Shown here piece after piece: positions 1 to 55,201 of a stretch of DNA of 55,201 nt (position 1 is its first letter; the number at the start of each line of letters is the position of its first letter). The translations under genes were made by a program, and so were the position numbers. The DNA lies in NCBI GenBank assembly GCA_021828055.1, contig JAKATH010000007.1, positions 1-55,201 on the forward strand. The letters run 5' to 3'. Under the pieces are notes generated by a model. The model saw only the letters and a program-made list of their open reading frames with translations, did no database searches and was not told the origin of the DNA. The stretch comes from Actinomycetes bacterium (GTDB taxonomy: Bacteria; Actinomycetota; Acidimicrobiia; Acidimicrobiales; RAAP-2).

Positions 1-1
1 T

Positions 2-1456
2 CGTTGGTCGGTGGTCAGCACCCCGATTGTCTCGGGGCCACCACCACGACCGGTGGATGGTCAACTCAAGCCGCAGAGGCGCCTATTGTCCCTGGTCACA
101 GGGCATGTCACCTATCCGCGCGGCCTCAAAGTCCTCGTCGGTCTCCTCGAAGAACTCGAACGCGTCGGGGTCGCCTTTCGCTCGGCCACCGAACCGATCG
201 ACACTTCCACTCCCACCGGGCGGATGCTTGTCCAACTGCTCGGTGTGTTCGCCGAGTTCGAACGGGCCACCATCATCGACCGGGTCGTGGCCGGCATGGA
301 ACGCAAAGCCGCCCGCGGTGGGTGGCCCGGCGGCACCATCCCCTACGGGCTGCGCCTCGACGACGACCACCACCTCGCCATCGAACCGACCGAGTTCCCC
401 ATCGTCGAACGTATCTTCACCCGCTACGGAACCGAACGGGCCGGCGCCCTCACCATCGCCACCGACCTCAACAACGACGGGCACCGCACCCGCACCGGGC
501 GGCGCTTCTCGGCCAAGGTCGTCCTCGGCATCCTGCGCAACCGCGGATACCTCGGCGAAGTGTCGTTCCGCGACGTGGTCCACCGACCCGACGACGCCCT
601 CATCGCCCCCGCCCTGTTCGACAAAGCCCAAGCTCTTCTGGCCGAGCGCGGCGAGAGCTACGACCGCCGCTTCACCGACAAGCACCCCGACTACCTCCTC
701 ACCGGGCTCGTCCGATGCGGACGCTGCCATCGCAACTACGTCGGCGCTGCGGCGCGTGGCAAAGGCCACCGCTACCGCTACTACACCTGCTGGACCCGCC
801 AGCGATATGGCAAAGACGCCTACACCGGAGAACGCATCCGCGCCGACGTCCTCGAACAAGCCGTCTTCGCCGCCCTCCTCGCCGTCTACGCCGACCCCGA
901 CCTGCTCGCCCGGGCCATCGCCGCCAGAACCGAGGCCACGGCCGACGCCGCGCAACTCCACCACGACGAACTGGCCGCCACCAAATCCCAACTGAAGAAG
1001 ACCGAGGCCGCCATCGACCGCTACATGCACGCCTTCGAAGCCGGCACCATCACCGAGGACATGTTCGGCACCCGCGTCCGTGATCTCGGCCACAAGGCCC
1101 GCGCCCTGCAAGTCCGACACGAAGAACTGTCCGAGGCCATCGAAGAAGCTGACCAGACCCCACCCACCGCTGCCGACATCGAAGACCTCCGCCAAGAACT
1201 TCAAGACGAGATCGAGAACGGCAGCGGTCCCCGGAAAAAGGCCATCGCTCACGCCTTCGTCAAAGAACTCGTCGTCGAAGAACGCGACACCATCCAACCC
1301 TGCTTCTACGTTCGGGGCGGACTACCTGAACTCGACCCCCAAACACCCCAAAACCCGGGCGGAAACGACGAAACCCCCTCCAACGAGAGGGGGTTTCGCG
1401 CTATGACACCTACGGTGGGGACGGAGGGATTTGAACCCTCACTGAAGGCGGTTTAA
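2..1456 (+). CDS. Large serine recombinase/integrase, N-terminus missing (partial)
   Basis: The frame is open to the left edge; an internal GTG lies at 11. Visible parts are the end of the resolvase-type catalytic domain (residues ~35-95, with EPIDTSTPTGR and FAEFERATIIDRV), a recombinase domain (~95-215), a zinc-ribbon segment (~225-290, VRCGRCH and a later YTC), and a charged coiled-coil C-terminus (~300-410). The catalytic serine and the usual KLDRLxR segment are not visible; the first ~35 residues do not look like resolvase. The gene is therefore truncated or its start lies outside the window. Its last ~15 codons read antisense into the tRNA gene and the stop codon falls in the anticodon-loop region, so the true functional end is probably near the hairpin at 1369. 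It is probably the integrase of a mobile element lying to the left. Confidence 0.85.
   Translation, partial: RWSVVSTPIVSGPPPRPVDGQLKPQRRLLSLVTGHVTYPRGLKVLVGLLEELERVGVAFRSATEPIDTSTPTGRMLVQLLGVFAEFERATIIDRVVAGMERKAARGGWPGGTIPYGLRLDDDHHLAIEPTEFPIVERIFTRYGTERAGALTIATDLNNDGHRTRTGRRFSAKVVLGILRNRGYLGEVSFRDVVHRPDDALIAPALFDKAQALLAERGESYDRRFTDKHPDYLLTGLVRCGRCHRNYVGAAARGKGHRYRYYTCWTRQRYGKDAYTGERIRADVLEQAVFAALLAVYADPDLLARAIAARTEATADAAQLHHDELAATKSQLKKTEAAIDRYMHAFEAGTITEDMFGTRVRDLGHKARALQVRHEELSEAIEEADQTPPTAADIEDLRQELQDEIENGSGPRKKAIAHAFVKELVVEERDTIQPCFYVRGGLPELDPQTPQNPGGNDETPSNERGFRAMTPTVGTEGFEPSLKAV
1369..1398. terminator. Strong bidirectional hairpin between integrase and tRNA
   Basis: A perfect 12-bp inverted repeat (CGAAACCCCCTC, 1369-1380, and its complement, 1387-1398) encloses a 6-nt loop. 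No long T-tract follows. It lies just downstream of the tRNA 3' end on the minus strand and inside the last codons of the integrase reading frame on the plus strand, so it could terminate both. The extra in-frame codons beyond it are probably untranslated or unimportant. Confidence 0.7.
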
Positions 1457-1489
1457 GCGCCCTGCCTCTGCCGGTTGGGCTACGTCCCC
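1416..1489 (-). tRNA. tRNA with UAA anticodon (reads UUA, Leu) and a short variable arm
   Basis: On the minus strand the sequence folds into a complete 74-nt cloverleaf. The acceptor stem GGGGACG pairs with CGTCCCC, the T-arm is GAGGG-TTCAAAT-CCCTC, the anticodon stem GGGCG pairs with CGCCT, and the loop CTTAAAC gives anticodon TAA. The discriminator is A; CCA is not encoded (CCG follows). The variable region is only 5 nt, whereas bacterial leucine tRNAs normally carry a long variable arm, so the amino-acid identity is uncertain. The 3' end faces the recombinase gene, the usual arrangement of an integration site. Confidence 0.85.
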
Positions 1490-1804
1490 CGCCGGACAAT
1501 CTTGCCCGCAGCAGGTCCTGCCAATGGCCACGACTCGTCCCCGGCTCCAAATTCTCGGCGAGGCACTCCCGGCGCGCCAGGTGGGCAGCAAGGTCCGCAG
1601 CAAGTCGCGTGTCGCACACTGTGCGTGCCTCTCGCAGCGAGGCTTCTCGGCGAAGCGGACCGGGACCGAGGTGACCCTCCCCGCCCCGGCCCGGCCCGGC
1701 CGCCGAGCTCCAGGACCTCGGGAGCGCCGAAGGCTCGTCGCACGCCCGGGGGCGGATCGCAGCGATCGGGCGCGCCGTGCCCGGCGTCGCCGACCGTTCG
1801 GACC

Positions 1805-2611
1805 ATGAGCTCGCTGCCCGAGGTGGTCGTCCGGGTGCTCGGGCCCGTCGATGTGATCGGCGCCGCGCGCCCGTTTCGCCGAGCGTGGTGCCTGGAGCTC
1901 GTCGTGTACCTGGCGCTGCACCCCACGGGCGCATCCGCCGGCGCCTGGACGACGGCTCTGTGGCCCGATCAGCTCCCGCCCGCAGCGACGCGGTTCTCCA
2001 CGGCGTCCGAGGCGCGCCGTGCGCTCGGTTGTGCGTCCGACGGATCGGATCTCCTGCCGCGCGGCGTCGGCCGTCTCCGGCTCGCTGCGAGCGTGACGAC
2101 CGACTGGGTGCGATTCCAGGCGCTCGCGGCCGCGCACGGCGCGGGAGCAGCCGAGGCACGTGCCTCGGCTCTCGAGCTCGTCCGCGGCCCGCTCCTCGCG
2201 GGCTCGCGGTCCGTCGATTGGGCCGTGCTCGAAGGTCTGCACGCGGAGATGGAGCGGTCGATCGTCCAACTGGCGATCGACGTCGCTGATCACCGCCTCG
2301 CGAGAGGAGACGGCCGCGGTGCAGAGCTGGCGATTCGCCGCGGCCTCCTCGTCTCTCCCTACGACGAACGGCTCTACCGCCTGCTCTTCCTCGCCGCCGA
2401 CCTCCAGGGCAACCCCGCGGGGGTGGAGTCGGCGATGGGCGACCTCGTTCGACTCGTGTCGGGCGAGACCGCCCAGCAGCCGCACGCATCAGAAGGCAGT
2501 CCGGTCGACCCGGCCGACTGGGTGCATCCGGAGACCATGGCCGCCTACCGCTCGCTCAGCCGCCGGCCGCGGCCGTCCGCTCCGGCAGGCCGGAGACAGA
2601 GGGTGGGGTGA
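1805..2611 (+). CDS. BTAD-domain (SARP-like) regulatory protein
   Basis: A 268-residue protein. Residues ~5-100 resemble the winged-helix half of SARP regulators (VRVLGPVDVIG, then LVVYLALHPTG, ALWPDQ and ATRFSTASEARRALG). Residues ~100-235 look like the all-helical bacterial transcriptional activator domain, ending in LVSPYDERLYRLLFLAADLQGNPAGVES-type text. No ATPase or extra TPR domain follows, so it is shorter than classical SARPs. The ATG at 1805 was chosen because the domain begins right after it; upstream codons are low-complexity. The stop codon lies in the first copy of a 55-bp direct repeat. It stands at the head of the sugar/envelope cluster, and its target is unknown. DNA binding is inferred from the family. 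Confidence 0.75.
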   Translation: MSSLPEVVVRVLGPVDVIGAARPFRRAWCLELVVYLALHPTGASAGAWTTALWPDQLPPAATRFSTASEARRALGCASDGSDLLPRGVGRLRLAASVTTDWVRFQALAAAHGAGAAEARASALELVRGPLLAGSRSVDWAVLEGLHAEMERSIVQLAIDVADHRLARGDGRGAELAIRRGLLVSPYDERLYRLLFLAADLQGNPAGVESAMGDLVRLVSGETAQQPHASEGSPVDPADWVHPETMAAYRSLSRRPRPSAPAGRRQRVG

Positions 2612-2704
2612 GCCACCCGACACCGTGCGCGGCACCAGGGCCGTTCGGCTCCGCTCCGGCAGGCCGGAGACAGAGGGTGGGGTGAGCCACCCGACACCGT
2701 GCGC
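2576..2704 (+). repeat. 55-bp direct repeat, two copies, containing a gene end
   Basis: Identical 55-bp copies at 2576-2630 and 2650-2704 are separated by 19 bp. Each contains two small inverted repeats (CTCCGGC/GCCGGAG and GGGTGG/CCACCC). The first copy holds the TGA stop of the BTAD gene (2609-2611), so the gene end and its likely terminator are duplicated downstream. Confidence 0.9.
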
Positions 2705-2819
2705 CGAAGCATCGGTGACGGACGCTCCCCACCGCCAGCCCCGGCGGCCGCTTCGCGAAGCTTCGCCCGCACCGGTCGCGGGGGTCTCCCGCAGGGCTGT
2801 TGCTAAGGTCTCCCCCGCC

Positions 2820-3737
2820 ATGCCCAGGAGCTCGACGGGGAAGTGGGTCGCACGCGCCGCCTCGACCGGCGGCGGCCGCACCTATCGCGGCCAGGTGCCA
2901 ATCAACTGGTACGCGGTCCTCGTCCTGATCGTCCTGCTGGGGGTCGCCTCGGTCGTCATCTCTCGCCTCGACTACCAGCGCGGTCCGGTGGTCAACACCA
3001 TCCCTCCCTTGAAGGGCGGCACACCCTGGTACGCGGCGATCACGTTCGACGTCTGCGGCACGCAGGCGGCGCCGTTGCCGGCCAACCTGCTCAACGCGAC
3101 GACGCAGTCCTTCTACACCACCGGCAACGGGGTCATCACGATCTCTCCGAAGAAGACATCGGATGCCGGCCACGGCGCCGTGCTCGGGAAGTTCGTCTCC
3201 TCCTACTCGGGGCTCACGCTCACCGCCACACAGCTCCACATGCCCGCCTCGGCCACACCCTCCACGGGCTCCACGTCGGCCAAGAGCTCCACGTCGGCCA
3301 AGAAGGTGAAGTCCTCATCGGGTCGGACGTACCGCAACGGAGAGAAGTGCCCGTCGGGCACGAAGGACGCCGGCAAGAGGGCCGAGGTGACGGTGACCTA
3401 CTGGAAGAACGCCTTCGCGGCGAATGGCAAGCCGGTCACCGTCCAGGGGAACCCCGGGACACTGCCGTTCAGCGACGACCAGCTGATCACCGTCGGCTTC
3501 GTGCCCGCGGGAACGCGGCTGCCCAAGCCGAACGGCACGATCGTGACGGCGCTCTTCGACACCACGAGCGGCCACCCGTCGTCGACCTCCACCACCGCGC
3601 CGGGCTCGACCTCCACCACCGCGCCGGGCTCGACCTCCACCACCGCGCCGGGCTCGACCTCCACCACCGCGCCGGGCTCGACCTCCACCACCGCGCCGGG
3701 CTCGACCTCCACCTCCACCACCACGAAGGCGGGGTAG
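2820..3737 (+). CDS. Membrane-anchored extracytoplasmic protein with Ser/Thr-rich tail (unknown function)
   Basis: A 305-residue protein I do not recognise. A basic N-terminus is followed by one membrane segment (residues ~28-48, YAVLVLIVLLGVASVVI) and a presumably exported domain with two cysteines (FDVCGTQ; NGEKCPSG). A Ser/Thr/Lys-rich linker splits the domain, and the C-terminus is five copies of STSTTAPG followed by STSTTTKAG. The ATG at 2820 is the first start giving the anchor; no clear ribosome site is visible. It ends 11 bp before the nucleotidyltransferase, so co-transcription with the sugar genes is likely. The tail resembles mucin-like, wall-spanning stalks, but a surface role is inference. 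Confidence 0.7.
   Translation: MPRSSTGKWVARAASTGGGRTYRGQVPINWYAVLVLIVLLGVASVVISRLDYQRGPVVNTIPPLKGGTPWYAAITFDVCGTQAAPLPANLLNATTQSFYTTGNGVITISPKKTSDAGHGAVLGKFVSSYSGLTLTATQLHMPASATPSTGSTSAKSSTSAKKVKSSSGRTYRNGEKCPSGTKDAGKRAEVTVTYWKNAFAANGKPVTVQGNPGTLPFSDDQLITVGFVPAGTRLPKPNGTIVTALFDTTSGHPSSTSTTAPGSTSTTAPGSTSTTAPGSTSTTAPGSTSTTAPGSTSTSTTTKAG
3582..3701 (+). repeat. 24-bp in-frame tandem repeat, 5 copies
   Basis: Five identical 24-bp units starting TCGACCTCCACCACC encode STSTTAPG. The array sits at the extreme 3' end of the anchored-protein gene; a sixth, altered unit follows before the stop. Nucleotide identity between units is complete, which points to recent expansion. Confidence 0.95.
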
Positions 3738-3748
3738 GGAACGGCACC

Positions 3749-4849
3749 GTGAAGGCGGTCGTGCTCGTGGGGGGCGAGGGGACCCGCCTCCGCCCGCTCA
3801 CGCTGTCCGTCCCCAAGCAGCTGCTCCCGATCGTGGAGCAGCCGATGATCGAGAGGGTGCTGGGACAGCTCGCGCGCCATGGCATCGTCGACGTCGTCCT
3901 GTCCCTCGGGTACCTTCCCGACGCCTTCAGGAGGGCTTACCCCGACGGCGTCGCCGCCGGGGTTCGTCTCTCCTACGCAGTCGAGCCCTCGCCGCTCGAC
4001 ACGGCCGGCGCGATCCGGTTCGCGGCCCTGAGCGCGGGCATCGCCGAGACGTTCGTCGTCGTGAACGGCGACGTGCTGACCGACATGGACCTCACGGCGC
4101 TGATCGCCTTTCACCGCGCGCACGGTGCCGAGGGGTCGATCTCTCTCCACCCCGTGGACGATCCCTCCGCCTTCGGTGTGGTGCCGACCGACGATTCCGG
4201 CCGGGTGGAAGCGTTCGTCGAGAAGCCGCCCAGGGACGTGGCGCCCACCAACCTCATCAATGCCGGTACCTATGTCCTCGAGCCGTCCGTCGTCGACCGG
4301 GTCCCCGATGGGCGCCGGGTCTCCATCGAGCGGGAGACGTTCCCGGCGATGGTCGCCGACGGCACCCTCTATGCGCTCGCCGACGGGTCGTACTGGCTCG
4401 ACACCGGGACGCCGGAGGCGTACCTGGCGGCGCACTGGGACCTTCTGGAGGGTCGCCGCCCGGATCGGCCCGCGCCGGGCGCCACCGACTCGGGGAACGG
4501 GGTGTGGCTGCTCGGCTCTCCGAAGGTGGACGGTGAGGTACGCGGCCCTGCGCTGGTCGGTGACGGAGCCCGCGTCCGTCACGGCGCGCTGGTCGACAGG
4601 GCTGTCGTTGGACGTGACTGCGTCGTCGGGCCGGGCGCGCGGGTCGTCCGGTCGGTGCTCCTGGCCGGCGCCGACGTCGGTGAGGGCGCCACCGTGACCG
4701 GCTCGATCGTCGGACCGGGCGCACGCGTGGGCGAGCGCTGCGACGTGCGGCCGCTCACCGTCCTCGGCGCAGGATCGTCGGTCGCTCCCGGAACGGTCGT
4801 GTCCGGAGCGCGCGTGCCGACGCGAGCGAGCAAGATGGAATCGCCATGA
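3749..4849 (+). CDS. NDP-sugar pyrophosphorylase (mannose-1-phosphate guanylyltransferase type)
   Basis: A 366-residue protein starting at GTG 3749. Residues 1-235 form a nucleotidyltransferase domain with the signature AVVLVGGEGTRLRPLT, the PKQLLPI substrate loop, VVNGDVLTD (metal-binding Asp) and VEKP. Residues ~265-360 are left-handed beta-helix hexapeptides (GPALVGDGARV, GARVGERCDV). This layout is typical of actinobacterial ManC-type GDP-mannose pyrophosphorylases, although glucose-1-phosphate use cannot be excluded. It would feed nucleotide sugar to the epimerase and glycosyltransferases downstream. The TGA overlaps the ATG of the next gene by 4 bp (ATGA), suggesting translational coupling. 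It is comparable to the manC-like gene beside fbiAB in mycobacteria. Confidence 0.85.
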   Translation: MKAVVLVGGEGTRLRPLTLSVPKQLLPIVEQPMIERVLGQLARHGIVDVVLSLGYLPDAFRRAYPDGVAAGVRLSYAVEPSPLDTAGAIRFAALSAGIAETFVVVNGDVLTDMDLTALIAFHRAHGAEGSISLHPVDDPSAFGVVPTDDSGRVEAFVEKPPRDVAPTNLINAGTYVLEPSVVDRVPDGRRVSIERETFPAMVADGTLYALADGSYWLDTGTPEAYLAAHWDLLEGRRPDRPAPGATDSGNGVWLLGSPKVDGEVRGPALVGDGARVRHGALVDRAVVGRDCVVGPGARVVRSVLLAGADVGEGATVTGSIVGPGARVGERCDVRPLTVLGAGSSVAPGTVVSGARVPTRASKMESP

Positions 4850-5832
4850 GGACGATGGTCACTGGAGGTGCCGGCTTCATCGGTTCGACGCTGGTCGACC
4901 GGCTGCTGGCCGAGGGCCACGACGTCGACGTCGTCGACGACCTTTCGACCGGCTCGCTCGCCAACCTCGCAGAAGCGCGTGCGGCAGGTGGTCGCGCCCT
5001 CACGATCCACCACCTCGACGTCCGGCTTCCCGAGACCACCGACCTGATCGTCCGCCGCCGGCCCGAGGTGATCTTCCATCTGGCGGCCCAGATCGACGTG
5101 CGCGTGTCGGTCGCCGAACCGGTGTTCGATGCGGACGTGAACGTGCTCGGCAGCCTTCGCGTGCTCGAGGGAGCGCGGGCTGCGGGCGCGGACAGGGTCG
5201 TGTTCGCTGCGAGCGGCGGCACCCTCTACGGCGAGCCCGACGCGTCGGAGCTTCCAGTGCGCGAGTCCCACCCGCACCGGCCGCTTTCGCCGTACGGGGT
5301 CGCGAAGAAGGCCGTGATCGACTATCTGGTCGCCTACCGCGAGCTGTACGCGCTCGAGTTCGCAGCGCTTGCGCTCGGCAACGTCTTCGGCCCGCGGCAG
5401 GACCCCCACGGCGAGGCCGGTGTGGTCGCCATCTTTGCCCAGGCCCTGGCCACCGACCGCCCCGTCACGATCTTCGGCGACGGCGAGCAGACGCGTGACT
5501 ACGTCTACGTCGACGACGTGGTCGACGCGTTCGCTCGAGCGTCGACGAAGGGCGGCGGACTCGTGTGCAACATCGGGACCGGGACCGAGACGTCGGTCAA
5601 CGAGCTGCTCCGCACGATGGCGGGCGTCGCCGGCGTGGAACCCGAGGTCCGTCACGCCCCCTCCCGGCCGGGTGAGCTCTTGCGGAGCGCGCTCGATCCG
5701 ACGCGCGCCGCCATCCACCTCGGGTGGCGTCCGTGGACCACCCTGGAGGAGGGCTGTGCCAAGGTGGTGGACGAGGCGAGTCGCCGCGCGCACGGCACCG
5801 ATGTCTCGAAGGGCAGGCCCGCAGACGCGTAG
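4846..5832 (+). CDS. NAD-dependent sugar-nucleotide epimerase/dehydratase (GalE-like extended SDR)
   Basis: A 328-residue extended SDR. The Rossmann motif GGAGFIG lies at 7-13, an acidic residue after VVDDLSTG favours NAD, the catalytic Ser is in FAASGGTLYG (~123), and Tyr150/Lys154 are in SPYGVAKK. The pattern GNVFGPRQDPHGEAGVV and GDGEQTRDYVYVDDVV is typical of UDP-glucose 4-epimerases and related enzymes. Substrate is not determinable from sequence. It overlaps the pyrophosphorylase by 4 bp and is convergent with fbiB, with a 70-bp gap that contains a short direct repeat. Confidence 0.85.
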   Translation: MRTMVTGGAGFIGSTLVDRLLAEGHDVDVVDDLSTGSLANLAEARAAGGRALTIHHLDVRLPETTDLIVRRRPEVIFHLAAQIDVRVSVAEPVFDADVNVLGSLRVLEGARAAGADRVVFAASGGTLYGEPDASELPVRESHPHRPLSPYGVAKKAVIDYLVAYRELYALEFAALALGNVFGPRQDPHGEAGVVAIFAQALATDRPVTIFGDGEQTRDYVYVDDVVDAFARASTKGGGLVCNIGTGTETSVNELLRTMAGVAGVEPEVRHAPSRPGELLRSALDPTRAAIHLGWRPWTTLEEGCAKVVDEASRRAHGTDVSKGRPADA

Positions 5833-5870
5833 CCCGGCACGGGCCGCCCCTGCGCCGCCTTCCCAAATCT

Positions 5871-5906
5871 GCCCGGGGGTCAGCCCCGAGAGGAGCCCGG
5901 GGTCAG
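5871..5906. repeat. Short direct repeat over the fbiB stop
   Basis: GCCCGGGGGTCAG (5871-5883) and GCCCGGGGTCAG (5895-5906) differ by one G. The second copy includes the fbiB stop codon (TCA on this strand). The convergent gap 5833-5902 holds nothing else recognisable. Confidence 0.6.
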
Positions 5907-6634
5907 CGGAACAGGTCCTCGGCCGGCCCGCGCACGATCTCCTCGCGGACCGAGCCGTCGCGGAGCCACGCGGACGGCACCCCGCGGACGACCGCGGCGG
6001 GGATCGCTCGGTCCTTCCCCATCACGAGCTCCGCAGCGGCGGCCAGCTCGTCGGCGACGCACACCTGGGTGGCGACGAGCTCACGGCCGGTGGCGTCGGC
6101 GGTGCCGCGGAGGTCCACGACGGCGGCGATCCCCGCGACGCCGATGGCGACGTCCGTCACCCCCTGACGCCAGGGCCGCCCGAACGTGTCCGAGACCACC
6201 ACGCCCACCACCACCGAGAGGCGCCGCCGCAGCTCCGCCCGGATCCGCCGCGCGGAGCGGTCAGGGTCGACCGGCAGGAGCGCGGCCCAGCCGTCACCGA
6301 CGTTGGAGAGGTCGACCCCGGCGTTGGCGCAGACGAAGCCGTGGGCGGTCTCCGTGATGAGCAGCTCTCCGCGCCGCCGCAGCACGCGCACGGACTCCGC
6401 CTCTACGAGCGCCTGCTTCTGGGCGGGGTCGTCGTGGTCGACGCGGACGAGGCGCCCTTCTGCCTTCGAGACGATCTTCTGGGTGACGACCACCACGTCC
6501 CCCTCGCGAAGGAGGCCAGCGCCGGGAGGGCCGAGGGCTTCGGCCAGGAGCGCACCTACGTCGTCGCCAGGCCGGACCTCGGTGATGCCGAGCACGCCGT
6601 AGGCACGGAGCGCGCGGGACTCATCGAGCGGCAT
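5903..6634 (-). CDS. fbiB: Coenzyme F420-0:L-glutamate ligase
   Basis: A 243-residue CofE-type ligase. Recognisable motifs are YGVLGITEVRPGDDV at the N-terminus, EGDVVVVTQKIVSKAEG, the metal-site region LITETAHGFVCANAGVDLSNV and VVVSDTFGRPWRQGVTDVAIG. The enzyme adds gamma-linked glutamates to F420-0 using GTP. It is the ligase domain only; the C-terminal nitroreductase-like domain fused in mycobacterial FbiB is absent. Its start overlaps the end of fbiA by 14 bp, giving an fbiA-fbiB operon on the minus strand. An F420-dependent-type LLM oxidoreductase in the same window (42224-43207) is a plausible user. Confidence 0.9.
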   Translation of the reverse strand: MPLDESRALRAYGVLGITEVRPGDDVGALLAEALGPPGAGLLREGDVVVVTQKIVSKAEGRLVRVDHDDPAQKQALVEAESVRVLRRRGELLITETAHGFVCANAGVDLSNVGDGWAALLPVDPDRSARRIRAELRRRLSVVVGVVVSDTFGRPWRQGVTDVAIGVAGIAAVVDLRGTADATGRELVATQVCVADELAAAAELVMGKDRAIPAAVVRGVPSAWLRDGSVREEIVRGPAEDLFR

Positions 6635-7568
6635 CGAGCACCACCGTGGCGAGCAAGGCCGCGACCTGCGGGCTCGACATGACCGTTTGGGCGACGACGG
6701 CCCGGATGCCCTCGGCTTCGACCGCGCTCTTCAAGTGCGCGTCCTGCTCGTCGATCACGAGGGTCCCGGCCCACTCTGCGGCCAGGCGCGCGACGCCCAC
6801 CACCGACGACTCGTGGCCGAGCTCGGCGAGCAGGCGGTCGGCCGGCCCCTTGAGCGCCGCGCCCGCGACGATCGGCGACACGGCGACGACCTGCTCGCGG
6901 CGAGCGGCGAGCGCCTTCCGCACGCCGGGCACCGCGAGGATCGGCCCGATCGAGACCACCGGGTTCGAGGGGGACACGACCACCACCTCGGCGTCGCCGA
7001 GCGCGTCGAGCACCCCCGGTGCCGGGCTCGCCGCCGGTGCGCCGTCGAAGCGCACGGAGCGGACCGCGACGGCGTGGCGGAGCCCGACGAAGTAGTGCTG
7101 GAACGCCACCTCGGTGCCGGCGACCACGCCCTCTGCGTCCTCTGCAAGGACGAGCCGCGTGCGCACCGGGTCGTCGGACATCGGGAGGATGTGCACGCCG
7201 ACTCCGCGTGCACGAGCGATCTCGGCCGTCACCTCGTGCAGCGTGGCGCCCTCTGCGAGGCGCTGGGTGCGGTAGAGGTGCGTGGCGAGGTCTCGGTCAC
7301 CGAGGCGAAACCAGGTCTCTCCACCGAGCCGCTCGAGCTCGGCCATGGCCGTCCAGCTCTCTGTCGCGATGCCCCAACCCGTCGCGGGGTTGTGCAGGCC
7401 GGCCAGGGTGTAGACGACCGTGTCGATGTCCGGGCTGATCCGAAGACCGTGGAGCGTCATGTCGTCGCCGGTGTTCACGACCGCGACGACCTCCGACGGG
7501 TCGACCACCCGCACGACTCCGGTGAGGAAGCGCGCGGCGCCCACTCCTCCGGCCAGGACTGCGAGCAC
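6621..7568 (-). CDS. fbiA: 2-phospho-L-lactate (or phosphoenolpyruvate) transferase of F420 synthesis
   Basis: A 315-residue CofD/FbiA family enzyme starting at GTG 7568. Motifs are AGGVGAARFLTG at the N-terminus, VVNTGDDMTLHGLRISPDIDTVVYTLAG, FRLGDRDLATHLYRTQ, ILPMSDDPVRT and VVVSPSNPVVSIGPIL. It transfers the phospholactyl or phosphoenolpyruvyl moiety to the deazaflavin FO. It is the first gene of the fbiA-fbiB pair and is divergent from the serine hydrolase at 7634, with 65 bp between them that must hold both promoters. Neighbouring manC-like and mannose genes match the mycobacterial Rv3261-Rv3264c arrangement. Confidence 0.92.
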   Translation of the reverse strand: MLAVLAGGVGAARFLTGVVRVVDPSEVVAVVNTGDDMTLHGLRISPDIDTVVYTLAGLHNPATGWGIATESWTAMAELERLGGETWFRLGDRDLATHLYRTQRLAEGATLHEVTAEIARARGVGVHILPMSDDPVRTRLVLAEDAEGVVAGTEVAFQHYFVGLRHAVAVRSVRFDGAPAASPAPGVLDALGDAEVVVVSPSNPVVSIGPILAVPGVRKALAARREQVVAVSPIVAGAALKGPADRLLAELGHESSVVGVARLAAEWAGTLVIDEQDAHLKSAVEAEGIRAVVAQTVMSSPQVAALLATVVLDAAR

Positions 7569-7633
7569 CGCGCCAGCCTAGGGGCGCCGGGGGGGCCGGC
7601 CCCGAGGGGAGCCGGCGGTACGCTCGCCTGTCC

Positions 7634-8596
7634 ATGTGGGCACTCGACCTCCTCGCCGGCTGGCCCGTGGGCGCCGCGTCGGCCGGGGTCGTCGCCGTGG
7701 GCGCCGCGTCGGCCGGGGTCGTCGCCGTGGGCGCCGCGTCGGCCGGGGTCGTCGCCGTGGGCGCCGCGTCGGCCGGGGTCGTCGCCGTGGGCGCCGCGTC
7801 GGCAGGCAGCCTCCGGCCCGGGGTCTGCGTCCTCGGCACCAGGGGCGACGCCGGCCGCACGCACGCATGGGCGTCGGTCACCAAGCTCTGCACCGCGCTG
7901 GCCGTGCTGGTCGCCGTCGAGGAGGGGACCGTCGCCCTGTCGGACCCGGCGGGGCCGCCAGGCGCCACCGTCGCGCACCTGCTCGCGCACGCGTCGGGGC
8001 TCGCCCCGGACCGGCGGGAGCCGATCGCGCCGCCAGCGACGAGGAGGATCTACTCGAACGCGGGCTACGAGGTGCTCGGCGACCTGCTCAGCGAGCGTGC
8101 GTCCATGCCCTTCTGGGAGTACGTGGAGGGAGCGGTCTTCGCTCCGCTCGGGATGACGGGCGCGCGCCTTGCCCCCGGGGCTTCCGCCGCGCACGGCGCC
8201 GAAGGGACGCTCGCGGACCTCCTCGCGCTGGGTGCCGAGCTCCTCGCACCGCGCGTCGTGGCGCCCGAGACGCTCTCCGCCGCGACGATGGTCGCCTTCC
8301 CGGGCCTCGCCGGCGTCCTGCCGGGCTTCGGGCGCCAGGATCCGAACGATTGGGGGCTCGGGTTCGAGCTCCGGGGCGCGAAGCATCCGCACTGGACCGG
8401 TTCGGCCAACAGCCCGGCGACCTTCGGGCACTTCGGGCGGTCGGGCTCCTTTCTGTGGATCGACCCCGAGGCGCGCCTCGCGTGTGCCGCGCTCTCCGAC
8501 CGCGCCTTCGGGCCGTGGGCCGCCGACGCGTGGCCCGCCCTCTCCGACGCGGTCCTCCAGACAGCCGGCGCACGTGCGGAGGGACGCCGTGGCTGA
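7634..8596 (+). CDS. Beta-lactamase-like serine hydrolase with a repeat-expanded N-terminus
   Basis: A 320-residue class C/DD-peptidase fold protein. The SxxK motif is SVTK (81-84), the YxN motif is YSN (140-142), and a HFGRSGS segment near residue 270 may serve as the third motif. No classical signal peptide is visible. Residues 12-58 are 4.6 copies of VGAASAGVVA, a Gly/Ala/Val stretch that interrupts the region where the first strands should be. Whether the protein is cytosolic or membrane-associated is unclear. The end overlaps the first GT4 gene by 8 bp, so it leads the glycosyltransferase operon. Confidence 0.75.
   Translation: MWALDLLAGWPVGAASAGVVAVGAASAGVVAVGAASAGVVAVGAASAGVVAVGAASAGSLRPGVCVLGTRGDAGRTHAWASVTKLCTALAVLVAVEEGTVALSDPAGPPGATVAHLLAHASGLAPDRREPIAPPATRRIYSNAGYEVLGDLLSERASMPFWEYVEGAVFAPLGMTGARLAPGASAAHGAEGTLADLLALGAELLAPRVVAPETLSAATMVAFPGLAGVLPGFGRQDPNDWGLGFELRGAKHPHWTGSANSPATFGHFGRSGSFLWIDPEARLACAALSDRAFGPWAADAWPALSDAVLQTAGARAEGRRG
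7667..7803 (+). repeat. 30-bp in-frame tandem repeat, 4.6 copies
   Basis: Units starting GTGGGCGCCGCGTCGGCCGG at 7667, 7697, 7727 and 7757 plus a 17-bp partial copy at 7787. All are identical and encode VGAASAGVVA within the serine hydrolase. The 30-bp period keeps the reading frame. Confidence 0.97.
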
Positions 8597-9713
8597 CCGG
8601 CTCAGCGTCGCGCTCGACGCCACGCCGCTCATCGGCAGGCCCACCGGCGTCGGCGCCTTCTGCGGGGGCGTCCTGGAGGGCTTGTCGCGACGCGCCGACG
8701 TCACCGCCACGGCGTTTGCGGTGAGCTGGCGCCGACGCCACGCGATCGACGGACGCGTGCCGCGCGGCGTCGTGATCGCCCGTCGCCCGATGCCTGCACG
8801 TCCGCTGCACGTGTTGTGGAGCCGCACGGAGGCGCCCTCCCTCGAGTGGTTCGTGGGCGCGACCGACGTGGTCCACGGCACCAACTACGTGGTCCCTCCA
8901 ACCCGAAGGGCCGCGCGGGTCGTCACCGTCCACGACCTGACGACGGTGCGCTACCCGGAGCTTTGCAACAGCGCCACCCTCGCCTATCCGGGCCTCGTCC
9001 GCCGCGCGCTGGCGCACGGCGCGTGGGTGCACACCCACTCGGCGGCGGTGGCGGCGGAGGTGGTCGAGGTGCTGGGCGCGGATCCCGCCCGCGTGCGCGC
9101 CGTCCCCTCGGGCGTGCCGCCGCTCTCCGTCCCCGACCTGAGCGCCCCGTCGCGGCACCTCCCACCGGGCGTCGGCCGTTACGTCCTCGCCGTCGGCACC
9201 GCGGAGCCGAGGAAGGACCTGCCCGGGCTCGTCGGCGCCTTCGACCTCGTCGCTGCGGGACGACCGGACCTCGGCCTCGTGCTCGCCGGCCCCGAGGGGT
9301 GGGGGAGCGCCGACCTCTCGCGGGCGCTCGACGCGAGCCCAGCGCGGGCGCGCATCGTGCTCACCGGTTGGGTCGACGACGTCACGCTCGCAGGGCTGCT
9401 CCACGGCGCGGCCGTCCTCGCCTATCCCTCCCTCTACGAAGGGTTCGGCTATCCGCCCCTGCAAGCCATGGCGGCCGGCACGCCGGTGGTCGCGACGCGT
9501 GCCGGCGCGCTCGAGGAGGTCCTGGACGACGCCGCCCTGCTCGTCGAGCCGCGCGACCAGGTCGCCCTCGCCGAAGCCATCGCCTCGGTGGTCGACTCCG
9601 ACGAGACGGCGACCGCGCTGGCAGCGCGCGGGCTCGAGCGGGCCGCGACCTTCGACTGGGAGAGGTGCGCGGAGGGGCTCGTCGCCCTCTACCGGGACGC
9701 GGCGGCCGGATGA
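8589..9713 (+). CDS. GT4 family glycosyltransferase (1 of 3)
   Basis: A 374-residue GT-B enzyme. The N-terminal half has VALDATPLIGRPTGVG and HGTNYVVPPTRRAARVVTVHDLTTVRYPE. The C-terminal half has the GT4 pattern YVLAVGTAEPRKDLPGLVGAF, the LAGPEGWG segment, AVLAYPSLYEGFGYPPLQAMAAGTPVVAT (donor-binding E-x7-E) and LEEVLDDAALLVEP. The start is GTG 8589, which overlaps the hydrolase stop by 8 bp; the conserved domain begins right there. The end overlaps the next GT4 by ATGA. No membrane segment. Probably a mannosyl- or related transferase of envelope polysaccharide or glycolipid assembly, by context only. Confidence 0.85.
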   Translation: MADRLSVALDATPLIGRPTGVGAFCGGVLEGLSRRADVTATAFAVSWRRRHAIDGRVPRGVVIARRPMPARPLHVLWSRTEAPSLEWFVGATDVVHGTNYVVPPTRRAARVVTVHDLTTVRYPELCNSATLAYPGLVRRALAHGAWVHTHSAAVAAEVVEVLGADPARVRAVPSGVPPLSVPDLSAPSRHLPPGVGRYVLAVGTAEPRKDLPGLVGAFDLVAAGRPDLGLVLAGPEGWGSADLSRALDASPARARIVLTGWVDDVTLAGLLHGAAVLAYPSLYEGFGYPPLQAMAAGTPVVATRAGALEEVLDDAALLVEPRDQVALAEAIASVVDSDETATALAARGLERAATFDWERCAEGLVALYRDAAAG

Positions 9714-10873
9714 CCGGGCGCGTCGTCGTCGCCGTCGAGCAGCTGCGCCGGCAGGTCCCCGGAGGGATCGGGCGGTACGCGCGCGGACTGCTCGACGGCC
9801 TGAGCGGCCTCGGCGGGCCCGAGGTCGAGCTGATCGCGAGCCGCCACCTCGGGACGGCGGCGGACCCGCTGTCGGCATGGGGCTTCCCGGTGCGCGCCTC
9901 CGTCCTCCCCGCGCCGTTCCTCACGGCTGCCTGGGACCTGGGGCTCGCGCCGGTGCGGGGGGCGCGCCTCGTGCACTCCGTGTCCCTCGCCGCGCCGCCC
10001 GTGCGGCGCCGGCGCGCCCGCGGCGGGCCGCCGCTCGTCGTCACGGTCCACGACCTTGCCTGGCGCGCGCACCCCGACGCCACCACGCGCCGCGGGCGGC
10101 GGTGGCACGAAGCGGCGCTCCGGCGCGCGCTCGAGCGTGCCGACGCGTTTGTCGTTCCATCGAACCCGGTCGCCGACGCGCTCGTGGGAGCCGGCGCGGA
10201 CCCGGCCCGGGTGCGCGCCATCCCCCACGGCGTCGACCACCTCCACGAGCCCGATGCCGCCGCCGCGGCGTCGCTCCTGCGCCGGCTCGGCGTGGTCGAC
10301 GGGTACCTGCTCACCGTCGCGACGCTCGAGCCGAGGAAGAACCTGAGCCGCCTGGTCGCCGCCTTCGCACGCGCCCGGCCGTCGCTCGACGGACCGTGGC
10401 CGCTCGTGGTGGTCGGCCCCCGGGGTTGGGGCGAGGCGGGGGTGGGCGACACCGGTGGCGTGGTCGCAGCCGGTGCCGTCGACGAGGGAGTGCTTGCTGC
10501 GTTGTACAGAGGTGCCCGCGCCTTCGCCTACGTCCCGCTGGTCGAGGGGTTCGGCCTTCCGGCCCTCGAGGCGATGGCGTGCGGCGTGCCGGTCGTGGCG
10601 AGCGTCACCGTGCCGAGCGCCGCCTTGCAGCCCGGTGCTACGGCGGGCGCCGCGGCGCTGCCCGGCGCCTTGCAGCCCGGTGCCCCGGCGGGCGCCGCGG
10701 CGCTGCGGGTCGACCCGACGACAGTCGAGGACATCGCGGCCGCCCTCGTGCGCGCGTCGTGCGACGACCGGCTCCGCTCCTCGCTCGTGGCCCAGGGCAG
10801 GGCGCTCGTCGCGCCGCTGACGTGGAGGGCGTCGGCCGCGGCCCACCTCGCATGGTGGGGAACGCTCTCGTGA
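9710..10873 (+). CDS. GT4 family glycosyltransferase (2 of 3)
   Basis: A 387-residue GT-B enzyme: VVVAVEQLRRQVPGGIGRYARGLL at the N-terminus, VTVHDLAWRAHPDATT, YLLTVATLEPRKNLSRLVAAF, and FAYVPLVEGFGLPALEAMACGVPVVAS for the donor site. The region just after the donor site normally reads directly into the strand before the last helices. Here it contains a duplicated ALQPGA(T/P)AGAAAL block (residues ~305-332) produced by a 45-bp tandem duplication. Start ATG 9710 overlaps the previous stop (ATGA), and the stop overlaps the next GTG. Specificity unknown. Confidence 0.85.
   Translation: MTGRVVVAVEQLRRQVPGGIGRYARGLLDGLSGLGGPEVELIASRHLGTAADPLSAWGFPVRASVLPAPFLTAAWDLGLAPVRGARLVHSVSLAAPPVRRRRARGGPPLVVTVHDLAWRAHPDATTRRGRRWHEAALRRALERADAFVVPSNPVADALVGAGADPARVRAIPHGVDHLHEPDAAAAASLLRRLGVVDGYLLTVATLEPRKNLSRLVAAFARARPSLDGPWPLVVVGPRGWGEAGVGDTGGVVAAGAVDEGVLAALYRGARAFAYVPLVEGFGLPALEAMACGVPVVASVTVPSAALQPGATAGAAALPGALQPGAPAGAAALRVDPTTVEDIAAALVRASCDDRLRSSLVAQGRALVAPLTWRASAAAHLAWWGTLS
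10622..10705 (+). repeat. 45-bp in-frame tandem duplication in GT4
   Basis: Copy 1 is 10622-10666 and copy 2 is 10667-10705 (39 bp of the unit), both beginning GCCTTGCAGCCCGGTGC, with about one mismatch. It inserts about 15 extra Ala/Gly/Pro-rich residues next to the donor-binding motif of the second GT4. Confidence 0.9.
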
Positions 10874-12006
10874 AGGTGTCGCTCGACGTCACGGCCGTCC
10901 CGTCGTCGCCGGCGGGTGCGGGGCGCTACGCGGTCGAGCTCGCCGCAGCGCTCGCCAGACGCGAGGACCCGAGCCTCGTGCTGATCGCGCGCCGCGGTGA
11001 CGCGCCGCGGTGGCGGCGCCTCGCCGGGACGCGGGCAGACGTCGTGGCGTCCTCGCCGTCACCGCGGCCGCTGCGCCTCGCATGGGAGCAGCTCGCCCTC
11101 CCTGCGCTCCTGCGCCGCACGCGCCCCGACGTCCACCACGGGCCGCACTACACGATGCCCGAGCGCGCCCGCCTGCCCGTCGTCGTCACGATCCACGACT
11201 GCACCTTCTTCGACCACCCCGAGTGGCACGAGGCGACCAAGGTCCGCTTCTTCCGCCGGGCGATCCGCGTCGCGGCGAGCCGCGCCTCTGCTCTCGTCTG
11301 CGTGAGCGAGACGACGGCGCGCCACCTCGCAGCGGTCTGCCCCGTCACCGCTCCGGTGGTGATCGCGCCGCACGGCGTCGACCATCTGCGCTTCTCCCCG
11401 GATCCCCTCGACCCGGGCGCAGACGACGCCGTGCTGCGACGGCTCGGGATCGACCCGGCGGGCCGGTTCGTCCTCTTCGTGGGCACGGTAGAGCCCCGGA
11501 AGGACGTCGCGACGCTCGTTCGCGCGTTCTCCGCGCTCGCCGACGCCGAGCGCGACGTGAGCCTCGTGCTCGCGGGACGGCGCGGTTGGGGGACGCGGCC
11601 GGTGGACGAGGCCCTCGCGGCCTCGCGCCACCGGGACCGGATCACGTGGACCGGCTACGCGCCCGACGACGCGATCCCGGCGCTCCTGCGCAAGGCCTCG
11701 GTGGTCGCGTACCCATCCCTCGCCGAGGGGTACGGCCTTCCTGCTCTGGAGGCGCTCGCGTGCGGCGCCCCCCTCGTCACGACGAGCGGCACTGCGATGG
11801 CCGAGCTCGCGGGCGAGGCCGCGACGCTCGTCGGGCCCGGAGACCCAGAGGGTCTCGCGGACGCCCTCTCGGGGGTGCTCCGGGGGGCTGGCGGCTCCGA
11901 GGCGCGCCGGCGCCGTGAAGCCGGGATCGCCCGTGCGGCGACCCGCACGTGGGAGGCGAGCGCCGCGCGCCACGTCGAGGCGTACCGGATCGCGGCGGGC
12001 GCGTAG
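10870..12006 (+). CDS. GT4 family glycosyltransferase (3 of 3)
   Basis: A 378-residue GT-B enzyme with VSLDVTAVPSSPAGAGRYAVELAAAL, HHGPHYTMPERARLPVVVTIHDCTFFDHPEWH, VLFVGTVEPRKDVATLVRAF and VVAYPSLAEGYGLPALEALACGAPLVTT. I chose GTG 10870, which overlaps the previous stop as GTGA like its neighbours; an in-frame ATG 18 bp upstream (10852) is the alternative. The three GT4 proteins share the same architecture and probably arose by gene duplication, then specialised for successive sugars of one glycan. Confidence 0.85.
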   Translation: MKVSLDVTAVPSSPAGAGRYAVELAAALARREDPSLVLIARRGDAPRWRRLAGTRADVVASSPSPRPLRLAWEQLALPALLRRTRPDVHHGPHYTMPERARLPVVVTIHDCTFFDHPEWHEATKVRFFRRAIRVAASRASALVCVSETTARHLAAVCPVTAPVVIAPHGVDHLRFSPDPLDPGADDAVLRRLGIDPAGRFVLFVGTVEPRKDVATLVRAFSALADAERDVSLVLAGRRGWGTRPVDEALAASRHRDRITWTGYAPDDAIPALLRKASVVAYPSLAEGYGLPALEALACGAPLVTTSGTAMAELAGEAATLVGPGDPEGLADALSGVLRGAGGSEARRRREAGIARAATRTWEASAARHVEAYRIAAGA

Positions 12007-12017
12007 GGTCGTCCTCG

Positions 12018-12917
12018 ATGCGGGCGTTGGTCACCGGTGGCCTGGGATTCGTCGGACGCTGGCTCACTGCGCATCTCAGGGACGAAGGCGACGACGTCAC
12101 CGCGGTCGACGCCGAGACGGACGTGACCGACGAGGAGGCGGTGGAGCGCGCGATGGAGGCGTCGCGGCCGGACGCCGTCTACCACCTCGCGGCGCGCGCT
12201 CACGTCGGCGAATCCTGGCGCGAGCCGCTCGACGTGCTCCGCGTCAACGTGCTCGGCACCGCGGCGGTCCTCGCGGCGGCGCGGCGCGGCGCACCGGAAG
12301 CGACCGTGCTCGTGGTGAGCTCGGCGGAGGTGTACGGCGCGCTCGCGCCGGAGGAGCTCCCCGTCGCAGAAGCCGCCCCGCTGCGTCCTTCGACGCCGTA
12401 CGCGGCGTCGAAGGCCGCAGCGGAGCAGGTCGCCATCCAAGCCTGGCTCGGCTACGGGCAGCGCGCCGTGGTCGTGCGCCCGTTCAACCACGTCGGTCCC
12501 GGGCAGGCGCGGACCTTTGCGGTGCCCGCGCTCGCACGCCGCGTGCTCGAGGCGCGCAGGGACGGGAGCCGGGAGCTGGTCGTGGGGACCGTCACGACGA
12601 GGCGCGACTTCACCGACGTGCGCGACGTCGTGCGCGCCTACCGGCTCCTCGTGGACCGGGCAGAGCCCGGAGCGGTCTACAACGTCTGCTCGGGCACCGA
12701 CGTGGCCATCGCCGACGTGGCGGCCCGGCTGATGGCCCTGGCGGGCGTGGAGCTCCGGATGGTCACGGACCCGGAGCTCGTGCGACCCGTCGACACCCCG
12801 GCGCTGCGGGGCGACCCGTCCCGGCTCGTCGCGGCGACCGGCTGGGCCCCTGCCATACCGCTGGACGAGACGCTGCTCGACGTCCTATCGGATCTCGAGC
12901 GGGGGGAGGAGGGGTGA
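12018..12917 (+). CDS. GDP-6-deoxy-D-mannose reductase-like SDR
   Basis: A 299-residue extended SDR with GGLGFVG (7-13), YHLAARAHVGESW, VVSSAEVYG (catalytic Ser ~101) and Tyr128/Lys132 in TPYAASK. The segment RPFNHVGPGQ...FAVPALARRV and the later VGTVTTRRDFTDVRDVVRAY are characteristic of GDP-4-keto-6-deoxymannose reductases (Rmd) and GDP-mannose 4,6-dehydratase relatives. Together with the ManC-like enzyme this suggests a GDP-rhamnose or related deoxy-sugar. It starts 11 bp after the third GT4. Its last 27 bp are repeated downstream of the stop. Confidence 0.8.
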   Translation: MRALVTGGLGFVGRWLTAHLRDEGDDVTAVDAETDVTDEEAVERAMEASRPDAVYHLAARAHVGESWREPLDVLRVNVLGTAAVLAAARRGAPEATVLVVSSAEVYGALAPEELPVAEAAPLRPSTPYAASKAAAEQVAIQAWLGYGQRAVVVRPFNHVGPGQARTFAVPALARRVLEARRDGSRELVVGTVTTRRDFTDVRDVVRAYRLLVDRAEPGAVYNVCSGTDVAIADVAARLMALAGVELRMVTDPELVRPVDTPALRGDPSRLVAATGWAPAIPLDETLLDVLSDLERGEEG

Positions 12918-12975
12918 GCCCGGACCCGACCCGTCGCCCGATCGCGTGTCGGATCTCGAGCGGGGGGAGGAGGGG
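12888..12975 (+). repeat. 27-bp direct repeat flanking the Rmd-like gene stop
   Basis: Perfect copies at 12888-12914 (the last codons, immediately before the TGA) and 12949-12975 (intergenic), period 61 bp. They begin TCGGATCTCGAGCGGGGGGA. The gene 3' end has been copied into the convergent gap before 12999. Confidence 0.92.
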
Positions 12976-12998
12976 CTCGGGCGGAAGGCCCCCGGGGG

Positions 12999-13358
12999 TC
13001 AGCTGCCCGGCGCGGCGAGGTGACGCAGCTCAGCGCCGATCGCCTCGAGGCACCTGCGTGCCCGCTGTGCGAGCTCCCGGGCAGGCTCCTGCAGCTGCGC
13101 GCCGAGCGGGCCGAACTGCGCGGACACGAACGAGAGCGTGCCCTCGAGCCACGCGCCGAGCTGCTGGGAGCCGGTGGCGACCCCGGCGCGCAGGCGCTCG
13201 ACCCCCTCGTCGACGCGCTCGCTGCACACGAGCTCGTGGCGGAGCGCCTGGGCTCGCTGGAGGCCGAGCACGCCCAGGCCGACGGCCGTGTACGCCGTGT
13301 CGCGCGCGTGCCGAGCCAGCTCTGCCGCGATGTCGTTCGTCCTGTCGGCGTCAGGCAT
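12999..13358 (-). CDS. Small helical protein of unknown function (phasin-like character)
   Basis: A 119-residue protein I cannot assign. It is almost entirely amphipathic helix with no Trp-rich core or membrane segment: DIAAELARHARDTAYTAVGLGVLGLQRAQALRHELV, then a region rich in Gln/Leu/Ala. This composition resembles granule-coating phasins or apolipoprotein-like proteins; that is a resemblance, not a family match. ATG 13358 is preceded by AAGGAG at a good distance, the best Shine-Dalgarno in the area, and by an unusually AT-rich promoter region, suggesting strong independent expression. It is convergent with the Rmd-like gene and divergent from the giant GT2 gene. Confidence 0.65.
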   Translation of the reverse strand: MPDADRTNDIAAELARHARDTAYTAVGLGVLGLQRAQALRHELVCSERVDEGVERLRAGVATGSQQLGAWLEGTLSFVSAQFGPLGAQLQEPARELAQRARRCLEAIGAELRHLAAPGS

Positions 13359-13410
13359 GGAGGGCTCCTTCCTCGGGCTGCTCGTGATCGCACCGGGCGC
13401 TCCGGCGCGT

Positions 13411-13446
13411 TGATACAACTGTATATCACCCATGTAACACTTGCAA
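13411..13446 (-). promoter_or_regulatory. AT-rich promoter/operator of the small helical protein
   Basis: A rare AT-rich patch upstream of 13358. On the minus strand TTGCAA (13441-13446) could act as -35 and TATACA (13420-13425) as -10, although the 15-bp spacer is short. An imperfect inverted repeat TGATACAACTGTATATCA (13411-13428) overlaps the -10 and could be a repressor site. The gap 13359-13531 otherwise holds only the divergent leader of the GT2 gene. Confidence 0.45.
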
Positions 13447-13531
13447 GCGATCGAGCTCACCGGCGGGCGTGGTCGCCCGCCTGCCGGAGCGCCGGACCCG
13501 TGCTGCCGAGACGAGTAGCCTGCCTCTCCTG

Positions 13532-16500
13532 ATGACGGAGGGGTCGGCGAGTGCCGCGCGCGCCCCAGCGGTGGTGGCGATACTGGTCACCACCGACCCG
13601 GGTCCCTGGTTCGAGGAGACCCTGCAGGCGCTGGCGGCTCAGGACTACAGCAACCTCTCGGTGCTGGTGCTCGTCGCCGGCGGCTCTTCCGACCCCACCG
13701 AGGTGGTGGCACGCGGGCTTCCCGAAGCGTTCGTGCGCCGGCTGCCCGAGAGCGAAGGGTTCGCCGCCGCGGTCGACGAGGCGCTGTGGATGGTCGAGGG
13801 GGCGTCGTTCTTCCTCCTCCTCCACGACGACTGCGCTCCCTCCCCGGACGCCGTCCACCTCATGGTCGAAGAGTCGTTCCGCTCGAACGCCGGGATCGTG
13901 TGCCCGAAGATGGTCCACTGGGACGAGCCGCGGGCGTTGCTCCACGTCGGCCAGAGCATCGACAAGACCGGTGCCGTCATCGAGCGGGTGCAAGCCGGCG
14001 AGATCGACGCCGGCCAGCACGACGCGGTCCGAGACGTGTTCGTCGCACCTGGAGGCTGCACGCTCGTCCGTGGCGACCTCTTCCGTGCGCTCGGCGGCTA
14101 CGACGCCGCGATCGTCGCGATGGGGGAGGACCTGGACCTGTCGTGGCGAGCCCACGTCGCCGGGGCGCGCGTCGTCGTCGCGCCGTCCGCGACGGCGCGC
14201 CATCTCGGGCTCGTCGCTGCCGGCCGCAGGCCACCGCCGCCATCGGACGCCCCGTCCCTCCAAGCGCTCCAGCGGCGCCACGAGCTTGCCGCCGTCCTCA
14301 CCTGCTACTCATGGGGCCACCTGGTGCGGGTCGTGCCCCAGGCACTCCTCCTCTCGCTCGGAGAGGCGGTGGTGGCGAGGCTCGCAGGGGACCGGCGGCG
14401 GGCGCGTGCGGTGGTGCACGCGTGGCGCTGGAACCTCGCCCGGTGGAGGGAGCTGCGCTCCCGGCGGGCAGCCTTGGCCGCCGTGCGCGTCGTCAGCGAC
14501 GCCGAGGTCCGCAGCCTTCAGGTGCGCGGGAGCGCGCGGCTGTCGACGTACGTCTCGCGGCTCACGCACCAGGGCCTCGAGGTCGCGCACGGCCTGCGGC
14601 CGAGCCGCCCGCCCGACGCACTGCCACCCGAGCTGCCCCAGCCCCGCGGAAGCGGGGCCGGGGCTGAGCTCACCGACTCGATCGGCCTCGGGTTCGACGA
14701 CGACGCGGGCTTCGACGCCCTCGACGACCTGGGACGCCGGGGCAGGCGCACGCGGGAGACGGGGCCGGCGGGCGTCTTCGTGTCGCGCCGGCCCCGGGTC
14801 GTCGCGTACCTCGTCGCGGCCCTCGTCATCGTCGTGGGATCCCGCGCGCTCATCGGGTCGTCCTTGCCCCTCGTCGGGCAGTTCGCCCCGTTCCCTGCGT
14901 GGACGGACCTCTGGCACCAGTTCTTCTCGTCGTGGCAGCCCGCTGGCACCGGCTCGCACGCGCCGGCCAGCCCGGCGTACGGCTTCCTCGCGCTGGCGGG
15001 GACGGTGCTCCTCGGGCGGAGCGGCCTCCTCCAGCAATTGGCTGTCTTCGCGTGCTTCCCCCTCGGTGCGTGGGGCATGTCCCGGCTGCTTCGGCCCTTC
15101 CGCTCCGCGCCCGGTCGCCTCGCCGCGACGCTCGCGTACCTGGCGCTGCCGCTCGCGGTCGACGCGCTCGGGCGCGGCCGCTGGGACGGACTCGTTGCGT
15201 ACGGAGCGACCCCGTGGGTGGTCCTGCAGCTCGCGCGGGCAACCGGGCTCGAGCCCTTCGGCCCCCCGGCCGCAGCGCCCGCCACCGCAGTCGTCGGCGC
15301 CGCCGCAGTCGCGCCCGCCGCCGCAGTCGCGCCCGCCACCGCAGTCGCGCCCGCCGCCGACCTCGCGGTGACGGAGCCCACCACCCCGACCAGCACATGG
15401 CGCCGGCATCTTGGCGGGCGCCTCCTCGTGCTTGGCGCGATCGAGGCGGTGGCGATGTCGTTCGCGCCGGCGATGGTGGTCGTCGTCCTCCTCGTGGGCC
15501 TCGGCCTGGCCTGCGGATCGCTCGTCGCCGGCGGCGCTCGGCAGGGAGCGCGGGCCCTCGTCGTCGCCTCCGGAGGGACGTTGGTCGCCGCGGTGCTGTG
15601 CACGCCCTGGGTGGTGGGGACGCTGCTCGCCGGCCGCGGCGCGCTGTCGGTGCTCGGGCTCGCCGGCGATCCCGCGTCCGCCCCCGGCTGGGGGGGGCTG
15701 CTGCGGATGGCGGTCGGTCCGGTCGGCGGCTCACCGCTCGCGTGGCTCCTTCCTGGGGCGGCGGTCTGCGCCCTGCTCCTCGCGCGCAACGGGCGCCTCG
15801 CGTGGACGATCCGGCTGTGGGCGGTCGCTCTGCCCGCGTGGTTCCTCGCGCTCGTCGCGGTGAAGGGCTGGGCGGTGCCGTTCGCGCCGTCGGTGGACGT
15901 GCTCCTCGCCCCTGCCGCGGTGGCCGTGGCGGCCGCGGCGGGCCTCGGCGTCGCCGCCTTCGAGACCGACCTCGCGGGCTACAGGTTTGGCTGGCGCCAG
16001 GGGCTCGCAGTGCTCTCGGTCGCTGTCCTCGCGGTCGGGGTCTTGCCGACTGTGGCGGAGGCCGCCGACGGCAGGTGGGGGCTCCCCTCGTCAGGGTACC
16101 GGGGCGCGGTCGGCTTCCCCGCCTGGCGGAAGGGGTCGCCCGGCTATCGCGTGCTGTGGCTCGGCGACCCGCGGGCCCTTCCGTCTGGCAGCTGGGCGAT
16201 CGGGCCGGGGCTGGCCTATGCCACGTCGACGGATGGGACACCGACGCTGCTCGACCTGTGGCCGCCCGCATCACCGGGGGGCGCCGGCGGGATTGCGCCG
16301 GCGCTCCGGGTCGCGATGCGTGGCGAGACGGTGCAGCTCGGTCGAGCGCTCACCGCTGCACGGATCCGCTACGTGGTCGCCGTGGCCGCGCTCGCGCCGC
16401 GCTCGCCGGGATCCCCCCCGACATCGACATACCCCTTGCCGAGCGGGCTCGTCGCCGCGCTCGCGCGGCAAGCGCAGCTTCGCACAGTGCCGGTGAGCCC

Positions 16501-16885
16501 CAGCGGTCTCACGGTCTTCGAGAACACGGCCTTCACCGCCAGAGCACGCAGCCCGTCGGTGACCCTGGCACGTAGCGGCGGCATCGCCGGGGTGCTCGAC
16601 CCACTGGGTGCTGCGCTGGAGCTGCTCGCGTGGGTGGTCGTGGCCGCCGCGCTCCTGGGCCGGCGACGGTGGCTCGACTGGTGGTGGGGGCCTGCGGCGC
16701 GTGCCCGCAGGAGACGGCGTGCGCCGCACGATCGGCCCGCCGAGGGAGAGGTCCGGACGTCCCCCTCGGCGAGCGGGTGGCTCGACGCGCGGGCGGGGTC
16801 GATCTCGGAGCTCGCCGGCGCACCCCTCGCGGACACCGCCGTCCAGGCCGAGCGGCCCGGCCGAGACGACGGGGGGGACGGGTGA
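13532..16885 (+). CDS. Giant GT2 glycosyltransferase fused to a polytopic membrane domain
   Basis: A 1117-residue protein. Residues ~10-270 form a GT2 (GT-A) domain: VVAILVTTDPGPWFEETLQALAAQDYSNLSVLVL, LLLHDDCAPSPDAV as the DxD-like site near 110, and MGEDLDLSWRAHVAG as the acceptor ED motif. After a linker, residues ~430-985 contain about ten hydrophobic spans (VVAYLVAALVIVVGSRALI onward), then an extracytoplasmic segment and a last span near 1030. Similar fusions stand next to DUF5719 genes in the actinobacterial fbiAB/manB region. The protein probably transfers a sugar at the membrane. It carries a run of AAAVAP repeats near residues 584-609, and its 3' end is part of a 33-bp duplication. 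Start ATG 13532. Confidence 0.8.
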   Translation: MTEGSASAARAPAVVAILVTTDPGPWFEETLQALAAQDYSNLSVLVLVAGGSSDPTEVVARGLPEAFVRRLPESEGFAAAVDEALWMVEGASFFLLLHDDCAPSPDAVHLMVEESFRSNAGIVCPKMVHWDEPRALLHVGQSIDKTGAVIERVQAGEIDAGQHDAVRDVFVAPGGCTLVRGDLFRALGGYDAAIVAMGEDLDLSWRAHVAGARVVVAPSATARHLGLVAAGRRPPPPSDAPSLQALQRRHELAAVLTCYSWGHLVRVVPQALLLSLGEAVVARLAGDRRRARAVVHAWRWNLARWRELRSRRAALAAVRVVSDAEVRSLQVRGSARLSTYVSRLTHQGLEVAHGLRPSRPPDALPPELPQPRGSGAGAELTDSIGLGFDDDAGFDALDDLGRRGRRTRETGPAGVFVSRRPRVVAYLVAALVIVVGSRALIGSSLPLVGQFAPFPAWTDLWHQFFSSWQPAGTGSHAPASPAYGFLALAGTVLLGRSGLLQQLAVFACFPLGAWGMSRLLRPFRSAPGRLAATLAYLALPLAVDALGRGRWDGLVAYGATPWVVLQLARATGLEPFGPPAAAPATAVVGAAAVAPAAAVAPATAVAPAADLAVTEPTTPTSTWRRHLGGRLLVLGAIEAVAMSFAPAMVVVVLLVGLGLACGSLVAGGARQGARALVVASGGTLVAAVLCTPWVVGTLLAGRGALSVLGLAGDPASAPGWGGLLRMAVGPVGGSPLAWLLPGAAVCALLLARNGRLAWTIRLWAVALPAWFLALVAVKGWAVPFAPSVDVLLAPAAVAVAAAAGLGVAAFETDLAGYRFGWRQGLAVLSVAVLAVGVLPTVAEAADGRWGLPSSGYRGAVGFPAWRKGSPGYRVLWLGDPRALPSGSWAIGPGLAYATSTDGTPTLLDLWPPASPGGAGGIAPALRVAMRGETVQLGRALTAARIRYVVAVAALAPRSPGSPPTSTYPLPSGLVAALARQAQLRTVPVSPSGLTVFENTAFTARARSPSVTLARSGGIAGVLDPLGAALELLAWVVVAAALLGRRRWLDWWWGPAARARRRRRAPHDRPAEGEVRTSPSASGWLDARAGSISELAGAPLADTAVQAERPGRDDGGDG
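15281..15358 (+). repeat. 18-bp in-frame tandem repeat, 4.3 copies
   Basis: Units at 15281, 15299, 15317 and 15335 of the form GCC(G/A)CCGCAGTCGCGCCC, with a 6-bp remnant to 15358. They encode A(A/T)AVAP in a loop between membrane spans of the giant GT2. Confidence 0.92.
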
Positions 16886-16947
16886 CGGCCGCTGCCGTCC
16901 GCCGGAAGGGACGGGTGACGGCCGCTGCCGTCCGCCGGAGGGACGGC
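16882..16947 (+). repeat. 33-bp tandem duplication of a stop/start junction
   Basis: Copies 16882-16914 and 16915-16947 differ by about one base and begin GTGACGGCCGCTGCCGTCCG. Each contains the GTGA overlap that ends the GT2 gene and starts the DUF5719 gene; the period keeps frame. Confidence 0.93.
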
Positions 16948-18384
16948 GGCCGCGGCCGGGCCGCCGCGCTCGCGGTCCTCGCGGCTGCGGCCGCCCTGGG
17001 CGGGTTCCTCGGCACGGTCACGGCGCGAAAGCCCCCCAGGACCATGCTGCAGCCGGCGGCGCTCGCGGCGGAGGTGGCACCTGCAGGCTCGGCGTCGTCG
17101 AGCTGGTACTGCCCAGCCGCTCCTGGCCCGGCCGCGCGCGCCGGCAAGACGGAGCTTCTCCTCGCCAACGCCGCAGCACGGGCGGTCCGGGTGGACGCGG
17201 TGGTCGTGGACGCACAGGGGTCGCAACGCCAGCACGCACTCGAGCTGGGACCGCACGCGGAGACGGGGCTCGTTCCCGCACAGGTGGTCGACGGCGTGTG
17301 GCTCGCGGCCCGCATCCTGGTGGCGGGTGGCGCTGTCAGCGCGACCGAGGTCGTCGACGGCCGCATCGGGCGTTCCGTCACCCCGTGCGCGTCCGAGGTC
17401 GCGTCCCGCTGGTACTTTGCGTCCGGCTCGACCCGTGAGGGGAGCACGTTGCGTGCCACCCTCTTCAACCCGACGCCGAACCTCGCGGTCGTCGATCTCT
17501 CGTTCGTGACCGCCTCCGGCTGGACGACCCCGGCGCCGTTCCAAGGGGTGGTCGTCGCGCCATGGACGCTGCGCGTGCTGACAGTCGGCGCCTACGTGCA
17601 GAACCAGGCTTCGATCGCGACGGCGGTCGCCGCGCGATCGGGAGCGGTCGTCGCGGGCGAGCTCCAGCTCTACGGCCCTGACGGGGCGGGGGGCGTCGCG
17701 TTCGAGCTCGGGGCACCATCGACTTCCACGCTCTCGGACCTGCCCGCCGTCGAGGACGCGACGGGCGGGTCGTCGGAGCTCGCCGTCTTCAATCCGTCTG
17801 CGCGCAGCGAGCACGTCGAGGTCGCGGTGCGGCTCCCGAACGGACCCGTCCGCCCCTTCACGCAGGTGCTCGGCCCGAAGAGTGTCTGGACGTTGCCCAC
17901 GAGCGAGCAGCTCCGGATCGCCATGCAGGAGCACTACACGGTGCAGGTGCGCGCCTCGGGCCCAGGTGTCGTGGTCGCCCGGGTCGGTGCGGGCAAGCCC
18001 CATGGCCCCGCGCCGTGGTGGGCGGAGAGCGTGACCGTCACCGGTCTCCAGGCGAGCGCCGCCCGCAGCTGGGTGGTCGCGGGCCCCCCCGCTGCCCCGC
18101 TGGCGGCCGCGACCAAGGCGGCCGCAGCCCACCCGAGCCCGGCTTCGTGGAGGCTCGTGCTCGAGAACCCTGGTCGTGGCCCGCTGCGGGTCGAGGTGAC
18201 CTCGTGGGCCGGTGCGCGCCGACGCGCCCAGGTCGTGCAGGTGCCGGCGCTCGGTGAGGCGACAGCGGTGGTGCCGGCCGGGCCGGCGTTCGTGCACGCC
18301 GACGGCGCCGTCGCCCTGACGGGTGACGCGTCGCCCGCGGGCACGGTCGGCGTCGTCGGGATCCCGGCGGTGCCGTTGCGCTGA
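16882..18384 (+). CDS. DUF5719 family exported protein
   Basis: A 500-residue protein with one N-terminal membrane/signal segment (~residues 27-48, AAALAVLAAAAALGGFLGTV) and a long beta-rich extracytoplasmic region containing repeated motifs of the type LLLANAAARAVRVDAVVVDA, ATLFNPTPNLAVVDLSFV and LAVFNPSARSEHVEVAV. This matches actinobacterial DUF5719 proteins encoded next to a large GT2 and fbiAB/manB genes. Function unknown; probably an envelope partner of the adjacent transferase. The start is ambiguous: a 33-bp tandem duplication provides in-frame GTG codons at 16882 (overlapping the upstream stop) and 16915, each with the same leader. Confidence 0.75.
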   Translation: MTAAAVRRKGRVTAAAVRRRDGGRGRAAALAVLAAAAALGGFLGTVTARKPPRTMLQPAALAAEVAPAGSASSSWYCPAAPGPAARAGKTELLLANAAARAVRVDAVVVDAQGSQRQHALELGPHAETGLVPAQVVDGVWLAARILVAGGAVSATEVVDGRIGRSVTPCASEVASRWYFASGSTREGSTLRATLFNPTPNLAVVDLSFVTASGWTTPAPFQGVVVAPWTLRVLTVGAYVQNQASIATAVAARSGAVVAGELQLYGPDGAGGVAFELGAPSTSTLSDLPAVEDATGGSSELAVFNPSARSEHVEVAVRLPNGPVRPFTQVLGPKSVWTLPTSEQLRIAMQEHYTVQVRASGPGVVVARVGAGKPHGPAPWWAESVTVTGLQASAARSWVVAGPPAAPLAAATKAAAAHPSPASWRLVLENPGRGPLRVEVTSWAGARRRAQVVQVPALGEATAVVPAGPAFVHADGAVALTGDASPAGTVGVVGIPAVPLR

Positions 18385-18479
18385 GCCGCAGGGGGGCGCG
18401 GCACGCGGGTGAGGCGGCGCGGCACCCTCCGCTGTCGCTCAAGGGCTCACCGAGAGACTGATCGCGCGATCGTGTACGG

Positions 18480-18498
18480 CTGGCCTGTACCTGGCCAG
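18480..18498. terminator. Possible hairpin terminator between convergent genes
   Basis: CTGGCC (18480-18485) and GGCCAG (18493-18498) form a 6-bp stem with a 7-nt loop in the 145-bp gap between the convergent DUF5719 and ftsH genes. No T-tract follows on the plus strand. Confidence 0.35.
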
Positions 18499-18529
18499 AT
18501 TACGTCGCGCGTACTCGTATTCGCGGACC

Positions 18530-20884
18530 CTAACCCTGGCCGCTCGACGAGCTGCCGTCGTGTGGAGCGTCGGGCTGCTCCTGCGGGCCTGGAACCTGCG
18601 GGCCTGGAACCTGCGGGCCTGGAACCTGCGGGCCTGGAACCTGCGGGCCTGGAACCTGCGGGCCTGGAACCTGCGGGCCTGGACGGGGCGGCGCGGAGCC
18701 CGGGGGACCAGGTGGCACCCAGCGCCCCGGCGGCGACGGCCACTGCAGCGGCCACTGGCCACCTTGTGGCGAGGGTGGCGTCCCCTGCACCCACCCCGGC
18801 CCCTGGGGAGAGGGCGGCGGCCAACCCGCCGGCGGCGCCGGGTGCGGCCCGGGGACAGCCGCGGCAGCAGGCGCGCGCCCGCGCAGCGCCGCCGCCCCGG
18901 CGACCCGACCACCGGGCGGGAGGGCACCGGCGGGCTCGTGCCCGTTCGACCCATTGGCGCCGTTCGTCTTCGCTCCGTTCGACCCGTTCACGTCGAACTG
19001 GACCGTCCTCGCCTTGCGGCCATCGGTGTGCACCGGCCGCCCGTAGGCCTCGTCGACCAGGCGACCGACCTCGCCGCCGCCGATGCTCTCCTGCTCGAGC
19101 AGCGCCTGTGCAACCTTGTCCAGCCCGTCCCGGTGGCGGGTGAGGAGCTCGATCGCGCGCTCCTCTTGGGTGCGAAGGATCCGCTCGACCTCGTCGTCGA
19201 TGACCCGGCTCGTGTCCTCGGAGTAGTCGCGGGTGTGCATGAGGTCCTCTCCCAAGAAGACCTGTCCCTGCGAGCCCCAAGCCATCGGGCCGATCTCTTC
19301 GCTCATGCCCCACTCGCGCACCATCTTCCGGGCGAGCTCGGTGTTGCCCACCAGGTCGTTGGCAGCGCCGGTCGAGAGGTCGCCGTAGACGAGCATCTCG
19401 GCGACGCGGCCGCCCATGCGCACGCAAAGGGAGTCCTCGATGTTGGCCCGCGGGTAAATGTGGCGCTCCTCGACGGGAAGCTGCATGGTGACGCCGAGCG
19501 CCATGCCGGTGGGCAGGATCGTCACCTTGTGCACGGGATCGGCGTGCTCCAGGACGTAGGCGAGCACCGCGTGGCCGCCCTCGTGGTACGCGACACGCTC
19601 CTTCTCCTCGTCGGAGAGGACGAGGCTCTCACGTCGTTGCCCCATGAGGACGCGATCGCGGGCAGACTCGAAGTCCGCCATCTCGATCGTCGCGCTCCCG
19701 CGCCGCACGGCGTGGAGGGCCGCCTCGTTGACCAGGTTGGCCAGGTCCGCCCCGCTCATCCCCGGCGTGCCGCGGGCCACCACGTCGAGGTCGACGTCGG
19801 GAGCGATCCGCTTGCCGCGGCAGTGCACCTGGAGGATGGGCAGCCGCTCCTCGAGGTCGGGAAGGGGCACGACGATCTGGCGGTCGAAGCGCCCGGGGCG
19901 CAGCAGGGCGGGATCCAGGATGTCCGGCCGGTTGGTGGCGGCGATGATCACGACGCCCTCCGCCGGGTCGAACCCGTCCATCTCGCTCAGCATCTGGTTC
20001 AACGTCTGCTCGCGCTCGTCATGGCCCCCGCCGAGCCCGGCGCCGCGCTTGCGACCGATCGAGTCGATCTCGTCCACAAAAATGATGGCCGGCGCTTGCT
20101 TGCGCGCCGTCTGGAAGAGGTCGCGGACGCGGCTTGCCCCCACGCCGACGAACATCTCCATGAAGTCCGAGCCGCTGACGGAGAGGAACGGAACCCCGGC
20201 CTCTCCGGCGACTGCACGCGCGAGCAGCGTCTTGCCGGTCCCCGGCGGGCCGACCAGGAGGACGCCTTTCGGGATCTTGGCCCCGATGTCGCGGAAGCGT
20301 GCGGGAGTCCGGAGGAAGTCGACGACCTCGCTGATCTCCTGTTTGACGCCGTTGTAGCCGGCCACGTCCTGGAACGTGGTGGTCGGGCGGTCACTGCTGA
20401 AGAGCCGAGCCTTGGAGCGCCCGATCGACATGATGCCCGACATCTGCCCGCGGGCTTGGCGGCTGATGAACAGCATCAGCACCAGGGCGATCCCGATGAA
20501 CAGGATGTAGGGGAACAGGTCGCCCAAGATGTTCGAAGGCGGGTTCGAGAACGTGACCGCCACCGCGTCCCTGCGCATGAGGTCGACTGTCTGCTGGCTC
20601 GCCGGGTGCGGGCCGCTGACCGAGTACGACTGCCCTGTGCCGAGCTTCCCGGTGATCACGCCGGTTGTGTTGTTGATTGTGGCGGTCTTGACGCTCCTCG
20701 CCTCGACCTCGTTGCGGAACTGGTTGTAGTTCATCGACTTCGCGGAGCTGTGGGGCAGGAGCGAAGGGACGATGAGCACGGCGAGGACCGCCAGAATGAG
20801 GATCCCCCAGATCCAACGCCAGCTCTGGTCCGGTCCTTGACCTGGAGAACGCTGCGGAGTGTTGTCGGGCCGTTGCTGGCTCAC
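18530..20884 (-). CDS. ftsH: ATP-dependent zinc metalloprotease FtsH
   Basis: A 784-residue membrane AAA+ protease. Membrane spans are at ~25-43 and ~120-140. The AAA module has Walker A GPPGTGKT (212-219), Walker B IIFVDEID (267-274), the pore loop FVGVG and second region of homology [19 protein letters not shown]. The zinc site is HEGGH (434-438), with the third ligand expected in the [13 protein letters not shown] region. It degrades membrane and short-lived soluble proteins. After ~residue 630 comes a disordered Asn/Gly then Pro/Gly-rich tail ending in seven PGPQV-type repeats; this tail is longer than in most FtsH proteins. It is divergent from the CPBP protease gene. Confidence 0.97.
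18585..18683 (-). repeat. 15-bp in-frame tandem repeat, 6.6 copies
   Basis: Six identical units GGGCCTGGAACCTGC (plus strand) from 18585 to 18674 plus 9 bp of a seventh. They encode PGPQV in the C-terminal tail of FtsH, about 45 bp before the stop. Confidence 0.97.
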
Positions 20885-21010
20885 CGGGCCATGCTATGCG
20901 GCCCCTGCCGCCGACGGTGACCGGGGCCGCGTCGGAGGCACCCATTTCGAGGGTGCGCCGGGCGCCTGGCACGAAGCCGCTGCGATCGGAGCCGGCGATA
21001 ACGTGGCTCG

Positions 21011-22429
21011 ATGGCCCGCCACGGCGAGACCGAGCCGGGCTCGGCTGAGCCGAACGGGGATCCGCCTTCCGAGACGACGACACCTGCGCCCGACTGGTCG
21101 CAGGCCCGCGTCGCGTCACCGTCGTCGACAGCGCCGCCTGCGCCAGCCTCCCCGAGCGTGCCCGACGACCCACGCCTGACGGAGCCCCTGGCGTCGGATC
21201 CCACGCCTTCTTCGTACCCGCCGCCCCCGCCGGGATACCCGCCGCCCGGGACGTACCCGCCGCCCGGGGCATACCCGCCGCCCCCGCCGGGGTACCCGCC
21301 GCCCGGGACGTACCCGCCGCCCGGGGCATACCCGCCGCCCCCGCCGGGGTACCCGCCGCCCGGGACGTACCCGCCGCCCGGGGCATACCCGCCGCCCCCG
21401 CCGGGGTACCCGCCGCCCGGGTCGTACCCGCCGCCCGGGTCGTACCCGCCTCAGCCGGGGTACCCGCCGCCCCCGCCGGGGTACCCGCCGCCCGGGTCGT
21501 ACCCGCCGCCCGGGTCGTACCCGCCCCCGCCGGGGTACCCGCCGCCCGGGGAAGGTAGCGGCGACCCCCGCCGCTCGGCACCGCTCGGAGAGCTGCAGCC
21601 TCTGGACGGCTGGTCCGGCCCGCCCGCCCAGGACGGCCACCGGTTCTTCGACAGCCCAGAGGTGCCGCCTGCAACGAAGGGGGCCGCCGGCTTCTGGCTC
21701 GTCATGGGGCTCCTCGGGTTCGCCGTCGGCCAGGTGGTCGGCGCGGTCTTCGTCGCCATCGCCGGCGCCGCCGCCGGTGAGGGCGGCCAGCTGGCGAAGT
21801 TCGCCACGATGGCCGAGCCGCCGGAGTGGTATGTCGGCACGTCGCTCGTCGGTCTCTGGATCGGGTTCCTCGCGGGCCCGTGGGCCGCGAGCAAGATACG
21901 GGGGACGGGCCGGTTCCTCCGCGACCTAGGCGTCCGGTTCCGCCTCGTCGACCTTGCGGGCATCCTCGTCGGCGTCGGCGGTCAGCTGGTGCTCGACGCC
22001 CTCTACGCGCCGTTCCTCCCGAAGCTGAAGCACTTCACAGCACCGACCCAGAAGCTCGTGGGCGCGTCGCACGGATGGGGCTACCTCGTCATCGCGGTCC
22101 TCACGGTCTGCGGCGCCCCGTTCTTCGAGGAGATCCTGTTCCGGGGGCTTGCGTTCAAAGCGCTCGCGCGCCTCTTCGCGCCGTCGACGCGAGGGCCCAC
22201 TCGCCGGAGAGCGATCGGGGTCGTCGCCGCGGTGGTCGTGGACGGCGTCCTGTTCGGACTCGCCCATTGGGAGCTGTACCAGTTCGCCGGGCTCGCCGTC
22301 TTCGGGATGCTGCTGGCGGTCGTGACCTACAAGACGGGCCGCCTCGGGATGAACATGGTCGCGCATGCCTCGTTCAACCTCGTCGCCGTGCTCGCGATCC
22401 TCGCCACCTCCAGCAGTGTCGTTCACTGA
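21011..22429 (+). CDS. CPBP family intramembrane metalloprotease with proline-rich N-terminus
   Basis: A 472-residue protein. Residues ~68-180 are a Tyr/Pro/Gly-rich low-complexity region built from YPPPPPGYPPPGTYPPPGA units. About seven membrane spans follow from ~225. The Abi/CPBP motifs are present: EEILFRG (373-379), FGLAHW (~418) and NMVAHASFN near the C-terminus, supplying the Glu/His metal ligands. The family includes type II CAAX-prenyl-protease-like and bacteriocin-immunity proteins; substrate here is unknown. Start ATG 21011 lies 126 bp from the divergent ftsH start. The proline-rich segment resembles those of actinobacterial membrane proteins that may form clusters or bind partners. 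Confidence 0.85.
   Translation: MARHGETEPGSAEPNGDPPSETTTPAPDWSQARVASPSSTAPPAPASPSVPDDPRLTEPLASDPTPSSYPPPPPGYPPPGTYPPPGAYPPPPPGYPPPGTYPPPGAYPPPPPGYPPPGTYPPPGAYPPPPPGYPPPGSYPPPGSYPPQPGYPPPPPGYPPPGSYPPPGSYPPPPGYPPPGEGSGDPRRSAPLGELQPLDGWSGPPAQDGHRFFDSPEVPPATKGAAGFWLVMGLLGFAVGQVVGAVFVAIAGAAAGEGGQLAKFATMAEPPEWYVGTSLVGLWIGFLAGPWAASKIRGTGRFLRDLGVRFRLVDLAGILVGVGGQLVLDALYAPFLPKLKHFTAPTQKLVGASHGWGYLVIAVLTVCGAPFFEEILFRGLAFKALARLFAPSTRGPTRRRAIGVVAAVVVDGVLFGLAHWELYQFAGLAVFGMLLAVVTYKTGRLGMNMVAHASFNLVAVLAILATSSSVVH
21215..21550 (+). repeat. 57-bp in-frame repeats of the Tyr/Pro-rich region
   Basis: Three near-identical 57-bp units at 21215, 21272 and 21329, a fourth variant at 21386 (GS in place of GT/GA), then shorter YPPPG permutations to about 21550. 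The hierarchical structure (15-bp YPPPG inside 57-bp units) indicates repeated rounds of tandem duplication. Confidence 0.93.
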
Positions 22430-22477
22430 CCCGGGAACCTCCCGCCGGGGACGGCGGTCCCGGCGGGCCGCCTCCGC

Positions 22478-25204
22478 GTGACCTGGCCACAGGGCCACGA
22501 CGACCAGGAGCCGGGCGTGCCGACGGATCCCGGGGCGCGGTCCGGCGGGTACCCAGAGGCGCCGTCCGGCGTGGACCCCGAGGCGCGGTCCGGCGCGGAT
22601 CCCGGGCCGCCGTCCGGCGGGTACCCAGGGGCGCCGTCCGGCGCGGATCCCGGGCCGCCGTCCGGCGGGTACCCAGGGGCGCCGTCCGGCGCGGATCCCG
22701 GCCCGCCGTCCGGCGCGGACCCCGAAGCGCCGTCCGGCGGGGAGCGACAGGAAGAGCAGGAAGAGGAGGCCGTCGCGGCGCCCCTCGAGCGCGGGTGGCT
22801 CGACGCCGGGCGCAACGGCGCCGGCTACGCCGTCGCGGCGCCCCTCGAGCGCGGGTGGTTTCCCGCCGGTGCCCCTGGGCTCGCGACGGCAGCAGCCGTC
22901 CTGGGCGTCGTCGCCGTGGTGCTGTGGCAGACGCACCTGCCGATGCTCTTCACGGACACTGCCACGACGGGAGGCGACACCGGCGCCCACTTCATGATGC
23001 CGTCGCTCTTCAACACCATCCTCTTCCCGCACCTCACCGGGTGGGACCCGGGATGGTACGACGGGTATCCGGCGTACACCTTCTACTTCGTCCTCCCCGA
23101 CGTGCTCACCGCGCTCGCCTCGCACGTCATCGCCTACGACGTGGCCTTCAAGCTCGCGACGATCCTCGGGTCCGTGCTCCTGCCGATCTCCGCGTGGGCG
23201 CTCGGCCGGCTGTTCGGGCTGCGAGCTCCGGTTCCCGCGGCGCTCGCCGCCGCTACGCTCCCGTTCCTCTTCGACTACACGTGGACCATCTACGGGGGCA
23301 ACCTCTTCTCCACCCTGGCGGGCGAGTACCCGTACTCGCTGTCGGTGGCCCTCCTGCTGGTGTTCCTCGGCCTCTTCGCCTGCGGGGTCCGCACCGGACG
23401 GCACCGCGCGTGGGCGGCGATCACGCTCGCCCTCTGCATGCTCGCCCACGTGGTGCCCGCGTCGCTCGCAATCGCCGGCGCCGTGGTGCTCACGATCGTG
23501 GAGCTGCTCCCGGGTCTCCGCCTGCACGACGCCGCCGGGGAACCCTCCCCCCGAAGTCGCGGCGTGACGCTGTGGTGGGCAGCCTCGACGGTCTGCGTCG
23601 GGCTGCTCCTCTCCGCATGGTGGCTCGTCCCCTTCGGCTTGCGCAACACGTTCTCGTCCTCGATGAACTACGCGAAGGTCACCACCTACACGTCGATCTT
23701 CTTCCCGCACGCAGACCTCTGGGCGCTCGCGCTCGCCGGCATCGCCGTGGTCGTCGCCGTGCGCACTCGTAGCCGGTTCGGCCTCGTCGTCGCCGCGCTC
23801 GGCGGCATCTCGGCGGTCGTGGTGGTGGCGGACCCGCTCCGGAGCCTCTACAACGTCAGGTACCTGCCGCTGTGGTTCCTCTGCGTCTACCTGATGGCGG
23901 GTTGGGTGGCTGGCGTGGCGGTCGCGGCCGCCGCGCGCGCGCTGCGTCGGGAGCGCGTGCTGCGCTGGGCTGTCCGGGCGACGGGCGGTGTCGCGTGGCG
24001 CAGGCCGCCGCACTCCGTCCCGTGGGCACCTGGCGCGGTCGGCGGCACCCTGGTCGTGATCGCAGCGGCGCTGGCCGTCGTCGTCCCCCCCTTCATCCCC
24101 GCGGTCGCCTCCGTGTTGCCCGGGATCGGCGTCCAACCCGGACCGAACCAGGTGAGCGTGTGGGCGGATTGGAACTACTCGGGGTACCAGGGAAAGGCCG
24201 CATACCCCGAGTACCGGGGCCTGATGCGCCTCATGGGCAGGATCGGGCGCAAGGACGGGTGCGGTCGCGCCATGTGGGAGTACACATCGGACGAGAACCG
24301 CTTCGGCACTCCCGAGGCGCTGATGCTCCTGCCGTACTGGACGCACGGCTGCGTCGACTCGATGGAAGGGCTCCTCTTCGAGTCCTCCGCCACGATGCCC
24401 TACCACTTCTTGAACCAGGCGGAGCTGTCCGCGTCACCCTCTGAACCGGTGGTCGGGCTGCCCTACGGGCCGGTCACAGTCAGCCTCGGCGTCCGACACC
24501 TGCAGCTGCTCGGCGTGCGCTACTTCATGGCGTTCAGCACAGAAGTCGTCCAGGAGGCGTCGGCGGACCCCACACTCAGGCTGCTCGCGACGAGCGGACC
24601 GTGGCGGTCGACATACGAAGGCGACCGCTTGTCGGTGACCTGGAGGATCTACGAGGTGGCGCGTTCTTCGATCGTGACGCCCCTCACGAAGGAGCCCGCG
24701 GTCCTCACCGGCGTCGGCCAGGGGCAGTCAACATGGCTGGGGCGGATCGGCGCCGGGAGCTCCATCACGGAGGGCCCGTCGCTCGAGTGGTACCTCGACC
24801 CCTCTGTGTGGGCGACCGAGCTCGTTGCGAGCGGGCCGGCCCGCTGGCCGCGCATCGCAGCCACGCACGCCGTCGATCCCCCGTCGGTCTCCGTCCAGCC
24901 CACCCGTGTCTCCAAAGTGCGCGTGCGCCCCGAGAGGATCAGCTTCGACGTCGGGGCGCTTCGGCGACCGGTCCTGGTCAAGGTGTCCTACTTCCCGAAC
25001 TGGCACGCCCAAGGGGCCGAGGGCCCGTGGCGCGCCACGCCCAATCTGATGGTGGTCGTGCCGACGCGCCACCACGTGGTCCTCACCTACGGCACCACCA
25101 CCGTGACAGAGGCGGGCGACGCCGCGACGCTGGCAGGAGCGGTCGCCCTCCTCGCGATGCTCGTCGTGTGGATCGCCCAGAAGCGCCGCACGCGCCTTGG
25201 GTAG
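22478..25204 (+). CDS. Polytopic GT-C-like membrane protein (PTPS-related domain family)
   Basis: A 908-residue protein starting at GTG 22478. Residues 1-~100 are a disordered, repeat-expanded cytoplasmic segment (GGYPGAPSGADPGPPS units and two AVAAPLERGW blocks). Membrane spans begin at ~133. The first loop GGDTGAHFMMPSLFNTI...GWDPGWYDGYPAYTFYFVLPDVLTAL matches the 6-pyruvoyl-tetrahydropterin-synthase-related membrane family, a GT-C superfamily group with no pterin role. About a dozen spans are followed by a large soluble region (~560-880) and a final span near the C-terminus. Probably a lipid-linked-sugar glycosyltransferase or polysaccharide assembly protein. It precedes the phosphomannomutase by 12 bp. 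Confidence 0.75.
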   Translation: MTWPQGHDDQEPGVPTDPGARSGGYPEAPSGVDPEARSGADPGPPSGGYPGAPSGADPGPPSGGYPGAPSGADPGPPSGADPEAPSGGERQEEQEEEAVAAPLERGWLDAGRNGAGYAVAAPLERGWFPAGAPGLATAAAVLGVVAVVLWQTHLPMLFTDTATTGGDTGAHFMMPSLFNTILFPHLTGWDPGWYDGYPAYTFYFVLPDVLTALASHVIAYDVAFKLATILGSVLLPISAWALGRLFGLRAPVPAALAAATLPFLFDYTWTIYGGNLFSTLAGEYPYSLSVALLLVFLGLFACGVRTGRHRAWAAITLALCMLAHVVPASLAIAGAVVLTIVELLPGLRLHDAAGEPSPRSRGVTLWWAASTVCVGLLLSAWWLVPFGLRNTFSSSMNYAKVTTYTSIFFPHADLWALALAGIAVVVAVRTRSRFGLVVAALGGISAVVVVADPLRSLYNVRYLPLWFLCVYLMAGWVAGVAVAAAARALRRERVLRWAVRATGGVAWRRPPHSVPWAPGAVGGTLVVIAAALAVVVPPFIPAVASVLPGIGVQPGPNQVSVWADWNYSGYQGKAAYPEYRGLMRLMGRIGRKDGCGRAMWEYTSDENRFGTPEALMLLPYWTHGCVDSMEGLLFESSATMPYHFLNQAELSASPSEPVVGLPYGPVTVSLGVRHLQLLGVRYFMAFSTEVVQEASADPTLRLLATSGPWRSTYEGDRLSVTWRIYEVARSSIVTPLTKEPAVLTGVGQGQSTWLGRIGAGSSITEGPSLEWYLDPSVWATELVASGPARWPRIAATHAVDPPSVSVQPTRVSKVRVRPERISFDVGALRRPVLVKVSYFPNWHAQGAEGPWRATPNLMVVVPTRHHVVLTYGTTTVTEAGDAATLAGAVALLAMLVVWIAQKRRTRLG
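22616..22711 (+). repeat. 48-bp in-frame tandem duplication with flanking variants
   Basis: Units 22616-22663 and 22664-22711 begin GGCGGGTACCCAGGGGCGCC and encode GGYPGAPSGADPGPPS; diverged partial units lie on both sides (about 22540-22740). Confidence 0.9.
22769..22858 (+). repeat. 30-bp direct repeat, period 60
   Basis: Identical copies at 22769-22798 and 22829-22858, beginning GCCGTCGCGGCGCCCCTCGA. They encode AVAAPLERGW twice just before the first membrane span of the GT-C-like protein. Confidence 0.9.
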
Positions 25205-25216
25205 GCTGACCGGCCC

Positions 25217-26578
25217 ATGGGCACGACGGGCGAGGTCTTCAAGGCGTACGACATTCGCGGCACCGTTCCCGACCAGATCGACGCCGCGATGTGCCGCGCC
25301 ATCGGAGGTGCGATGGCCCGCTTCACCAAGGCGCCCCGCATCCTCGTCGCAAGGGACATGCGCGACTCGGGCATCGCGCTGTCCGAGGCGTTCTCCACAG
25401 GGGCTCGCGCCGAGGGCGCCGCGGTCACCGATCTCGGCATGACGTCCACCGACTGCCTGTACTTCGCGTCGGGGGAGCTCGACTCGCCGGCCGCGATGTT
25501 CACCGCCTCGCACAACCCGGCGGCGTACAACGGCGTCAAGCTCTGCCTCTCCGGCGCGAGGCCGATCGGACGGGACACCGGGCTCGCGGAGATCGAGGCG
25601 CTGACCAACGAGCTCTTGGCGGCGCCCCCGCCTGCCACAGCGCCGCTCGCACCGATCGACCACGAAGACGTCCTGGAGGATTTCGCCACCCACGTCAGGT
25701 CGTTCGTCGACGTGAGGTCCCTGCGGCCGCTGCGGGTCGTGGCCGACACGGCGAACGGGATGGGCGGACTCGTCCTCCCCCGCGTCATGGAGGGGCTGCC
25801 GTTCGAGGTCGACGTCCTCTACGGGGACCTCGACGGGACGTTCCCGAACCACCCGGCCGACCCCATCCAGGAAGAGAACCTGCGCGATCTCAAGGCCGCG
25901 GTGCTCGAGGCGGGCGCCGACGCCGGCCTCGCCTTCGACGGTGACGCGGACCGCTGTTTCCTCGTCGACGAGCGAGCCGAGATGGTGTCGGGGTCGCTCA
26001 CGACCGCGCTGGTCGCGGTCTCGATGCTGGAGAAGCACCCGGGTGCGACGGTGCTCTACAACTGCATCTGCTCGCACGCGGTCCGCGAGGCGGTCGCCGA
26101 GCACGGTGGCACCGGCATCCGCACCCGGGTGGGGCATTCGTACATCAAGCAGGTGATGGCGGAGACCGGAGCGGTCTTCGGCGGCGAGCACTCGGGCCAC
26201 TACTACTACCGGGACAACTACCGGGCCGACTCCGGGGTCATCACCGCGCTGGTCGTGCTCGAGCTCATGAGCGTGAGCGGCAGCCCCCTCTCAGAGCTGC
26301 TCCGGCCCTACCGCCGGTACGCAAGCTCGGGGGAGATCAACACGGAGGCCGCCGACCCCTCGAAGGCCGTCGAAGCCTTGGCGGAAGCCGAAGCGGCGAA
26401 GGGGAGCGAGATCGACCGGCTCGACGGTCTCACGGTGGAGCACGGCAACTGGTGGTACAACCTGCGGCCGTCCAACACCGAGCCGCTGCTGCGCTTGAAC
26501 GTGGAGGCGGCAGACGAGGCATCCTGTGCGAGGCACGTGGCCGAGATCCTCGACCTGGTCCGTGCAGAGACGCCCTGA
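25217..26578 (+). CDS. manB: Phosphomannomutase/phosphoglucomutase
   Basis: A 453-residue alpha-D-phosphohexomutase with all four signatures: TASHNP containing the phosphorylated Ser98, the magnesium loop DGDADR (241-246), the sugar-binding GGEHSGHYYYRDNY, and the phosphate-binding RPSNTEP near the C-terminus. It interconverts mannose-6-phosphate and mannose-1-phosphate, supplying the ManC-like pyrophosphorylase. Start ATG 25217. Followed 25 bp later by the Trm112-like gene and then the SIS isomerase, an order conserved in mycobacteria and Streptomyces (manB beside a manA-like SIS gene). Confidence 0.93.
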   Translation: MGTTGEVFKAYDIRGTVPDQIDAAMCRAIGGAMARFTKAPRILVARDMRDSGIALSEAFSTGARAEGAAVTDLGMTSTDCLYFASGELDSPAAMFTASHNPAAYNGVKLCLSGARPIGRDTGLAEIEALTNELLAAPPPATAPLAPIDHEDVLEDFATHVRSFVDVRSLRPLRVVADTANGMGGLVLPRVMEGLPFEVDVLYGDLDGTFPNHPADPIQEENLRDLKAAVLEAGADAGLAFDGDADRCFLVDERAEMVSGSLTTALVAVSMLEKHPGATVLYNCICSHAVREAVAEHGGTGIRTRVGHSYIKQVMAETGAVFGGEHSGHYYYRDNYRADSGVITALVVLELMSVSGSPLSELLRPYRRYASSGEINTEAADPSKAVEALAEAEAAKGSEIDRLDGLTVEHGNWWYNLRPSNTEPLLRLNVEAADEASCARHVAEILDLVRAETP

Positions 26579-26603
26579 GGAGATCCGCGGGAGAAGGAGA
26601 CCG

Positions 26604-26873
26604 GTGCCACTCGACCAACTGCTGATCGACGTCCTCGTGTGCCCTGTCGACAAGGGCCCGCTCCTGTGGTTCGAGGACGAGCAGCTCCTCTACAACCCGC
26701 GGCTGAAAAAGGGCTACGAGGTCCGTGACGACATCCCGATCCTCCTCGTCGACGAGTCGAGGAACGTCAGCGACGGCGAGCACGGTCGTCTCATGACGAA
26801 GGCGCAGCGCGATGGCGTGCCGGAGACCGGCCTGGCGGGCCGCCCGCCTCATGGCGGTGGAGCGGGCGGGTGA
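26604..26873 (+). CDS. Trm112-like small protein
   Basis: An 89-residue protein: LLIDVLVCPVDKGPLLWFEDEQLLYNPRLKKGYEVRDDIPILLVDESRNV. This matches the Trm112/UPF0434 fold. The first zinc-ligand pair is reduced to a single Cys (CPVD) and the second pair is absent, so it probably binds no zinc. GTG 26604 is preceded by a good AAGGAG; the stop overlaps the SIS gene start (GTGA). Members of this family in actinomycetes lie between manB and the SIS isomerase gene; role unknown, perhaps a chaperone-like partner. Confidence 0.8.
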   Translation: MPLDQLLIDVLVCPVDKGPLLWFEDEQLLYNPRLKKGYEVRDDIPILLVDESRNVSDGEHGRLMTKAQRDGVPETGLAGRPPHGGGAGG

Positions 26874-27934
26874 CCACCACCGCACCTTCGCCCCTCCCGG
26901 TCGACTCGCTCGGCATGTGGGGGGCCACCGCGGCGCTCCCCGAGCAGATGGAGGGGGCGATCGACCGCGCGGCCGAGGTGGACCTCGGCGACCTCGGTGC
27001 TCGAGGACCGTTCAGCTCGGTCGTGGCCTGCGGCATGGGGGGGAGCGGGATCGCCGGCGACGTGCTCGAGGCCCTTGCGTCGCCGCGCGCCCGCGTGCCC
27101 GTGCAGGTGGTGAAGGGCTACCAGCTCCCGGCGTGCGTCGGTCCCTCCACCCTGGTCTTCGCGCTCTCCTTCTCCGGCGGCACCGAGGAGACGCTCTCCT
27201 GCATGGAAGAGGCGCGCGCCCGCGGGGCTCCCGTCGTGGCCGTGTCCGGCCCGGGCGCCCTGGCCGAGATCGCGACGGGTGCCGGTTGGCCGCTGGTCGC
27301 GGTCCCCGCAGGCATCCCCCAGCCGCGTGCCGGCATCGGCGCGCTCTCGGTTCCACCGCTCGTGGTGCTCGAGCGCCTCGGCCTGCTCCGGGAGATGGCA
27401 GGGCCGCTCCGCGACGCGGCCGGCGTGGTGGGGGAGAGCCGCGACCGCCTCGTCAGGCCCGGCAGCACGGCGGAGGAGCTGGCGAAGCGGGTCGGCCGGA
27501 CCATCCCTCTCGTGCACGGGACGCCCGGGCCGACCGCGGTGGCTGCGATCCGGTGGAAGACCCAGGTGAACGAGAACGCGAAGTCGCCGGCCTTCGTCTC
27601 CTTCCAGCCCGAGCTGTGCCACAACGAGGTGGCCGGGTGGGGGCAGCACGGCGACGTGACCCGCCAAGCGATCACGGCGGTCGTCCTCCGTCATCCCGGT
27701 GAGCATCCTCGCGTCGCGCGCCGGTTCCAGCTGGTGGAGCAGCTCATGACAGAGGTGCTCGCCAACGTCCTCGACGTGCGGACCGATGCGGTCAGCGACG
27801 TCGCCGCGCTCTTCGACCTCGTGCTCCTCGGGGACTTCGTCTCGCTCCACCTCGCTGCGGCGGAGGGAGTCGATCCCGGGCCGGTCCCCGTCCTGAGCGA
27901 GCTCAAGCACCGGCTGGCGACATGGGACGGCTGA
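26870..27934 (+). CDS. SIS-domain phosphoglucose/phosphomannose isomerase family protein
   Basis: A 354-residue protein with two SIS domains. Key segments are VVACGMGGSGIAGDV (~52-66), FALSFSGGTEETLSCMEEA (~107-125) and, in the C-terminal half, HGTPGPTAVAAIRWKTQVNENAKSPAFVSFQPELCHNEVAGW. The last is the conserved catalytic region of bifunctional phosphoglucose/phosphomannose isomerases (Glu and His). It would make mannose-6-phosphate from fructose-6-phosphate, just upstream of ManB in the pathway. Start GTG 26870 overlaps the Trm112-like stop. Its last 14 bases belong to a 17-bp tandem duplication whose second copy starts the next gene. Confidence 0.87.
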   Translation: MTTTAPSPLPVDSLGMWGATAALPEQMEGAIDRAAEVDLGDLGARGPFSSVVACGMGGSGIAGDVLEALASPRARVPVQVVKGYQLPACVGPSTLVFALSFSGGTEETLSCMEEARARGAPVVAVSGPGALAEIATGAGWPLVAVPAGIPQPRAGIGALSVPPLVVLERLGLLREMAGPLRDAAGVVGESRDRLVRPGSTAEELAKRVGRTIPLVHGTPGPTAVAAIRWKTQVNENAKSPAFVSFQPELCHNEVAGWGQHGDVTRQAITAVVLRHPGEHPRVARRFQLVEQLMTEVLANVLDVRTDAVSDVAALFDLVLLGDFVSLHLAAAEGVDPGPVPVLSELKHRLATWDG

Positions 27935-27954
27935 CGGCATGGGACGGCTGACGG
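27921..27954 (+). repeat. 17-bp tandem duplication separating two genes
   Basis: CATGGGACGGCTGACGG occurs at 27921-27937 and again at 27938-27954. Copy 1 carries the SIS gene stop (TGA 27932-27934), and copy 2 carries the ATG (27939) of the YceH gene. In copy 1 the same ATG (27922) runs into a stop after nine codons. Confidence 0.95.
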
Positions 27955-28670
27955 CGCACGAGGGGCGCGTGGTCGCGTCCCTCGTGGAGAAGCACCTGAC
28001 GATCCCCCAGCACTATCCGCTCACGCTGCACGCGCTGGTGGAGGCCTGCAACCAGGCGTCCAATCGCGAGCCCGTCACCTCGTTGTCCGAGACGGAGGTG
28101 CTCGGTGCGGTCGAGTCCTTGAAGGCGAAGCGGATGGTCCGAGCTGTGCTCCCGTCGCACGGTCGCTCCGTCGTGCGCTACCGCCACGTGCTCGACGAAA
28201 CCCTCGGGCTCGACGCGGCCCAGCTCGCCGTGCTCGCGGTCCTCGAGCTGCGCGGGCCGCAGACCGTCGCGGAGCTGCGCGCCCGCACCCTGCGCATGGC
28301 CGCCATCGAGTCCGTGGACCACGAGCTCGGACTGCTCGCAGAGAGGGAGGAGCCGCTCGCCGTGCTCGTGGGGCGCCGCCCCGGTCAGAAGGAGGGCCGC
28401 TGGGCGTCGCTGCTCGCAGAGGAAGGACCGCGCGATGCCGCGCCGGCAGCCGGTCCAGGGACGGCAGCGAGGGGCGCCGGCGCGCCGAACGCAGACTCGG
28501 AGCTGCGGTCCGCAGCGGCACCGAGCTCGGCGGTGGACGCCCTCGGCGCCGACGTCGTAGACCTCCGCCGGGACGTCGCCGCCGTGCGGGAGGAGCTCGA
28601 GGTGCTGCGTGACGCGCTCGAGGTGCTGCGTTCGGGGTTGGCGGACCTCCGGACGAGCCTCGGCGGGTGA
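27939..28670 (+). CDS. YceH/DUF480 family protein
   Basis: A 243-residue protein. Residues ~1-165 match the two-winged-helix YceH (DUF480) family: LTAHEGRVVASLVEKHLTIPQHYPLTLHALVEACNQASNREPVTSLSETEV and LAVLELRGPQTVAELRARTLRM. The C-terminal ~60 residues form a predicted coiled coil (VVDLRRDVAAVREELEVLRDALEVLRSGL). Molecular function is unknown; the winged helices suggest nucleic-acid binding. It begins 4 bp after the SIS stop, within a 17-bp tandem copy, and is convergent with the thiolase gene. Confidence 0.88.
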   Translation: MGRLTAHEGRVVASLVEKHLTIPQHYPLTLHALVEACNQASNREPVTSLSETEVLGAVESLKAKRMVRAVLPSHGRSVVRYRHVLDETLGLDAAQLAVLAVLELRGPQTVAELRARTLRMAAIESVDHELGLLAEREEPLAVLVGRRPGQKEGRWASLLAEEGPRDAAPAAGPGTAARGAGAPNADSELRSAAAPSSAVDALGADVVDLRRDVAAVREELEVLRDALEVLRSGLADLRTSLGG

Positions 28671-28676
28671 GCTTGG

Positions 28677-28780
28677 CCGGCGCCCGGCCAGGGGGAACCA
28701 GCCCGGCGCCCGGCCAGGGGGAACCAGCCCGGCGCCCGGCCAGGCGGAGCCGGCCCGGCGCCCGGCCAGGCGGAGCCGGC
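28677..28780. repeat. 26-bp tandem array, 4 copies, between convergent genes
   Basis: Four 26-bp units at 28677, 28703, 28729 and 28755 begin CCGGCGCCCGGCCAGG. The first two end GGGAACCAGC and the last two CGGAGCCGGC. The array fills the 116-bp gap between the YceH and thiolase stops. Units are rich in self-complementary GC, so they may work as a bidirectional terminator. Confidence 0.93.
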
Positions 28781-28786
28781 CCGGGA

Positions 28787-29992
28787 TCAGCTGAGCCGCT
28801 CGACGACCATCGCCATCCCCTGGCCGCCGCCGACGCACATCGTTTCGAGGCCGACCACCTTGTCCGCGTCCTCGAGGCCGTTCAGGAGCGTCGTCATGAT
28901 GCGCGCTCCCGTCTGCCCGAAGGGGTGCCCGAGGGCGATCGCCCCTCCGTGGACGTTCAGCCTGTCCCATTCGATGCCCAGCTCGGCGGCGCACGGGATC
29001 ACCTGCGCTGCGAAAGCCTCGTTGAGCTCCACCAGATCGACGTCGTCGATCGTCATCCGCGCGCGCTCGAGCACCCTTCGCACGGCGTCAACCGGCCCGA
29101 GCCCCATGATCTCCGGGTTCAGGGCGGAGACGGCGCTCGCGACGACGCGTGCGAGCGGCGTGACTCCGAGCTCCCGCGCTCGGGTGTCGCTCATCACGAC
29201 CACCGCCGCCGCGCCGTCGTTCAAGGGGCAGGCGTTGCCGGCGGTCACGGTTCCGCCCTCCCGGAACACGGGCTGCAGCTGCGCCAGACCTTCCAGGCTG
29301 GTGTTGGGTCGCGGACCGTCGTCCTTGCGCACCTCGGTGCCACTGGGGGTCGTGACCGGGATGATCTCGCGCTCGAAGAACCCGTTCTCGGCCGACGCGA
29401 CGGCACGCGTCTGCGACATGAGCGCGTACTCGTCCTGCGCCGTCCGGCTGACCTTCTTGTGCTCGGCAACGTTCTCGGCGGTCTGGCCCATCGCGATGTA
29501 GACGTCGTCCAGCCCGCCGTGCGGCTCCCAGGGGTCGGTCACCTTCGACGCCCGGGCGGCGGTGCGCGCTTCGGCCTCCTCGAACACCCGGTTGTGCGGG
29601 CCCGAGTCGGCGAAGCCGTTCATGTAACGGCTCACGGTCTCGACGCCCGCCGCCACGAAGATGTCGCCCTCCCCCGCCTTGATGGCGTGAGCTGCCATGC
29701 GGATGGTCTGGAGCGACGACGAGCAGTACCGGTTGACCGTGACACCGGGCACGTCGTCCAGCCCGGTCATGACCGCGACGACGCGGGCGATGTTGTAGCC
29801 CGACTCCCCAGCCGGCTGCGCGCAGCCGACGATCAGGTCCTCGACCAGATGCGGTTCGATCTGCGGCACCTTGTCGAGAACGGCCTTCACGACGTGCGCG
29901 GCGAGGTCGTCGGGCCTGCAGTCGACGAGCGAGCCCTTGCCGGCCCTCCCGATGGGCGTCCGGCCGGTGGCGACGATCACGGCTTCGGGCAT
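28787..29992 (-). CDS. Acetyl-CoA acetyltransferase (thiolase)
   Basis: A 401-residue thiolase with the nucleophile Cys90 in NRYCSSSLQT, the GLGPV segment, NEAFAAQV, the catalytic His in GGAIALGHPFGQTGAR and the second Cys in CVGGGQG. It either condenses two acetyl-CoA or cleaves 3-ketoacyl-CoA; the close FadA-like pattern fits fatty-acid or sterol degradation. ATG 29992 was chosen over the open upstream frame because the domain starts there (MPEAVIVATGRTPIG) and GAGGAGAGG precedes it; the upstream frame only translates the 23-bp array. It is divergent from the ABC transporter genes. Confidence 0.92.
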   Translation of the reverse strand: MPEAVIVATGRTPIGRAGKGSLVDCRPDDLAAHVVKAVLDKVPQIEPHLVEDLIVGCAQPAGESGYNIARVVAVMTGLDDVPGVTVNRYCSSSLQTIRMAAHAIKAGEGDIFVAAGVETVSRYMNGFADSGPHNRVFEEAEARTAARASKVTDPWEPHGGLDDVYIAMGQTAENVAEHKKVSRTAQDEYALMSQTRAVASAENGFFEREIIPVTTPSGTEVRKDDGPRPNTSLEGLAQLQPVFREGGTVTAGNACPLNDGAAAVVVMSDTRARELGVTPLARVVASAVSALNPEIMGLGPVDAVRRVLERARMTIDDVDLVELNEAFAAQVIPCAAELGIEWDRLNVHGGAIALGHPFGQTGARIMTTLLNGLEDADKVVGLETMCVGGGQGMAMVVERLS

Positions 29993-30064
29993 TCGACACC
30001 TCTCCTCGTTCTCAGGGACCGTAAAGGGGGCTCGGAGCCACGATCCAGATCGGGTGTTCCCCTT

Positions 30065-30206
30065 CCGGATCCACCCCGGTCGTGCTTCCGGATCCACCCC
30101 GGTCGTGCTTCCGGATCCACCCCGGTCGTGCTTCCGGATCCACCCCGGTCGTGCTTCCGGATCCACCCCGGTCGTGCTTCCGGATCCACCCCGGTCGTGC
30201 TTCCGG
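30065..30206. repeat. 23-bp tandem array, 6 copies, in a divergent promoter region
   Basis: Six identical 23-bp units starting CCGGATCCACCCCGGTCG at 30065, 30088, 30111, 30134, 30157 and 30180, plus 4 bp. It lies between the divergent thiolase (start 29992) and ABC ATPase (start 30308). There are no spacers, so it is not a CRISPR array. It could tile binding sites (each unit has a GGATCC palindrome) or simply be a recent expansion. Confidence 0.96.
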
Positions 30207-30220
30207 TCCGAGCCCTGAAG

Positions 30221-30234
30221 TTACCAGCCGGTAA
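30221..30234. promoter_or_regulatory. Candidate TetR-type operator
   Basis: The 14-bp inverted repeat TTACCAGCCGGTAA (TTACC-N4-GGTAA) lies in a locally AT-rich patch between the divergent thiolase and ABC transporter genes. Its size and symmetry fit TetR-family operators that control lipid-metabolism and drug-export genes. No such regulator gene is adjacent. Confidence 0.45.
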
Positions 30235-30307
30235 TTCGAACGGCGCGAGTCTCCGTGGGAACCGTAGCGGGCGCCGGAGCGCGACGACGCCCCGGTACGC
30301 TCGGCCC

Positions 30308-31396
30308 GTGGCCCTGTTCACCCGCCACTCCGGCGCGCCCTCCACGGCGGCCGGCCCAGCACCCGCCGTTGCGGGCGCCGTGGCGAACGGCCGCGCAGCG
30401 GCCGGTGCGAGCGGCGAGGGGCAGGCGATCGAGGCCCGAGACCTCGTGCGCCGGTTCGGCACGATCGACGCCGTGCGGGGCGTCAGCTTCGAGGTGGCGC
30501 AGGGCGAGACCTTCGGCTTCCTCGGCCCGAACGGCGCCGGCAAGTCCACGACCATCTCGATGCTGTGCACGCTCCTCAACCCGACGTCCGGTGTCGCGAA
30601 GGTCGCGGGCTACGACGTGGTCGCCCAGCGCGCGGAGGTGCGCAAGCGCATCGGGCTCGTCTTCCAGGACACGACCCTGGACGACTACCTGACCGCGCAG
30701 GAGAACCTCCGATTCCACGCGGAGCTCTACGGCGTTGCGCGGAGCCAGACCGGTCCGAGGATCGATGACGTCCTCCAGATGGTGGGACTCGTGGACCGGC
30801 GGGACAGCGTGGTGCGCACCTTCTCGGGCGGCATGAAGCGTAGGCTCGAGATCGCGCGCGGGCTTCTCCACTCGCCTCGTGTGCTCTTCCTGGACGAGCC
30901 GACCGTCGGCCTCGACCCGCAGACCCGAGCCCACATCTGGGGCTACATCGACGAGCTGCGCACGCGCGAGGCGATCACCATCTTCCTCACGACGCACTAC
31001 ATGGAGGAAGCGGAGCACTGCGACCGGATCGCGATCATCGACGAGGGCCGCATCGTGGTCGAGGACTCCCCTGCACGGCTCAAGGCAAGCGTCGGGCAGG
31101 ATCGCGTGGAGATCTCGACGGCAGACGACGCCGCGGCCATCGCCGCGTTGCGGGGGCACTTCTCGCTCGACGCCGCCATGAGCGAGGGGGTCGTCGCCTT
31201 CTACGTCGCCCAGGGAGAGGTGTTCGTGCCCCGGCTGTTCGCCGAGCTCGGCGTGCCGATCCAGTCGGTCAGCGTCGCCCGGCCGACGCTCGACGACGTG
31301 TTCATGAATTACACCGGCCGGACGATCCGCGACGCGGAGGCGTCCGGCAGCGAGCGGATGGCGGCCAGCGCGTGGATACGGGCGAGGAGGAGATGA
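30308..31396 (+). CDS. ABC transporter ATP-binding protein (DrrA-type)
   Basis: A 362-residue ATPase. Walker A is GPNGAGKST (~73-81), the Q-loop is VFQDTTLDDYLT, the signature is FSGGMKRRLEIARGLL, Walker B is VLFLDEPTVGLD, and the H-loop is FLTTHYMEEAEHCDRI. The C-terminal domain ends SVARPTLDDVFMNYTGRTIRD, typical of DrrA/NodI-like export ATPases. A ~38-residue Ala/Gly-rich N-terminal extension follows the GTG start at 30308. It overlaps the permease gene by ATGA. Substrate is unknown; family members export drugs, lipids or polysaccharides. Confidence 0.92.
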   Translation: MALFTRHSGAPSTAAGPAPAVAGAVANGRAAAGASGEGQAIEARDLVRRFGTIDAVRGVSFEVAQGETFGFLGPNGAGKSTTISMLCTLLNPTSGVAKVAGYDVVAQRAEVRKRIGLVFQDTTLDDYLTAQENLRFHAELYGVARSQTGPRIDDVLQMVGLVDRRDSVVRTFSGGMKRRLEIARGLLHSPRVLFLDEPTVGLDPQTRAHIWGYIDELRTREAITIFLTTHYMEEAEHCDRIAIIDEGRIVVEDSPARLKASVGQDRVEISTADDAAAIAALRGHFSLDAAMSEGVVAFYVAQGEVFVPRLFAELGVPIQSVSVARPTLDDVFMNYTGRTIRDAEASGSERMAASAWIRARRR

Positions 31397-32418
31397 GCGA
31401 GGCGCCGATCCGAGGCGCGCCGGCGCGAGCGCCCGACGGCGCGACGGCGCCAGACCCGCCGGGCGCGCCGTCGCGCCTCTCGCGAGACCTGCGATCGCCC
31501 GAGCTCACGGATCGGCCCTTCGGTCGGGCAGCCGCGCAGGGGCCCGGAGGACCCGGGCGACACCGCGCGGCGCCGGCGACGGTGCGCGTCGCCGGCGGAC
31601 GGCTGCAAGACGACCTTCGCGCGGTGGCAATGGTCTGGCGCCGGGAGCTGATCCGCTTCGGTAGGAACCGGCTCCGCATCATCACGTCCCTCGTGCAGCC
31701 GATCCTGTTCCTCTTCGTCCTGGGCACGGGGCTCTCGTCGCTCATGGGACGGGGTCTCGGCGCAGGCGTCGACTTTCGAACCTTCATGTTCCCGGGTGTC
31801 GTCGCGATGACCGTCTTGTTCACCGCGATCTTCTCGTCGGTCTCGATCGTGTGGGACCGCGAGTTCGGCTTCCTCCGGGAGATGCTCGTGGCACCCGTCC
31901 GGCGCGGGGCCCTGGTGGTCGGCAAGTGCGCCGGGGGCGCCACCGTGGCGACGATCCAGGCACTCATCATGCTGGCACTGGCGGGGTTCGTCCACGTGCC
32001 CTACGCGCCGTCGCTGATCTTCACGTTGTTGGGCGAGATGGTCCTCGCAGCGGTCATGATCACCGCGCTCGGCACCGCGCTCGCTTCGCGCATGGCACAG
32101 GTCGAATCGTTCCAGGTCGTCATGCAGTTCGTCGTGCTGCCCCTGTTCTTCCTGTCCGGTGCGCTGTTCCCGTTGCGCGGCCTGCCGAGCTGGCTCGCGG
32201 TGCTCACGAAATTCGACCCTCTCGCCTACGTCGTCGACGCGATGCGCAGGGCGGTGTTCGCCCACGTCGGGACGACTCCTGCCCTGCGGACCCTGTTCGC
32301 AGGCGGCGTCACCTGGAACGGCTGGACGGTGCCCGTCGGCCTCGAGCTGGGGATCACCGCGGCGCTGGGCGCAGGGCTCCTGGGGATCGCCGTCTACTTC
32401 TTCGGCAAGACCGACTAG
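31393..32418 (+). CDS. ABC-2 type transporter permease (DrrB-type)
   Basis: A 341-residue protein. A disordered cytoplasmic N-terminus (~residues 1-75, rich in Pro/Arg) is followed by six membrane spans from ~100, including LVQPILFLFVLGTGLSSLM, FPGVVAMTVLFTAIFSS, the ABC-2 motif FGFLREMLVAPVRRGALVVGK, VVLPLFFLSGALFPL and a last span ending AVYFFGKTD. It pairs with the upstream ATPase as an exporter. ATG 31393 is preceded by GAGGAGG. The last 21 bp, including the TAG stop, are tandemly duplicated. Confidence 0.9.
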   Translation: MSEAPIRGAPARAPDGATAPDPPGAPSRLSRDLRSPELTDRPFGRAAAQGPGGPGRHRAAPATVRVAGGRLQDDLRAVAMVWRRELIRFGRNRLRIITSLVQPILFLFVLGTGLSSLMGRGLGAGVDFRTFMFPGVVAMTVLFTAIFSSVSIVWDREFGFLREMLVAPVRRGALVVGKCAGGATVATIQALIMLALAGFVHVPYAPSLIFTLLGEMVLAAVMITALGTALASRMAQVESFQVVMQFVVLPLFFLSGALFPLRGLPSWLAVLTKFDPLAYVVDAMRRAVFAHVGTTPALRTLFAGGVTWNGWTVPVGLELGITAALGAGLLGIAVYFFGKTD

Positions 32419-32439
32419 TTCTTCGGCAAGACCGACTAG
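32398..32439. repeat. 21-bp tandem duplication of a gene end
   Basis: TTCTTCGGCAAGACCGACTA plus G occurs at 32398-32418 and 32419-32439. Copy 1 ends with the permease TAG. The CTAG in copy 2 (32436-32439) contains the moaC stop on the other strand. Confidence 0.96.
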
Positions 32440-33020
32440 GACCCGCCGTCACGAGCCGCGAGGTCCGTGCCTTCCGACGGGAGCCGGGGCGGCGCCAACC
32501 GGCTCGTCGCGGTCCGCTGGCCCGACGCTCTCTCCCACGTCCCCGAGCGACCGCCGGACTTGTGCCACAGGCCGAGTGTCGTGAGCACCGCGTCCGGGTC
32601 GTGGTGACGCAGAGACATGAGCAGGGTGAGCCCGGCGAAGGCGCAGGCGGTCAGCGCCTCGACCTCGATGCCGGTCCTCGCCACCACCGAGGTCGACACC
32701 TGCACGAAGGCGGTGCCGGAGGCAGTGTCGAGGTCGACGCGGACGTCGACGTCGTCGAGGGGGAGCGGATGGCACAGCGGGACGAGAGACGGCGTCCGCT
32801 TGGCGCCCTGGATGCCGGTCGCCTTGGCGAAGGGCACGAAGTCCTCGTCCTTGGCCGCGGCCTCGAGCGCATCGGGGCTCGCACGAAGGACGCAGCGCGC
32901 GGTCGCGTGCCGCTCGGTGACGGGCTTGCCCGTGACGTCCACCATGCGGGCCCGTCCAGCCTCGTCCACGTGCGTGAACGCGCGCTCCGCCGCCCGAGGT
33001 GGCTCTCCGCCCTCCTTCAT
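32436..33020 (-). CDS. moaC: Cyclic pyranopterin monophosphate synthase MoaC
   Basis: A 194-residue protein. The MoaC core spans ~15-160: FTHVDEAGRARMVDVTGKPVTERHATA, FAKATGIQGAKRTPSLVPLCHPLPLDDVDV (active-site Lys and His) and TGIEVEALTACAFAGLTLLMSL. It converts the MoaA product into cyclic pyranopterin monophosphate for molybdenum cofactor. A ~35-residue basic C-terminal extension (from about WHKSGGRSGTW) goes beyond the family length. ATG 33020 overlaps the fdhD stop (ATGA). Its stop lies in the second copy of the permease-end duplication. Confidence 0.92.
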   Translation of the reverse strand: MKEGGEPPRAAERAFTHVDEAGRARMVDVTGKPVTERHATARCVLRASPDALEAAAKDEDFVPFAKATGIQGAKRTPSLVPLCHPLPLDDVDVRVDLDTASGTAFVQVSTSVVARTGIEVEALTACAFAGLTLLMSLRHHDPDAVLTTLGLWHKSGGRSGTWERASGQRTATSRLAPPRLPSEGTDLAARDGGS

Positions 33021-33877
33021 GCCGCCCACCCCTCGATGCGCCACGCTCCCGCATAGACGTTCGCGCGCCCTTCGCGGACGAAGGCTGCGAGCGTCATGTC
33101 GAGCGCATGCGCCGTGGCGACCGCGAGGCTCGAAGGCGCCGACACGGCGGCGAGCACGGGGATGCCCGCCACGGCCGCCTTCTGCACGATCTCGTAGCTG
33201 ACCCGCCCCGAGACGACCAGCACCGAGCTGGCGAGGGGCAAGCGCCGCTGCATCGCCGCCCAGCCGACGAGCTTGTCGACGGCGTTGTGCCGTCCCACGT
33301 CCTCGCGTATTGCCAGGACGGACCCGGACGTGTCGAAGAGGCCGGCGGCGTGGAGCCCTCCCGTCTGGCCGAAGACCCGCTGCCTCTCACGAAGCCGGGC
33401 CGGCAGCGCGGTGAGCACCTCCACCGTGAGCTTCTCTCCCGCAGGCACAGGAGGGCAGCGGTCCTTCAGCTGGTCGAGCATCTCGGTGCCGCACACTCCG
33501 CAGCTGGCGCTCACGACCACCTGCCGCCGCCTGCTGCCCACCTCGACGGGTTGCGCGGACGTCACGGTCACGACGTTGAACGCTTGAGGATCGCCCTCCG
33601 GCAGGCCGCAATACCTGACGGCGCGGAGGTCCGACTGGGCTGCGAGCAGGCCTTCGCAGAGGAGGAAGCCGACTGCGAGCTCGAAATCCTGACCCGGCGT
33701 GCGCATGGTGACGGCGACCGGCTCTCCGGGCCCGACAGGTCCGCCGATCCGGATCTCGAGCGGCTCTTCGCCGACGACGAGGTCGGGTCGCTCGACACGG
33801 CCGGTTGCGGACAGCGCGGTCACCATGACCTGCTCGACCGGCGCGGCCCGGCGGGTCGTGTCCGGCGCGCCCGTCAC
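33017..33877 (-). CDS. fdhD: Formate dehydrogenase accessory sulfurtransferase FdhD
   Basis: A 286-residue protein with PLEIRIGG near 40, FELAVGFLLCEGLL (~65-78), the sulfur-transfer motif CGVCG (126-130), VFGQTGGLHAAGLFD, VREDVGRHNAVDKLVG-type text and SGRVSYEIVQKAAVAGIPVLAAVSAPSSLAV. It passes sulfur from a cysteine desulfurase to the molybdenum cofactor of formate dehydrogenase. No formate dehydrogenase gene lies in the window. GTG start at 33877; operon with moaC downstream. Confidence 0.95.
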   Translation of the reverse strand: MTGAPDTTRRAAPVEQVMVTALSATGRVERPDLVVGEEPLEIRIGGPVGPGEPVAVTMRTPGQDFELAVGFLLCEGLLAAQSDLRAVRYCGLPEGDPQAFNVVTVTSAQPVEVGSRRRQVVVSASCGVCGTEMLDQLKDRCPPVPAGEKLTVEVLTALPARLRERQRVFGQTGGLHAAGLFDTSGSVLAIREDVGRHNAVDKLVGWAAMQRRLPLASSVLVVSGRVSYEIVQKAAVAGIPVLAAVSAPSSLAVATAHALDMTLAAFVREGRANVYAGAWRIEGWAA

Positions 33878-33950
33878 GGGAGACGGAGCCTCACGGCGCT
33901 GACCGTACCAGCGGCCCTATCGGCGGCCGCGCCAGAGCCGCAGCCACCGG

Positions 33951-34070
33951 AGGCCCGGCCCCTCGCCCGGAGGCCCGGCCCCTCGCCCGGAGGCCCGGCC
34001 CCTCGCCCGGAGGCCCGGCCCCTCGCCCGGGCGCCGGCTCATTGCCCGGGCGCCGGCTCATTGCCCGGGG
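33951..34070. repeat. Two adjoining tandem arrays (20 bp x4 and 19 bp x2.4) at a gene end
   Basis: Four identical units AGGCCCGGCCCCTCGCCCGG span 33951-34030. They run into units GCCCGGGCGCCGGCTCATT at 34025-34043 and 34044-34062, with a remnant to 34070. The TCA in the second 19-bp unit (34058-34060) is the stop of the DUF6457 gene, and the first unit carries a copy of it. Confidence 0.94.
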
Positions 34071-34318
34071 CCGAGCGTCGCCGCGAGCCGTTCGGCCGCA
34101 GCTCTCGCCTCCCTGGGCGGCGCTCCTGCCCGCCCTGCGAGCCAGGTGGACAGCGGAGCCGCGGTGCGCTCCGACGCGTGCGCGGCCACGCCGGCGATGG
34201 CCAGAAGGTCCTCTACCTCGTCGTCGGTCGGAGGAGTCGCGCCGAGCGCCTCGGCGAAGCGGCGAACCCACTCGGCGGCGGAGGGCTTGGAGCCGGGATC
34301 CCCGGGTGCAGTGGTCAC
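34058..34318 (-). CDS. DUF6457-like small protein
   Basis: An 86-residue acidic helical protein: SAAEWVRRFAEALGATPPTDDEVEDLLAIAGVAAHASERTAAPLSTWLAGRAGA. This is the pattern of DUF6457 proteins found next to, or fused with, MobA in actinomycetes. With fdhD and moaC beside it, a role in molybdenum cofactor or molybdoenzyme maturation is likely, although the biochemistry is unknown. GTG start at 34318. The stop lies in a 19-bp tandem duplication. Confidence 0.75.
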   Translation of the reverse strand: MTTAPGDPGSKPSAAEWVRRFAEALGATPPTDDEVEDLLAIAGVAAHASERTAAPLSTWLAGRAGAPPREARAAAERLAATLGPGQ

Positions 34319-34381
34319 ACCTCCGGTCTACCGCTTCGCCGCTCGGCGCGCGCCGCCCGCGCCCGAGACGCGACGCGGCGG

Positions 34382-36037
34382 TCAAGGACTGTCGGGAGGT
34401 GCCGGCTCCGAGCTCGACAGCCATTGCGCCGCCTCTTCGCGGTGGCGCCGGTAGTCGAGCTTCCCGCTCGGCGAACGGCCGACGGAGCGGACCACGCGCA
34501 CCCTGCGCGGCGCCTTGAAGCCGGCGAGCCGCGACTTCACGTGCTCGATCAGCTCCTCCTCGGTGGGCACCGCCTCGCCCTCCGGCTCGACGGCTGCGAC
34601 GACCATCTCCCCCAGGCGGGCGTCGGGCACGCCCACGACGGCAGCATCCCGTACGGCGGGGTGCGTCTTCAGCGCTTCCTCCACCTCTTCGGGGAAGACC
34701 TTCTCGCCTCCCGTGTTGATGGAGCTCGCGCCCCGTCCGAGGACGTGGACCGAGCCGTCCGGGAGCACCTGCGCGAAGTCGCCCGGCACCGAGTAGCGGA
34801 CTCCGTCCAGCACGACGAAGGTGGAGGCGGTCTTCTCCTCGTCCTTGTAGTAGCCGATCGGGTTGCGTCCTGCGAGGGCGAGCATGCCCACGGTCTCAGC
34901 GCCGCGCTCGGCGGGTCGGCCGTCCGGGCCGAGCACCTTGACGTCGGGCCCGAGCACGAAGTCGGCAGTCCTCGACGCGGAGGACCCTGACGAAAGCGAC
35001 GCGCCGATGCCGACGGCCTCGGTCGAGGAGAAGAAATCGAAGAGCACCATCGCCGGGCGGTGGCGCAGCAGGCCCTCTTTCACCTCTTCGCTCCACATCG
35101 CGCCCGACGACAGGATGCCGACGAGCGAGGAGAGGTCCCAGCGGCCCGGCTCCGCGTCGAGCGCCGCCAGCAGCGGGCGCGCGAACGGGTCCCCGACGAT
35201 CACGATGCCGTTGACCTGCTCGCGCTCCACCGTGTCGAAGAGCTCCGCCGGGTCCAAGTGGCGCTTCTCCAAGAGCGCCACCTTGCCGCCCTCGCTCAGG
35301 CACTCCATCGTGATGAACCCGCCAGTGCCGTGCATGAGCGGGCAGGCGGGGAGCACGGACATGCCAGGACCGTTCGCTTCGAGTGTCGCGGCGATCCCTG
35401 AGAGCCCTCTCGCCTCGTCGTAGCGACGGAACCCCGACGCGTTGGCGCGCGCGAACAGGTCGTCCTGGCGCCACATGACACCCTTGGGCATCCCCGTCGT
35501 GCCGCCGGTGTAGAGGATGACGAGGTCGTCTCCGCTGCGCCCCCACGGAGCCCGGACCCGGCCCGCCGCCGACTTGGCCGCGTCTTCGTAGCGACTCGCC
35601 CACGACGGGCACGCAGCGGTGCCGTCGTCGACCCACAGCCAGGTGCGCACGGTCGGGAGCCGCTCTCGGATGCGCTCGATGCGCCCGGCGAACGTGCCGT
35701 GGAAGACCACGGCCACGGCATCTGCGTTGCTCCAGAGGTAGACGAGCTCGTCGTCCACGTACCGGTAGTTGGTGTTCACTGGCACGGCGGCGACCTTCAC
35801 GATGCCGAAGAGGGCTTCCAGGTACTCGGGGCAGTTGTAGAGGTAGAGGGCGACTTTGTCCTGGCGCTCGATTCCCTGGTCGAGAAGGAATCTCCCGACG
35901 CCGTCCGCGCGGTGGTCCATCTCCTCCCAGCTGAGTCGCCGCTCGCCTTGGACCAACGCGGGCGCGGCGGGCTGGGTGTCGGCGATCGTCTCCCAGACGT
36001 CCGCGTAATTCCAGCTGGTTCCCTTCGGAGTCACCAT
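34382..36037 (-). CDS. Fatty-acyl-CoA synthetase (FadD type)
   Basis: A 551-residue ANL-superfamily enzyme: phosphate loop YTGGTTGMPKG (176-186), LPACPLMHGTGG, FFSSTEAVGIG (adenine-binding), YSVPGDFAQVLPDGSVHVLGRGASSINTGGEKVFPEEVEEAL, and the catalytic Lys in SPSGKLDYR near 530. It resembles the FadD17/FadD19 group that activates sterol side chains or medium/long acids in actinomycetes. Its start is 82 bp from the divergent membrane-protein gene. A thiolase and exporter are nearby, but no shared operon is evident. Confidence 0.9.
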   Translation of the reverse strand: MVTPKGTSWNYADVWETIADTQPAAPALVQGERRLSWEEMDHRADGVGRFLLDQGIERQDKVALYLYNCPEYLEALFGIVKVAAVPVNTNYRYVDDELVYLWSNADAVAVVFHGTFAGRIERIRERLPTVRTWLWVDDGTAACPSWASRYEDAAKSAAGRVRAPWGRSGDDLVILYTGGTTGMPKGVMWRQDDLFARANASGFRRYDEARGLSGIAATLEANGPGMSVLPACPLMHGTGGFITMECLSEGGKVALLEKRHLDPAELFDTVEREQVNGIVIVGDPFARPLLAALDAEPGRWDLSSLVGILSSGAMWSEEVKEGLLRHRPAMVLFDFFSSTEAVGIGASLSSGSSASRTADFVLGPDVKVLGPDGRPAERGAETVGMLALAGRNPIGYYKDEEKTASTFVVLDGVRYSVPGDFAQVLPDGSVHVLGRGASSINTGGEKVFPEEVEEALKTHPAVRDAAVVGVPDARLGEMVVAAVEPEGEAVPTEEELIEHVKSRLAGFKAPRRVRVVRSVGRSPSGKLDYRRHREEAAQWLSSSEPAPPDSP

Positions 36038-36119
36038 CTTGCGTCGAGCCTATGTCCCTTCCGGGAGCCGGAAGGTAGGCGGGAACGGCGCGCCGCGCTT
36101 GGTAGGCTGCCCGGCACTC

Positions 36120-37388
36120 GTGGTGCTCTCCCGGCAACAGGCTCCCGCGCTCCAGAGCCCCCGTGTTCACCCTGCCGGCAGCCTGGCGGACCGGACCGAC
36201 CGGCCTCTCGCGACCGCTGCGGCCGCCGCCGTCGCCGGGACGCTCTTCGTCCTCGTGCGGCTCCTCGTCGCGACGAAGGGCGACATCAGCCGGTTCGTGA
36301 TGGCCGGGCGTGACTTCGTGAACGCAACCAGCGCGCCGAAGGGGCTCTACGTCTTCCCAGGCTCGGGCTACGACGGGCAGTTCTACTACCGGCTCGCGCT
36401 CGATCCCGTGGACCTCGCCAAGACGGCGTTCGGCATCACCGTCGACGCGGGGTTCCGGTTTCAGCGCATCGGCATGTCGGCGCTCGCCTGGCTCGCGTCA
36501 GGGGGGCAGCACCAGGTGGTGCCCGAGGCCCTGGTGGCGGTCAACCTCGCCGCGCTCGTGGCCCTCGCCTGGCTCGGCGCGCTGATCGCGCACGACGCGG
36601 GCCGCCATGCCGGCTGGGGGCTCCTCGTCGCGGGGTACTGGGGCTTCCTCTTCAGCATCGGGCGGGATCTGCCCGAGGTGCTCGCAAGCTGCTTCCTGGT
36701 CGGGGGGCTCGTCGCGCTCCGCAGGGCACGCCCGGTGCTCGCAAGCTGCTTCCTGGTCGGGGGGCTCGTCGCGCTCCGCAGGGCACGCCCGGTGCTCGCA
36801 GGTCTCGTCCTCTCGTGTGCGGTGCTCACGCTGGAGACGACCCTCGACGTCGTCATCGCCGTCGGGGTGGTCGCGCTGGTCCAGATCCTCCGCCGCACCC
36901 GCCGCCCCGGGGTGCAGGACCTGGCTTGGGTGATGCCAGGGCTTGCGTTCGCCGGGTGGCAGGTCACCGGGCTCGCGATGACCGGTGCCCTGCCCATGCG
37001 CTCCGACACGGGGGACAACCTCGGCGTACCGGCCGTGAACATGGTCGGTGCAGTCGTTCACTTCCTCACCCACATCACCTCGGCTTCGTCGCTCCTGTGG
37101 CTCGCCGAGCTCACCGTGCTCGGGATCGTGACCCTCTTCGCGGCATGGTCGCTGCCGCGCTCCAGAGTGCCGTCGTGGGAGAAGACGGCGTGGGTTGTCG
37201 CGTCGCTCGTCGCGGTCTCGCTCGCGCGGGGCGTGTGGTACGGGCATGCCACATTCCGCGGCTTCGAGGACGTCTACCTCCTGTCCACCATCGTCCTCAT
37301 CGGCTCACGCCATCGCCTGTGGCTGCCGGCGGCGCTGGTCGCTGTGGCGTGGGCCGTGACCTTCGCGCACCACGTGGTCGACCTCTGA
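36120..37388 (+). CDS. Polytopic membrane protein, GT-C-like, with a duplicated membrane helix
   Basis: A 422-residue protein starting at GTG 36120. About nine hydrophobic spans begin at ~38. The first extracytoplasmic loop contains YVFPGSGYDGQFYYRLALDPVDL, a pattern seen in uncharacterised GT-C-fold membrane proteins of actinomycetes. Residues ~187-224 contain LASCFLVGGLVALRRARPV twice in a row, giving an extra hydrophobic segment followed by RRAR. Enzymatic function is unknown. It is divergent from the acyl-CoA synthetase and convergent with the riboflavin synthase gene. Confidence 0.7.
   Translation: MVLSRQQAPALQSPRVHPAGSLADRTDRPLATAAAAAVAGTLFVLVRLLVATKGDISRFVMAGRDFVNATSAPKGLYVFPGSGYDGQFYYRLALDPVDLAKTAFGITVDAGFRFQRIGMSALAWLASGGQHQVVPEALVAVNLAALVALAWLGALIAHDAGRHAGWGLLVAGYWGFLFSIGRDLPEVLASCFLVGGLVALRRARPVLASCFLVGGLVALRRARPVLAGLVLSCAVLTLETTLDVVIAVGVVALVQILRRTRRPGVQDLAWVMPGLAFAGWQVTGLAMTGALPMRSDTGDNLGVPAVNMVGAVVHFLTHITSASSLLWLAELTVLGIVTLFAAWSLPRSRVPSWEKTAWVVASLVAVSLARGVWYGHATFRGFEDVYLLSTIVLIGSRHRLWLPAALVAVAWAVTFAHHVVDL
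36678..36791 (+). repeat. 57-bp in-frame tandem duplication of one membrane segment
   Basis: Identical 57-bp units at 36678-36734 and 36735-36791, beginning GTGCTCGCAAGCTGCTTCCT, plus a few bases of a third. They encode 19 residues forming one hydrophobic stretch and its positive flank. Confidence 0.96.
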
Positions 37389-37471
37389 CGGCCTGCCCCC
37401 CGGGCTCGGCGGCCTGCGCCCCTCGGGCTCGACGGCCTGCGCCCCGGGCTCGACGGCCTGCGCCCCTCGGG
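37383..37471. repeat. 21-23-bp tandem array, 4 copies, at a convergent junction
   Basis: Four variants of CTCGACGGCCTGCGCCCC(T)CGGG start at 37383, 37405, 37428 and 37449. The first contains the stop of the membrane-protein gene (CTCTGACGG), so the array starts at the gene end and fills the gap to the riboflavin synthase stop. Confidence 0.9.
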
Positions 37472-37480
37472 CTCGGCCCT

Positions 37481-37963
37481 CTACGCCCGCCCTGTGATCG
37501 GCCCGGCGTCCGCGTACCCCTGGCGCACGCCTTTTCCCGCGCGGCGCGCGAGCTGTTCGGGCTCGTAGAGCATCCAGTAGGCGTTCCTCGCGTGCTTGCG
37601 GGACCGTTCCTCGAACACCGCGACGAGGTCCGCGGGGTCCTCTTCTTCGTCCTCGTGGACGAAGACCTCCAGGATCGGGGTGCTCGTCATGAGCTGCGCC
37701 AGCATGATCCCCGTCGACGCCTCGTGGGCGCAAGCCTTGTCGATCGGCGCCTTGCCGGGCATCCCGAGGGCCACCACGATCCGGCAGCCCTCGATCTCGA
37801 TCAGCTGTTTCGCCGCGACCGCGAGGTCCTTGAAGCCGGGTACCGTCCGGCGCACGATCTCGAACCGCTCGCCGTACCCGGGGCACTCCCGCAGCTCGCT
37901 GACGGCCTCCGCGCCCATGTCGAAGCGGGCGAACATCGTGTCCACGATCCCGATCTTGTCCAC
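37481..37963 (-). CDS. ribC: Riboflavin synthase, archaeal type
   Basis: A 160-residue protein beginning at GTG 37963 with DKIGIVDTMFARFDMGAEAV. It continues with RRTVPGFKDLAVAAKQLIE, EGCRIVVALGMPGKAPIDKACAHEASTGIMLAQLMT and ILEVFVHEDEEE. These are the conserved blocks of the small pentameric riboflavin synthase of archaea, which resembles lumazine synthase and is unrelated to the two-domain bacterial RibE. Length matches that family (~155). It dismutates two 6,7-dimethyl-8-ribityllumazine molecules to riboflavin. The enzyme type is uncommon in bacteria. No other rib gene is nearby; flavin also links to F420 through a shared pyrimidine intermediate. Confidence 0.85.
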   Translation of the reverse strand: MDKIGIVDTMFARFDMGAEAVSELRECPGYGERFEIVRRTVPGFKDLAVAAKQLIEIEGCRIVVALGMPGKAPIDKACAHEASTGIMLAQLMTSTPILEVFVHEDEEEDPADLVAVFEERSRKHARNAYWMLYEPEQLARRAGKGVRQGYADAGPITGRA

Positions 37964-38084
37964 GCCGTCATTCTCGCGTGGAGCGCGCTCGAGCGGGCCG
38001 CTGGCGCGCTGCCGATCCGCCGCGCCGGCCGCGTCCCTTCGTCCGGCCAGCGCGCACGAGCGGTGAGCCGTCCGAGATCGATGG

Positions 38085-38169
38085 CCGCCGCGCTCGGCCC
38101 AGCCCGCGCGCTCGGCCCAGCCCGCGCGCTCGGCCCAGCCCGCGCGCTCGGCCCAGCCCGCGCGCTCGG
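38085..38169. repeat. 18-bp tandem array, ~4.7 copies, in an otherwise empty gap
   Basis: Units AGCCCGCGCGCTCGGCCC repeat from 38101 with partial copies on both sides. It lies in the 345-bp gap (37964-38308) between the divergent riboflavin synthase and MptB-like genes. Apart from the array I see only a short A-rich patch (GGCAAAAATGG, ~38291-38301) before the MptB-like start. Confidence 0.93.
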
Positions 38170-38308
38170 CCGGCGGTCGCGGCCGGCCCCGGTGGCGGAC
38201 GGGCGCCGCAAAGGCTCCTCCGGCCCCAGCCCGCGGCCTTCGCCCGGGGAGCACGGGGCGAGGTCGTTGCTGGCATGGAGCCTCTGCATTCGGCAAAAAT
38301 GGGCCGCC

Positions 38309-39904
38309 ATGCTTGCAGCATTGAGGCGTCGCGTCGCGGCCGGGCTCAGCCGTCAAGACGCCGAGATGCCATCCCTGCGTCGCCTGGGCGTCGCCGGCGC
38401 GATCGCGGGCGCGGCCGTCGTCGCAGGCGCGATCGCGGGCGGCCCGAGCTTCGTCTCGCACCTGCCCGGCGCATGGTTCTTCGGGACGCCCGGCGGGCCG
38501 CTCGCGTTCCTCGGGACGGGCTCGAAGCGGGCTCCCGCGCTGAGCATCCTCGGCGTGTACGGGGGATTGGCGGCGCTGAGCGCGCTCTGGTGGCGCCTGC
38601 TGCGGGCCCTCTGGCGCAATCCCGGCGTCCCGGTGCGGTCGGTCGTGCGTGTGCTCGTCGCGTGGGTCGTCCCCTTCGCGGTCGCCCCGCCGCTCTTCAG
38701 CAGGGACGTCTACAGCTACGCCGGCCAGGGGGCGATGGTCTCGTTCCACATCAACCCCTACCTCTACGGACCGGGAGTGCTCGGCGCGACCCGGTTCAAC
38801 CTGCTCGCCGACCCTCTCTGGGCCCACACCCCCTCGCCGTACGGCCCGACGTTCCTCTCGCTCGACGGGCTCGTCACGCAGCTCTCGGGCCACCAGGTGC
38901 TCCCCGACCTCGTCTTGCTGCGGCTGCTCTCGGTCGTCGGCGTCGCGCTCATCGCCGCCGGGCTGCCGACCCTCGCGCGCAGCGTGGGCCGCGACCCTGC
39001 CGCAGCCGTGGTGCTCGGCGCGGGCAGCCCGATCGTGCTCTCGACGCTCATCGGCGGCGCGCACAACGACGGGCTCATGGTCGGGCTCCTCGTCGCCGGC
39101 CTGGCGGCGTGGAAACGCTGGGGCCCCGTCTCCGGGATCGTCCTCTGCGCCCTCGCCACCGGGGTCAAGGCGCCTGCAGCGCTGGGCATCGTGCTCATCG
39201 GGTGGAACTGGGCGGGGAGTCGTGCACGCACCCGCGAACGGATCGCCCGGACGCTCGGCGCGGGCGCCATCGGTGCGGCCGTGCTGGCCGCGCTCTCGGC
39301 AGTCTCGGGCGTCGGCTGGGGCTGGGTGCTCACCATCACGGCGGAGGACAAGGTCTCCACCGGCGTGACCCCGGTGGACGCCGCCGCTCACGTGCTCGCG
39401 GGGATGCTGCATCTCGTCGGCGTCCCGGTCCACCTGTCCTCGCTGCGGACGGTCACGGCCGCCACGGGGCTCGTCGTCGCGGTCGTCGTCGGGACCTGGC
39501 TGCTCTGGCAGTCGCCGCGCATCGGCGAGCTGCGCGCGCTCGGCCTCGCCCTCCTCCTGCTCGCGCTCTTGGGCCCGGTCCTGTGGGCGTGGTACCTCAC
39601 GTGGGGGCTCGTGGCGCTCGCGCCGGTCGCCACGGGCTCGCTCCGGCGCGTGCTCGTGTGGCTCTCCATCGCGGAGACGCTGGTGGGGGCGTCGTCGGTC
39701 CTGGGCATCGTCCACGCGTTCGGCCGCTTCCACGCGCTGACCGACGCGATGGTGGTGTTGGGGATCGCGGCCGTGACGTACTCGGTGATGTCTGCGAGGT
39801 TCATTGCGGACCGGGGCCGCTGGGCGAGGCTGTCTCTCGGGCGGCCCGTCGCTCGGCCCGCCACGGCGCCGCTCGGCTCGCCCGGACCCGTGCGGGAGGG
39901 GTGA
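38309..39904 (+). CDS. MptB-like polyprenyl-phosphomannose mannosyltransferase (GT-C)
   Basis: A 531-residue polytopic protein with roughly 12 spans. The first periplasmic loop carries the GT-C signature FSRDVYSYAGQGAMVSFHINPYLYGP (SRDVYSY at 131-137). Further family blocks are SPYGPTFLSLDGLVTQLSGH and GGAHNDGLMVGLLVAGLAAWKRW...GVKAPAALGIVLIGWNW. These match MptA/MptB alpha-1,6-mannosyltransferases, which extend lipomannan with polyprenyl-phosphomannose. This gives an end use for the mannose genes (SIS isomerase, ManB, ManC-like) elsewhere in the window. Start ATG 38309; an internal ATG at 38366 is possible. Confidence 0.85.
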   Translation: MLAALRRRVAAGLSRQDAEMPSLRRLGVAGAIAGAAVVAGAIAGGPSFVSHLPGAWFFGTPGGPLAFLGTGSKRAPALSILGVYGGLAALSALWWRLLRALWRNPGVPVRSVVRVLVAWVVPFAVAPPLFSRDVYSYAGQGAMVSFHINPYLYGPGVLGATRFNLLADPLWAHTPSPYGPTFLSLDGLVTQLSGHQVLPDLVLLRLLSVVGVALIAAGLPTLARSVGRDPAAAVVLGAGSPIVLSTLIGGAHNDGLMVGLLVAGLAAWKRWGPVSGIVLCALATGVKAPAALGIVLIGWNWAGSRARTRERIARTLGAGAIGAAVLAALSAVSGVGWGWVLTITAEDKVSTGVTPVDAAAHVLAGMLHLVGVPVHLSSLRTVTAATGLVVAVVVGTWLLWQSPRIGELRALGLALLLLALLGPVLWAWYLTWGLVALAPVATGSLRRVLVWLSIAETLVGASSVLGIVHAFGRFHALTDAMVVLGIAAVTYSVMSARFIADRGRWARLSLGRPVARPATAPLGSPGPVREG

Positions 39905-39941
39905 GCGGTCCACGACGGTCGAACGGCGCGCCCGTGGCCCG

Positions 39942-40781
39942 TCAGCGCAACAGGCGCGAAAGCCTCCGGTCGGCGAGCACGGTCCCGCCCGTCTGGCACG
40001 TGCAGTAGGCGACCTCGTAGGACTCGAACGAGACGCGGCGGATCGTCGCGCCGCAACGCGGGCAGTGATCGCCCGCCCGCCCGTGGATGCGGAAGTGCGC
40101 ACCGAGCCGCCCTTCGGACAGCCCGCCCTTGCGCCCGCGTTCGGCCTCGAGCCCTTCGGCGAGCACGTGCCCGATCGCGGCGAGCAGCCGCTCCCTGGCA
40201 TCGGAGTCGAGAGAGCCGACGGCGGCGAACGGCGAGAGCTGCGCCCGGTGGAGCGCGTCGTCGGTGCATCCCCGCCCGATCCCAGCGACCACCTGCTGGT
40301 CGCGCAGCCACGTGTACAGGCGCCGCGGGCTCTGGTCGTGACGGACCAGCTCGGCGAACGCCTCGCTGTCGGCTTCCGGCCCGAGGGTCGCGAGCGGGCC
40401 CTGGTCGTCCGGGCCGAGCACCCACCATCCCGCCTTGCGCTGCGTACCGTGCTCGCGGACGAGGATCGCGGCCGGGGGATCCGAGAACGTCAAGCGTACG
40501 AGCGCCCCGCGCGGGCGCGTCGCCTTGGGCGGCGCCTCGAGATCGACCCGCCCTGCCTGGGAGAGATGCAGCGCGATGCGGTGCCCGCCCTCGAAGCACA
40601 AGAGCGCGTACTTCCCGCGCCTGGTCACCCGCTCGATCCGCCGCCCGACGAGCACGCCCGGCGCGGGCTCGGCCGTCTTCAGGCTCGCGAACCCGAGAAG
40701 GTCGGCTCGCTCGAGCACCGCCCCCCCGAGCGCGGCATCGAGCCGTTCGGCCAACGCCTGCATCTGCGGCATCTCCGGCAC
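39942..40781 (-). CDS. Fpg/Nei family DNA glycosylase
   Basis: A 279-residue base-excision glycosylase. The catalytic Pro2-Glu3 is present in MPEMPQMQAL, and the conserved Lys57 is in TRRGKYALL. The helix-two-turn-helix is GIGRGCTDDALHRAQLSP, and the C-terminal zinc finger has CPRC and CTC. The N-terminal MPEMPQMQ differs from the classical MPELPEVE, pointing to an actinobacterial Nei-like subgroup acting on oxidised bases. It stands alone, 43 bp downstream of the amidase stop on the same strand, and is convergent with the MptB-like gene. Confidence 0.9.
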   Translation of the reverse strand: MPEMPQMQALAERLDAALGGAVLERADLLGFASLKTAEPAPGVLVGRRIERVTRRGKYALLCFEGGHRIALHLSQAGRVDLEAPPKATRPRGALVRLTFSDPPAAILVREHGTQRKAGWWVLGPDDQGPLATLGPEADSEAFAELVRHDQSPRRLYTWLRDQQVVAGIGRGCTDDALHRAQLSPFAAVGSLDSDARERLLAAIGHVLAEGLEAERGRKGGLSEGRLGAHFRIHGRAGDHCPRCGATIRRVSFESYEVAYCTCQTGGTVLADRRLSRLLR

Positions 40782-40823
40782 GGCGGCTCGCTCTCGGGGT
40801 GTCCCTGGACGGGCTGGGACGGG

Positions 40824-42221
40824 CTAGACCGAAGCGATCGCCTGGAAGCCGATCGCCTGCTCGAGCGCCGCGGCGGACCGCAGCACCACGAGGTCCGCGT
40901 GCTGGGGGCCGATCAGCTGCACGCCGACCGGAAGGTGGTCGACGGTCAACCCCGCGCACACCGTGGCGGCGGGCGAGCGCGTCATGTTGAACGGGTAGGT
41001 GAGCCGCACCCAGTTCGGGTCCACGACGCCGTTCACGACGCCCTTCCCGCCGAGGGAGTTGGGTGGCGGCGCGCCCGCCGTCGTCGGGGTCACGAGGAGC
41101 CGGACGTCCCTGAAGAGCTCGACCAGGCGGAGGTTCATCTCGTGGCAGCGATCGAGCGCGCGCACGAGCCTCGAGGCCGAAAGCGTGCGCGCGCGCTCGG
41201 CCGTGGACACGAGCACGGGTGTCACCGACGCCCAGCGCGCTTCGTACGGCTCCAGTGTCCGCAACAGGCAGGTGCTCACGATGGTGAGCCAGTCGTCCAG
41301 CGGGTCCTCGTCGAAGACCGTGCCCACCTCGACCACGTCGGCGCCGAGCGCGTCGAGCGTGCCGAGCACCCGCTCGGCCACCGCCATGACCGAACGGTCC
41401 ACCTCGGTGTAGCCCAGCGCGGGCGACCAGGCGACGCGCGCCGGCACGCGCGGCTCGACGAGCGCACCGCGCCAGCTGGCCTCGGGGAGGGGCAGGGACT
41501 GCAGGTCGGTCGGCTCGGGGCCGACCACGGCGTCCAGGGCGACGACCGCGTCCTCGACCGTGCGGCCGAGCACCCCTTTCGACGAGAGCCCCAGCCAACC
41601 GGCCGCACGGGCTCCGCCGGCGGGGACCCGGTCGTGCGACGGCTTGAACCCCGACAACGCGCAGCACGCAGAGGGGATCCGGATCGATCCGCCGCCGTCG
41701 CTGCCGGTGGCGAGCGGGACCATCCCCGCGGCGACCGCGGCAGCCGATCCGCCCGAGGAGCCCCCCGCGCTGTGGTCGCGCGCCCAGGGGTTGCGCGTGG
41801 TGCCGAAGAGCGAGTTCGAGGTGTGCGCGGTCCACGCGAACTCAGGAAGGTTGGTCTTGCCGACCACGACCGCGCCCGCAGCCCGAAGGCGGGCGACCAG
41901 GACCGAGTCGTGGACGGCCGGCGGCCCGCCGGCGAGCAGCTCCGATCCGAAGGTCGTGGGGTAGCCGGCGGCGTCTTCGCTGTCCTTCACCCCGATCGGC
42001 ACGCCCGCGAGAGGTCCGGGGTCCCCCCCGGCCGCGACGATCTGGTCCACCGCTCCCGCCTGTTCGAGCGCCCGCTGCGCGTCCACGGCCACGAACGCCA
42101 GGAGGTCGGGATTGAGCGCGTCGATGCGCTCGAGCGATGCCGTCACGACCTCGCGGGCTGAGACTTCCTTGCCGCGGACGCGACGGGCGAGCTCGGCGAC
42201 CGGGACGGAGCGGAAGTCCAT
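40824..42221 (-). CDS. Amidase signature family protein
   Basis: A 465-residue amidase. The Ser-cisSer-Lys triad is Lys79 in PIGVKDSED, Ser155 in AGGSSGGSAAAVAAG and Ser179 in GSDGGGSIRIPS. Substrate is unknown; the sequence is close to general aryl/aliphatic amidases rather than GatA, because no gatB/C lies nearby. I chose ATG 42221. A GTG at 42227 overlapping the LLM stop as GTGA is equally possible. It forms an operon with the LLM oxidoreductase. Confidence 0.9.
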   Translation of the reverse strand: MDFRSVPVAELARRVRGKEVSAREVVTASLERIDALNPDLLAFVAVDAQRALEQAGAVDQIVAAGGDPGPLAGVPIGVKDSEDAAGYPTTFGSELLAGGPPAVHDSVLVARLRAAGAVVVGKTNLPEFAWTAHTSNSLFGTTRNPWARDHSAGGSSGGSAAAVAAGMVPLATGSDGGGSIRIPSACCALSGFKPSHDRVPAGGARAAGWLGLSSKGVLGRTVEDAVVALDAVVGPEPTDLQSLPLPEASWRGALVEPRVPARVAWSPALGYTEVDRSVMAVAERVLGTLDALGADVVEVGTVFDEDPLDDWLTIVSTCLLRTLEPYEARWASVTPVLVSTAERARTLSASRLVRALDRCHEMNLRLVELFRDVRLLVTPTTAGAPPPNSLGGKGVVNGVVDPNWVRLTYPFNMTRSPAATVCAGLTVDHLPVGVQLIGPQHADLVVLRSAAALEQAIGFQAIASV

Positions 42222-42223
42222 GG

Positions 42224-43207
42224 TCACGCGCCGAGCGCGAGAACCGCCTCGCGCAGGTCGCGCTGCGCCGTCACCACCATCAGCACCGGCACCGTGACCC
42301 CCCGCTCGACGTAGCGCGCGACGTGCGCGCGGCAGTCCTCGGGATCGCCGTGGACCACGAGCGCGTCGACGACCTCGTCGGGGATCGCCCCGAGCGCGGC
42401 CTTGCGGTCCCCGGCTTCCCAGGCGTCCCACATGCCCTGGAGCATCGGGGCGCGCCCGAGCCAGCGGTGGAAGGCGGCGTACGCCGGGACCGTGAGGTAG
42501 CTGGCGATCATCCGGCGGGCGAGCGACCTTGCGACGGCGGCATCTGGCTCGGGCACGACGAAGATCCTCGTCACGACCTCGAAGGCGCCGCCCGGAGGCC
42601 GTGCGCGGGCGCCGGCGCGCACCTCCGCGAGCGACGTCGCGACGTCGTCTGCGGACAGCCAGTTGAGGATCACCCCGTCCGCTTCGCCGCCGGCGAGCCG
42701 GAGCATGCCGGGACGGAGCGCCGCGAGGTAGAGCGGCGGAGGAGCCGGGAGGGGGCGCGAAAGGCGGAATTCCCGCACCGAGAACGTCTCGAGGTCGCAG
42801 GTGACCCTCTCCCCGGCGAGCGCGAGGCGCAGGAACGCGAGCGTGTCGCGCACCCGGGCGTACGGTCGGTCGAAGGGGATGCCGTTCCACTTCTCGACGA
42901 TCACCTCGGAGGAGGTCCCGAGGCCGAAGGCGAACCGACCCGGCGCTGCCTCCGCCATCGCGGCGACGCTCTGGGCGAGGAGGGCGGGGCCGCGGGTGAA
43001 CGCCGGGACGATCGCGACGCCCAGCCGCAGACCCGGTTCCCAGGCCGCGGCGAGGGCGAGCGGCGTGAAGCCGTCGGTGCCGGCCACCTCGGCGGACCAC
43101 GCGTCGGTGTACCCGGCCGCTGCCGAGGCGGCGAACCAGCTGCGATGCTCTGCGAGCGGGACGTCCGGGAAGGGCACGGTGATGCCGAGACGGTCCACGG
43201 ACTGCAC
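42224..43207 (-). CDS. LLM-class flavin/F420-dependent oxidoreductase
   Basis: A 327-residue TIM-barrel luciferase-like protein starting at GTG 43207: LGITVPFPDVPLAEHRSWFAASAAAGYTDAWSAE, LRLGVAIVPAFTRGPALLAQSVAAMAEAAPGRFAFGLGTSS, VEKWNGIPFDRPYARVRDTL, and a final HGDPEDCRAHVARYVERGVTVPVL. The GTSS...NG pattern is typical of actinobacterial F420-dependent members, and fbiA/fbiB are in this window. Substrate unknown. It is followed directly by the amidase gene. Confidence 0.85.
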   Translation of the reverse strand: MQSVDRLGITVPFPDVPLAEHRSWFAASAAAGYTDAWSAEVAGTDGFTPLALAAAWEPGLRLGVAIVPAFTRGPALLAQSVAAMAEAAPGRFAFGLGTSSEVIVEKWNGIPFDRPYARVRDTLAFLRLALAGERVTCDLETFSVREFRLSRPLPAPPPLYLAALRPGMLRLAGGEADGVILNWLSADDVATSLAEVRAGARARPPGGAFEVVTRIFVVPEPDAAVARSLARRMIASYLTVPAYAAFHRWLGRAPMLQGMWDAWEAGDRKAALGAIPDEVVDALVVHGDPEDCRAHVARYVERGVTVPVLMVVTAQRDLREAVLALGA

Positions 43208-43309
43208 GTTATCCGTGCGGCGGTGCTCCGACGCCTGGCGACCTCGCGAGGACGTCCCGACGCGCGCGCCCGAAGATGCGCCGAGGAGCGCAGCGCGGGG
43301 TGGGCCTGC

Positions 43310-43386
43310 GCCAACCCGGCGACGGCACCCCGCACCGCCGCCAACCCGGCGACGGCACCCCGCACCGCCGCCAACCCGGCGACGGC
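43310..43386. repeat. 30-bp tandem array, 2.6 copies
   Basis: Units beginning GCCAACCCGGCGACGGCACC at 43310 and 43340, with a 17-bp third copy at 43370-43386. They are in the gap between the LLM gene start (43207) and the small gene end (43404). The rest of the gap shows nothing else. Confidence 0.93.
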
Positions 43387-43403
43387 CGGCTACCCGCGGC
43401 TGT

Positions 43404-43583
43404 TCACGAAGGCCATCTGCGCTCAGCCAGTGCGTCGCCGTCCGTCTCCACGTCGCAGCGGGCGAAGACCCCGGCGTGGCGCGCGAGGTCGACCGCGGTC
43501 ACGAGCAGCCCGAGGCGCTCGAAGGCTTGCGCGACGCGAGCCGTGCCGGTGATGGTTATCGCCGGGAGCCCACGACCCGCCAT
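43404..43583 (-). CDS. Possible small protein (59 aa), unknown
   Basis: A short frame overlapping the end of the membrane-protein gene by 28 bp: MAGRGLPAITITGTARVAQ, then AFERLGLLVTAVDLARHAG. It has mixed, protein-like composition with a mild alpha/beta pattern, but no family is recognised. The start overlap fits translational coupling. It could equally be a chance frame. Confidence 0.35.
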   Translation of the reverse strand: MAGRGLPAITITGTARVAQAFERLGLLVTAVDLARHAGVFARCDVETDGDALAERRWPS

Positions 43584-45472
43584 CGGGCCACCCCCCCGTG
43601 CTCGCTGGCCGGCGGCCCGAGCACCTCGCGCAGCGCTCGCCGCACCGCCTGAGAGCCCGCGGCTCCCCCGAGCACGACGACGTCGTCGGCTCCGAGGGCG
43701 CGCAGGTCCCCGAGCACGGCGGCGCGCGAGGAGCGGGTGAGCGGGAGGCGCAGCTCGTGGAGGCTCCCGGCGGCGAAGACGAGCCACAGCGCGTCGAGCG
43801 GCGGGGATACGTCCGCGTGCGAGCCGCCCCCCGGCACGATCGCGTAGCCGTCGGCGAGCGTGAAGGAGAAGCCGTCCTCCGCCTGCCAGACCATCTCGTC
43901 TGCTGCCGACGCGGGCGTGGCGGGGTAGATCGCGAGCACCGGCGCGGCTTCTCGGCTGCCGCGGACGCCGCCCGCAGACGTCGGGTGCGCGAACGCCGCC
44001 GGGCGGCGGATCGCGCTCAACGCGTAGGGCCAACGGGGCAGCGCGGCGAGCGGGACGAGCGCGAACGCGCAGACGGCGAGCGAGAGGGCGACGAGCAGCG
44101 GGGCCGCCGGCGTCGCGGACGTCGTACGGGGCGGGCCGCTCGGACCCGCGGGGGTGTGGCCCGTGGCCACCTTCCCGCCGCGCGCGCGCGGTCGGTCCCA
44201 GCGCCGAAGGTGGTCGACGATCACCGCGAGCGCGAGCCCGCAGAAGAGGTCGACCATCGCAGCGAACCGCTCCGGCACGATCGAGTCGAGGAGCGGCACG
44301 TGGCCGAGCGCCGCAGCCGGGAGGGCGACGTCGAGCGCATGATGCCCGACGTGCAGCTCGTAGCCGAGCGACGCGACGTACGCCGCGAGCGCCGCGAGGA
44401 GCGCGACTCGCAGGACGGGGGAGCGCCAGAGGGCTGCCGCGCCGACGACCAGCACGGCGAGGAGCGCGGGCCCGAGGTAGCTGCCGTTGGAGCCGGAGAC
44501 GAACGCGACGCCGGCGAGCTCGGCGTGCGGCTCCACCGTGGCGGCGAGCGAGGCGGCGATCTCGCCGACGTGGTGCCACACCGGCCCGACGAAGTGGCGC
44601 GGTCCCGCGACGACGTACCAGAAGGGGTACGCGAGCGCGACGACGACGATCACCGCCGCGATCAGGAGCCCCCGCCGTGCTGCGACGAGGCTCGGCACCA
44701 CCGACCTGGGCCACCCGAGCGACATGACGATCGCCGAGAGCGCGGCCGTCAACGCGGTGATCGCGAGCATCTCGGTCGAGACGAAGAATTGCGCGACGAC
44801 GAGGGCTCCCAGCACGGCGCCCGTGAGGATCGGGCGGCGGGTGCCGCGTACGAGGAGGGCGTCGAGGCACCAGAAGATCAACGGCGGCAGGACCAGCCAC
44901 GTGAGATCGAGGTGGCCGTAGCGCAGGTCACCGGTGAGGAACGGGCCGAACCCGTAGCAGAGCCCCCCGGCGAACGCTGCAGGGAGCCACGTCACGTGGC
45001 GCCGGCACAGAGCGAAGGCGCCGAGCGCGCTCAGCGCGGGCGCGAGCAGCACCGCCACGTCGAAAGCGGCGACTGGGCCCGCCGTCACCGTCACCGGTGC
45101 GAGCAGGAGGCCGAGGAGGTCCATGGACGTGTTGTCGAGCAGGTTCACGCCCGACGGCGCGAAGACGGCGTGGCTGAAGAAGGGGTCCAGGCCGGCGCCG
45201 AGCGCGTGGGGCACCCACGCGAGGAGCCACACCTCCTGGGCCGGGTCGGCCGAGCCAGCCGGGAGCGCGGCGCCGAAGCCGTGCGCGAGGAGCTGCCACC
45301 AGACGGCGATCGAGATCGCCAGGTAGACGGCGAACGCCGAGAGGTAGGGCCATGCCCGGCGTGCCCGGCCGGGCCGTGGCGCGTAGCCCGTGCGTGCGCC
45401 GCGGAGCCCGGGTCCCCGCACCGTAGGCGGTGCCACGCTCCGCGGGGCGAGAACCGTCGCGGTCCGGCTCAC
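43556..45472 (-). CDS. Large polytopic membrane protein, GT-C/YfhO-like
   Basis: A 638-residue protein with roughly 12 spans from ~42 to ~480 and a soluble C-terminal domain (~500-638). The first loop, SADPAQEVWLLAWVPHALGAGLDPFFSHAVFAPSGVNLLDNTSMDLLGLLLAPVT, is the pattern of uncharacterised GT-C-superfamily proteins that may use polyprenyl-phosphate sugars. VPERFAAMVDLFCGLALAVIVDHL is a late conserved block. It is the fourth polytopic GT-C-like protein in the window besides the giant GT2, underlining an envelope-glycan theme. Substrate unknown. Confidence 0.75.
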   Translation of the reverse strand: MSRTATVLAPRSVAPPTVRGPGLRGARTGYAPRPGRARRAWPYLSAFAVYLAISIAVWWQLLAHGFGAALPAGSADPAQEVWLLAWVPHALGAGLDPFFSHAVFAPSGVNLLDNTSMDLLGLLLAPVTVTAGPVAAFDVAVLLAPALSALGAFALCRRHVTWLPAAFAGGLCYGFGPFLTGDLRYGHLDLTWLVLPPLIFWCLDALLVRGTRRPILTGAVLGALVVAQFFVSTEMLAITALTAALSAIVMSLGWPRSVVPSLVAARRGLLIAAVIVVVALAYPFWYVVAGPRHFVGPVWHHVGEIAASLAATVEPHAELAGVAFVSGSNGSYLGPALLAVLVVGAAALWRSPVLRVALLAALAAYVASLGYELHVGHHALDVALPAAALGHVPLLDSIVPERFAAMVDLFCGLALAVIVDHLRRWDRPRARGGKVATGHTPAGPSGPPRTTSATPAAPLLVALSLAVCAFALVPLAALPRWPYALSAIRRPAAFAHPTSAGGVRGSREAAPVLAIYPATPASAADEMVWQAEDGFSFTLADGYAIVPGGGSHADVSPPLDALWLVFAAGSLHELRLPLTRSSRAAVLGDLRALGADDVVVLGGAAGSQAVRRALREVLGPPASEHGGVARWRVVGSRR

Positions 45473-45578
45473 GGGCCGCGAGGATAGGGTGAGGATGGCG
45501 AGAAGACGAGCGATGCCAGTCGTCTCGGGCTTCCTGCGGGGCTCGCGGCAGGCCTGGGCAGATTTCCGGCGCTCTGCG

Positions 45579-45974
45579 CTAGTTGGGTGGAGGGGGATCC
45601 CCAGGCTTTGGCGGCTCGCCGATGGATGTTCCCCGTACCTCGGCGGCTTCTTCGGGCGACGCCTCGCGGAGGGTGGGCCAGCCGATCCCGTTGGAGCCGC
45701 AGACGAACATCCGCTCCTCGTCCCCCTTCAGGGAAATTCGCATTTCCTCGGACCTGCGCAGCAGGACGAATCGCATACGCAGGCGGTGTTCCCCTGGATC
45801 CACGTTGAAGACCTTCGCCTGCTCGTTTCCGATCTTGCCCACCGGGTGGCCGTCAAGAACCACCGTGTAGTTCCAGTGAGGCCTGATGAGGCGAAGTAGC
45901 AGACCGGTAGGGAGCACGGTCGCGGGCGACACCGACCAGGCTCGCTTCGGCCTAGAGATCCGGATCACCGACAT
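45579..45974 (-). CDS. Conserved-looking small protein, beta-sandwich character, unknown
   Basis: A 131-residue protein I do not recognise. After a basic N-terminus comes LLLRLIRPHWNYTVVLDGHPVGKIGNEQAKVFNVDPGEHRLRMRFVLLRRSEEMRISLKGDEERMFVCGS, an alternating strand pattern resembling PEGA or carboxypeptidase-regulatory beta-sandwich modules. A Pro-rich tail follows. ATG 45974 is preceded by AAAGGA at a good distance; an upstream in-frame ATG (46043) adds 23 unlikely residues. The composition is less GC-rich than that of its neighbours. The gap 45473-45578 upstream of the membrane-protein gene shows nothing. Confidence 0.65.
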   Translation of the reverse strand: MSVIRISRPKRAWSVSPATVLPTGLLLRLIRPHWNYTVVLDGHPVGKIGNEQAKVFNVDPGEHRLRMRFVLLRRSEEMRISLKGDEERMFVCGSNGIGWPTLREASPEEAAEVRGTSIGEPPKPGDPPPPN

Positions 45975-46225
45975 GTGCAGGTCCTTTCCGTAGTGGAGGG
46001 CGTCGGCGTCGACATGAGAAGGCAATGCAACCACGTGGTGCACCTATCGGAGATCGCCCCCGGGTGGATGCAGAAGGCTCGACAGCCGACACGGGACGGC
46101 ACCCGCGTCGTGGGACGGACCTCGACCGCGCGGCACCCCTGGTCTGCGCGTCGCGGCGAAACCCCGCATTCAAGGGTCTGGCAACGATCCGCAATCGCGG
46201 GAGTGCCGAGGGCAGGACGTCCGCA

Positions 46226-46321
46226 GGACTCACGTCACTCGCCGCCGCAGGACTCACGTCACTCGCCGCCGCAGGACTCACGCCACTCGCCGCCGCAGGA
46301 CTCACGTCACTCGCCGCCGCA
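46226..46321. repeat. 24-bp tandem array, 4 copies, containing a stop codon
   Basis: Units GGACTCACGTCACTCGCCGC(CGCA) at 46226, 46250, 46274 (one mismatch) and 46298. The last overlaps the stop codon (TCA at 46302-46304) of the ABC remnant, so that gene end is present four times. The rest of the gap 45975-46225 shows no gene. Confidence 0.94.
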
Positions 46322-46832
46322 CGTACCACACGCTCCCCCCAAGCAGGAGCACGGCGAGCACGAGCGGCCACCCTCCCTCGATGAACTGGAGCAGCCAGAA
46401 CCGGCTCTCGGGCTGGTACAGGACCCAGGCTCCCGCGTGGCTGTGCCCGACGATCCACCACTTGACGGTGATGGCGTTCGCCCTTCCCACGTACGGCGCG
46501 ACGTAGTGCGGGCGCAGGACTCCGATCGTCAAGAAGAAGAGACCGGCCCATGTGCACAGGGCGACGAGCGCAAGCTGCGCCTGTTGACCACCTGGGAGCT
46601 GACCGACCTTCTTTTGTCTGGGAATCCTGAGGTCGTCGAGTCGCGCCGTGGAGCGGCGCTCGTCCCGGTGCCCATTCAGGTTCCGCGTCAGGTGGAGCAT
46701 GTCGTGGACGAAAAGGTCTTTGCAAAGCGGTGCATCCTGCGCGACAAAGCCAATGCCACGAAGGGCGGCCGCGGATCCCGACGCCGCATCGCCCGGAACA
46801 GCGACGCGGTCGGCGCACTCGATGACGTTCAT
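46302..46832 (-). pseudogene. Deletion fusion of an ABC ATPase and its permease
   Basis: A 176-residue open frame made of three pieces. Residues 1-~25 (MNVIECADRVAVPGD) resemble the start of a YtrB-type ABC ATPase. Residues ~25-88 (LRGIGFVAQDAPLCKDLFVHDMLHLTRNLN to LPGGQQAQLALVAL) resemble its Q-loop to signature region. From ~92 on (WAGLFFLTIGVLRPHYVAPYV, then two hydrophobic stretches ending VWYVRRRVT) it looks like a permease C-terminus. Walker A, Walker B and the H-loop are absent and the signature has LPGGQQ instead of LSGGQQ, so it cannot hydrolyse ATP. It is preceded by the GntR regulator (ATGA overlap). In-frame deletions probably collapsed a two-gene transporter. Confidence 0.7.
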
Positions 46833-47359
46833 GCCGTCACTTCGCCCCGACCGCGCGCGGGCCGGCGCCGGTCTGCTCCTTCCGGCCGTTCTTCGGAGCC
46901 ACCGTCGAGAAAGTCTCGGAGCGCCGTGGTGAAGAGCGCCACGATGCCGTCTTCGTCGAGACCTGCTGACGACGCCCGGGCGAGCCAGCTGAGGAGTGAC
47001 CGCCGGACCGCGCGCAGCGTTGCCAGGTCGACCTGCTCGAGGGTCCCGACGACGAAGGTCCCCTGCCCGGGGCGACCGACGACCAGCCCTTTGTCCTCGA
47101 GCTCCTTGTACGCCTTGAGCACCGTGTTGGGGTTGACCGCAAGCTGGCTCACGACCTCGCGCACCTTTGGGAGCTGGTCCTCGGGCCGCAGGTACCCGAG
47201 GCGGAGCGCGTGTTCGACCTGCTGGACGAGCTGGGCGTAGCTCGGCACGCCTGACGAAGGATCGAGCCGGAAGATGAGCGGCGACCGCCCGTCGGGCCGC
47301 CCGCTTTCCCGCTGGGCAGTTCCGACCCCGAGCAGGCTGACTGAATTATCCAAGGACAT
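46829..47359 (-). CDS. GntR family regulator, YtrA type
   Basis: A 176-residue protein. The winged helix spans ~28-100: FRLDPSSGVPSYAQLVQQVEHALRLGYLRPEDQLPKVREVVSQLAVNPNTVLKAYKELEDKGLVVGRPGQGTFV. This is followed by a short helical dimerisation region, typical of the small YtrA subfamily that represses an adjacent ABC transporter. A basic tail (RPEGADRRRPARGRGEVTA) ends it. ATG 47359 is six bases after a -10-like TAATCT, so the transcript may be leaderless. Its presumed target, the downstream ABC pair, is reduced to a remnant. Confidence 0.88.
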   Translation of the reverse strand: MSLDNSVSLLGVGTAQRESGRPDGRSPLIFRLDPSSGVPSYAQLVQQVEHALRLGYLRPEDQLPKVREVVSQLAVNPNTVLKAYKELEDKGLVVGRPGQGTFVVGTLEQVDLATLRAVRRSLLSWLARASSAGLDEDGIVALFTTALRDFLDGGSEERPEGADRRRPARGRGEVTA

Positions 47360-47365
47360 AGGTAA

Positions 47366-47395
47366 AGATTACAGAAGCCTGCATGTGCCGGTCAG
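47366..47395 (-). promoter_or_regulatory. Promoter of the GntR gene
   Basis: On the minus strand CTGACC (47390-47395) and TAATCT (47366-47371) stand 18 bp apart, and ATG follows six bases later. This fits a sigma-70-like promoter giving a leaderless mRNA. Confidence 0.5.
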
Positions 47396-47486
47396 CGCCG
47401 AGCGAATCGTCGGGAGCAGCGCCTCCGACGACGGTCCGGGCGAGGACGACGAAGCCGGCGCGCCATCACGAGGCAAGCGGCCCGAT

Positions 47487-47519
47487 GACGCGAATCCGAC
47501 GCGAATCCGACGTGAATCC
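47487..47519. repeat. 11-bp tandem repeat, 3 copies
   Basis: GACGCGAATCC at 47487 and 47498 and GACGTGAATCC at 47509. It is located between the GntR promoter and the imuA promoter, in the 202-bp divergent gap. Confidence 0.85.
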
Positions 47520-47550
47520 AATTGCCGACCGCCCTCGACGCAGGGGTATG

Positions 47551-47572
47551 GTGGCGAACATATGTTCGCCAC
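47551..47572. promoter_or_regulatory. LexA-type SOS box over the imuA start codon
   Basis: A perfect 22-bp palindrome with core CGAACATATGTTCG, matching the actinobacterial SOS box CGAAC-N4-GTTCG. It contains the imuA ATG (47562-47564). A -10-like TATGGT (47547-47552) overlaps its left edge, with TTGCCG (47522-47527) as a possible weak -35 at 19 bp. LexA bound here would block initiation; the short distance implies a leaderless transcript. Confidence 0.88.
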
Positions 47573-48200
47573 ATCGCGGATCGGGGCGCTCGCCCAACGG
47601 GTGCGGCCCACCGCCGCGAGCAGGACGCGCCTCCTCCCGGCGCTCCCCCCGATCGCCGCCTTGCTGCCCGACGGCGGCCTGCGGCGGGGGACTGTCGTCC
47701 GGTGCACCGGGAGCGGCGCGTCGAGCCTGGCCATGGCCGTGGCGGCAGGCCCGTCCGCCGCGGGGTCGTGGTGCGGGACGGTAGGGCTGGACGAGCTGGG
47801 CGTCCTCGCCGCCGCCGGCTACGGGTTGGACCTCGAACGCCTGGTGGTCGTGCGCGCGGCGCCCGCCGAATGGGCCGTCGCGACCGGGGTCCTCCTCGAC
47901 GGCGTCGACCTCGTGGTCCTGGCGCCGCCGCGCCATGTGAAGCACGCCGCGGCCCAGGCTCTGGCCGCCCGGGTCCGCGACCGGGGCGCGGTGGTCCTCG
48001 TGGTCGAGGATCGGCCCGTCTTCCCCGCTGAGCTCGAGCTCGCAGTGGAGGCCGCGCGGTGGTACGGGCTTGCCGAGGGGGCCGGGCGCCTCCAGTCGCG
48101 ACGCGTCACCGTGGTGGCCTGCGGACGCGGCTCGGCGGTCCGGCCGGTCCGCCAGGAGCTCTGGCTGCCTGCCGCGACCGGGAAGGTGGCTGCCGCGTGA
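47562..48200 (+). CDS. imuA: Mutasome protein ImuA (ImuA'/RecA-like)
   Basis: A 212-residue protein. LPPIAALLPDGGLRRGTVVRCTGSGASSLAMAVAAG is the degenerate RecA-like core start, with GSGASS in place of a good Walker A. LAAAGYGLDLERLVVVRAAPAEWAVATGVLLDGVDLVVLAPP follows, typical of ImuA and its actinobacterial counterpart. It forms part of the SOS mutasome with ImuB and DnaE2. The ATG at 47562 lies inside the SOS palindrome, and the stop overlaps the imuB start (GTGA). Confidence 0.85.
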   Translation: MFATSRIGALAQRVRPTAASRTRLLPALPPIAALLPDGGLRRGTVVRCTGSGASSLAMAVAAGPSAAGSWCGTVGLDELGVLAAAGYGLDLERLVVVRAAPAEWAVATGVLLDGVDLVVLAPPRHVKHAAAQALAARVRDRGAVVLVVEDRPVFPAELELAVEAARWYGLAEGAGRLQSRRVTVVACGRGSAVRPVRQELWLPAATGKVAAA

Positions 48201-49525
48201 CCGCCCGCCCCGACGCCGGCTTGCCCCGCCTTCTCCTCGTCGAGTGCCCGGGGCTCGAGGTGCCCGATGGGGCCAGTGGGGCCAGCGGGGCCAGCGGGGA
48301 CGAGCGCCTCCGCAGGTTCGGCCGGGTGGTCGAGGCGCTGTCGTCGGTGTGCCCCTGGGTTGACGCGGTCCGCCCGGGGGTGTGCACGCTGCCGATCAAG
48401 GGGCCGACGCGTTACTTCGGCACCGAAGAGGCCGTGCTGGCCCAGGTGGCGGAGACGGTGGCGGCGGCGCTCGACGCCAGCCTTGTCGGGGCGGCCTCCG
48501 GGGCGGCCGGCCCGACGCGCGGGGTGCCCGGGGCGGCCTCCGGGGCGGCCTCCGGGGCGGCCGGCCCGACGCGCGGGGCGGCTGGGGAAGCCGGGGCGGC
48601 CGGCCCGACGCGCGGCCCGACGCGCGGGGTGCCCGGGGAAGCCGGCGAGGTCCGGCTCGGCGTGGCCGAGGGGGTGTTCGCCGCAGCGCTGGCGGCGAGG
48701 GCGGGCTCGGTGGTGCCGGCGGGGGGGACCGTAGAGTTCCTGGCTCCCTGGCCCGTCGGCGTGCTCGGCGACCCCGAGCTCTCCGACGTGCTCGTCCGGC
48801 TGGGGCTGTCGACGCTCGGGCGCTTCGCCGCCGTCCCCGCGGCCGACGTGCTCGCTCGTTTCGGCGCCTCAGGAGCCCGAGGTCACCGGGTCGCACGTGG
48901 CCTCGAGAGCGAGCTGCCCGGCTACCGGGTCGCGGGCATGGGCGCCCGGCTCGTCGCGGTCCTCGGGCGCGCGCTGGCGCTGCAGGACCGGCAGCCGGGG
49001 TTCTGGGGAGGGGCGAGCGCTGCCGACGAGCGCGCCGGCGAGGTGCTGACCGCGCTCCAGCGGCGGCTGGGCGTGGAGGCGGTCACGGTGCCCGTGCTCG
49101 AGGGCGGCCGCGGGCCGGCGGACCGCTGCCGGCTCGTGCCCTGGAGCCCCGCGGCCGCGTCGCGCGAGCCGAGGACAGCGCGCCGGAAGGTCCCTCCCGA
49201 TCCGCCCTGGCCGGGGCGGCTCCCACCGCCAGCCCCTGCACGGGTGACGGCGGGAGAGCATCCGGTCGAGGTGACCGACGCCGCCGGAGCGCCTGTCGGG
49301 GTCACCGCCAGGGGGTTGCTCACGGGAGAACCGGTGCGGCTCTCGGTCGCCGGCGGCCCGTGGACGCCCGCCACCGCGTGGAGCGCGCCGTGGCCGGTGG
49401 AGGAGCGGTGGTGGTCGAGGGCCCGCCGGCGCGTGGCGCGACTGCAGGTCCTCACGGTTGACGGCACGGCGTGGCTCCTCGTGACCGAGCGGGGCCGCTG
49501 GCGGGTCGAAGCCGTCTACGACTGA
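48197..49525 (+). CDS. imuB: Mutasome protein ImuB (Y-family-like), shortened N-terminus
   Basis: A 442-residue protein starting at GTG 48197. It has PRLLLVECPGLEV, then VVEALSSVCPWVDAVRPGVCTLPIKGPTRYFGTEEAV, LSTLGRFAAVPAADVLARFG, the beta-clamp-binding-like QPGFWG (266-271) followed by DERAGEVLTALQRRLG, and the usual ending LQVLTVDGTAWLLVTERGRWRVEAVYD. Compared with typical ImuB, about 60 residues between ECPGLEV and VVEALSS are missing, replaced by GASGASGASG. A ~50-residue Gly/Ala/Pro/Thr repeat is inserted at ~98-150. ImuB is catalytically dead in all species and acts as a clamp adaptor for DnaE2; that part is preserved. Confidence 0.85.
   Translation: MTARPDAGLPRLLLVECPGLEVPDGASGASGASGDERLRRFGRVVEALSSVCPWVDAVRPGVCTLPIKGPTRYFGTEEAVLAQVAETVAAALDASLVGAASGAAGPTRGVPGAASGAASGAAGPTRGAAGEAGAAGPTRGPTRGVPGEAGEVRLGVAEGVFAAALAARAGSVVPAGGTVEFLAPWPVGVLGDPELSDVLVRLGLSTLGRFAAVPAADVLARFGASGARGHRVARGLESELPGYRVAGMGARLVAVLGRALALQDRQPGFWGGASAADERAGEVLTALQRRLGVEAVTVPVLEGGRGPADRCRLVPWSPAAASREPRTARRKVPPDPPWPGRLPPPAPARVTAGEHPVEVTDAAGAPVGVTARGLLTGEPVRLSVAGGPWTPATAWSAPWPVEERWWSRARRRVARLQVLTVDGTAWLLVTERGRWRVEAVYD
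48490..48648 (+). repeat. Irregular in-frame repeats in imuB
   Basis: Permuted copies of GGGGCGGCCTCC, GGGGCGGCCGGCCCGACGCG and related blocks encode GAASGAAGPTRG-type text. A separate 9-bp triplet GGGGCCAGC (about 48270-48297) encodes GAS three times. All indels keep frame. Confidence 0.85.
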
Positions 49526-49569
49526 TCGGGAGACCGGGACCGGGAAAGCGAGATCGGGAACAGAAGTCC

Positions 49570-52500
49570 ATGCGGCCGACGACGCCCTACGCAGAGCTGC
49601 ACTGCCATTCGAACTTCTCGTTCCTCGACGGCGCCTCCCATCCCGAGGAGCTCGCCGCCGCCGGCGCCGCCCTGGGGCTCTGCGCGCTCGCGCTCACCGA
49701 CCACAACGGGCTCTACGGCGTCGTGCGCTTCAGCGAGGCGGCGCGACGCGCCGGCCTGCCCACGGTCTTCGGGGCGGAGCTCACCTACGGCCCCGCCTCT
49801 GACCACGCCCCTGCCCCCGACCGCGTCGGTGAGCCCGACCCCGGGGGCCGCCACCTGGTGGTGCTCGCCCGCGACCCGCAGGGCTACGCGCGCCTCAGCC
49901 GCACCATCGCCGACTCCGGGCTCGCCGGCGCCGAGCTCGGCGGCGGGAAGGGGCGCCCCGCGCTCACGCTCGCGGCGCTCGCCGGCGCGCACGAGGGGCA
50001 CTGGCAGGTCCTCACGGGGTGCAGGAAGGGGCCGGTGGCCGCCGCGTTGACCGAGGAGGGGCCGCGCGCGGCACGCCGCCGCCTCGACGAGCTCGTGGCC
50101 GCGTTCGGGAGGGACAACGTCGCGGTCGAGCTGTGGGACCACGGGGACCCGCTCGATTCCACGCGCAACGACGCGCTCGCGCAGCTCGCAGTCCACGCCG
50201 GCTGCGCGCTCGTCGCCACCAACGACGTCCATTACGCGTCGCCGGCCAGGTTCCCGCTCGCCACGGCGCTCGCGGCCGTGCGGTCGCGCCGCCGGCTCGA
50301 GGAGCTGTGCGGCTGGCTCCCGGCCTCGGCGGCGGCGTGCCTGCGCACGGGCGGGGAGCAGGAGCGGCGCTTCGCGCGCTGGCCGGGCGCGGTGGAGCAG
50401 GCGGCGGAGATCGGCGCCGCCTGCGCCTTCGACCTTCGCCTGGTCGCCCCGAGGCTGCCGGACTTCCCGGTCCCGCCGGGGCACGACGAGGACAGCTGGC
50501 TGCGGCATCTCGTGGAGGAGGGCGCGATCCGCCGGTACGGCGCGCGCGGCTCCGAGCGCGTCGAGGGCGCGTGGGAACGGCTCGATCACGAGCTCTCGGT
50601 CATCGCGACGCTCGGCTACGCGGGGTACTTCCTCACCGTCTGGGACATCGTGGAGCAGTGCCGGCGCACCGGCGTCTACTGCCAGGGGCGTGGCTCGGCG
50701 GCGACCTCGGCGGTCTGCTACGTGCTCGGCATCACCCTCGTGGACGCGGTCTCGCTCGGCCTGCTCTTCGAGCGGTTCCTGTCACCCGCACGGGACGGGC
50801 CGCCCGACATCGATCTCGACATCGAGTCCACGCGGCGCGAGGAGATCATCCAGTACGTCTACGAGCGCTACGGCCGACGCCATGCCGCGCAGGTGGCGAA
50901 CGTCGTCACGTACCGGCCTCGCTCCGCCTTGCGAGACATGGGCAGGGCGCTGGGGTGCGACGCAGCAGACGTGGACCGGTGGGCCAAGCAGACCGACCGC
51001 ACCGACGCGCTCTCCGAGCGCGCGGACGTGCCGGTGATGTTGCGCCGCCTGGCCGCCGAGGTGCTCGACTTCCCGCGCCATCTCGGCATCCACTCGGGCG
51101 GCATGGTGATCTGCGACCGCCCGGTGGTCGACGTCTGCCCCGTCGAGCCTGCGCGTATGCCCGCACGCACGGTGCTGCAGTGGGACAAGGACGACTGCGC
51201 GACCGCGGGCCTCGTGAAGTTCGACCTCCTCGGGCTCGGGATGCTGGAGGCCCTCCACCACATGGTCGACCTCGTCGCGGAGCACTACGGCGTGGCGGTC
51301 GACCTCGCGGCGCTCCCTCGAGAGGACGAGGTCTACGACCTCTTGTGCCGGGCGGACACGGTCGGGGTCTTCCAGGTGGAGAGCCGCGCGCAGATGGGGA
51401 CCCTGCCACGCGTACAGCCGCGCTGCTTCTACGACCTCGCGATCGAGATCGCGCTCGTCCGGCCCGGCCCGATCCAGGGGCACGCGGTGCACCCCTACAT
51501 CCGGCGGCGTCGCGGCGAGGAGCCCGTCACCTACCTGCACCCGCTGCTCGAGCCCGCGCTGCGCCGCACTCTCGGCGTCCCGCTCTTCCAGGAGCAGCTC
51601 ATGCAGATCGCGGTCGACGTCGCCGGGTTCACGCCGTCCGATGCGGACGAGCTGCGGCAGGCGATGAGCCACAAGCGTTCCGACGAGCGGATGGGAGCGC
51701 TGCGCGAACGGCTCTTTGCGGGAATGGCCGCGCGCGGGGTGCCCGGCGACGTGGCGCAGAAGGTCTACGAGAGCCTCTCGGCCTTCGCCAACTTCGGCTT
51801 CCCCGAGAGCCACTCGTTGTCCTTCGCCTCGCTCGTGTACGCCTCTGCGTGGATGAAGCTGCACTACCCGGCGGCCTTCACCGCCGGCCTCCTGAACGCG
51901 CAGCCCATGGGGTTCTGGTCGCCGCAGAGCCTCCTCGCCGATGCCAAGCGCCACGGGATCTCGGTGCTGCGGCCCGACGTGAACGTGGGCCGGGCCGGCG
52001 CGGCCCCGGTCGGCGCGGCGGCGCTGCGTCTGGGGCTCTCCTCCGTCCGCTTCGTCGGGAAGGAGACCGCCGGTCGCCTCGTAGACGGCCAGCCCTGGGC
52101 GAGCCAGGAGGACCTCGTGCGCCGCGGAGGGTTGAACCGGGCGCAGCTCGAGGCGCTCGCCCTGGCGGGCGCGCTCGACGGGCTCCGCGACGGGCCCCTT
52201 GACGGGCGCCGCGACGGGCCCCTTGACGGGCCCCCCGACGCGTCGGGCCGCCGCGCGCTCGTCTGGACGGCGGGCGCGGCCGCACAGGCGGCCCCCGGGC
52301 GCCTCCCGGGGGTCGTGACTGGCGCCGCCGCGCCCGCGCTCCCGCCGCGCTCGGCTGCAGAGGAGGTGAGGGACGACCTGTGGTCGATCGGGGTGACCCC
52401 GGAGCGCACCGCCATCGAGCTCGCCCGCCCAGAGCTCACGCGCCGCGGCGTGGCGACGATCGCACAGGCAGTGGGGAGCGCCCCTTCGCTCTCTTCCTCC

Positions 52501-52782
52501 TCGTCTTCTTCCAAGGTGGTCGTGGCCGGGGTGGTGACCCACCGCCAGCAGCCCGAGACCGCGCGCGGCGCGGTCTTCTTGAACTTGGAGGACGAGACCG
52601 GGATGGTGAACGTCGTGTGCTCGAAGGGGGCGTGGGCGCGCTGGCGTGCCGTTGCGAGGACCTCGCCCGCGTTGATCGTGAAGGGGCGCCTGGAACGCGC
52701 GCAGGGGGCGGTCAACGTCGTGGCCGAGCGATTCGAACCGGTCACGCTCGGGCCGGTGCCCGGGTCCCGCGACTTCCGTTGA
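49570..52782 (+). CDS. dnaE2: Error-prone DNA polymerase DnaE2 (ImuC)
   Basis: A 1070-residue C-family polymerase of normal DnaE2 length. The PHP domain starts AELHCHSNFSFLDGAS with LTDHNGLYG. The palm has PDIDLDIE (catalytic Asp413/415) and a third acidic residue in KFDLLGLGML (~552). RPGPIQG and GVPLFQEQLMQIAVDVAGF are polymerase-family blocks, and an OB domain closes the protein (VVVAGVVTHRQQPETARGAVFLNLEDETGMVNVV). It performs SOS translesion synthesis with ImuA/ImuB. A 24-bp duplication lengthens the linker before the OB domain (DGPLDG repeats). ATG 49570 lies 44 bp after imuB. The region around its stop codon is repeated downstream. Confidence 0.95.
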   Translation: MRPTTPYAELHCHSNFSFLDGASHPEELAAAGAALGLCALALTDHNGLYGVVRFSEAARRAGLPTVFGAELTYGPASDHAPAPDRVGEPDPGGRHLVVLARDPQGYARLSRTIADSGLAGAELGGGKGRPALTLAALAGAHEGHWQVLTGCRKGPVAAALTEEGPRAARRRLDELVAAFGRDNVAVELWDHGDPLDSTRNDALAQLAVHAGCALVATNDVHYASPARFPLATALAAVRSRRRLEELCGWLPASAAACLRTGGEQERRFARWPGAVEQAAEIGAACAFDLRLVAPRLPDFPVPPGHDEDSWLRHLVEEGAIRRYGARGSERVEGAWERLDHELSVIATLGYAGYFLTVWDIVEQCRRTGVYCQGRGSAATSAVCYVLGITLVDAVSLGLLFERFLSPARDGPPDIDLDIESTRREEIIQYVYERYGRRHAAQVANVVTYRPRSALRDMGRALGCDAADVDRWAKQTDRTDALSERADVPVMLRRLAAEVLDFPRHLGIHSGGMVICDRPVVDVCPVEPARMPARTVLQWDKDDCATAGLVKFDLLGLGMLEALHHMVDLVAEHYGVAVDLAALPREDEVYDLLCRADTVGVFQVESRAQMGTLPRVQPRCFYDLAIEIALVRPGPIQGHAVHPYIRRRRGEEPVTYLHPLLEPALRRTLGVPLFQEQLMQIAVDVAGFTPSDADELRQAMSHKRSDERMGALRERLFAGMAARGVPGDVAQKVYESLSAFANFGFPESHSLSFASLVYASAWMKLHYPAAFTAGLLNAQPMGFWSPQSLLADAKRHGISVLRPDVNVGRAGAAPVGAAALRLGLSSVRFVGKETAGRLVDGQPWASQEDLVRRGGLNRAQLEALALAGALDGLRDGPLDGRRDGPLDGPPDASGRRALVWTAGAAAQAAPGRLPGVVTGAAAPALPPRSAAEEVRDDLWSIGVTPERTAIELARPELTRRGVATIAQAVGSAPSLSSSSSSSKVVVAGVVTHRQQPETARGAVFLNLEDETGMVNVVCSKGAWARWRAVARTSPALIVKGRLERAQGAVNVVAERFEPVTLGPVPGSRDFR
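52183..52230 (+). repeat. 24-bp in-frame tandem duplication in dnaE2
   Basis: Two units at 52183-52206 and 52207-52230 end CGACGGGCCCCTTGACGGG (first two bases vary) and encode (L/R)RDGPLDG in the linker after the helix-hairpin-helix region. Confidence 0.88.
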
Positions 52783-52950
52783 GGGCTCCAGCGAGGGCTC
52801 CAGCGGGTGACGGCCTCAGTTGCGGGTCCCGCGACCTCCGTTGAGGGCTCCAGCGAGGGCTCCAGCGAGGGCTCCAGCGGGTGATGGCCTCAGTTGCGGG
52901 TCCCGCGACCTCCGTTGAGGGCTCCAGCGGGTGGTGGCCTCAGTTGCGGG
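52762..52950. repeat. Nested tandem repeat spanning two convergent gene ends
   Basis: GGGTCCCGCGAC recurs at 52762, 52824 and 52898, and GGGTCC again at 52948 (spacings 62, 74 and 50 bp). Inside each interval a 12-bp unit GAGGGCTCCAGC is present 2, 3 and 1 times, and 50 + 12 x (n-1) explains every spacing. The first interval starts in the last codons of dnaE2, and the last ends in the stop region of the opposing gene. Confidence 0.93.
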
Positions 52951-53377
52951 TCCGGAGGATGCTCGCCTTCTCGAGCACCTGCGCGCTGACGCCGACCGCG
53001 CGCCACGCCGAGTACGAGAGCCCCTTTCGGGCGCTGTAGTCCTTTGCCACCCTGATGAAGTCCTTCTCGAGCGCGGCCACGTCCACGGACTGCCCCGAGT
53101 GCGCGAGCTCGGCCTCCAGGTCGCGCTGCTCCTGCACCAGGTGGAGCCGGTTCAGCGGGCTCGCCGAGACGAGCTCTTTTTCGATCGCTGCGAGCTTCTT
53201 GCGGATCGACTCGACCGTGCGCTTCCGCCCCCTGCGCGGCTTGGTGGTCTCCAACGCCTCGAGGTAGGCCCGGACGATCCGACCCTCTTCACGGCCCTTT
53301 GCCAATGCCGCCTTGTGCGAATCGGACATCGGGCCCGGCCTGCGGGTCCTTCTCTTGCTAGCAGCGGGAGTCGCCAT
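52940..53377 (-). CDS. Basic helical protein of unknown function
   Basis: A 145-residue protein I cannot assign. It has a Lys/Arg-rich start (MATPAASKRRTRRPGPMSDSHKAALAKGREEGRIVRAYL), a coiled-coil centre (VESIRKKLAAIEKELVSASPLNRLHLVQEQRDLEAEL), and a C-terminal motif FIRVAKDYSARKGLSYSAWRAVGVSAQVLEKASI. The last resembles small DNA-binding helical domains of actinobacterial proteins, so nucleoid or nucleic-acid binding is conceivable. ATG 53377 was chosen; an in-frame ATG is present 16 codons later. It is convergent with dnaE2. Confidence 0.7.
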   Translation of the reverse strand: MATPAASKRRTRRPGPMSDSHKAALAKGREEGRIVRAYLEALETTKPRRGRKRTVESIRKKLAAIEKELVSASPLNRLHLVQEQRDLEAELAHSGQSVDVAALEKDFIRVAKDYSARKGLSYSAWRAVGVSAQVLEKASILRTRN

Positions 53378-54038
53378 AGCCCATAACTCTACACGTTCAT
53401 GCGGAGTTTCGCCGCATCCTCTCATAGATGCTGGCGAAGAGCTACGGGCGAGCATTGTGCCTCCTCAGGACGGATCCCACCCCTGGCGGATCCGCGTGGG
53501 GACAAGGCTGCCGAGCACGCATTGGGTGCCGCCTGCCTCGTCGTCGACGTCCTTTGTGCTCGACAGGGTCATCCCGAATCCAGGACGTGCGCCACGGCGG
53601 GACGGGGGGAACCCGATGCCCGCGTCATCATCCCTTGTCATCGGCCCCGGGCGAGGGATGCCCGAGAGCACCTTCCCCAATCACGTTGAGCCCTTTCCTC
53701 CTATGGACGGCCGCGGCCTTGCGCCTCAACGTGAAGTCGGCTCCCATGCTTGCGTGAACACCGGCGACCACCTGGTGGATCTGCCGCCCGCCAGAGCAGC
53801 GCAGCCACTTGGCTGCGTACGCGACTGCATCCCTAGCCCTGCGAGCATCATGCGATCGCCGATTTCGAGGTGTCATGACGAGCGAATTTCGAAGCGGCTG
53901 GACGCACCAGCTTGCCACCGCTCCCAAGATGCACGGTGAAGGTCTGGGAATGGCCAGGTCAACCATCCGTCAGCCAGCGAGCGACGCGCCCCTCGGCCCA
54001 TCACGGGGCTCTGGAGCCGTGCCCGTCTGATTGTGGAC
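53378..54038. other. Atypical non-coding stretch, possibly decayed DNA
   Basis: This ~660-bp region appears lower in GC than its surroundings and lacks the strong third-position GC bias. Several short overlapping frames occur on both strands (for example 53628-53966 minus), but none has a recognisable motif or start signal. A small hairpin ATGCGG/CCGCAT (53399-53417) lies at its left end. It may be a decayed mobile element or an untranslated region. Confidence 0.4.
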
Positions 54039-54137
54039 CCCCGCCGTTGGGCAGGAGGAGGATCCCCGCCGCTGGGCAGGAGGAGGATCCCCGCCGTTGG
54101 GCAGGGGGAGGATCCCCGCCGTTGGGCAGGAGGAGGA
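54039..54137. repeat. 25-bp tandem array, 4 copies
   Basis: Units CCCCGCCG(T/C)TGGGCAGG(A/G)GG... at 54039, 54064, 54089 and 54114 (the last lacks one base). They lie upstream of the CsaA-like gene. The rest of 54138-54357 shows no gene. Confidence 0.93.
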
Positions 54138-54357
54138 CGTCCGGGTCCGACCGGGCGTACGTCACGATGCGCCGGATCCCCCGGCGATCGTGCGAGCTCC
54201 GGCGCGTCCGGGAAGATGCGCCTTGCCGCGCGGGCGCGCTGCGTGAGCGCGCGTTGCCGGCGTGGTCTTGCTCGCAAGAGCGCCCGTCGCTCCGCGCCGC
54301 TCCGCGCACGGGAGAGCGTGGTCAGCACGCTGGGCCGGCTCCTAGGCTCTCCTCTCC

Positions 54358-54684
54358 ATGATCGAGTGGGACGACTTCGCGAAGGTGGACGTGCGGGTCG
54401 GGCGGATCGTGGAGGTGCTGGACTTCCCTGAGGCACGAAAGCCCGCGTGGAAGCTCCGGATCGACTTCGGTCCGGAGATCGGGGAGAAGCGCTCTTCCGC
54501 CCAGATCACGAACTATGCGAGAGAGGACCTCGTGGGAAGGCTCGTGCTCGCGGTCGTCAACTTCCCGCCGCGCCAGATCGGCCCGTTCCGCTCCGAGGTG
54601 CTGACGCTGGGCACCTATCGCGGAGATGCCGTGCTGCTGGTCGATCCCGACGCGGCTGCACAGCCGGGAGACAGGCTGGGCTGA
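54358..54684 (+). CDS. csaA: CsaA-like tRNA-binding-domain protein
   Basis: A 108-residue single OB-fold protein: WDDFAKVDVRVGRIVEVLDFPEARKPAWKLRIDFGPEIGEKRSSAQITNYAREDLVGRLVLAVVNFPPRQIGPFRSEVLTLG. Length and blocks match CsaA, a dimeric secretion-related chaperone with the EMAP-II/tRNA-binding fold. Start ATG 54358 lacks a clear Shine-Dalgarno. Its TGA lies in a 16-bp repeat. It appears monocistronic. Confidence 0.9.
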   Translation: MIEWDDFAKVDVRVGRIVEVLDFPEARKPAWKLRIDFGPEIGEKRSSAQITNYAREDLVGRLVLAVVNFPPRQIGPFRSEVLTLGTYRGDAVLLVDPDAAAQPGDRLG

Positions 54685-54713
54685 TCAGACCGTTGATGCT
54701 GATCAGACCATTG
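54680..54713. repeat. 16-bp direct repeat at the csaA stop
   Basis: GCTGATCAGACCGTTG (54680-54695) and GCTGATCAGACCATTG (54698-54713), period 18. Copy 1 contains the csaA TGA (54682-54684). Confidence 0.85.
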
Positions 54714-54726
54714 GTAACGTTCCGTC

Positions 54727-55201
54727 GTGCCGCATCACCTCGTCATCCGAGCGGTGGCCGCTGTCGTGCTCGTGGGCCTTGGGATCACGGGCTACGTGTT
54801 GTGGATCCCGGTCCACCGCCCGGACCTCCGGAAGGTCGCGGCGCTGGTAGTCACAAGCTCCGTCGTCCACCTGCGCGCGCACCCGACGACCTCTGCCCTG
54901 GACCCTGCGACAGCGGTGTCCATCGCGGCGGTGAAGACGGCAGCGGTCGCGACACCGGCAGAGACCGCCGTGTACTCGGTGCAATGGAAGGGGCTCGCGC
55001 CGGTCACAGCAGGATCGGTCCAGCTGATCGCGGTGCCCACGATCAAGTCCGCGCGGTCGGCCCAGCAAGAGATGCTCGCCACTGCGCTCTCGCACACGAG
55101 CCTCACGGGCGCGGGCTACGGGTTCGGTGGCACGACGAGCGTCTCGGGGATCCCGGGGGCGAAGGGCGCGTACTACGTGAAGGGCACGAAGCCGACGATC
55201 A
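54727..55201 (+). CDS. Anchored exported protein, truncated by the window edge
   Basis: The frame is open from GTG 54727 to the last base (at least 158 residues). A short N-terminus is followed by one membrane segment (AVAAVVLVGLGITGYVLWIPV, ~residues 9-29). After it comes a Ser/Thr/Ala/Val-rich, presumably extracytoplasmic region (SVQWKGLAPVTAGSVQLIAVPTIKSARSAQQEMLATALSHTSL). No family is recognised. There is no Shine-Dalgarno at the GTG; an A/T patch (TTGGTAACG) precedes it. Confidence 0.6.
   Translation, partial: MPHHLVIRAVAAVVLVGLGITGYVLWIPVHRPDLRKVAALVVTSSVVHLRAHPTTSALDPATAVSIAAVKTAAVATPAETAVYSVQWKGLAPVTAGSVQLIAVPTIKSARSAQQEMLATALSHTSLTGAGYGFGGTTSVSGIPGAKGAYYVKGTKPTI

Follow-up and report, generated by a model that had tools for sequence, protein, structure and literature searches.

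Short tandem duplications within, between and across the ends of genes in a GC-rich Acidimicrobiales genome

Mycobacterial MIRU-VNTR loci are tandem arrays at gene junctions, some of which overlap stop and start codons, and the MIRUs themselves form one dispersed related family. Bacterial minisatellites and close direct repeats (PMC4060949, PMC2884548) are among the closest known systems; PMC2884548 describes 10-18% of short variable segments as repeat-flanked, mostly under 30 bp, and interprets them as replication slippage, often deletion. In PMC9879509, the tandem repeats of archaeal Borgs are described as recently formed and independently arisen, with flanking partial repeats; the repeat regions may begin in the last part of an ORF, repeats within ORFs are without exception divisible by three, and Borgs average 46 perfect arrays per 829 kb, or 0.62% of the genome (range 0.29-1.02%, Table 1 of that paper). 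Among the papers listed, judged mostly by title and opening of the abstract, none dealt with tandem repeats in the present lineage or with duplications at bacterial stop codons generally.

Here we analysed a stretch of 55,201 nucleotides from a draft genome of an Acidimicrobiales bacterium (the window), for which the original prediction was that many genes end in a short direct repeat. The repeats are probably short tandem duplications (minisatellites) made by slipped-strand misalignment and sorted by selection.

Repeats in the window

Arrays were detected by Tandem Repeats Finder (TRF) and by direct inspection of exact runs at offsets; for the count in the window, a period of at least 10, a match of at least 85% and a score of at least 50 were required. 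TRF found 26 arrays, a count to be read knowing that a draft assembly may collapse any array that exceeds the length of a short read. Markov-shuffled copies (20 of each order) averaged 0.8 arrays at order 2, 0.95 at order 3 and 0.9 at order 5, and none had more than 3. As in minisatellites/VNTRs, the window arrays are head-to-tail units of 10-100 bp above chance. The window is a local high and therefore overstates the genome-wide rate: the remaining sampled genome would predict 14.6 arrays where 26 are seen (Poisson P 0.004), and arrays that touch a stop number 7 per 42 stops in the window against 16 per 377 stops elsewhere in the source genome.

At the eleven gene ends for which a repeat had been cited, one was present at ten and was tandem at eight (Table 1). 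TRF returned arrays at seven of these sites (GT2, SIS, permease, DUF6457, membrane protein, ABC remnant and dnaE2) and direct inspection gave repeats at BTAD, Rmd and csaA, those at BTAD and Rmd being spaced, not tandem; the fbiB repeat is weak, with no exact run of at least 10 by direct inspection and an imperfect 12-13 bp match by eye. The stop codon does lie inside or against each cited repeat, as checked with gene calls that are home-made and from which the DUF6457 gene (34058-34318, minus) is absent. Identity was perfect or nearly so, as had been claimed, in many arrays but not in all. Neither the 34-bp Rmd spacer nor the 19-bp BTAD spacer recurs, at match lengths of 14 or 16 bases, anywhere else in the window or in 40 source-genome stretches, and spaced repeats of this kind require an extra step beyond slippage.

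An all-against-all blastn of 125 source-genome arrays (period at least 15, E<=1e-3) left 109 that match no other; the remaining 16 fall into 9 pairs, one identical and 170 bp apart, the others matching at 74-84% or over 16 bases. The units are thus mostly, though not without exception, unrelated, and the absence of a related unit family from this comparison agrees with the earlier statement that they are not dispersed REP/MITE-type elements. A dispersed family (REP, MITE or MIRU), which would place related units at many loci, was rejected as a candidate; the arrays resemble MIRU-VNTR loci in lying at gene junctions and differ from them in this lack of matches.

Table 1. Repeats of the window, the genes they touch, and the corresponding sites in the sister species G009 and G008
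Position	Strand	Feature	Basis	Site in sister species
1805..2611		BTAD-domain gene; stop in copy 1 of 2576..2704 repeat	Pfam BTAD	
2576..2704	+	Spaced direct repeat, 2 x 55 bp exact, offset 74, 19-bp spacer	direct inspection	G008 one copy; G009 unlike insert (alignment)
3582..3713	+	In-frame array, 24 bp x 5.5, perfect	TRF	Region 132 bp in window, 75 bp in G008, 138 bp in G009
5871..5906	-	Weak imperfect direct repeat at F420-0 gamma-glutamyl ligase (fbiB) stop		
5903..6634	-	F420-0 gamma-glutamyl ligase gene (fbiB)	Pfam F420_ligase	
7665..7803	+	In-frame array, 30 bp x 4.6, perfect, in gene with Pfam Beta-lactamase domain	TRF	G009 unlike array (24 bp) close by
12018..12917		GDP-mannose-dehydratase/Rmd-like gene, 3' end at 12888..12975 repeat	Pfam	
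12888..12975	+	Spaced direct repeat, 2 x 27 bp exact, offset 61, 34-bp spacer with TGA		G009 different array, 24 bp x 3.5
16875..16946	+	33 bp x 2.2 across GT2 (glycosyltransferase family 2) stop 16883-16885	TRF, Pfam	G009 single copy, exactly 33 bp shorter; G008 contig ends before site
18530..20779	-	FtsH-like gene		
18580..18683	-	In-frame array, 15 bp x 6.9, perfect, near FtsH-like C-terminus	TRF	
21215..21551	+	Proline-rich in-frame array, 57 bp x 6, gene with Pfam Rce1-like domain	TRF	G009 also array, period differs
27911..27955	+	17 bp x 2.6 over SIS/bact-PGI_C gene stop 27932-27934; unit holds TGA and ATG	TRF, Pfam	G009 similar 17-bp unit x 3.9, exactly one unit longer
28677..28784	+	26 bp x 4.2 between converging genes, stop touched	TRF	G009 different array (13 bp)
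30062..30206	.	Intergenic array, 23 bp x 6.3, perfect	TRF	G009 34 bp x 2; G008 shorter
32390..32439	+	21-bp duplication holding ABC-2 permease TAG stop (32416-32418)	TRF, Pfam	Single copy in both, each exactly 21 bp shorter
33947..34073	-	Two adjoining arrays, 20 bp x 4.2 then 19 bp x 2.6; the second (34025-34073) holds DUF6457 stop	TRF	G009 19 bp x 3.8; G008 run of N
36677..36800	+	In-frame 57-bp duplication	TRF	One copy in both, each exactly 57 bp shorter
37387..37475	+	Nested 44/21-bp duplications from stop 37386-37388 of putative membrane-protein gene (no Pfam match)	TRF	65 bp shorter in both, which may be read as 44 + 21
38089..38171	.	Intergenic array, 18 bp x 4.6, perfect; about 84% similar to two other source-genome arrays over 31-37 bases	TRF	Both exactly three units fewer
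46221..46321	-	24 bp x 4.2 over stop of ORF 46302-46832 (minus), putative ABC remnant (no Pfam match)	TRF	No matching flank in either
47487..47519	.	Intergenic 11 bp x 3	TRF	G009 exactly two units fewer
52761..52929	+	74 bp x 2 over dnaE2-like stop 52780-52782, containing 12-bp repeats	TRF	Far shorter forms in both, not by whole units
54358..54684		tRNA-binding-domain (csaA-like) gene	Pfam	
54680..54713	+	18-bp duplication, first 12 bases exact, over csaA-like stop	direct inspection	Single copy in both

Enrichment in the lineage and repair genes

The duplication process had been called lineage-specific, and this depends on which arrays are counted. Counting all TRF arrays, the genus outside the source genome has a density of 2.14 per 10 kb (191 in 894 kb), near the 1.80 per 10 kb of other genera at GC>=0.70 (98 in 544 kb); however, perfect arrays of at least 50 nt and at least 3 units are enriched, with 33 in 529 kb of the source genome and 32 in 894 kb of the rest of the genus against 4 in 520 kb at GC>=0.70 loci of other genera, an excess of 8-fold (p 1e-6) and 4.7-fold (p 8e-4), respectively. 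The family gave 5 in 636 kb, the source genome without the window keeps 26 in 473 kb (p 1e-5), and none occurred in 20 Markov copies of the window. It is by this density of perfect multi-unit arrays, above that of GC-rich loci of other genera, that the source genome stands apart from bacterial minisatellites. Such arrays are unusually common in the source bacterium and some sister species, and the claim of lineage specificity is partly supported. Over 144 loci, which are not independent by descent, array density rises with GC (Spearman 0.51); however, the 5 loci with a GC of 0.74-0.80 have a mean density of 1.47 per 10 kb, lower than at 0.70-0.74, and some GC-rich loci have no array at all, so GC alone does not predict density.

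By the same criterion the source genome falls within the Borg range (0.51%), and, like the ORF repeats of Borgs, its perfect coding arrays are divisible by three (29/29, against 16/36 of the others). Unlike Borgs, which are giant linear archaeal extrachromosomal elements, it is a GC-rich bacterial chromosome with bacterial genes, in synteny with relatives recorded as Acidimicrobiales or Actinomycetes MAGs, and with a rate that is uneven within the genus; its sequence is a draft, whereas Borgs were curated against reads (PMC9879509). There is also no A-enrichment, coding arrays having 13.6% A against 13.7% outside (gene strand) and noncoding arrays 11.3% against 14.6% (plus strand as fetched).

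A Borg-like, lineage-specific process, in which a replication or repair change in the genus makes and expands perfect arrays, would account for the excess of these arrays over other genera, and we hold it as a tentative possibility, since three results weigh against it. The rate is uneven, with no perfect array in 46 kb (G003), 45 kb (G001) and 40 kb (G011) and a genus high of 4 in 26 kb (G006); the rest of the genus is only 2.1-fold above family members at GC>=0.70 (p 0.22); and in 41 genomes (25 of the family, comprising 13 of the genus and 12 others, and 16 of the order) no searched repair gene was both missing from the genus and present in its family. None of the 25 family genomes had NucS above the cut-off (G016 gave one weak match), versus 9 of 16 order genomes, and neither MutS domain I nor the RecJ model matched in any of the 41, of which 38 have the ExoVII large subunit, 26 have Ku and 13 have SbcD above the cut-off (7/13 in the genus, 2/12 in the rest of the family). 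RecG matched over (nearly) the whole model in 37 of 41, 20 of them above the 659-bit cut-off; it is in two pieces in G025, and G006, G011 and G032 gave no such match. The 11 matches of the genus, at 604-653 bits, are all below the cut-off, which 6 of the 12 other family genomes exceed, and because they are full-length these scores point to divergence, not loss.

It is doubtful that a genus-level change of replication or repair turns two-copy duplications into expanding perfect arrays at Borg density, chromosome-wide in several species, continually rewriting gene tails and linkers. If the genus excess of perfect arrays holds on long reads, a bacterial chromosome would have the density that made Borgs notable, and this family, in which searches detected neither NucS nor MutS, would be a place to ask what ordinarily keeps such arrays rare.

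Placement relative to genes and reading frame

Placement was scored over 81 source-genome and genus loci (1.13 Mb, 279 arrays). Compared with random placement, arrays are most over-represented between genes (110 vs 31.0, 3.5x), then at stops (35 vs 17.6, twice), and are fewest relative to expectation in coding sequence (124 vs 217.8), with 10 at starts vs 12.6.

A process aimed at gene 3' ends, through terminator hairpins or stalled or colliding polymerases, could produce such a doubling at stops, and also the ratio of 35 stops to 10 starts in the genus (p 0.009 against an expected ratio of 1.39; p 0.037 in the source genome alone, p 0.14 in the rest of the genus alone), the 13:0 of stop- to start-overlapping arrays in other GC-rich genera, and the higher density in converging intergenic regions (16.7 per 10 kb, vs 12.6 in co-directional and 8.7 in diverging ones, over 829 kb). 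We nevertheless consider it very unlikely: once only arrays touching noncoding DNA are compared, 35/155 (0.23) reach a stop vs 0.29 expected, so that the predicted preference for gene 3' ends was not upheld, and arrays in co-directional gaps are spread 14, 16, 18 and 10 from stop to start. Hairpin-driven stalling was not supported, the single-strand folding of duplicated units being no stronger than that of matched controls (p 0.52). The 27 loci of other genera at GC>=0.70 have the same layout (stop 13 vs 4.5 and intergenic 35 vs 10.8 expected; stops 13/48, or 0.27, of noncoding-touching arrays vs 0.24 expected, p 0.34), which in part refutes the original prediction by its own standard, that repeat density at stops should exceed that elsewhere and in other high-GC genomes.

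The original prediction that arrays are tolerated at gene junctions stands. If slipped-strand misalignment is at work, duplications would arise genome-wide and selection would sort them: most would survive between genes, few at gene starts, and inside genes nearly only those in frame. Periods divisible by 3 were found in 121/124 coding arrays vs 67/155 others (81 loci). Duplications spanning a stop may survive because the first copy usually keeps the stop and the extra copies lie outside the protein; of the 27 arrays that strictly overlap a stop, 23 have it complete before their first unit is over, a position to be expected in part, because the first stop reached is where translation ends.

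Recent origin and the joints of the duplications

The sister species G009 and G008, at about 90% identity, allow array sites to be compared before and after duplication. Relative to G009, 15 of the 26 window arrays have well-aligned flanks, 7 are poorly aligned and 4 have none; among the 15, eight differ by exactly whole units (six with no array in G009, two with an array in both), the between-relative copy-number variation of minisatellites/VNTRs, one is of equal length and six differ otherwise. In alignments the permease, in-frame p57 and csaA sites are single-copy in G009 and G008 alike, and the GT2 site is so in G009. Single-copy sister sites with exact whole-unit differences indicate recent, independent, local duplications, as had been predicted; the differences that are not by whole units (also 5/8 vs G008) indicate that array histories are often compound. 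Arrays of G009 lie at a window array in 8 of 19 cases vs 3.4 expected by class-matched placement, a count as high being reached in 7/1000 placements, which does not prove duplication hot spots since by eye at least 2 of the 8 share their unit by descent.

The joints bear on how the first duplication was made. Among clean two-copy exact duplications, 26/39 have at least 4 bp of extra match (mean about 7), compared with 5.2% of random sites at the same offsets (mean 1.3), and before cleaning 62/85 had joint homology, as is characteristic of minisatellites/VNTRs. We infer slippage as the molecular step, and likewise the share that selection has in the outcome and the influence of GC content. In slippage, the strand being synthesized would dissociate and re-pair with a short direct repeat a few tens of bases back, and the intervening stretch would be copied again; with two copies present, further slippage could add or remove units, and very GC-rich DNA would offer many short homologies for it. 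Unduplicated sister sites, joint homology and frame selection together form a natural record of the making and filtering of tandem duplications.

Five of the 39 clean duplications have no extra homology whatever, so slippage between repeats does not fit every one. These could be the products of end-joining repair (Ku/LigD) by fill-in of staggered breaks, and array-rich G006 is among the genomes with Ku; as the general explanation this is highly improbable, most clean joints having homology, G009, G008, G005 and G012, rich in arrays, having no Ku match and the source genome's Ku locus matching only in pieces (drafts that are incomplete). That the arrays are artefacts of a low-coverage metagenome assembly is scarcely credible: the source is a draft of 154 contigs, most likely a MAG, records matching other genus members have k-mer coverage of about 1.5 to 6.9 and G008 has its run of N at one array, but the frame kept in coding arrays argues against it, other genomes show the SIS array at a different copy number or one copy at other sites, and arrays lie at 4/58 contig ends vs 87/2900 interior pieces, a small difference based on few contig ends.

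Repeats at gene ends and their counterparts in sister species

The original prediction placed at least ten gene 3' ends in short direct repeats and ascribed them to a lineage-specific duplication process tolerated at gene junctions; the observation is real and well made, and its interpretation is partly wrong. Using Tandem Repeats Finder (TRF) and direct inspection, repeats were confirmed at ten of the 11 cited stops, eight of them tandem and two (BTAD and the Rmd-like gene) spaced direct repeats, while that at fbiB was unconvincing. Pfam matches back BTAD, F420 ligase, GDP-mannose dehydratase, glycosyltransferase 2, bact-PGI_C/SIS, ABC-2 permease, tRNA-binding domain, DUF6457 and DnaE-type polymerase, with none for the "ABC remnant" and the membrane protein; the nearest named dnaE2 relatives are Acidimicrobiales or "Actinomycetes" MAGs. 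The window, the whole of contig C123 in a draft of 2.64 Mb (154 contigs, 84% complete), holds 26 arrays against about one in Markov-shuffled versions, a number beyond chance. Their units form no single family, as had been proposed: 109 of 125 arrays in the source genome match no other there.

Two sister species of the genus align with the window in synteny, G009 over 7.4-55.1 kb in long blocks (84-93% identity) and G008 over 28.8-54.9 kb (82-93%). The permease stop carries two 21-bp units in the window and one in each sister, and each sister likewise has just one copy of an in-frame 57-bp unit and of the csaA 18-bp unit. The GT2 33-bp unit is single in G009, an intergenic 18-bp array is three units shorter in either sister, and the BTAD site has one copy in G008 and an unlike insert in G009. 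Among the 15 of 26 window arrays with flanks aligned well enough to be judged against G009 (11 were not), eight differ by exact whole units, six otherwise and one is equal; for the eight of 26 judged against G008, the figures are three exact and five otherwise. In the reverse comparison, 25 G009 arrays gave six exact, ten otherwise, one equal and eight not judged. Sister sites that are single-copy or off by whole units bear out the claim of recent local duplication.

The SIS stop also has an array in G009, of a similar 17-bp unit and one copy longer than in the window. The unit includes both an ATG and the TGA that ends the upstream gene, and each added copy changes the frame yet preserves the stop-start junction. 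The Rmd-like gene ends in different repeats in the window and in G009, where the frame is open by eye; successive duplications make such gene tails diverge. In G008, a run of N, which may be a longer array left unresolved, lies where the window and G009 both carry arrays.

Positions of individual features
Feature	Location	Content
SIS stop array	window 27911-27955	17-bp unit
Rmd-like gene end	window 12888-12975	spaced repeat, stop within spacer
Rmd-like gene end, G009	contig C288 5490-5574	24 bp x 3.5
Ortholog of N run in G008 contig C33	window 33947-34073	
Own Ku locus	L204 (G000:C139) about 3734-4218	
Array in own Ku locus	L204 4008-4059	15 bp x 3.5
Array in own Ku locus	L204 4090-4147	19 bp x 3.1

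Placement relative to genes

We placed 279 arrays from 81 loci of the source genome and genus (1.13 Mb) against gene calls from a home-made codon-usage caller, which missed the small DUF6457 gene. The period is divisible by three in 121 of 124 coding arrays and 67 of 155 others, and this frame filter is the strongest argument that the arrays are real rather than an assembly product. The supposed preference for gene 3' ends did not hold: stops are met by 23% of arrays touching noncoding sequence, against 29% under uniform placement, and in other genera (27 loci, GC at least 0.70) by 27% against 24% (p 0.34). Starts are avoided relative to stops, both here (p 0.009) and in those other genera (13 stop and no start arrays, p 0.0004). 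Of 27 arrays that overlap a stop, 23 have it within their first unit, which leaves the protein end mostly unaltered, although this pattern is partly automatic. Placement probably reflects selection rather than targeting, and gene 3' ends tolerate arrays without being a target for them.

Array counts and densities (perfect arrays: exact, at least three units, 50 nt)
Measure	Set or class	Observed	Uniform placement
Placement	coding	124	217.8
Placement	stop	35	17.6
Placement	start	10	12.6
Placement	intergenic	110	31.0
TRF arrays per 10 kb	own genome	2.86	
TRF arrays per 10 kb	rest of genus	2.14 (191 in 894 kb)	
TRF arrays per 10 kb	other genera, 27 loci GC at least 0.70	1.80	
TRF arrays per 10 kb	family + order, stretches less GC-rich	0.76	
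Perfect arrays	own genome	33 in 529 kb, 0.51% of sequence	
Perfect arrays	other genus members	32 in 894 kb	
Perfect arrays	family	5 in 636 kb	
Perfect arrays	other genera, 26 loci GC at least 0.70	4 in 520 kb	

Lineage comparison

Lineage specificity was not borne out for TRF arrays as a whole and found partial support for perfect ones. Two-copy duplications look ordinary among GC-rich actinobacteria, because array density increases with GC and single loci are equally dense elsewhere (Frankia 4.30, Actinoplanes solisilvae 3.88 per 10 kb); family members G014 (3.12) and G023 (2.77) also match the genus. Perfect arrays, defined as in PMC9879509 on Borgs (archaeal elements with tandem repeats), remain in excess when the window is set aside (26 in 473 kb; p 1e-5 against other genera, p 2e-4 against MAGs alone, 2 in 312 kb), the samples being stretches on chosen contigs, not random whole-genome draws. 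That paper gives a Borg average of 46 per 829 kb, to be set beside the source genome under the same criterion. With 12 further species in the genus sample, five of the 13 (G000, the source, with G009, G005, G012 and G006) reach at least about five per 100 kb, and three, for each of which 40-46 kb was sampled, lack perfect arrays. Over family members of GC at least 0.70, the excess in the rest of the genus is only 2.1-fold (p 0.22). The genus excess of perfect multi-unit arrays is the part worth following.

Mechanism and repair genes

Duplication between short direct repeats would leave extra matching bases past one unit. Across 829 kb from the source genome and its genus, 39 clean, exact two-copy duplications with periods of 18-150 averaged about 7 such bases; five joints had none and 26 had at least four, against 5.2% of random sites, which points to short-homology slippage over end joining. 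The mechanism is of an already known kind: for other bacteria, PMC2884548 proposes slippage as the origin of short variable segments that are flanked by repeats.

No cause of the genus excess was identified among the repair genes searched (NucS, MutS domain I, RecJ, ExoVII, RecG, SbcD, Ku), gene absence in incomplete drafts being weak evidence. None of the 25 family genomes gave a NucS match over cut-off or a match to MutS domain I, and the family is apparently without mismatch repair as judged by these two; NucS is present in 9 of 16 order genomes, and PMC5290159 reports comparable absences in Coriobacteriia. Against this absence as the cause, it is common to the whole family, and 10 of the family's 12 other genera sampled have fewer than one TRF array per 10 kb. 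The RecJ model, which matched 13 of 14 control genomes (eight over cut-off), had no match in 41 genomes. ExoVII and full-length RecG are general, with slightly lower RecG scores in the genus, and SbcD and Ku vary.

A frame-breaking array in a decayed Ku gene fits relaxed selection. At the Ku locus of the source genome, which contains two arrays, the Ku model matches in pieces only and no gene was called.
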